This document shows, one piece after another, positions 1 to 26,980 of a stretch of DNA of 26,980 nucleotides. The notes under the pieces were generated by a model. That model saw only the letters and a program-made list of their open reading frames with translations, ran no database searches and was not told the DNA's origin. Where the stretch lies: IMG/VR virus record IMGVR_UViG_3300027752_000085, positions 1-26,980 of that record; one strand, given 5' to 3'. Position numbers and translations under genes: made by a program. Source of the DNA: a virus. How positions within the stretch are numbered: the stretch's first letter is position 1; the number at the start of each line of letters is the position of its first letter.

Positions 1-75
1 GGCTGTACTACAAAAAATTCCCTTTTTTTGAAATAAAACCGAGTATATACATCTATACCCTTTACTTTATTTGTC

Positions 76-119
76 AACTCTCTGTTTTCCTAGTCGTAGC
101 AAGACATAGAGAGTTTTTT
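76..119 (+). repeat. Stem-loop followed by T run
   Basis: AACTCTCT at 76-83 pairs with AGAGAGTT at 108-115, followed by T residues to 119. The 24-nt loop is long for an intrinsic terminator but contains a small CTA/TAG inner pair. It could stop transcription entering from outside the terminus, or act as a cruciform next to the iterons. It is mirrored at 26862-26905. Confidence 0.4.
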
Positions 120-128
120 ACAAGAGAA

Positions 129-177
129 GTTGACAGAAGTTGACAGGAGTTGACAGGAAGTTGACAAGAAGTTGACA
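129..177 (+). repeat. Iteron array: five GTTGACA repeats with 10-11 bp period
   Basis: GTTGACA occurs at 129-135, 139-145, 149-155, 160-166 and 171-177, with start-to-start spacings of 10, 10, 11 and 11 bp. That is one helical turn each, so all copies face the same side of the DNA. Further TTGACA hexamers lie at 315-320, 378-383 and 398-403 (the last two as GTAATTGACA, 20 bp apart), and one inverted copy (TGTCAA) lies at 72-77. This is the classic arrangement for cooperative binding of a replication initiator or repressor. Confidence 0.75.
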
Positions 178-421
178 AATTTAAGTTCCTGGTTTTCAGA
201 GAGTTATCCAATCAAAACCTCTCTCTTCTATCTTTTTATTTTATTTTAAAAAATATAAAGGGTGTTTTATATTGGTTCATATAACGGTATAGAGTTCAAA
301 AAGTGTGTTAAGAGTTGACAATTGTTTTTTACGTCTAAGACCCTTTGTGTGCTTGAGTTTATGTGCTTTTACGGTAATTGACAAATTCGATTAGTAATTG
401 ACACTTTGGATTTTTTTTTAC

Positions 422-446
422 ATTCACCCACCTTATTCACCCACCT
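422..446 (+). repeat. Tandem 12-bp direct repeat (ATTCACCCACCT)
   Basis: Two near-identical copies lie at 422-433 and 435-446 with a 13-bp period. The C-rich strand stands out in an AT-rich region. The repeat is mirrored at 26535-26559. It is a likely protein-binding site, but the binder is unknown. Confidence 0.5.
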
Positions 447-522
447 GATAAGTAATGTTTAGTTAGTTTAAACCCGTTGTATCATTGGTTTTAAAAAAGT
501 TTATTTTTTTTTTTACAATTAA

Positions 523-554
523 TTAGGTTTATATGTTATATAATACTATATTTG
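523..554 (+). promoter_or_regulatory. Bacteroidota-type promoter facing inward, left arm
   Basis: TATATTTG at 547-554 fits the TAnnTTTG -7 box of Bacteroidota primary-sigma promoters. A weak -33-like TTAGGTTT lies about 17 bp upstream. Transcription would begin near 560 and run into the gene at 633 and the left operon. The identical copy in the right arm drives the opposite operon. Confidence 0.5.
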
Positions 555-565
555 TATCTCAATAT

Positions 566-622
566 ATCAGTGATCTAAAGCCGAGAAGTTCTCTTTCCTT
601 ACAGGTTGCTGATTTTTAATCA
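566..622 (+). promoter_or_regulatory. Operator-like short palindromes in the 5' leader
   Basis: Three perfect short palindromes lie between the promoter and the first start codon: ATCAGTGAT (566-574), GAGAAGTTCTC (583-593) and TGATTTTTAATCA (610-622). Their position just downstream of the transcription start suits autoregulation, possibly by the RHH protein encoded at 820-981. They are mirrored at 26359-26415. Confidence 0.35.
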
Positions 623-632
623 AATTTAAAAT

Positions 633-818
633 ATGAAATCAGTAAAGTCAGAAGTAAAAGAAGTTACAACTCAATTAACAGACCAGGAGTCTCAGTCACT
701 AAGTATTTTAATTCAAGCTGTAAAGATCGCTACAAAAGGAGGGGCTTTTGAAATCGAAGACGCAGTTGTTATTGGAACTGCTAAGAACAACTTAGAAAAA
801 TTAATAAAAAAATCATAA
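633..818 (+). CDS. Small conserved phage protein, left copy
   Basis: A 61-residue acidic-to-neutral protein and the first gene after the left promoter. The ATG is preceded by an A/T-rich leader without a Shine-Dalgarno sequence. Residues 16-60 look like two helices around a GGAFEIEDA turn. The pattern (helix of aliphatic residues, Gly-Ala-Phe, Glu-Glu/Asp-Ala, helix) reminds me of small Bacteroidota phage proteins of unknown function. There are no catalytic motifs. It ends two bases before the RHH gene and is probably co-transcribed and co-regulated with it. An identical copy lies at 26163-26348. Confidence 0.75.
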   Translation: MKSVKSEVKEVTTQLTDQESQSLSILIQAVKIATKGGAFEIEDAVVIGTAKNNLEKLIKKS

Positions 819-819
819 T

Positions 820-981
820 ATGAAAAAGAATTTAGTATTGCCAAAGAAAGAAGGTGGAACGGTAGGGAGTTTTGTAAGGCTCCCAATTGACTTAAAAGAA
901 GAAGCACAGATTTGGTGTATAAAGAATAAAAAGAGTTTAACTGATATCATTATTGAAGGTATCGAAAACGCTATTAATTAA
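820..981 (+). CDS. Ribbon-helix-helix (CopG/Arc-like) DNA-binding protein, left copy
   Basis: A 53-residue basic protein starting MKKNLVLPKK. Residues 17-53 have the ribbon-helix-helix layout: a short beta strand (SFVRLP), a first helix (DLKEEAQIWCIKNK), a turn with Ser-Leu-Thr, and a second helix (DIIIEGIENAIN). RHH proteins dimerise, and the paired strands enter the major groove, usually at tandem or inverted short repeats. Its gene sits just downstream of a promoter with palindromes and iterons, so self-regulation or iteron binding is a reasonable inference. It begins 2 bases after the upstream stop. The copy at 26000-26161 is identical, so the phage carries two doses. Confidence 0.75.
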   Translation: MKKNLVLPKKEGGTVGSFVRLPIDLKEEAQIWCIKNKKSLTDIIIEGIENAIN

Positions 982-982
982 A

Positions 983-1225
983 ATGGGAAAGTTATCTTTA
1001 AAACACGCAAGGTTAGACCCAAGTGTTTCTGTCTCTTTAATTAAAGACGAGGATAGCGGTGTTATGAATTGGAGGTATCGTTTTCTTATACTAAGTAAAA
1101 ATGGAACTTATAGGAAGCACGATCTAAGAGATTATGGTTATCACGAGTTTAGTAGCCTTGAGGAGTTTAAGTCTCGTATTGAGTATGAGATAGCATTAGA
1201 AAAACGAATGAACGAAAACGGATGA
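983..1225 (+). CDS. Hypothetical protein, 80 residues, left copy
   Basis: I chose the ATG at 983, one base after the RHH stop, over an upstream in-frame TTG at 953 that would run 29 bases into the RHH gene. The product (MGKLSLKHAR...) is rich in charged and aromatic residues. A predicted beta-rich centre (SVSVSLIKDED, NWRYRFLILSKNG) is followed by a charged C-terminal helix (FKSRIEYEIALEKRMNENG). I do not recognise the family. It overlaps the nuclease gene by 4 bases (ATGA), implying translational coupling. An identical copy lies at 25756-25998. Confidence 0.7.
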   Translation: MGKLSLKHARLDPSVSVSLIKDEDSGVMNWRYRFLILSKNGTYRKHDLRDYGYHEFSSLEEFKSRIEYEIALEKRMNENG

Positions 1226-1554
1226 AATCAGAAGCCAGGATACAGCAGGAGATTGTAATGTTTTTCAATAATGAGTATCCTGAGTTAAGAGGTTGCCTAT
1301 GTTACAATAACAATAATTCAGTAGGTGGCTTGAGGGGTAAGTTAAATAAATTCCTAGGAGTTGTAAAGGGACGTTCAGATATGGTTCTGTACTATAAAAG
1401 CTTTTCTGTGATGATAGAGTTAAAAACAGAAAAAGGAACACAGTCAGATCATCAAAGGGCTTGGCAGTATCTTATGAAACAACAAGGGTTCGAGTACTAT
1501 ATTATTCGTTCTATTGATGAATTTAAAGAATTAATAACTAAAATAATTATATAA
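1222..1554 (+). CDS. VRR-NUC-type PD-(D/E)XK endonuclease, left copy
   Basis: A 110-residue protein matching the compact phage VRR-NUC fold. It has an N-terminal helix SEARIQQEIV (3-12) with the usual Glu, Gly-Arg-Ser-Asp at 50-53, Ile-Glu-Leu-Lys at 65-68, and Gln78 in SDHQRAW. These give the D53...E66-x-K68...Q78 active-site pattern. The family cleaves branched or structured DNA, and some members act as Holliday-junction resolvases. Acting on junctions during phage recombination, replication or packaging is the likely role. It overlaps the upstream gene by 4 bases and the downstream start by one base (TAATG). Being duplicated inside a long inverted repeat is unusual. The family is confident; the substrate is not. 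Confidence 0.85.
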   Translation: MKSEARIQQEIVMFFNNEYPELRGCLCYNNNNSVGGLRGKLNKFLGVVKGRSDMVLYYKSFSVMIELKTEKGTQSDHQRAWQYLMKQQGFEYYIIRSIDEFKELITKIII

Positions 1555-1886
1555 TGAGCGATAGTAAGGTAAAGTTTGAAGAATTAATGGAAAACGAGTT
1601 AACTGAGAATAAAAGTCTTAGAAATAATGAAAAAAAGGTATTAGAAGATGTTTTTGGAGATTATTGGGTATCAACCCTAAGTAGAGATGTTCCAACACAA
1701 TTAGAGTCTCCTCCCCATTACTCAAATAAAAACGGAAGTTTGTATAAAATAGGTTTAGAGAGAGGTTGGAACCCTTATCAGTTCGATGCGATTAAACGTA
1801 TTGATAGAGCATATAAAAAAGGAAACTTCAAAGAAGATATAGAAAAAACCGAATTGGTTTTAAAACTAATGCTAAAAAACGAATAA
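1554..1886 (+). CDS. DUF3310-like small protein
   Basis: A 110-residue protein. The C-terminal half (residues 52-107) resembles DUF3310, a small domain common in phages and of uncertain biochemical role. Pro-Pro-His-Tyr lies at 53-56, Tyr-Gln-Phe-Asp at 75-78, a helix with Arg82 and Lys88, and the Asp95-x-x-Lys98 pair preceding a hydrophobic helix, paralleling the family's PxHY...KY-x-R...K...DL-x-K pattern. The N-terminal ~45 residues are acidic and unassigned. Its first six codons (MSDSKV) lie in the repeat arm and are shared with the unrelated gene at the right edge. The match is by pattern, so it is moderate. Confidence 0.6.
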   Translation: MSDSKVKFEELMENELTENKSLRNNEKKVLEDVFGDYWVSTLSRDVPTQLESPPHYSNKNGSLYKIGLERGWNPYQFDAIKRIDRAYKKGNFKEDIEKTELVLKLMLKNE

Positions 1887-1963
1887 TGAGAATAATATTA
1901 ATAGTTGTGTTTCTTATTTTTTCAATGAGAATATTCAACAATAAAAACGAACCTTTTGAATAA
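1886..1963 (+). CDS. Putative 25-residue membrane peptide
   Basis: A short ORF (MRIILIVVFLIFSMRIFNNK...) whose ATG overlaps the upstream TAA by one base. Residues 2-17 form a hydrophobic segment followed by a polar tail, as in a single-pass micropeptide or unprocessed signal-like peptide. The tight spacing with both neighbours is the main reason to call it. Function is unknown. Confidence 0.45.
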   Translation: MRIILIVVFLIFSMRIFNNKNEPFE

Positions 1964-2138
1964 AAAAAAATCAGTTGGTCTTGGAGATTCAATCGCTAAG
2001 ATAACATCGGCTACGGGAATAGACAAAGTTGCTAATAAAATTGCAGAATTAGCGGGAAAAGAAGATTGCGGGTGCAATAATAGAAAAATTATATTAAATA
2101 AAAGATTTCCATATAAAAACGATGAAAAAAATGAATAG
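1956..2138 (+). CDS. Conserved small GLGD/DCGC-motif phage protein
   Basis: A 60-residue protein, probably starting at the TTG at 1956, which overlaps the previous stop by 8 bases; no ATG is available in frame before the conserved part. Layout: basic N-terminus, GLGDSIAKITSATGIDKVANKIAE helix region at about 8-31, Asp-Cys-Gly-Cys at 37-40, then RKIILNKRFPYKN. This arrangement recurs in many Bacteroidota phages near the packaging and structural genes in my experience, but no function is established. The two cysteines could bind metal or form a disulfide. The call is conserved, function unknown. Confidence 0.7.
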   Translation: MNKKKSVGLGDSIAKITSATGIDKVANKIAELAGKEDCGCNNRKIILNKRFPYKNDEKNE

Positions 2139-2499
2139 TAAAGAAATAAGAACTGTTAGTGGAGCAATAATTTCATCTTACGTAGCAAATCATTATTTAG
2201 AGGAGTCAAAGCATCTTGGTATTTTTCGTCAAAGCACTAAGAAAAACCTATCAAGAACTCTTTTAGACTTGGTAAAGATAGAGGAGGATTTTTATAATGA
2301 AGCAGAAAAAATAGATGACAAAGATATTTCTTCAAAAATGATCTGCAATAACTTAAATTTTATAGATGAATTTTTAAAATTTGACTTTAGTGACTTTAGT
2401 AAGTTGCAAGAAGTTTTTGTAGCATATACTTTAGATAAAAAAAGACTTACAAGTATAAGTGATAAAATACTAATAACTAACGGAGCAGATAAAAAGTAA
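2122..2499 (+). CDS. Hypothetical protein, mostly helical
   Basis: A 125-residue protein with two candidate ATGs at 2122 and 2131. The second gives an 8-base overlap with the upstream gene instead of 17. The sequence is helical and charged, with no transmembrane segment or catalytic motif. It ends with a TAATG overlap into the next gene, showing operon organisation. Family is not recognised. Confidence 0.7.
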   Translation: MKKMNSKEIRTVSGAIISSYVANHYLEESKHLGIFRQSTKKNLSRTLLDLVKIEEDFYNEAEKIDDKDISSKMICNNLNFIDEFLKFDFSDFSKLQEVFVAYTLDKKRLTSISDKILITNGADKK

Positions 2500-2720
2500 T
2501 GAATATTGGAGAAGCGTGTAAAATATGTTTTAATAACGGAATAAAAGTATATCCCGTAAAAGTTGGTGCTACTTGGAGAATTGAAGTAAAAAAAGAAAAC
2601 AATAAACCAATCCGTTACGAAAAGCCATTACGAGAGGGTTTAGACACAAGTAACGCAATTTCTAAGACATATTTTTTCTTAGCAAATAAAATTATAAAAA
2701 AAGAAAACAATATTATGTAG
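2499..2720 (+). CDS. Hypothetical protein, 73 residues
   Basis: Starts on the TAATG overlap with the previous stop. The product (MNIGEACKICFNNGIKVYPV...) has a short N-terminal helix (EACKICFNNG), a beta-rich middle (KVYPVKVGATWRIEVKKENN) and a C-terminal helix (AISKTYFFLANKIIKK). The outline could suit a small nucleic-acid-binding or accessory protein, but no family is recognised. It is the last gene before the gap preceding the portal. Confidence 0.65.
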   Translation: MNIGEACKICFNNGIKVYPVKVGATWRIEVKKENNKPIRYEKPLREGLDTSNAISKTYFFLANKIIKKENNIM

Positions 2721-2731
2721 ATTTTTTTTAG

Positions 2732-2739
2732 TATTTTTG
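2732..2739 (+). promoter_or_regulatory. Possible internal promoter before portal
   Basis: TATTTTTG fits the TAnnTTTG -7 box and lies in one of the few intergenic gaps (2721-2762), 24 bases ahead of the portal start. No convincing -33 element was seen, so this is tentative. Confidence 0.3.
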
Positions 2740-2762
2740 AGCAAATCTGTAAACTAATAGCA

Positions 2763-4106
2763 TTGAATATTATTCAGAAACTCAGAAAACTTACTTGGAC
2801 AAGGGATTCTTCAGGAAATAATTGGTACGTAGAGAACAATGGCAACGGCTTTGGTTCAGGTGAAAATATGACAAACTTGGAGATTTCTCAAAATCATCCA
2901 ATATTAACACCTGCATTATTATTTATCTCTAAATTATTTAGTCAAGCCGAATTTAAGATCGTAAACAAAGAAACAGGTAAAGAGGAAAAAAATCATTGGC
3001 TAATCAAACTTTTAAATAAGCCAAATTTATATCAAACAAAATCAGATTTTTTAGAAAGTTTGCAGTTTATTCAGATTGCTCAAGGAAAAGCTGTTGGTTA
3101 CTTAAAAAGACCAATAGGATTTAATGATGCGGAAGATATTGATTCAATCTATTTATTAGATTCAGACTTAATTGATTTTCCTGATGAGTACAACAACGCA
3201 AACTTTCGCTCACGTATGTTTTCATCAAGACTACAATCTGTTGCTGACAACGAAGAAATAACATACGACAAGAACGGTGAGAATTTAACTATTAAGATGA
3301 AAGACTTAATATTTTTCTACGACTTGCCTAATATGTTACAAAAAAACTTCTATGAGGTAAACTCAAGATTAGACGGATTAAGACAAACCTTACTTAACAC
3401 TAATGACTCTTTAATTGCTAAGAATATTATTCTAAAGACAAACGGGAAAGAGTTAATAAGCGGGGGTAACAACGAGCATTTTCCTCTTGCGGGGGATGAT
3501 AAAGAAAAAGCTGAAAGCCTACTACAAAACAACTACGGATTGGGTTGGTTCAGAAAAAGGGGTATCGTAACAAAGGCAAGTATCAATTATCAATCATTAC
3601 ATATAGCTTTAAGAGATTTAGGTCTTGATGAGTCTGTAAAAGTAGATGGTAATTTAATATATACGGCTTTACATATCCCTAAAGATATTATTTCTTTAGA
3701 AGCTAAAAAAACTACATACAATAACTTTAAGGAGTCTATGGTTTCGTATATTCAAAACGAAATGCAGGCTAATACAAACGCATTTACTGATGTTTTAAAT
3801 CAATTAATAGCTGATACTGACTACAAACTTGTAGGTACGTATGAGCATTTACCTATAATGCAATTCATTCTTATTGAAAGGTATGAGGGTATAAGCAAAA
3901 AAGCTAAAGCACTTAATGATTTATTAAACACTGGAATACCTAAAGAGGTTGCCTTAGAAATGTGTGGATTTGACAAAGACCTTAAATTGGAAGCTATTAG
4001 TATAATTGGAGATGATTCTGATTCTATTGATGAGTCACAAGGCGATTCTGAAGTAGAAGAAGAAAATGAAGAAGAAAATATAGAAGAACAAAATGGAGAA
4101 AACTAA
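2763..4106 (+). CDS. Phage portal protein (HK97-type)
   Basis: A 447-residue protein forming the dodecameric ring at the capsid vertex through which DNA is packaged and released. The N-terminal part fits this family: a helix near 49-60 (TPALLFISKLFSQAEFKIVN), NHWLIKLLNKPN at 77-88, then FLESLQFIQIAQGKAVGYLKR. The middle carries the helical stem region, and the last ~35 residues are strongly acidic (EEENEEENIEEQ). Length is normal for an HK97-like portal. The start is the TTG at 2763. Its position directly before protease and capsid confirms the role. The terminase that normally precedes it is instead at the other end on the opposite strand. Confidence 0.92.
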   Translation: MNIIQKLRKLTWTRDSSGNNWYVENNGNGFGSGENMTNLEISQNHPILTPALLFISKLFSQAEFKIVNKETGKEEKNHWLIKLLNKPNLYQTKSDFLESLQFIQIAQGKAVGYLKRPIGFNDAEDIDSIYLLDSDLIDFPDEYNNANFRSRMFSSRLQSVADNEEITYDKNGENLTIKMKDLIFFYDLPNMLQKNFYEVNSRLDGLRQTLLNTNDSLIAKNIILKTNGKELISGGNNEHFPLAGDDKEKAESLLQNNYGLGWFRKRGIVTKASINYQSLHIALRDLGLDESVKVDGNLIYTALHIPKDIISLEAKKTTYNNFKESMVSYIQNEMQANTNAFTDVLNQLIADTDYKLVGTYEHLPIMQFILIERYEGISKKAKALNDLLNTGIPKEVALEMCGFDKDLKLEAISIIGDDSDSIDESQGDSEVEEENEEENIEEQNGEN

Positions 4107-4197
4107 ACTAACAAAGGAGCAGTTACTTAAAATAGTAGAGAAAAAAAACAAACAACTCAACGACAAAAAAGTAATAAATAAATCTGTTTGTAAATAA
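4093..4197 (+). CDS. Putative 34-residue basic peptide
   Basis: A short ORF (MEKTKLTKEQLLKIVEKKNK...) overlapping the portal end by 14 bases and ending 4 bases before the protease start. It fills the portal-protease gap exactly. It is lysine-rich and probably a single helix. Position and spacing support translation; there is no functional clue. Confidence 0.45.
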   Translation: MEKTKLTKEQLLKIVEKKNKQLNDKKVINKSVCK

Positions 4198-4201
4198 AGC
4201 T

Positions 4202-5038
4202 ATGAAATTAGATATTCCAAATTACCAAACAAAAAAAGAGTTATTCGAGTTCTTAGTATTAAACAAAGAAACTCTTGTATCTCAGAAAAAAAGTGTTATT
4301 AAGTTAGCTGACGGTATTAGCGGAAGTTCTATTCATACCGAAGCAAAAAAGTTAGCAAACAAATCGCAAGACGGTTCCTCGGAGCCTGTTACCGAAATAA
4401 CGGTAAAAGCGGTTATAAATACTACCAACTTTTTAGATTCACACGGAGACGTTCATATTCCTGGTATTTGGAACAAGTCTTTAAAAGAGAACAATAGAAT
4501 AATGCACGTTCAGGAGCATAAATCAAGTTCTTTTGATAAAATTATATCAAGTGGTGACGATTTAAAAGCTACGGCTGAAACAATGACTTGGAAAGAGTTA
4601 GGGTATAATGCTATTGGAACAACTCAAGCTTTAGTTTTTGAGTCAAAGGTAAAGGAGTCTCGTAACAAATATATGTTCGACCAATACAAACAAGGATTTG
4701 TAAATAATCATTCAGTAGGAATGAGATACGTTAAAATGGAATTGGCTATAAACGATGAGGACTACGAAAAGGAGAAAAATTTTTATGACAAATATATTTC
4801 ACAGGTAATAAACAAAAAAGATGCTGAAGATTTAGGGTATTTTTGGGTAGTTACCGAAGCAAAAGTAATTGAAGGTTCAGCAGTACCAATGGGAAGCAAC
4901 CCAATTACTCCAACAACAAACATTGACAAAGAGCCGTCTTTCCTTGATTTACTTGGAAAAATAGACACTCAAGAGAAAGCCGCGGAAAGCACTTTCAGTA
5001 TAATTGATGCGATTAATAAAAACAATTTTTTAATTTAA
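4202..5038 (+). CDS. Prohead maturation protease (S78-like)
   Basis: A 278-residue protein of the HK97 prohead protease type, which digests the capsid scaffold domain before DNA packaging. The catalytic core spans about residues 65-235: NTTNFLDSHGDVHIPGIWNK (73-92), His106 in VQEHK, and Ser171 in NNHSVGM as the likely nucleophile. The EGSAVPMGSNP segment (224-234) is typical of the family's C-terminal core. The ~60-residue N-terminal extension and ~40-residue tail are of unknown role. Its gene directly precedes the major capsid gene, whose product carries an N-terminal coiled-coil delta-like domain that would be its substrate. Confidence 0.9.
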   Translation: MKLDIPNYQTKKELFEFLVLNKETLVSQKKSVIKLADGISGSSIHTEAKKLANKSQDGSSEPVTEITVKAVINTTNFLDSHGDVHIPGIWNKSLKENNRIMHVQEHKSSSFDKIISSGDDLKATAETMTWKELGYNAIGTTQALVFESKVKESRNKYMFDQYKQGFVNNHSVGMRYVKMELAINDEDYEKEKNFYDKYISQVINKKDAEDLGYFWVVTEAKVIEGSAVPMGSNPITPTTNIDKEPSFLDLLGKIDTQEKAAESTFSIIDAINKNNFLI

Positions 5039-5050
5039 ACAAACGTTAAG

Positions 5051-6313
5051 ATGAACAAAGAAGAATTTGACGCACTTATGTTAAAGATAGAGTCTTCTAT
5101 CGGTGCAAGTATGGACACAAAGCTAAAGGATGCTTTTAGAGAAGTAAATCCTCAAGTTTTAAAGGCAATTTCTGACAACTCTGAGGAGTTAAAGAAAACA
5201 GTAAAAAGTTTAGAAGCTAATAACGTATCATTAGTTGATGCACAAAAAAGCCAAGGTGCTGTTATTGAAGGTTTGACTGAAAAGTTAAATAAATCAAACG
5301 ACAACAAAAACATTTCTTTTAAAGCACAAGTAACTGAATTGCTAAACGCTAACAAAGAGAAGTTAGTATCAATGAAGAACGGAGATTCTAAGACGAATAT
5401 TCGTATGACAATGAAGGCAGTTGGAAATATGACAATCGCTGGAAGTACAACAGGTCAATTACCACAAGCTGAAAGAGAATCAGGTATTACTCGTATAGTA
5501 AGAAGAAATCCTTTTATCTTAGAATTGGTAAACGTTGGAACAATTAGTTCTAACTTATGGGAGTGGGTACAACAGGCTAATCCTGAAGGAGCACCTGCAA
5601 TGACTGCTGAAGGAGCAGCTAAGGCTCAAGTTGATTTTGAATTAGTACTTGCAAGTGCAGCAGTACGTAAAGTTACCGCTTATATCAAGGTATCTAAAGA
5701 AATGTTAGATGATATTCCTTTAATGGAGTCTGAAATCAATCAAGAACTTTCTGAGAGAATCAATTTAACTATTGACGCTCAATTGTTATCAGGAGACGGA
5801 ACAGGACAAAACTTAACAGGTATTTTAGCTAACGCTACTGCTTTTGCTCCAGGTTCTTTTGCTACGGGTCAAGTTAATCAAGTTATAACTCCAATTAATG
5901 CTGATGTATTAAGAGTTGCTATTAACCAAATTTCAACTGCACTTTTTGAAGCTAATTATATTGTTATGAATCCTTCTGATGTTGCAGCAATGGATTTAGC
6001 AAAAGGTTCTGACGGTCACTATATTTTACCTCCATTTTCTACAAACGCAAATACTGTTGTAAAAGGTATTCCAGTTATTGCTAACACAGGAGTTACTGAA
6101 GGAGATTACTTAGTAGGTGATTTCAGTAAAGCAGGAGTAAGATTCAGAGAAGGTTTAAGTTTTGATATAGGTTATGAGAACGATGACTTTACAAAGAATT
6201 TTGTAACTATCTTAGCTGAAGCGAGATTAGTTCAGAGAGTTAAATCTAATCATTATGGAGCATTCGTAAAAGGAGACTTCGCAGTAGATAAGGCAGCTAT
6301 CGCTAAAGCATAA
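5051..6313 (+). CDS. HK97-fold major capsid protein with N-terminal delta domain
   Basis: A 420-residue protein. Residues 1-~125 are charged and helical (MNKEEFDALMLKIESS...), as expected of a delta scaffold domain removed by the upstream protease. From about 135 the sequence follows the HK97 capsid pattern: QAERESGITRIVRRNPFILELV, then NLWEWVQQ, the E-loop-like AMTAEGAAKAQVDFELV, AYIKVSKEMLDDIP, and the spine-helix region SEINQELSERINLTIDAQLLSGDGTGQNLTGI, with the P-domain end YGAFVKGDF. Length is typical. It shells the genome. The gene is expected to be among the most expressed. Its stop overlaps the next start by one base. Confidence 0.95.
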   Translation: MNKEEFDALMLKIESSIGASMDTKLKDAFREVNPQVLKAISDNSEELKKTVKSLEANNVSLVDAQKSQGAVIEGLTEKLNKSNDNKNISFKAQVTELLNANKEKLVSMKNGDSKTNIRMTMKAVGNMTIAGSTTGQLPQAERESGITRIVRRNPFILELVNVGTISSNLWEWVQQANPEGAPAMTAEGAAKAQVDFELVLASAAVRKVTAYIKVSKEMLDDIPLMESEINQELSERINLTIDAQLLSGDGTGQNLTGILANATAFAPGSFATGQVNQVITPINADVLRVAINQISTALFEANYIVMNPSDVAAMDLAKGSDGHYILPPFSTNANTVVKGIPVIANTGVTEGDYLVGDFSKAGVRFREGLSFDIGYENDDFTKNFVTILAEARLVQRVKSNHYGAFVKGDFAVDKAAIAKA

Positions 6314-6453
6314 TGGGTCACTTTAAAGACACTACCGTTGAAATAAAATTTAACGGTAGAACTGTGAGAGTTTCACAGGGGGTCAAAGACTCTTTAGAGA
6401 AAGCTGGAAAACTTGATACACAAAATAAGAAAAAAGTAAAAACTGATAAGTAA
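6313..6453 (+). CDS. Small basic protein between capsid and connector
   Basis: A 46-residue ORF (MGHFKDTTVEIKFNGRTVRV...) beginning at TAATG of the capsid stop and ending at TAATG of the next start, so it is almost certainly translated. An N-terminal beta hairpin (TVEIKFNGRTVRVSQGV) is followed by a lysine-rich tail. Its position suits a head decoration, joining or connector accessory role, but no family is recognised. Confidence 0.6.
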   Translation: MGHFKDTTVEIKFNGRTVRVSQGVKDSLEKAGKLDTQNKKKVKTDK

Positions 6454-7106
6454 TGGCGCATTTGATTAATTCATCGTATTTTGAAAAAGGGGATTTATAT
6501 ATCCCAAACAATACTGATATAAATGTTGGCGAGGTTGGTATAACCAATCAAACTGACTTAGATTTCTATATTGTAGAATATGAGCGAGAATTATTAATCA
6601 ACGCATTAGGTATTGTTTTATACGAAGAATATTTAGTAGCACTAGATAACCTAAATCAAGCTGACCAAAAATGGACTGACTTGATAGACGGAAAAACCTA
6701 CGTAAATCCCTCCAATGTTACAAAACGTTGGGAGGGTTTAAGGGGTGCTAATAAACAAAGTCTTGTGGCTTGTTACGTATATACTCAATATCTTAGAAAT
6801 TACAATGAAACATTTGCAACTACGGGAGTAGTTCGTAATGACTCTAAAAACGCTACTAATTACGATTCAACACCAAAGTATATTAAAGCGTATAATAAAT
6901 TCATCGAACAATATCAATCCGACAATTTGCCAAACCCAAGAGTTTACGTAAACAGGTTTGGTACTAACGGTATAGATTGGTACGGCTCAGAAAATGCAAC
7001 GGTTTCATTATATCAATTTTTAACTGATTCTAATGACTTAGACAGTACATCTTTTCCTGACTTTAGTTTTAAGTTTTACGCAGAACAAAATTCATTTGGT
7101 ATATGA
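6453..7106 (+). CDS. Putative head-tail connector (adaptor) protein
   Basis: A 217-residue protein without membrane segments. The N-terminal half carries a helix pair (LDFYIVEYERELLINALGIVLYEEYLVALDNL) and a middle region KRWEGLRGANKQSLVACYVYTQYLRN that resembles Bacteroidota phage connector-type proteins. Position right after capsid, and before a tail-terminator-like gene and the tail tube, is where the gp6-type adaptor closing the portal is normally encoded. The assignment rests mainly on synteny. It overlaps the next gene by 4 bases. Confidence 0.6.
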   Translation: MAHLINSSYFEKGDLYIPNNTDINVGEVGITNQTDLDFYIVEYERELLINALGIVLYEEYLVALDNLNQADQKWTDLIDGKTYVNPSNVTKRWEGLRGANKQSLVACYVYTQYLRNYNETFATTGVVRNDSKNATNYDSTPKYIKAYNKFIEQYQSDNLPNPRVYVNRFGTNGIDWYGSENATVSLYQFLTDSNDLDSTSFPDFSFKFYAEQNSFGI

Positions 7107-7621
7107 TTGTATCAGAACATACTATAAGAGATATTGTAGCAACTATTCCAGCTATTCAGATCAACTCAAATACTCTTTCTAAACCAAAGTTTCATTGGGG
7201 AGATGCTGATGAGTTAAATAGATACGTTCAAGTTATGAAGGAAGGTTCGTACCCTTTAATATGGTTACTACCCTCTCCTGATAATTACGAAGGTGCTACG
7301 GGTCAAGACTTAACAAAAGAATGTTCTTTTATAATCGCAACAAGAGAAACGAGACAGTCGTTGTTTAACAATGAGAGATACAAAACATCTTTCGACCTTG
7401 TTTTACAACCCTTGACCGAAAATCTTATACACGGACTTACCGTATCAAATGCAACAAGTAGGATTGGAGATAATTGGAAAATACTAAAACTCCCAAACTA
7501 CTCTGCTGAAAGCGAGAAGAACGGTACTATTGATTTATGGGACGCAATTAGCCTTACTATTGACGTAAGGTTTAATTCTAATTTAAAATGTTTAAATACA
7601 ATAAGCTATGTCAGTAACTAA
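7103..7621 (+). CDS. Putative tail-terminator / tail-completion protein
   Basis: A 172-residue mixed alpha/beta protein. It has an N-terminal helix (EHTIRDIVATIPAI), a central strand-rich part (YPLIWLLPSPDNYEG, ECSFIIATRETR), helix FDLVLQPLTENLIHGL and a C-terminal strand (WDAISLTIDVRFN). This outline and the place between connector and tail tube match tail-terminator or tail-completion proteins of long-tailed phages, which cap the tube and join it to the head. Similarity is structural-pattern level only. It overlaps the next small gene by 14 bases. Confidence 0.55.
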   Translation: MIVSEHTIRDIVATIPAIQINSNTLSKPKFHWGDADELNRYVQVMKEGSYPLIWLLPSPDNYEGATGQDLTKECSFIIATRETRQSLFNNERYKTSFDLVLQPLTENLIHGLTVSNATSRIGDNWKILKLPNYSAESEKNGTIDLWDAISLTIDVRFNSNLKCLNTISYVSN

Positions 7622-7784
7622 AAGTGTAACTAAAAAAAAGAAGGTTATTAAAAAAAGAATAGTAGCTATCGCTATTGTTCAGTTTACCTTTAGAGGAATA
7701 CTATATAAAATAGGAGATTCTTTTAATGGTAAGCAAAACGAAGAAAATTCACTAATTAATAAAAAATTAATAAAATGGCAGTAA
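7608..7784 (+). CDS. Small lysine-rich hypothetical protein
   Basis: A 58-residue ORF (MSVTKSVTKKKKVIKKRIVA...) overlapping the upstream gene by 14 bases and the tail-tube start by 10. The N-terminus is very basic, then comes a beta-like segment (IAIVQFTFRGILYKIGDSFNG) reminiscent of the beta hairpin in the small protein at 6313-6453. It fills the gap exactly, which supports it. It could be a small joining or tail accessory protein, but function is not established. Confidence 0.5.
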   Translation: MSVTKSVTKKKKVIKKRIVAIAIVQFTFRGILYKIGDSFNGKQNEENSLINKKLIKWQ

Positions 7785-8701
7785 TTAATACAATAGCTTC
7801 AAAATCCGCAGGTTGCGGGGGTGCAGCAATCAATACAGGGGAATTAGGATGTGATATATCCTTTGGTCTTGTTATTCACGCTTTAGGTTTATCTAAAGGA
7901 GTTGTAATAGCAAAAGACACAGAATTAACATTAGCGGTAATCGAAGACTTAGTTCAAAAGGGAAGTGTTATTCCTTTAATGGATGCATTTTCTTCTGAGC
8001 CAACAATGTCTGAAGATACCTTAGAAACTTCTCCATTAGGAGTTGAAGCTTTAACGCTTAAAGGTCTTCCTAAGTATTCTTTGACAATGAAAAAAGGTCA
8101 AAGCTACTACAAGGAAATGGCTAAGTTGACAGGTTTTGGAAACATTAACTATATTCTTGGAGACGTAAACGGTAATTGGAAGTTTGCAGTAACTTCTTCA
8201 GGAGATTTTACAGGATTCACAGCAGGACAAACTCTTGCAGCGATTACAACTCCTGCTACGGCAACTGAGACTGAAAAGAAAACTTTTACTTTTCAATTAA
8301 CTGATAGAAAGCAGATTGATTCTACTTACGCAGTTATTGAAGCAGCTAATGCTTTTCCAATTTCTGAAGTATCGGGAGTAAACGGGATTGAGTTTTCTTT
8401 TGAAGATGCAAACGGAGCAGTTGTTCCAGCTTCAGGAGATGTTGCCTTAAAAGTTAAAGCGGTTTTATCTTCTGATAGAATTACTAAGATTGAAGGACTT
8501 GTTTTAGCTGATTTCTCTACTTCAGCAGGTACAATATCTGCTATCGTTGATGACGGAAACGGTTTTTATACTTTAACGGTAGATGCTTTAACCGCAGGAT
8601 TACTTACGGTAACAACTAAAGACGCTACTTTAGGAGTTAGTGTTATTAAAAATTCTTCTGTATTATATAGAGCGAATTTGTTAAGTGCTACGGTAGCTTA
8701 A
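7775..8701 (+). CDS. Major tail tube protein with C-terminal Ig-like domain
   Basis: A 308-residue protein placed where the tail tube gene is expected. The first ~200 residues are beta-rich and include ETSPLGVEALTLKGLPKYSLTMKKGQSYYKEMAKL and GDVNGNWKFAVTSSGDFTGF, in keeping with a tube fold. Residues ~200-308 form a separate beta-sandwich-like module with an Ig-like strand rhythm, as in decorated tail tubes. The next feature is a strong terminator, so it closes the head-connector-tube transcription unit. The final residues are LSATVA. Confidence 0.75.
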   Translation: MAVINTIASKSAGCGGAAINTGELGCDISFGLVIHALGLSKGVVIAKDTELTLAVIEDLVQKGSVIPLMDAFSSEPTMSEDTLETSPLGVEALTLKGLPKYSLTMKKGQSYYKEMAKLTGFGNINYILGDVNGNWKFAVTSSGDFTGFTAGQTLAAITTPATATETEKKTFTFQLTDRKQIDSTYAVIEAANAFPISEVSGVNGIEFSFEDANGAVVPASGDVALKVKAVLSSDRITKIEGLVLADFSTSAGTISAIVDDGNGFYTLTVDALTAGLLTVTTKDATLGVSVIKNSSVLYRANLLSATVA

Positions 8702-8723
8702 TAATTATTTTAATAATAATTTT

Positions 8724-8756
8724 AAACCCTTTCTCAATGCGAGGAAGGGTTTTTTT
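8724..8756 (+). terminator. Strong intrinsic terminator after tail tube gene
   Basis: AAACCCTTTCTC (8724-8735), loop AATGC, GAGGAAGGGTTT (8741-8752), then T to 8756. The 12-bp stem has one T-G wobble and a 5-nt loop. It is the clearest terminator in the window. It separates the highly needed capsid and tail-tube genes from the lower-dose tail genes, possibly lowering downstream expression by partial read-through. Confidence 0.9.
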
Positions 8757-8774
8757 AATATAAAAAATACAATT

Positions 8775-9218
8775 ATGAACGTTGTTGAGTATAAAAAAAG
8801 ACTAAAATCGTTTAATGTTGAATCTAATATTAAAAAGGCGGTTAAAGAAAGTTCTGAAGAAATAACTAATCTAAATAAAATAAGTTTAGATAAGGGACTT
8901 AATTACGAAAACAATGTAGTAGGAAAATACTCTTCATTTACTGCTGCTTGGGCTAAAAAATTAAAACCAAATAAACCTAAAATAGCAGGTAGTAAATATA
9001 ACTTTGATTGGACGGGTTCTTTTATTAACGGAATTTTCATAACTTACGAAGATTATAAAATAAAATTTAGTAGCAAAGGAATGGGTGATACTAAAAAAAC
9101 AGATTTTATTATAAATAAGAAGTTGTTAGGATTGTCTGACGTTCAAGGTAAAGTTATTAATGAAGTTATTTTGACTCCAATACTAAGAAGACTATTTAAA
9201 AGTCACATAAAAAAATAA
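8775..9218 (+). CDS. Conserved tail-assembly protein (chaperone position, G-like)
   Basis: A 147-residue basic protein. The core is FDWTGSFINGIFITYEDYKIKFSSKG followed by LLGLSDVQGKVINEVILTPILRRLF, a layout I associate with conserved Bacteroidota phage tail-region proteins of unknown biochemistry. It is the first of two overlapping genes between tail tube and tape measure, exactly where long-tailed phages encode tail-assembly chaperones. Its last codons read ATA AAA AAA TAA, giving an A AAA AAA slippery heptamer in the correct phase for -1 frameshifting into the next gene. Role inferred from position. Confidence 0.6.
   Translation: MNVVEYKKRLKSFNVESNIKKAVKESSEEITNLNKISLDKGLNYENNVVGKYSSFTAAWAKKLKPNKPKIAGSKYNFDWTGSFINGIFITYEDYKIKFSSKGMGDTKKTDFIINKKLLGLSDVQGKVINEVILTPILRRLFKSHIKK
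9209..9215 (+). other. Candidate -1 ribosomal frameshift site (A AAA AAA)
   Basis: The heptamer A AAA AAA ends immediately before the UAA (9216-9218) of the upstream gene. A -1 slip continues ATA ATG AGT AAA, entering the downstream frame at its own first codon. Phase and place between tail tube and tape measure match the G/GT chaperone frameshift of lambda-like phages. A-runs are common in this AT-rich sequence, and I see no obvious downstream stimulatory structure. Confidence 0.45.
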
Positions 9219-9895
9219 TGAGTAAAAACAAGACATATTTAAACTTCGAGGATTTACCCGTATATAATTTCTATAAAATAGTTGAAACATCTGATATGAG
9301 ATGGTTTTACAAAAAATTTAGAAGCGAGAAAGATATTGTAATATCTGAAGATGAGGTTTTTGAATTAGCTAATAGGTATAAAGATATTTATGATGAAAGA
9401 GTTAAGTACACAAACGATGTAAAGTCTTTAGAATATTATAGAAAGTTAAATGAGTTAAGCGATCTTGAAACTAAACTATTTAGAATAACCTCAGCTTTTG
9501 ATGTTTTGATTGATATGAAGGTTGATAGTAGTTTGTTTTTTGAATACGTAACGTATTTTAATGAAGACGAAGGTTTTGTTTACTCAAAAGAAGTTGAAGA
9601 TGAAGAGACGGCTTTAAATTATATAGAGTGGTTACGTATAAAAATAAAGGGATTTAGAACAAAAGTTTCGGTTAAAAAATCTAATTACGCAGATATTTTA
9701 AAACCTGCTGATATTAATTCTAAAAACGCTAATTTTGACATAGTAAAAGAAAAGATACTTTTACAGGAATCTTTGAGTATTAAAATAGATATTTATAAGT
9801 GTCCCTTGATTGAATGGTGTGCTATGATTATGAGAGCAGAAGAAAAATCCATTCAAGCTAAAAAAGATTTAGATAAAATAAAAAATAAAAGATAA
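9218..9895 (+). CDS. Tail-assembly chaperone candidate (T-like) preceding tape measure
   Basis: A 225-residue acidic helical protein starting MSKNKTYLNFEDLPVYNFYK and lying directly before the tape-measure gene. The NFEDLPVYNFYKIVETSDMRWFYK opening resembles a conserved protein of Bacteroidota phages at the same locus. The C-terminal helix (QAKKDLDKIKNKR) is lysine-rich. In long-tailed phages this slot encodes the chaperone that coats the tape measure during tail assembly. The start overlaps the upstream stop by one base (TAATG). It may also be made as a fusion with the upstream product through a -1 frameshift. Confidence 0.6.
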   Translation: MSKNKTYLNFEDLPVYNFYKIVETSDMRWFYKKFRSEKDIVISEDEVFELANRYKDIYDERVKYTNDVKSLEYYRKLNELSDLETKLFRITSAFDVLIDMKVDSSLFFEYVTYFNEDEGFVYSKEVEDEETALNYIEWLRIKIKGFRTKVSVKKSNYADILKPADINSKNANFDIVKEKILLQESLSIKIDIYKCPLIEWCAMIMRAEEKSIQAKKDLDKIKNKR

Positions 9896-9901
9896 AGTAT
9901 T

Positions 9902-12900
9902 ATGGCGGGTCAAGTTGATATTATAATTTCAAAACAAGCAATAGCGGAAATAGATTCCGCTACCGCTAAATTAGAGACTTTAAGGTTAAAGCTTTTAGAT
10001 GTCAATAAAGCTGGTTCTCAAACTAAAGGAGTATCAAACAATGACAAGATTGTTGAAGAGATACAAAAAACCAACGCTTTAATAGCAGCTCAAAAGAATT
10101 TAGTATCAAATAAGAAAAAAGCTACAGCATCAATTAAAGGTACAGCACAAGCATTAGTAAGAGAAATAAGTCAATTAAAAAAAGAGCAAAAAACTTTAAG
10201 TACATCAAATAGGTCTTGGCTTGAGTATGAAATGCGTATTATGAAGGTTCAAGGCAACCTTAGACAATTAATGGCAACTCAAAATAAAGTATCTATTGCT
10301 ACAAGAAAGTCAAGTAAAGCTTCAGGTGGTTTTATGAAAAGTCTTGGTGGTATAGGAAAGTTACTTACAGGAGGTGGTATTCTTTTTGGTTTAATTAAAT
10401 TAAAAGATTTAGCTGTTGCTCTTTTTAAAAATATTTTTGATTTAGCTAAACAATTTGATTCACTTCGTTTTGCTTTAGAAAGAACATCATCAAGTTTATC
10501 GGAAGCAAAAATGAACTCGGCTTTTATGTTAAAACTTTCAAGTGACTTAGGTCTTTCTTTAGTTGCAACTACAACGAGGTTTATAAAATTTGCAGCAGCA
10601 GCCCGTAATTCGGGTCTTGCAATGAAAGACGTTCAAAAGATTTTTGGTACAATGGCAAAAGCGGGAGCCGTTCTTGGTTTGCGTACTGATGAATTGTCGG
10701 GTGTGTTTTTAGCTTTAGAGCAAATGCTTTCTAAAGGTAAGGTAACTACGGAAGAATTAAGAAGACAATTAGGTGAAAGACTACCAGGTGCGTTTGGTAT
10801 AATGGCAGCAAGTTTAGGGGTTACTTTACCTGAATTAGATAAATTACTTAAAGCGGGTAAATTACTTTCAGCCGAAGTTTTGCCAGGATTTGCAAGAGCC
10901 GTTGAGTTAGCTTTTGGATTAGATACGGTTGATAAGGTAGAGACTTTAGTTGCTTCTCAAAATAGACTTACTACGTCTTGGCAAAATTTTGTTAAGAATT
11001 TAACGGGTGAAGGAAGTGTTATAAAAGGTTTCTTTAAAGGTATATACGGTGCTGCTGAAGCGTTTGTTAAGGGAATTGACGCATTGTTTAATAGCGTAGA
11101 GGTAGGTAATGCGGAAGCTATGTCAAAAGGTTTTGATGACCAAACTAAACTAATTAAAGAAGCAGCACTTAAAGAATTAAATGATACAAAGAAAGACGGT
11201 GAGAAATTAAAAGATTTACAATTAAAAGTTCAAAAGGCACTTATAGAAGCTAGAGGAAAGTTAGAAGACGATGCTGCACATACAAGAGTTCAAGAAACGA
11301 GTAAGGCATTATTAGATTTCGCAGACCAAACTGATAAGATAGAGGAAAGAATAGCTAAAGAAAAATACAATGCTACTTATACTGCTTTTGCATTACAAGA
11401 ACAACTTGTAAAAGAACATCAAGAAAAAATAGCAAAACTTGACGTAAAAATAAATGACCCAAGTCAATCCGCTGGTAGGTCAGGATTTAATCTTGAAAGA
11501 CGTAGAGAGGTTGTTAAATTAACAGAAGCTACTAAAGTACTTAATGAAGTTGAGGGAAAAATGAACGCTACAAGGTTATTAGCGGAGAGTTCTAAATCCC
11601 CTGATGTTGAAGTAATTGATAGCCGTAAAGGTCTTAATGATATTGCTGATTTTGAAAGAAAAAAACAAGCAGAAATACTTGCTACCTATATAAAATTTAA
11701 TGAGTTAAAAATACAAAACTCTGAAGCAGGGGATGAAAATATTTTGGGTTTAATGAAGGTAACATCTCAAAAGCAAACATTAATAGCTAAAATCCTTGAA
11801 GAAGATAAAATAGATATATTAACAAAAGGTATAAGACGTCAGCAAGAAGCAATACAGAAAGGTATTGATAATGGGGTAATTAATAAAACAGAAGGAAATA
11901 AAAATATTGCAGAATTAGAAAAGCAACTAAGCGATAAGACTATAATAGAAACAGAGAAAACAAGACAAAAAATAGAGGATATAAATGAAGGTTACGCAAA
12001 GAGGTCTTCAGATTTTGTAAAAAAAGATTTTGCTTTTCAAATAAATGAAGAAAAAGCAAAATTAGGAAAAAGCAAAACAAATCTAAGAGAAAATTATGAA
12101 AATGATATAGCTGTTTTTGGTTTAACTCAGGGAGAAAAAAAGAAAATTAACAAAGACTATTTATCTGATAAAGACAAGGCTGAAGTTGAGTCTCATAACC
12201 TTACTATGGATTTAATGATTGCTGAAGTCACGGCTTTAGCAGCGCTAACAACTGCTACCGATGCTCAAAAACAATCTTTAGCAGATACAATAGCAATATT
12301 AGAGGGTCAGAAAAAAGTTCCTAAGGTAGAAGGGGAGGAAGATGATAGTAGTGTTGTAAATAAAAAGAAAGAGGAGTTTAGGGAGTTATTAGGTTACGCT
12401 TCTCAGTACGCTGACGCACTTACAGGTATTGCAACAGGTATTATTGACGGAAAAATAGCTGATATTGATAGAGAGATAGAAGCTACAAAAGCTAAGTATG
12501 ACGAAATGTATTTACTTGCTGAGGGTGACGCTAAACAGACAAGACTTTTACAAATACAAGAAGCAAGGGATTTAGATAAATTAGAAAAGAAAAAGAAAAA
12601 ACTTCAAAGGCAAAAGGCTATTTTTGAAAAAGCAAACGCAGTTATATCAATTGTTTTAAATACTGCAATAGCAGCGAGTAGGGTTGCTGCTGATACGGGT
12701 TTATTAGGAATACCTTTATTGCCTATTATTTACGGTCTTGGAGCGTTACAAATAGCTGCTGTATTAGCACAACCTTTACCTAAGTTTGCTCAAGGTGGGG
12801 TTATGAGTCACGATGGTTTGGCGGTAGTAGGAGACGGTGGCAAACAAGAGGTTATTAGAACTCCTGACGGAAAAGTATCTTTAACTCCCTCTACTGATAC

Positions 12901-13195
12901 GGTTGTTAATTTAGAGAAAGGAACTGAGATATTTTCTTCAGTAGATAAGTTTAATCAACAAAACCCTAATGAAATGAGTGGTTTGTTACATTCGGCAAGT
13001 TTATTGGCAAGTATAAGTTTAAATCAAAAGAATATAAACGGAATGATGTCAGGTCAAAAGGAATTAGATGAAAGATTATTAGACGCAATGTTACTTAATA
13101 CAAAGGCGGTTAAGAACTCTAAATCCAATACCTTTGTTAAGACGCAGAAAATAGATATAGCACACGAACTTTGGAAATCTAATCTTTTAAATTAA
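9902..13195 (+). CDS. Tail tape measure protein
   Basis: A 1097-residue protein that sets tail length and is ejected with the DNA. Residues 1-~140 are charged and coiled-coil-like. A hydrophobic segment follows near 150-175 (GGGILFGLIKLKDLAVALFKNIFDL). Residues ~185-365 match the tape-measure N-terminal domain: FDSLRFALERTSSSLSEA, then ALGLRTDELSGVFLALEQMLSKGKVTTEELRRQLGERLPGAF and LAFGLDTVDKVETL. A long coiled-coil region follows, and near 915-965 a membrane-active segment (VLNTAIAASRVAADTG, IIYGLGALQIAAVLA) precedes PKFAQGGVMSHDGLAVVGDGGKQEV. It is the longest gene here and implies a siphovirus-like tail of roughly 160 nm by the usual 1.5 Angstrom per residue rule. Confidence 0.95.
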   Translation: MAGQVDIIISKQAIAEIDSATAKLETLRLKLLDVNKAGSQTKGVSNNDKIVEEIQKTNALIAAQKNLVSNKKKATASIKGTAQALVREISQLKKEQKTLSTSNRSWLEYEMRIMKVQGNLRQLMATQNKVSIATRKSSKASGGFMKSLGGIGKLLTGGGILFGLIKLKDLAVALFKNIFDLAKQFDSLRFALERTSSSLSEAKMNSAFMLKLSSDLGLSLVATTTRFIKFAAAARNSGLAMKDVQKIFGTMAKAGAVLGLRTDELSGVFLALEQMLSKGKVTTEELRRQLGERLPGAFGIMAASLGVTLPELDKLLKAGKLLSAEVLPGFARAVELAFGLDTVDKVETLVASQNRLTTSWQNFVKNLTGEGSVIKGFFKGIYGAAEAFVKGIDALFNSVEVGNAEAMSKGFDDQTKLIKEAALKELNDTKKDGEKLKDLQLKVQKALIEARGKLEDDAAHTRVQETSKALLDFADQTDKIEERIAKEKYNATYTAFALQEQLVKEHQEKIAKLDVKINDPSQSAGRSGFNLERRREVVKLTEATKVLNEVEGKMNATRLLAESSKSPDVEVIDSRKGLNDIADFERKKQAEILATYIKFNELKIQNSEAGDENILGLMKVTSQKQTLIAKILEEDKIDILTKGIRRQQEAIQKGIDNGVINKTEGNKNIAELEKQLSDKTIIETEKTRQKIEDINEGYAKRSSDFVKKDFAFQINEEKAKLGKSKTNLRENYENDIAVFGLTQGEKKKINKDYLSDKDKAEVESHNLTMDLMIAEVTALAALTTATDAQKQSLADTIAILEGQKKVPKVEGEEDDSSVVNKKKEEFRELLGYASQYADALTGIATGIIDGKIADIDREIEATKAKYDEMYLLAEGDAKQTRLLQIQEARDLDKLEKKKKKLQRQKAIFEKANAVISIVLNTAIAASRVAADTGLLGIPLLPIIYGLGALQIAAVLAQPLPKFAQGGVMSHDGLAVVGDGGKQEVIRTPDGKVSLTPSTDTVVNLEKGTEIFSSVDKFNQQNPNEMSGLLHSASLLASISLNQKNINGMMSGQKELDERLLDAMLLNTKAVKNSKSNTFVKTQKIDIAHELWKSNLLN

Positions 13196-15555
13196 TGAGT
13201 AACATATACCCAATATACACAGATAGAGTAAGATACAAATTAACTCAAAATCCAACGGGTCAGCAGATAGTTCAGGAGCCTTCAGGTTTTAAAGATGATG
13301 ACAATGAGTTTGTAAGGGATAAATCTTTTCACGGTATATTTCCGCAGATGACAAATAACCTTACTTTCTATAACGAGGGTGCTTTATTTATAAAAGATAT
13401 TTATAACCAATTTGGAATAAACGCAGATTTAATTTTAACAAAAGAAGAAAGGAATCCAAGTACAGATATTTGGGAACAAGTATATACGGGATTTTTAGAT
13501 TTATCAACTTATTCTCGAAAGAAAGACGGGGTTTCTATTAAATTTATAAGTAGCGGTCTTTTAAGGGTTATTAAGGCAAGGCAAAACGAAAAGATAGAGT
13601 TGGATAGGGTAGATACTTTAAAAGGGACTGAGATACCTTATTTGGAGCCAGGATCAGTTTCTTTAAACGGTAGAAACATTCAGTTAAACTCTTTATTGGA
13701 AACAGATGAAGAACTTGCTTATACTACACCAACTATTTCCACATCTCCTGGGCTTAGAATGCTTAATATGAGACATCAGAGCAATAATAATTATTACGGA
13801 ACAATAGGATATCCAATGACTGTAACCTACGTTTCTGATATAAGTGTTAATCAATTTGTAGGAGGTAATTTATCTATGTCCGATCAACCCCAAGGAGACG
13901 CAGAGGTTGGTAGACAACAAGCTATGTTTTACGCTGTAAGTGAAAAAGATACAACCTTACAATTAAAAGTAAAATATGATTTTAATATATTTGACGCTTA
14001 CACTACTTACGGTATTGGTAATCAAAAAGATATTGGTGATTTAAGTGGGGCTAATATGTTTTTAAGATTATCTATTTATGAAAACGGTGATTTATATAAT
14101 TTTAAAAACGTAGAGATAGATAATATTACTCCAAATATGATATACAATAACGGTGTTATAGGTGGTGAAACAAACTATAATGGGGAATTTGAGTATGATT
14201 TAGAATTATTAGAAGGGGAAAGTGCTTCCTTTCAATTTTATGCTACTGCAACAGATTGGGGTTCTTTAACTACTTACGGAAACCTTAGAGCAAGTTTTAA
14301 AGCAATGACGGGTTCAATAGAAATAATAAGAGATAGTCAATACGACCCAAGTCTTAGTAAAATTCATTTTCCATTTAACGTAGCAAATAGATTTCTTAAA
14401 CTTTTTACGGAACAAGACGATTTAGTAGTAAGTAATGTTTTAGGTAAAACAGAGGACGGATACGATAATGACGGTGAAGCTTCATTGATTGGTATGGCTC
14501 ACGGATTTTGGATTAGAGGTTTTAGTAAAGATGACGGTGGAGAAATAACTGAAGAAAACAGGTACAAATCTATGACTACAAGTTTTAAGGAATTTTATCA
14601 ATCATATTTTGACGTATGGAATCTTGGAGCAGGTATTGAGAAATTAGGGTTTAAGGAAACTTTTAGAATAGAAAAATTAGATTACTTCTATAATAAGAAC
14701 ATATTAATAAGATTAGGTAAAGTAGTAAACGGAACATTTGAATACGTACAAGTAAACAACGTTACAAGAAAATTAGATAAAAAATCTTTTATTTCAGGTT
14801 TAGATATTGGTTATACTCAAGGTGGTGACTACGAAGAAGCTATTGGTCTTGATGAATATAATACAAGAACAACGCTTACGACTATAATAGATAAAGTTGA
14901 AGGGACTTATAAAGCGGTTTCAGGATACAGAGCAGATTCATACGGAGCAGAGTTTGCTCGTAGAAAACCTTATGTAACATTTCCTACTGAGGATACTAAA
15001 TATGATAATTCTATTTGGATATTTGATTTAATAAGAAATGCCAACTCAGCGGTTTTTAATCAAAGACTTTGGCAAGATGATTTTTCAGAAGAACCAACGG
15101 GTGTATTTAGCCCAGCTACTGCTCAAAATTTAAGGTTATCTCCTTTTAATATTCTTTTGAGACACGGTTGGAAGATTGGTACGGGTCTTGTAAAATACCC
15201 TTTAGACTTTATTAGATACGGAAGTTCTATTGCCAATAGTGGATTAACTACTAAGCTAAAATTAGCTGACTATCCTCAGTACGGAGGTGTTGCTCATTCA
15301 GAAAACGGTAATATACAGAATAAAGATTTAGAGACGGCTCGGATGGACGGAGAAATAATTGAGTTTGAATTTAATGTTGATTACGATTTATTACAAAAAA
15401 TTCAAGGAAAAACCGTAATTTTGGGAAAAGAAGTTCAAAATTTCTATGGTCTTGTAGCTTTTATGAATGAGGACGGGGAGATTGAAGAAGGTTACTTAGA
15501 AAAACTATCACCAAGCGGTGTTGGAAAATGGACGTTAAATAAGTTTAATAGATAA
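13195..15555 (+). CDS. Large tail protein, distal-tail/baseplate position
   Basis: A 786-residue beta-rich protein whose ATG overlaps the tape-measure stop by one base. The N-terminus (YPIYTDRVRYKLTQNPTGQQ, then GFKDDDNEFVRDKSFHGIFPQMTNNLTFYNEGALFIKDIYNQFGINADLIL) is a pattern I associate with Bacteroidota phage proteins following the tape measure. In long-tailed phages this position encodes the distal tail and hub proteins that join tube to fibres. No enzymatic motif is visible. The large size and several likely beta-sandwich domains agree with a multidomain tail-tip component. Function is by position. Confidence 0.65.
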   Translation: MSNIYPIYTDRVRYKLTQNPTGQQIVQEPSGFKDDDNEFVRDKSFHGIFPQMTNNLTFYNEGALFIKDIYNQFGINADLILTKEERNPSTDIWEQVYTGFLDLSTYSRKKDGVSIKFISSGLLRVIKARQNEKIELDRVDTLKGTEIPYLEPGSVSLNGRNIQLNSLLETDEELAYTTPTISTSPGLRMLNMRHQSNNNYYGTIGYPMTVTYVSDISVNQFVGGNLSMSDQPQGDAEVGRQQAMFYAVSEKDTTLQLKVKYDFNIFDAYTTYGIGNQKDIGDLSGANMFLRLSIYENGDLYNFKNVEIDNITPNMIYNNGVIGGETNYNGEFEYDLELLEGESASFQFYATATDWGSLTTYGNLRASFKAMTGSIEIIRDSQYDPSLSKIHFPFNVANRFLKLFTEQDDLVVSNVLGKTEDGYDNDGEASLIGMAHGFWIRGFSKDDGGEITEENRYKSMTTSFKEFYQSYFDVWNLGAGIEKLGFKETFRIEKLDYFYNKNILIRLGKVVNGTFEYVQVNNVTRKLDKKSFISGLDIGYTQGGDYEEAIGLDEYNTRTTLTTIIDKVEGTYKAVSGYRADSYGAEFARRKPYVTFPTEDTKYDNSIWIFDLIRNANSAVFNQRLWQDDFSEEPTGVFSPATAQNLRLSPFNILLRHGWKIGTGLVKYPLDFIRYGSSIANSGLTTKLKLADYPQYGGVAHSENGNIQNKDLETARMDGEIIEFEFNVDYDLLQKIQGKTVILGKEVQNFYGLVAFMNEDGEIEEGYLEKLSPSGVGKWTLNKFNR

Positions 15556-15558
15556 AAA

Positions 15559-17643
15559 ATGGCTCAAAGCGCAATAACAATTAAAATTGATACCGTACCC
15601 TCACAAGGGGATTATATCAAGTTTAAAAGGTTTGATACAAATAGTTATATAGAAACATTTAGGTTTCTTAGACAATCAGTTTATCAATCTACAATAGGAA
15701 CTCAAGGAACTGTTGATGAGCAAAAAAATGATACTCTTGAATTTTTAAGACAAGCCTTTAACGCAGACTACAATGCAGGTGGTGAGTTTTTTGCAAGAAT
15801 TAATAATATTGTTCCTACGGGAGAAACCTATGAGTTAATAATATCAACAGAGATTGACGGATTTTTCGACCTTGAGGATATGCAAGATTTTGGTGATAAC
15901 TTTACCTTTACAGTTGAGAACCAACCCGTAGTAGCTGATTTAACAATAGACTCAATTTCTTATTTACCACCAGGTGGTGCTTTTGATAGTTGTCAGGTTG
16001 TTCAAGCGGTAGTTGGTACAAGTGAACAAGTTGATAGTTATACTCTTAATAATGGTTCTATTATAACTGTAACTACAAACCCATTTACGATACCTGAATT
16101 ATATAGAAGTACTCCTTATTTTTTTAAAGTAAAAAAAGGAACAGATAAAGTTAGTTTAGATATTGTAACTCCGAGAATACCCGTAAGTGTTCAGTTTGAA
16201 TCATCTTATATAAACTCGCCAAACGGAGCAACTATAACGGTTACAGATGTTTCAGGTTCTTCTACTACGGAAAGTTTTAAAAACACACCATTAATTCTTA
16301 CTTACTCTTTAGACGGAACTACTTTTCAATCGTCTTCTGTTTTTTCAGGAATACTTGCAGGAAATTATACTATATATATAAAAGACCAATTTGGTTGTTC
16401 AACTAATATACCTATAACAATACCTTCTTTTGATGACGGAGGTGTTGGCGAAAGACTACCTTACTCTGATTTACCAAGTAAGTCAAATTCAATTAGATAC
16501 GCTAAGTATGTTGATTGGGGAGTATGTAGTAATTATAAAAATGATGAGAATACTTTAAGTTGGCAACTACCTTACGTTCAAGATGCTTGTGAGTATAGAC
16601 AATTGTTTCAGGATTGTGATAATATTATAACTCAGATTAAAACAAATTACTCAAATATTGTAGCTACGGTTATAGATGAGCAACTTGTAGAGACAACGGT
16701 AGCTGTTACTCAAAAAACATTTTATACAAACCTAAGAGATAAAAGAGATGCAAGAATATACAATATATCAGGATTGGGTCTTCAGACGGGTATTTATTTT
16801 ACTGAAGGTGACTTGTATGATTGGTACACGGGTGCTGATATAGGAGACTATAATCTTAACGGAGCCTTACCTGCTTGGGGTGTGATAGGTAACTATGCTT
16901 ATTATAATAACGCTTGGTTCTTAATTTCAAATATAATATATGATGATTCCGTTTCTGCTTACGTATTACTTATAGATTCACCTTACGTTGGTAGCGATTC
17001 AAGTATTATAGTTAGTACAATATATAATTTAGAGCCTTACAATATATTTGAGTTTACGGTTGATATGTCTTTATTTCAAGACAAAAAAATACAAGTAAAT
17101 ATTACTCAAACAGATTCTGACGTTTCTTTTCCTACTCAGGTTTATTTAAGTGAAGTAATAGAAGTTGCTAATTCTCAAGAGGGAACCGTATGTATTGATT
17201 ACTACAATGATAATAATACAGATATTTTTTACGCAACAGGAATAAAGAATAGAATAAGAATGCCAATAGAGTTTTTTGGAGGGGTTGTTATTGGAGAAAC
17301 TGAGTCTGAAAGAACAGATATTGATACGTATTTAATAAGTTCTGAAGGTTACGAAGCTGACAATATTGCTTTTAAATTAATGCCTAAGCAAATGATGCGA
17401 AAAGTTGTACAAGCGTTATCACATAAATTCGTATTTTTGAATGACGTACAATACGTTAAAGAAGAATCTCCTGAAATAACAGGATTTAGTGGTTCAAACT
17501 TGTATAGATTAAACGCACAAATGACTAAATCAAACGCAGTATATACTTCAAGAGGTATCGGCAAAACCTTTACTACGGGTAGTTATGAAATACCAATTTT
17601 ATTAAAAACAGAATCCGATGGTTTCTTAAAAATTAAAAATTAA
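15559..17643 (+). CDS. Tail-tip protein with SprB-like Ig repeat
   Basis: A 694-residue beta-rich protein. An N-terminal ~125-residue domain (MAQSAITIKIDTVPSQGDYI...) is followed by fibronectin- or Ig-like modules at roughly 130-290. One of these (about 220-290) contains LTYSLDGTTFQSSSVFSGILAGNYTIYIKDQFGCSTNIPITI, which has the AGxYTxxxxDxxGC signature of SprB repeats found in flavobacterial gliding and surface adhesins. The rest is a large C-terminal region without recognised motifs. It follows the previous tail gene by 3 bases and precedes the fibre. A role in baseplate structure or host-surface contact is inferred from position and the repeat. Confidence 0.65.
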   Translation: MAQSAITIKIDTVPSQGDYIKFKRFDTNSYIETFRFLRQSVYQSTIGTQGTVDEQKNDTLEFLRQAFNADYNAGGEFFARINNIVPTGETYELIISTEIDGFFDLEDMQDFGDNFTFTVENQPVVADLTIDSISYLPPGGAFDSCQVVQAVVGTSEQVDSYTLNNGSIITVTTNPFTIPELYRSTPYFFKVKKGTDKVSLDIVTPRIPVSVQFESSYINSPNGATITVTDVSGSSTTESFKNTPLILTYSLDGTTFQSSSVFSGILAGNYTIYIKDQFGCSTNIPITIPSFDDGGVGERLPYSDLPSKSNSIRYAKYVDWGVCSNYKNDENTLSWQLPYVQDACEYRQLFQDCDNIITQIKTNYSNIVATVIDEQLVETTVAVTQKTFYTNLRDKRDARIYNISGLGLQTGIYFTEGDLYDWYTGADIGDYNLNGALPAWGVIGNYAYYNNAWFLISNIIYDDSVSAYVLLIDSPYVGSDSSIIVSTIYNLEPYNIFEFTVDMSLFQDKKIQVNITQTDSDVSFPTQVYLSEVIEVANSQEGTVCIDYYNDNNTDIFYATGIKNRIRMPIEFFGGVVIGETESERTDIDTYLISSEGYEADNIAFKLMPKQMMRKVVQALSHKFVFLNDVQYVKEESPEITGFSGSNLYRLNAQMTKSNAVYTSRGIGKTFTTGSYEIPILLKTESDGFLKIKN

Positions 17644-17648
17644 AAAAA

Positions 17649-20639
17649 ATGAGTTCAGAAAGTTTGCAAGAAGCAGTAGCAAGAAATTCAACTTGGATTA
17701 ATTCAGTTATTACAAATAGTAAGTTATCTTCTCAACTAACAGAGTTGCTAAGTATAACTAGCCTTGACCAAAAAGTTATAATACAAGAGGGAACATTAGA
17801 TGCTAAATACGCTAACCCAAAAACTCTACGTGGTTATAAGGGTGATTGGGAAGCTGATACAAATAATCCCGTATTATCTAATAGTTCAGGTGTTGTTGGA
17901 GATATTTATAAAGTAAGTATCGGTGGTAATATTGATATTGGGTCAGGTTCAGTTGATTATGTTGTAGGCGACTTAATATATCTTTCTGAAGATAATTGGA
18001 TAAAAATATCTCCAAATCAAATATCTGATATAGCAGGTCTTCAGTTAGCTTTAGATTCTTTAGCGGGTGCGTTAATACCTCAAGGAAATTGGAACGCTAA
18101 TATAAACGACCCAGATATTGCAACAGGTGCTTCTACGGGTCAATTTTGGATAGTTTCTTTAGCAGGTTCTACTGACGTTGGAGGAATAACTGATTGGGAA
18201 CTAAACGATTGGGCTGTAAAAACTGAAACAGGTTGGGCTAAAATAGATAATAGTGATAAAGTAATAAGTGTAGCGGGAAGGGTAGGAGTTGTGACTTTAG
18301 GTATAACAGATATATCGGGTCTTACTACGTCTCTTGCTGAAGCGGTAAAATTAACAGGTGACCAAACGGTAGCTGGTATTAAAAGCTTTACCTCTGATTT
18401 TAAAGTAGCTGATAAGGTTATTTCTACGGGTGATGTTTTAAGTCTTCAAACAGGCAATGGATTTGGAGGTTCATTGATACTTAATGACGCAGCAGATACG
18501 CTTGTTTCTAATTTTGACTTACTTCAAGTTAAATCATTTTTAACAAGTACGGGAATGTCAAACAATTTTAACAACTCTGTTTTAAGGGTACTTGCTCCTA
18601 ATCCTATAAACAATACAGGTCTTTCTTCATTATCTTTAGCAACTTCAGACGCAAGTAGTTACGGTGTTAGTTTAAACGCTTGGAGGTTTGGAACCTCGGG
18701 ACAACCTAAGTTTGTTTTAAAAATGCATAACAACTCAGCAACGGGTTTAGACGCTCTTATTGTAGATACTTCAGGTAACTCAGTTTTTGCGGGTACTTTA
18801 GCAGCTTCTAATTTAATCGGAACAAACACTGGAGACCAAAGTTTAAGTATTAGCGGTCAAGTTTTAACTATCTCAGGAACAAATAGTATAACTTTACCTA
18901 CACAAGCAACGGGTAATTTTGTAACCTTAGATACCACGCAAACAATAAGCGGTTCAAAAATATTTAGTTCAGATTTAACTATATCAAATACTGGTAGTGC
19001 TAGATTAATATTGAATGGTGATAGCAATAATTCAGGAGATGCTGGGCAAGAAGATGCTATTATTGATTTCTTAGGAGATGCTGGGGATTATGGTTATAGA
19101 TTGAACTCAGAAAATTGGTCACAAAAAACTGCGTTTAATATTCAAGAGAATAGAAATGGTACTTATACAAGTAGACTTTATATAGATAATGATGGTAATG
19201 TAGGTATTGGAACTGATGACCCTTCTCACGAACTTACTGTTCAGGGTTCTGCAAGTCCAAATATAGAACTTAAAAACACTAACTACTCAAATGGTGGTTT
19301 TGTTTTAAATAGAAGTAATTACGGACAACAATGGAAATGGTGGGCTCAAGGTAGTTTAATGTATTTCGGATATTCTACTGATGAAATAAATTATACAAAC
19401 CATTTAACTATAAAATCCAATGGCGACTTAGGTATTGGAACAATTGACCCACAGGCTAAACTTGAAGTACAAGGTTCTATTTATGCCACGCCTATCATAT
19501 ACTCTTCAAGTCAAGATGCTTATGCTCTTAGAATGGGAGCGAATAATAATACTGGATTTGATATGGGTATTAAGATAAAATCAACTTCAGGAGGAAGTCC
19601 TTATATGTCTTTTAAAGTACCAAGTTTTGAAGATTTACTTGTTTTAAAAAGTGGTAACGTAGGTATTGGAACAGATAATCCACAATCTAAACTTCAGGTA
19701 ACTTCAGGAAGTACAGCTGAAACAACTTTAATAGTTGGTGCAAGTGAAACAAGTACAAATATATCTTCAAGAATATTTCTTAACGAAGGAGAGACTGGAG
19801 TTACAAATTCTAAAAAATATGGATTTTCATTAGCTTATGATGGTTCAGGTTCCGCTTATGGTTCCTTACCTGCAAATACTTTTGGAATTATTAGGCACAA
19901 TGGTACTGATGCAGGAGTTTCTGTATTATCTATTGGGAGGGGTTCTGATAATGTAGGTATTGGAACGACAACTCCTGATTATAGGCTAGACGTAATATCT
20001 GGTACAAATAATGGAATTAGAGTATCCGCTACTGACACAACAAGTAATTGGAGAGATATTAGTATAAGGTCTTATACCTCACAATCGGAAGCTGCTAGTT
20101 TTGTAGATGGTTGTCATATATATACTACCAACCCCACATCTGGAACTGGTGCTTTTACTAAATATGGAGGACTTGTTATACAGGGAAGAGACGATGGTAA
20201 TAGTGGTATATATCTTAGAGTAGGTGCTGGAAGCGGACAACTTGATGTTCTTACTGTAAATAATAGTGGTAGGATTGGAATTATGGACACAACTCCAAGT
20301 TATCCGCTAGATGTAAACGGAACTATTAGGGCTACTGGAAATATAATTGCTTATTCTGATATTAGGGTTAAGGAAAACGTTAAAACAATTGATAGTGCTT
20401 TAGACAAAGTAACAAAGCTTAGAGGAGTTGAATACAACAAGATAGGAGAAGATAGTAAGTCAATAGGTGTAATAGCACAAGAAATAGAAAAAGTTGTTCC
20501 TGAAGTAGTTGAGACGGATGAAAAAGGAATGAAAGCTGTTGCTTATGGGAATATATCAGGATTGCTAATAGAAGCAATAAAAGAATTAAAATTAGAGATA
20601 GAGGAGTTAAAAAATAACAAATGTAAATGTAATATATAA
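17649..20639 (+). CDS. Tail fibre with C-terminal S74 intramolecular chaperone
   Basis: A 996-residue fibre. The N-terminal ~250 residues hold GDWEADTNNP- and GNWNANINDP-type repeats and ISVAGRVGVVTLGITDISGLTTSL, typical of fibre attachment and shaft parts. From ~515 there are five copies of a [N/R]xGIGTxxPxxxLxVxG unit (near 517, 594, 671, 768 and 875, the last degenerate as GIMDTTP). The C-terminus from Ser903 (YSDIRVKENVKTI...) is a peptidase S74 chaperone: the Ser-Asp pair followed by Arg and Lys is the self-cleavage site, and GVIAQEIEKVVPEVV is the family signature. The chaperone would trimerise the fibre and then release itself. This is the likely receptor-binding protein. Confidence 0.93.
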   Translation: MSSESLQEAVARNSTWINSVITNSKLSSQLTELLSITSLDQKVIIQEGTLDAKYANPKTLRGYKGDWEADTNNPVLSNSSGVVGDIYKVSIGGNIDIGSGSVDYVVGDLIYLSEDNWIKISPNQISDIAGLQLALDSLAGALIPQGNWNANINDPDIATGASTGQFWIVSLAGSTDVGGITDWELNDWAVKTETGWAKIDNSDKVISVAGRVGVVTLGITDISGLTTSLAEAVKLTGDQTVAGIKSFTSDFKVADKVISTGDVLSLQTGNGFGGSLILNDAADTLVSNFDLLQVKSFLTSTGMSNNFNNSVLRVLAPNPINNTGLSSLSLATSDASSYGVSLNAWRFGTSGQPKFVLKMHNNSATGLDALIVDTSGNSVFAGTLAASNLIGTNTGDQSLSISGQVLTISGTNSITLPTQATGNFVTLDTTQTISGSKIFSSDLTISNTGSARLILNGDSNNSGDAGQEDAIIDFLGDAGDYGYRLNSENWSQKTAFNIQENRNGTYTSRLYIDNDGNVGIGTDDPSHELTVQGSASPNIELKNTNYSNGGFVLNRSNYGQQWKWWAQGSLMYFGYSTDEINYTNHLTIKSNGDLGIGTIDPQAKLEVQGSIYATPIIYSSSQDAYALRMGANNNTGFDMGIKIKSTSGGSPYMSFKVPSFEDLLVLKSGNVGIGTDNPQSKLQVTSGSTAETTLIVGASETSTNISSRIFLNEGETGVTNSKKYGFSLAYDGSGSAYGSLPANTFGIIRHNGTDAGVSVLSIGRGSDNVGIGTTTPDYRLDVISGTNNGIRVSATDTTSNWRDISIRSYTSQSEAASFVDGCHIYTTNPTSGTGAFTKYGGLVIQGRDDGNSGIYLRVGAGSGQLDVLTVNNSGRIGIMDTTPSYPLDVNGTIRATGNIIAYSDIRVKENVKTIDSALDKVTKLRGVEYNKIGEDSKSIGVIAQEIEKVVPEVVETDEKGMKAVAYGNISGLLIEAIKELKLEIEELKNNKCKCNI

Positions 20640-21118
20640 TGGCGGTACCAAGTTCAGGAACAATAACACTTTTAGGATTGGCTCAGGAAGCATTATACGG
20701 AACTTATGGTTCGGGTTCAATAACGTACCCGATTGCTATGTATGACTTAGTAAACGGTGGTAATAGTCAGGGTTCAGGTAATTCGTATCCTGCTGTGAAC
20801 CAAAACTGTATGTCTATAACTACTCCTCACGAAATGTCTGAATGGTACGGTTACGCTAAAAATTGTTCACCGTCAACAGGTAATACACAATATTCATCTA
20901 GTAGTGCTTATACTACCGAGATTTCTGCCTGTAATAGTACCTACTTAGGTAATAGTTTTTGGCATAACGGACAAGGTACTTACCCAATTTCGGGAGACGG
21001 GGTATGGTATAATGAAGACCATAGTACTTCTTTATCAGACAACTATTACAGAATAGGTAACGGTACAGTTTTAAAAATTGTAAGTGATGAGGTTGAGTTT
21101 GTTTCATTATGCCCATAA
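20639..21118 (+). CDS. Small tail-tip/receptor-binding-like structural protein
   Basis: A 159-residue protein starting on a TAATG overlap with the fibre stop. The opening MAVPSSGTITLLGLAQEALYG and the later SITTPHEMSEWYGYA resemble the PSSGxIxL...S(D/E)xxG/Y framework of small phage tail-associated proteins. The remainder is rich in Ser, Thr, Asn, Gly and Tyr, with about six cysteines, unusual for this window. It may tip or accompany the fibre. The cysteines could form disulfides outside the cell. No enzyme motif is present. The function is inferred. Confidence 0.55.
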   Translation: MAVPSSGTITLLGLAQEALYGTYGSGSITYPIAMYDLVNGGNSQGSGNSYPAVNQNCMSITTPHEMSEWYGYAKNCSPSTGNTQYSSSSAYTTEISACNSTYLGNSFWHNGQGTYPISGDGVWYNEDHSTSLSDNYYRIGNGTVLKIVSDEVEFVSLCP

Positions 21119-21144
21119 AAATAGATATTAATAAATAAATAAAA

Positions 21145-21315
21145 ATGAAATTAATTGATTTGAAGATATACGGACTAAACGGATTTGCATTAGCTATAAA
21201 TTACTCTGAAGTTGAAATAGGTATGAAAATTGTTCTTACAGCTGTTGTTATTGGTTATACATTGCAAAAGTGGTGGTTAATGAATAAAAACAAAAACAAA
21301 GATGAGGAAGATTAA
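21145..21315 (+). CDS. Single-TM holin-like peptide
   Basis: A 56-residue ORF (MKLIDLKIYGLNGFALAINY...) with one membrane segment (MKIVLTAVVIGYTLQKWWL, about 27-45) and a charged cytoplasmic tail NKNKNKDEED. It overlaps the amidase start by 14 bases. Small one-TM proteins of this shape directly before an amidase are common in Bacteroidota phages and may act as pinholin, holin or holin regulator. A second, better holin candidate lies at 21879-22274. Confidence 0.6.
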   Translation: MKLIDLKIYGLNGFALAINYSEVEIGMKIVLTAVVIGYTLQKWWLMNKNKNKDEED

Positions 21316-21721
21316 TAAAATAATACTTCATTGTTCAGCTACTCCTGAAGGTAGAAATGTTTTAATATCTGAGGTAAAACGTTGGCACGTAGAAGAAAGA
21401 GGTTGGTCTGATATTGGTTATCACTTTGTTATTGAGTTAGACGGCTCTGTGAGGATTGGAAGACCGATTGAAATTAAAGGTGCCCACTCTAAAGGAAACA
21501 ACTACGATAGTATAGGAGTTTGTTATATTGGAGGTGTTGATTTAGATATGAAAGCTAAAGATACAAGAACCGAGTGTCAAAAAGAATCTTTGGTAAACTT
21601 ACTTACTGAGTTGAAGGATACTTACGGGGGTCAAGTTTTTGGACATAGAGATTTTAGCGATAAAGATTGCCCAAGTTTTGATGCAAGAAAGGAATACGAA
21701 AATATAAGTTTTAGATATTAA
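21302..21721 (+). CDS. N-acetylmuramoyl-L-alanine amidase (endolysin, T7-lysozyme type)
   Basis: A 139-residue Amidase_2 enzyme that cuts the bond between the glycan strand and the stem peptide of peptidoglycan at lysis. Zinc ligands are His10 (IILHCSAT), His115 (VFGHRDFS) and Cys123 (DKDCPSFD). Tyr40 (DIGYHFVI) and Lys121 occupy the catalytic positions known from T7 lysozyme. The central GAHSKGNNYDSIGVCYIGG is characteristic. It has neither a signal peptide nor a cell-wall-binding domain, so it needs a holin to reach the wall, and two membrane-protein genes flank it. Confidence 0.95.
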   Translation: MRKINKIILHCSATPEGRNVLISEVKRWHVEERGWSDIGYHFVIELDGSVRIGRPIEIKGAHSKGNNYDSIGVCYIGGVDLDMKAKDTRTECQKESLVNLLTELKDTYGGQVFGHRDFSDKDCPSFDARKEYENISFRY

Positions 21722-21728
21722 AAACAAT

Positions 21729-21875
21729 ATGGATATAAATTTAATTTTATTAATACCTAATGCAATGATATTAGGTTATCAGTACTTTGAAGAAGATGAA
21801 CAATTTAAGTATTCAGAATTAAATGTTTTTTTGTTCTTTGTACAAATACAATTCCGTTGGGGAGAAAATTTATAA
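21729..21875 (+). CDS. Small membrane-associated protein in lysis cassette
   Basis: A 48-residue ORF (MDINLILLIPNAMILGYQYF...) lying tightly between amidase and 3TM holin. A hydrophobic N-terminus (2-18) is followed by acidic FEEDEQF, a second hydrophobic patch (ELNVFLFFVQIQ) and FRWGENL. It resembles short proteins I associate with lysis modules of Bacteroidota phages. A holin modulator or spanin-like helper is possible but unproven. Confidence 0.5.
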   Translation: MDINLILLIPNAMILGYQYFEEDEQFKYSELNVFLFFVQIQFRWGENL

Positions 21876-21878
21876 AAT

Positions 21879-22274
21879 ATGAATAAGATTTTAAAGTGGT
21901 TTACGGGAGGTTTAGTTACCGAGGTAGGTAAGGTTATAGATAATTTATTTACGTCCGATGAGGAGCGTTTAAAAGCCAAAAACGAGGTATTTAAAGTACT
22001 ACAAGAACAACAACTAAAGTTACAACAATTACAAACTGAAATAATATTAGCAGAAGCTAACGGAAATTGGCTACAAAGAAGCTGGAGACCTATACTAATG
22101 CTTTCTTTTGGTTTTATAGTTATTTACGTTAAATTTATTGCTCCTTTATTTCAATTACCTATCCCACCTTTAGAAAATGAGTTTTGGAATCTTTTACAAT
22201 TAGGTATAGGTGGTTACGTAGTTGGTAGAAGTGTAGAGAAGGTTGCTAAAAATATTACAATTAATAAAAAGTAA
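21879..22274 (+). CDS. 3TM-type phage holin
   Basis: A 131-residue protein matching the holin 3TM family in pattern. An amphipathic charged helix (SDEERLKAKNEVFKVLQEQQLKLQQLQTEIILAEA, 26-60) is followed by NGNWLQRSWRPILML at 61-75, a transmembrane helix (FGFIVIYVKFIAPLF, 77-91), the short PIPPLE turn, and a last helix EFWNLLQLGIGGYVVGRSVEK. It would oligomerise in the inner membrane and release the amidase. It is the last gene of the left operon, just ahead of a convergent terminator. Confidence 0.85.
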   Translation: MNKILKWFTGGLVTEVGKVIDNLFTSDEERLKAKNEVFKVLQEQQLKLQQLQTEIILAEANGNWLQRSWRPILMLSFGFIVIYVKFIAPLFQLPIPPLENEFWNLLQLGIGGYVVGRSVEKVAKNITINKK

Positions 22275-22304
22275 AGGAGTTAGTCTTAATTAACCAACCC
22301 CTTT
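22273..22304. terminator. Bidirectional terminator between convergent operons
   Basis: AAAGG-GTT at 22273-22281 pairs with AAC-CCTTT at 22296-22304, with single mismatches and a T/A-rich loop. It has AT-rich flanks on both sides, including a T-rich tract on the - strand exit. It lies exactly between the + strand holin stop and the - strand phosphoesterase stop. The stem is imperfect, so strength is uncertain. Confidence 0.55.
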
Positions 22305-22309
22305 AATTA

Positions 22310-23563
22310 TTAAATAAAATAAGGTTTTATATAATTTTTTAAACCTCTAAATGTTTCGTTTACAAACCCTCTACGACCTAATTTAAAGTTATTTTTTATC
22401 CAATTACTACTTGGTGAAGCAGCTGGGTAGTTATAGTAAAAGAAGTCATCTGAAGTACAGATATCAAACAAAGCTTGGTGACTATCTCCCTTTTTAAATA
22501 CAACTAAGTCTGCCTTTCTATATATTCCGTTTTGCTTACAGTATTGGTCTATCTTATCAGCACCCTTTAAATCTAAATGAGGTTTAAAACCAAACTTTAA
22601 ACTTTTATCATCTTTACCGTGGCTTATTACAAAACAAACCCTATTTACAAAATAGTGATTAATAAATTTTCTGTGATTTATAACCTTTACGCTTTCAAAC
22701 TGAAGTTCCGCTATTTCCTTAAAAGCCTTGTTTACAAAATAACCAAATGCTCCTGAGTGATTATCGTTACATATATTGTTAAAGTATATTTTATCATAGT
22801 GATTTACTAATCCGTACAATATTTTTAACTTAAACTCTAATCCTGCGTCAAAACATTCTTCATTTGTCATATTCTGAGGTAGTAAATGCCCTCCCCTTGT
22901 TGTAACACCGTTAAAACCGTCTAATAAGTCACCTAAATCATCAACGTATAGAGTATTACACTCTTGTTCTTTTATTGTTTCAGCTATTATTAAGTCAGCC
23001 GTTTTCATTAACTCCTTTTTATTCCAATCAGCTTTGTACATTGTATTGTTGTCAGAGTCAGACTCCATTCCAATATGTACGTCAGTATAGGTTAAAGTGT
23101 CAAAATCATCTTCTCCTCCCCAAATCTTTCTAGTTTTTTCAACAAAAACAGGTTTTAAGTACTTAGCAATGATATCTTCAAAGTTAAAGTTACTTATCTC
23201 CTCTATTACCTTGTCTTTAAATACAATATTCCAAAAAGGTGTTCCCGTATGACTTACTAATTTATATGATGAAATATCTTTTCTAGGTAACTTATAGTGA
23301 TTACAGTATTCGTCTATATCCATCATAAACCCCTTATCGCTCCAAGCAGAAAGAATTAACTTCTTTTCCTTGTAGTCGTTAGGACTTGTTTTACTAACTA
23401 AATTGTTTTTTACTTTAGGAACATTAACTCTATTAGATAAAGTAGTTTCCCATTGGTCTTTTGTTAGGTTATACCTATTCTGAGTTCTGTTTCCATCGTT
23501 TTTTTTTGGATTTAAACCTAAAAACTCTGCTTCTAACTTACTTAACCATCTTGTTTTTTTCAT
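22310..23563 (-). CDS. Calcineurin-like metallophosphoesterase
   Basis: A 417-residue protein. The metal-binding motifs occur in order: Asp161-x-His163 in YTDVHIG, Gly-Asp212-Leu-Leu-Asp-Gly, Asn-Asp-Asn268-His269 (the GNHD/E equivalent), His315-Gly in ISHGK, and a late His362. This is the dinuclear phosphoesterase fold shared by Mre11/SbcD-type nucleases. Residues 1-60 are basic with a possible helix-turn-helix (LTKDQWETTLSNR). Such proteins are frequent beside terminase genes in Bacteroidota phages, suggesting a role in DNA processing, but the substrate is not known. It reads from the right end as the last gene of the - strand operon, 18 bases after terminase. Confidence 0.85.
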   Translation of the reverse strand: MKKTRWLSKLEAEFLGLNPKKNDGNRTQNRYNLTKDQWETTLSNRVNVPKVKNNLVSKTSPNDYKEKKLILSAWSDKGFMMDIDEYCNHYKLPRKDISSYKLVSHTGTPFWNIVFKDKVIEEISNFNFEDIIAKYLKPVFVEKTRKIWGGEDDFDTLTYTDVHIGMESDSDNNTMYKADWNKKELMKTADLIIAETIKEQECNTLYVDDLGDLLDGFNGVTTRGGHLLPQNMTNEECFDAGLEFKLKILYGLVNHYDKIYFNNICNDNHSGAFGYFVNKAFKEIAELQFESVKVINHRKFINHYFVNRVCFVISHGKDDKSLKFGFKPHLDLKGADKIDQYCKQNGIYRKADLVVFKKGDSHQALFDICTSDDFFYYNYPAASPSSNWIKNNFKLGRRGFVNETFRGLKNYIKPYFI

Positions 23564-23581
23564 TTTACTTGTTTTAATTGA

Positions 23582-24889
23582 CTAAGCTACACCGATAGCT
23601 AAGTAGTTTATCATATAAGATATGACGTAACCCGTAGAATCCATTAAATGGTCGGGCTTATTTAACTCAGGAGACTCGTCAGCTAATCCATAGCGGTCTA
23701 ATTTCCAAGAGTATTCAAAATATTCATCACGTAAATTTAAAGATGAACTTGTATAAACTATATTAAATGATTGAACAGAGGATATTGTTCTTGATACAGA
23801 ACCTTGACCCTTTAATGCAGGAACAGCGTTTAATCCTTGTTTTGCTAAATCTAAAACCATAGATTTTTTAGCTGAATCACAAACCATTATTTTCTCTCTA
23901 TCTACAAGGGGTTTACCGTTTGCTCTATTTTGTTGAAGATACTCACCTAAAGTCATACCCATTTGACTCATTGGCTTGTATAATATTTCGTTTACGTAGA
24001 AAGTTCTATCTCCGTCAAAACAAACCTCAACAACTGCCGTAGGGCTACTTACACCGAAATCAAGTCCGTAAAACTTTTCGTAAGGTAAAGCTTCAAAGAA
24101 ACTATCATCACAGGTTTTCCACCCCGTATAAATCCTATTTGGTTTTTCAGAACCTAAACCAAGACAGTAAACCTCGTAAAGATACTTGTCTGCGGTATTG
24201 TTTTTTATATTTACTAAGTTCTTAGGCGGTTGGTTTTTTTCTGATACAGGACTTCCTTTATAAAAGACTTGTCCGTTTTCTACGTAAGTACTACCAATCT
24301 CGTAAGGATTATAGCTTTCTAGTTTTAATGTGATACCCTTTGTTAAAAATGGGTTATCTTTGTAAGTTGAGTGTAAAAATATTGCTGACTCATTTTCTCT
24401 ATAACTTTCAATCCAAAAGTCTTTTGAAGGATTGTAGTCAATAAATACCATATCCCTTGTTCTTTGGTCTAATTGATTAAAAACAGCTAAGGAGAACTCT
24501 GAAATCTCGTTTAAGAATATAATATTGTTCTGCTGACCTAAAGCCTTGTGAATTTTCTCAGTTCCAGCAAAATATATAACCGAACCCGTTTCTTTACATA
24601 GCCATTTTGCGTCTTTTATATTGTGTACAAATCTATCCGAAAGACCCGAGTATTCGATTATATTCTTAAAATCCTGACCCACCGTATCAATACAATCTAT
24701 TCTTAGATTACGATAACAGGATATCTTGTAATTCTTTTTTTGCATAAGAACGGTAACAAACAACTGAAGAATTGAATAAGTCTTGCTTGAACGAGAACCT
24801 CCCGAATTTACAATATACCGCAACTTGTCATCGTGGTAAGAATCCTCATTCTTTTTAAATACGTTTGTAACCTTAAATCTTACGTCCAT
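23582..24889 (-). CDS. terL: Terminase large subunit
   Basis: A 435-residue packaging motor that cuts concatemers and pumps DNA through the portal. ATPase: Walker A GGSRSSKT at 30-37 (Lys36, Thr37), Walker B IIFLNE with Asn127-Glu128, and coupling-type DYNPS at 151-155. Nuclease (RNase H-like): Asp277 in GLDFG, Asp338 in MVCDSA, and Asp417 in DHLMDST, all present. Length is typical. It lies on the - strand at the far end from the portal, against the usual terminase-portal-protease order. It reads inward from the right terminal repeat, 3 bases after the putative small subunit. Confidence 0.97.
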   Translation of the reverse strand: MDVRFKVTNVFKKNEDSYHDDKLRYIVNSGGSRSSKTYSILQLFVTVLMQKKNYKISCYRNLRIDCIDTVGQDFKNIIEYSGLSDRFVHNIKDAKWLCKETGSVIYFAGTEKIHKALGQQNNIIFLNEISEFSLAVFNQLDQRTRDMVFIDYNPSKDFWIESYRENESAIFLHSTYKDNPFLTKGITLKLESYNPYEIGSTYVENGQVFYKGSPVSEKNQPPKNLVNIKNNTADKYLYEVYCLGLGSEKPNRIYTGWKTCDDSFFEALPYEKFYGLDFGVSSPTAVVEVCFDGDRTFYVNEILYKPMSQMGMTLGEYLQQNRANGKPLVDREKIMVCDSAKKSMVLDLAKQGLNAVPALKGQGSVSRTISSVQSFNIVYTSSSLNLRDEYFEYSWKLDRYGLADESPELNKPDHLMDSTGYVISYMINYLAIGVA

Positions 24890-24892
24890 ATA

Positions 24893-25132
24893 TTATTCCT
24901 GAGAATCAGCAACGCTTGTAACGTGTTCTATAATAATCTTAGTTTCCTTAGACTCTACTGATATCTCTCTCCTTTGTAATTTAGGAGCAGAATATTCTAA
25001 AGTCTTAAAGTACGCTACGATAAAATCTTCGTCTTCCATTGTTGAAAGCAAAGCATTCATACGTTTAGAGTGAACCGTTTGCATACTTGTCAAAAGTTTC
25101 TCTAATTCATTTTCTCTTTCTTTATTTGCCAT
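24893..25132 (-). CDS. Putative terminase small subunit
   Basis: A 79-residue protein located directly upstream of the large subunit. It has an N-terminal charged helix (ERENELEKLLTSMQTVHSKRMNALL), an acidic turn (EDEDFIVAYFKTLEYSAPKLQRRE) and a polar tail. The last part resembles the C-terminal oligomerisation helix of small terminase subunits in Bacteroidota phages. The protein is shorter than usual and I cannot see a clear helix-turn-helix, so DNA recognition might be reduced or different. Position is the strongest support. Confidence 0.65.
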   Translation of the reverse strand: MANKERENELEKLLTSMQTVHSKRMNALLSTMEDEDFIVAYFKTLEYSAPKLQRREISVESKETKIIIEHVTSVADSQE

Positions 25133-25144
25133 ATTCTTTTTTAT

Positions 25145-25279
25145 TTATATTGCTAAAGCCCAATATACAATATTTACAACTGATTGTATCAATTGAAATA
25201 TACCTAACGCTGCAATTAATAATATTGATGTTAAAACTACAAAGCCTAAAGCTACTGATTCTTTTTTATTATTTTCCAT
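25145..25279 (-). CDS. Putative 44-residue single-TM protein
   Basis: The ATG overlaps the end of the upstream RHH-like gene by 11 bases. MENNKKES is followed by a long hydrophobic segment, VALGFVVLTSILLIAALGIF, then a moderately hydrophobic tail ending in YWALAI. It looks like a small membrane protein in the terminase operon. Function is unknown. The tight chain with its neighbours supports it. Confidence 0.55.
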   Translation of the reverse strand: MENNKKESVALGFVVLTSILLIAALGIFQLIQSVVNIVYWALAI

Positions 25280-25427
25280 TTTTTATATGTTTTTTATTTA
25301 ACCAATTAATTATAAGCAAATCTATAACATCTCCTTGATTTAATTCTAGTTCTGCACATTTCATTTTAAATTTAATCCTTGTTTTTTTATCTACCCAAGT
25401 CCCTACGAATACCTTACTATCGCTCAT
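25269..25427 (-). CDS. RHH-like small protein crossing the repeat edge
   Basis: A 52-residue basic protein, MSDSKVFVGTWVDKKTRIKF and onward. A beta strand (KVFVGTWV) followed by two helices (KKTRIKFKMKCAELE and QGDVIDLLIINWLNKK) matches the ribbon-helix-helix outline. Its first six codons are the innermost 18 bases of the right repeat arm; the rest is unique sequence. The other gene made from these same six codons is the DUF3310-like gene at 1554. It may regulate the terminase-side operon. Confidence 0.6.
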   Translation of the reverse strand: MSDSKVFVGTWVDKKTRIKFKMKCAELELNQGDVIDLLIINWLNKKHIKNGK

Positions 25428-25759
25428 TATATAATTATTTTAGTTATTAATTCTTTAAATTCATCAATAGAACGAATAATATAGTACTCGAACCCTTGTT
25501 GTTTCATAAGATACTGCCAAGCCCTTTGATGATCTGACTGTGTTCCTTTTTCTGTTTTTAACTCTATCATCACAGAAAAGCTTTTATAGTACAGAACCAT
25601 ATCTGAACGTCCCTTTACAACTCCTAGGAATTTATTTAACTTACCCCTCAAGCCACCTACTGAATTATTGTTATTGTAACATAGGCAACCTCTTAACTCA
25701 GGATACTCATTATTGAAAAACATTACAATCTCCTGCTGTATCCTGGCTTCTGATTTCAT
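25427..25759 (-). CDS. VRR-NUC-type PD-(D/E)XK endonuclease, right copy
   Basis: Identical 110-residue nuclease to that at 1222-1554, with all active-site residues (D53, E66, K68, Q78) intact. It is the last complete gene of the right repeat arm. Its stop overlaps by one base the start of the RHH-like gene that crosses the repeat edge. Confidence 0.85.
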   Translation of the reverse strand: MKSEARIQQEIVMFFNNEYPELRGCLCYNNNNSVGGLRGKLNKFLGVVKGRSDMVLYYKSFSVMIELKTEKGTQSDHQRAWQYLMKQQGFEYYIIRSIDEFKELITKIII

Positions 25760-25998
25760 CCGTTTTCGTTCATTCGTTTTTCTAATGCTATCTCATACTC
25801 AATACGAGACTTAAACTCCTCAAGGCTACTAAACTCGTGATAACCATAATCTCTTAGATCGTGCTTCCTATAAGTTCCATTTTTACTTAGTATAAGAAAA
25901 CGATACCTCCAATTCATAACACCGCTATCCTCGTCTTTAATTAAAGAGACAGAAACACTTGGGTCTAACCTTGCGTGTTTTAAAGATAACTTTCCCAT
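25756..25998 (-). CDS. Hypothetical protein, 80 residues, right copy
   Basis: Mirror copy of 983-1225 with the same ATG choice and the same ATGA overlap with the following nuclease gene. Function is not recognised. Confidence 0.7.
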   Translation of the reverse strand: MGKLSLKHARLDPSVSVSLIKDEDSGVMNWRYRFLILSKNGTYRKHDLRDYGYHEFSSLEEFKSRIEYEIALEKRMNENG

Positions 25999-25999
25999 T

Positions 26000-26161
26000 T
26001 TAATTAATAGCGTTTTCGATACCTTCAATAATGATATCAGTTAAACTCTTTTTATTCTTTATACACCAAATCTGTGCTTCTTCTTTTAAGTCAATTGGGA
26101 GCCTTACAAAACTCCCTACCGTTCCACCTTCTTTCTTTGGCAATACTAAATTCTTTTTCAT
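26000..26161 (-). CDS. Ribbon-helix-helix DNA-binding protein, right copy
   Basis: Identical 53-residue RHH protein to that at 820-981, encoded on the - strand in the right repeat arm. The beta strand SFVRLP followed by two helices supports the call. It is likely expressed together with the terminase-side operon. Confidence 0.75.
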   Translation of the reverse strand: MKKNLVLPKKEGGTVGSFVRLPIDLKEEAQIWCIKNKKSLTDIIIEGIENAIN

Positions 26162-26162
26162 A

Positions 26163-26348
26163 TTATGATTTTTTTATTAATTTTTCTAAGTTGTTCTTAG
26201 CAGTTCCAATAACAACTGCGTCTTCGATTTCAAAAGCCCCTCCTTTTGTAGCGATCTTTACAGCTTGAATTAAAATACTTAGTGACTGAGACTCCTGGTC
26301 TGTTAATTGAGTTGTAACTTCTTTTACTTCTGACTTTACTGATTTCAT
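26163..26348 (-). CDS. Small conserved phage protein, right copy
   Basis: Identical to the 61-residue product of 633-818 and the first gene of the rightward-originating - strand operon. Function is not recognised. The helix-turn-helix-like outline around GGAFEIEDA is the only visible structure. Confidence 0.75.
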   Translation of the reverse strand: MKSVKSEVKEVTTQLTDQESQSLSILIQAVKIATKGGAFEIEDAVVIGTAKNNLEKLIKKS

Positions 26349-26426
26349 ATTTTAAATTTGATTAAAAATCAGCAACCTGTAAGGAAAGAGAACTTCTCGG
26401 CTTTAGATCACTGATATATTGAGATA

Positions 26427-26458
26427 CAAATATAGTATTATATAACATATAAACCTAA
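26427..26458 (-). promoter_or_regulatory. Bacteroidota-type promoter facing inward, right arm
   Basis: Mirror of 523-554, with the TATATTTG -7 box on the - strand at 26434-26427. It would drive the right-arm genes and, through the tight - strand gene chain, the terminase and phosphoesterase genes. Confidence 0.5.
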
Positions 26459-26803
26459 TTAATTGTAAAAAAAAAAATAAACTTTTTTAAAACCAATGAT
26501 ACAACGGGTTTAAACTAACTAAACATTACTTATCAGGTGGGTGAATAAGGTGGGTGAATGTAAAAAAAAATCCAAAGTGTCAATTACTAATCGAATTTGT
26601 CAATTACCGTAAAAGCACATAAACTCAAGCACACAAAGGGTCTTAGACGTAAAAAACAATTGTCAACTCTTAACACACTTTTTGAACTCTATACCGTTAT
26701 ATGAACCAATATAAAACACCCTTTATATTTTTTAAAATAAAATAAAAAGATAGAAGAGAGAGGTTTTGATTGGATAACTCTCTGAAAACCAGGAACTTAA
26801 ATT

Positions 26804-26852
26804 TGTCAACTTCTTGTCAACTTCCTGTCAACTCCTGTCAACTTCTGTCAAC
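26804..26852 (-). repeat. Iteron array, right copy
   Basis: Mirror of 129-177: five GTTGACA repeats on the - strand with 10-11 bp spacing. The additional single sites are mirrored at 26578-26583, 26598-26603 and 26661-26666. Confidence 0.75.
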
Positions 26853-26980
26853 TTCTCTTGTAAAAAACTCTCTATGTCTTGCTACGACTAGGAAAACAGA
26901 GAGTTGACAAATAAAGTAAAGGGTATAGATGTATATACTCGGTTTTATTTCAAAAAAAGGGAATTTTTTGTAGTACAGCC

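Follow-up and report, generated by a model that had tools for sequence, protein, structure and literature searches.

The two ends of this viral contig are inverted copies of one putative control region, and we consider it most probable (roughly 60%) that two such copies bound the late region of a larger phage genome, with inward growth of the repeat by microhomology in this lineage. The window, by which we mean the whole stretch of 26,980 nt that was analyzed, is a single IMG/VR virus contig (IMGVR_UViG_3300027752_000085). Comparison of the window with its own reverse complement demonstrated that bases 1-1571 are the exact reverse complement of 25410-26980, with 1,571 identical bases and zero mismatches, which confirms a perfect inverted repeat reported earlier from a sequence-only reading and makes a chance origin impossible. 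The repeat boundary is abrupt, with similarity at chance level from 1572 onward. No direct terminal repeat was found by exact comparison of the window, and no long palindrome was found at its ends by self-comparison. The inverted repeat exists in the sequence as read and is probably biological, i.e., present in the virus, while the contig is probably incomplete and the repeat probably not a genome terminus. Each copy begins with ∼630 bp of noncoding DNA followed by two small open reading frames (ORFs) and a VRR-NUC nuclease gene, whose product is 53% identical to a VRR-NUC protein of a Nonlabens phage:

1..1571, plus strand: inverted repeat, left copy (exact self-comparison)
25410..26980, minus strand: inverted repeat, right copy, 100% complementary (exact self-comparison)
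128..177, plus strand: iteron-like array of five direct AGTTGACA units (mirror 26804-26853), with more TTGACA at 315, 378, and 398
547..554, plus strand: TATATTTG, a match to the Bacteroidetes -7 box, kept in relatives (mirror 26427-26434)
633..818, plus strand: small ORF of 61 aa, kept in relatives (mirror 26163-26348)
953..1225, plus strand: small ORF of 90 aa, kept in relatives (mirror 25756-26028)
1222..1554, plus strand: VRR-NUC nuclease gene (PF08774 just under the cutoff; PHROG 824, 93, and 5702; mirror 25427-25759)

Between the copies lie two gene blocks that converge near 22.3 kb. The plus strand carries small genes, a portal gene, a gene at the usual protease position, and the capsid, tail, amidase, and holin genes, while the minus strand, read from the right, carries a small gene, a probable terminase small subunit (TerS), the terminase large subunit (TerL), and an exonuclease. 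The genes that could be assigned are as follows, with G002, G011, G012, and G013 denoting related contigs:

2763..4106, plus strand: portal protein (PF04860; phrog_12)
5051..6313, plus strand: HK97-fold major capsid protein (PF05065; 65% identical to that of Flavobacterium phage hattifnatt)
9902..13195, plus strand: tail tape measure protein (PF20155)
17649..20639, plus strand: tail fiber with Peptidase_S74 chaperone (PF13884)
21302..21721, plus strand: amidase endolysin (PF01510)
21879..22274, plus strand: holin (PF11351; phrog_3427)
22310..23563, minus strand: exonuclease/calcineurin-like phosphoesterase (phrog_22398, 704, and 284; 41 to 43% identical to Cellulophaga phage proteins)
23582..24889, minus strand: TerL (PF04466, Terminase_3; 83 to 84% identical to G002)
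24893..25132, minus strand: probable TerS, from position and synteny with G002, G011, G012, and G013

Profile searches against Pfam and PHROG returned no family match for the TerS candidate at 24893..25132. Capsid, portal, terminase, and tape measure proteins of the families expected of an HK97-type siphophage of the Caudoviricetes (PF05065, PF04860, PF04466, and PF20155) are all encoded, and the window is a fragment of a phage whose relatives include marine flavobacterial siphophages. Using the Erf, SSB, primase, helicase, and DnaA proteins of three isolates as queries, no replication genes were matched in the window or in the relatives G002 and G005, nor was the SF3-type helicase of G011. 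The window has no tRNA genes and no Rfam matches. Near 7050, in the gene at 6453-7106, it is without an in-frame C-terminal segment of ∼85 codons carried by relatives such as G003.

Capsid searches recovered 80 contigs, about 30 of them with capsid identity of at least 67%, and the group members that reach this region encode VRR-NUC, small genes, portal, and capsid with TerL absent between them. The more distant G011, G012, and G013 retain the ordinary single-strand order of small gene, TerS, TerL, and portal, which indicates that TerS and TerL moved to the far end and the other strand in the lineage of the window. The sequence-only reading had described a TerL-packaged phage; a TerL is indeed present, but it lies on the strand opposite the portal, capsid, and tail genes. 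In G011 and G013 a gene for a DUF5906 SF3-type helicase/primase lies directly upstream of the small gene-TerS-TerL-portal series, and both contigs begin just before it. The converging layout of the window recurs in G002 (IMGVR 3300035698_005097; 25,135 bp), with TerL 84% and capsid 79% identical; in searches with TerL and the exonuclease, this was the only close relative in which a right arm was found. No close prophage or genome relatives were found. A 51-kb contig, G001 (IMGVR 3300022841_000021), was considered as a head-to-head double-length genome and rejected because it combines two distinct phages that meet at a tail fiber domain of 92% identity (17170-17897 and 50558-51285), a probable chimera. 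In another relative, G010, bases 1-4686 hold a tail fiber-like ORF of >1,500 aa built of repeated SAFG-type units.

The contigs of several relatives break near one homologous base. The ends of G002 form a perfect inverted overlap of exactly 127 bp. Its inner edge falls ∼38 bp upstream of TATATTTG and is homologous to base 508 of the window, not to base 1571:

508..509, no strand: homologue of the inner repeat boundary of relatives, the assembly-fork base (mirror 26472-26473)

Five contigs start upstream of this base by 126/127 bp (G002), 127 bp (G003), 127 bp (G004), 141 bp (G007), and 79 bp (L029). These distances coincide with default assembler k values, 127 being a usual maximum k of SPAdes and 79 and 141 belonging to MEGAHIT. 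The fork base was taken from G002 and is accurate to within one base, and G003 and G004 are closely related to each other. In a de Bruijn graph, the 127-bp overlap of G002 is what results when a contig starts and ends on one k-mer, in opposite orientations, at the inner edge of an inverted repeat that the assembler did not resolve; more generally, k-sized offsets imply sequence that is shared upstream and divergent downstream, hence a repeat. The authors of CheckV attribute terminal repeats whose length equals k to the assembler (PMC8116208). Breaks at k distance from one homologous base, the mark of assembly stopping at an inverted repeat, were thus found in all five contigs. Strain variation was rejected as the common cause for these five, as it predicts an offset of zero rather than k. 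Four other contigs deviate: L021 starts at the fork itself (offset zero; excluded from the support), L026 and L036 start 106 bp away, and L031 starts 97 bp away. An inverted partner outside the window is proven only by G002, the second arm not being seen in G003, G004, G007, and L029. The repeat boundary nonetheless seems, from these contig starts, to be conserved across the group.

The sequence outside this boundary has the character of a control region. Eight direct TTGACA units occur in bases 1-640, against 0.17 expected, with five in a tight array that is largely kept in G005, where this sequence is ∼80% identical. The array resembles the iterons of an origin or a set of operators, and a function as replication origin is likely. 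The TATATTTG box is a putative flavobacterial-type promoter, and since both the box and the leader downstream of it are conserved, the left-arm operon is probably expressed from this region. Within the leader (552-632), CTAAAGCC and CTTACAG motifs are present in most relatives and the middle is variable, a possible RNA leader.

The inner edge of the window's own repeat lies farther in than that of G002, at a short sequence held by both arms:

1554..1886, plus strand: left-arm gene MSDSKVKFEELMENE..., first 18 bp within the repeat
1563..1571, plus strand: 9-bp microhomology AGTAAGGTA at the inner repeat edge of the left arm, found where the left-arm gene begins and also at the start of the right-arm gene in G002
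25269..25427, minus strand: right-arm gene MSDSKV-FVGTWVDKK..., an in-frame fusion over the repeat junction (hyphen), with G002 counterpart MSKVFVGTW...
25410..25418, minus strand: 9-bp microhomology AGTAAGGTA at the right junction

At this edge, ATGAGCGATAGTAAGGTA is followed by AAGTTTG in the left arm and by TTCGTAGGG in the right arm, and the right-arm gene of G002 starts with ATGAGTAAGGTATTCGTAGGG. The frame of the right-arm gene is preserved across the AGTAAGGTA join, through which the right arm appears to have gained ∼1.06 kb of left-arm sequence. The perfect identity of the copies suggests that this growth was recent or that identity is maintained by recombination.

Outward of the window, G005 (77 to 88% identical over most of the repeat) extends for another 1,643 bp past the point that corresponds to base 1, through a poly-G tract and small ORFs. 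The tract, CGGGGGGGGGGTCGGTC, occupies G005 bases 1627-1643, a few bases beyond that point, and could on its own have caused the assembly to break. Farther out, bases 72-251 of G005 contain six direct GTTTTTTAC motifs, and bases 1-2340 contain seven, against 0.02 expected. Sequence outside the copies was seen only on the left side of G005, not for the window itself or for a right side. Extension outward with the end motif GGCTRTACTACNAAAAATTCC matched, besides G005, two contigs without similarity to the repeat; the 141-aa ORF of G005, VRR-NUC, and the conserved motif GTTTAAAGAAGTTTAANNTTTTTT led to no contig with the other side, and no contig joining the remaining genome to either repeat copy was found. 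Isolates related by capsid or VRR-NUC have genomes of 35 to 39 kb, by which measure 8 to 13 kb may be missing from the contig.

We propose that the full genome would be 35 to 40 kb, with a marine flavobacterial host, and that its control region would combine the iteron-like array, as likely replication origin, with a flavobacterial-type promoter and leader. The ancestral copies would end just upstream of the promoter, and the next ∼1.06 kb of the left copy (promoter, small ORFs, and VRR-NUC) would have been copied to the right arm at AGTAAGGTA, giving the 1,571-bp perfect repeat and the in-frame MSDSKV-FVGTW fusion. Recombination probably keeps the copies identical within each genome and could, in addition, flip the orientation of the late region with respect to the remaining sequence, and the genome would be circularly permuted. 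Because the outer side of the repeat would be where assembly halted, bases 1 and 26980 would not be physical ends. The sequence-only reading had left two outcomes open; that of a larger genome in which an inverted repeat halted assembly is favored by the G005 continuation, the lack of matched replication genes, and the k-mer-offset breaks, over that of a complete phage with inverted ends. Against our reading, G005 is a relative (∼80% identical here) and another virus, and its upstream sequence could lie within a longer repeat.

The first alternative, an unlikely one, holds that the genome is linear and bounded by genuine inverted terminal repeats of at least 1,571 bp plus ∼1.6 kb, that the window ends inside them, and that replication is end based (protein primed or hairpin type) despite TerL packaging. 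Inverted copies do flank everything seen, nearly all contigs of the family stop in or near the repeat, and the late region is without ordinary replication genes. However, searches with the main proteins of the window, itself probably a partial genome, gave no match to a DNA polymerase B, terminal protein, or protelomerase; like genes in isolates occupy 35- to 39-kb genomes with standard replication modules; and the outward sequence of G005 is not inverted and repeated in the rest of that contig. The head-to-head concatemers or hairpin ends suggested by the sequence-only reading gained no positive evidence.

Next in probability, and itself improbable, is a laboratory origin of the right-hand copy, in which a displaced 3′ end annealed to the left arm at AGTAAGGTA and primed synthesis there during whole-genome amplification, and the assembler took the chimeric path. 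Inversions account for about 85% of amplification chimeras, most of which begin at complementarity of 2 to 21 nt (PMC1855051), a signature that the 9-nt junction of the window shares, and this explanation was therefore kept as a rival for the window's join. Set against it, these arms are also linked by an inverted repeat in G002, which comes from a different sample and has the join at another base, the relatives break at one homologous base with k-sized offsets, the fused gene remains in frame, and the chimera would need coverage above that of the true junction.

A shade more doubtful still is a TerL-packaged siphophage lineage with a linear genome whose kilobase-scale, origin-bearing inverted terminal repeats would grow by terminal copying, and which would replicate via head-to-head or isomerizing intermediates for the terminase to resolve. 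That the assembler alone created the repeat, by palindromic fold-back or concatenation, in a virus without one is very improbable: among IMG/VR contigs that have inverted terminal repeats and for which completeness was estimated, only 33.2% are of high quality (PMC8116208), and misassembly is known in this family from G001, but the inner flanks differ between the copies and are conserved with intact genes, where a fold-back would repeat adjacent sequence, the 9-bp junction homology is far below usual assembly k-mers, and G002 independently supports the arrangement.

Returning to inverted control-region copies around a late region, the nearest known systems are the Flavobacterium hattifnatt/snusmum siphophages (Hattifnattvirus and allies; 37 to 39 kb), which resemble the window in their HK97-type capsid (65%), TerL (36%), portal (27%), and late gene order. 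They encode TerS, TerL, portal, and capsid on one strand behind replication genes, whereas in the window TerS/TerL lie at the other end and on the other strand, and the sequence is enclosed by a long inverted repeat. Nonlabens phages P12024S/L and Cellulophaga phage phi46:1 encode VRR-NUC proteins 47 to 53% identical to that of the window, and in P12024S this gene precedes small genes that in turn precede TerL; unlike the window, these phages have a single VRR-NUC with the replication module upstream and no inverted copy annotated. Inverted repeats also lie at the sequence ends of phi29-like phages, Cp-1, and tectiviruses, where they are much shorter and go with a terminal protein and a protein-primed DNA polymerase; the window differs in that neither protein was matched and a relative continues past its end. 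Expanding chloroplast inverted repeats and poxvirus terminal repeats likewise have identical inverted copies whose inner boundary shifts by copying adjacent genes, an analogy between unrelated systems, the present one being a tailed phage known from metagenome contigs alone.

Quality tools can call inverted-ended contigs of this kind complete genomes, which the relatives argue against here, and the k-offset argument allows a repeat that breaks assembly to be recognized even when reads are not at hand. If our reading is correct, a marine phage group carries its origin and control region as two inverted copies around the late genes, with TerL on the opposite strand, and inversion isomers of the genome and a moving repeat boundary would be predicted.
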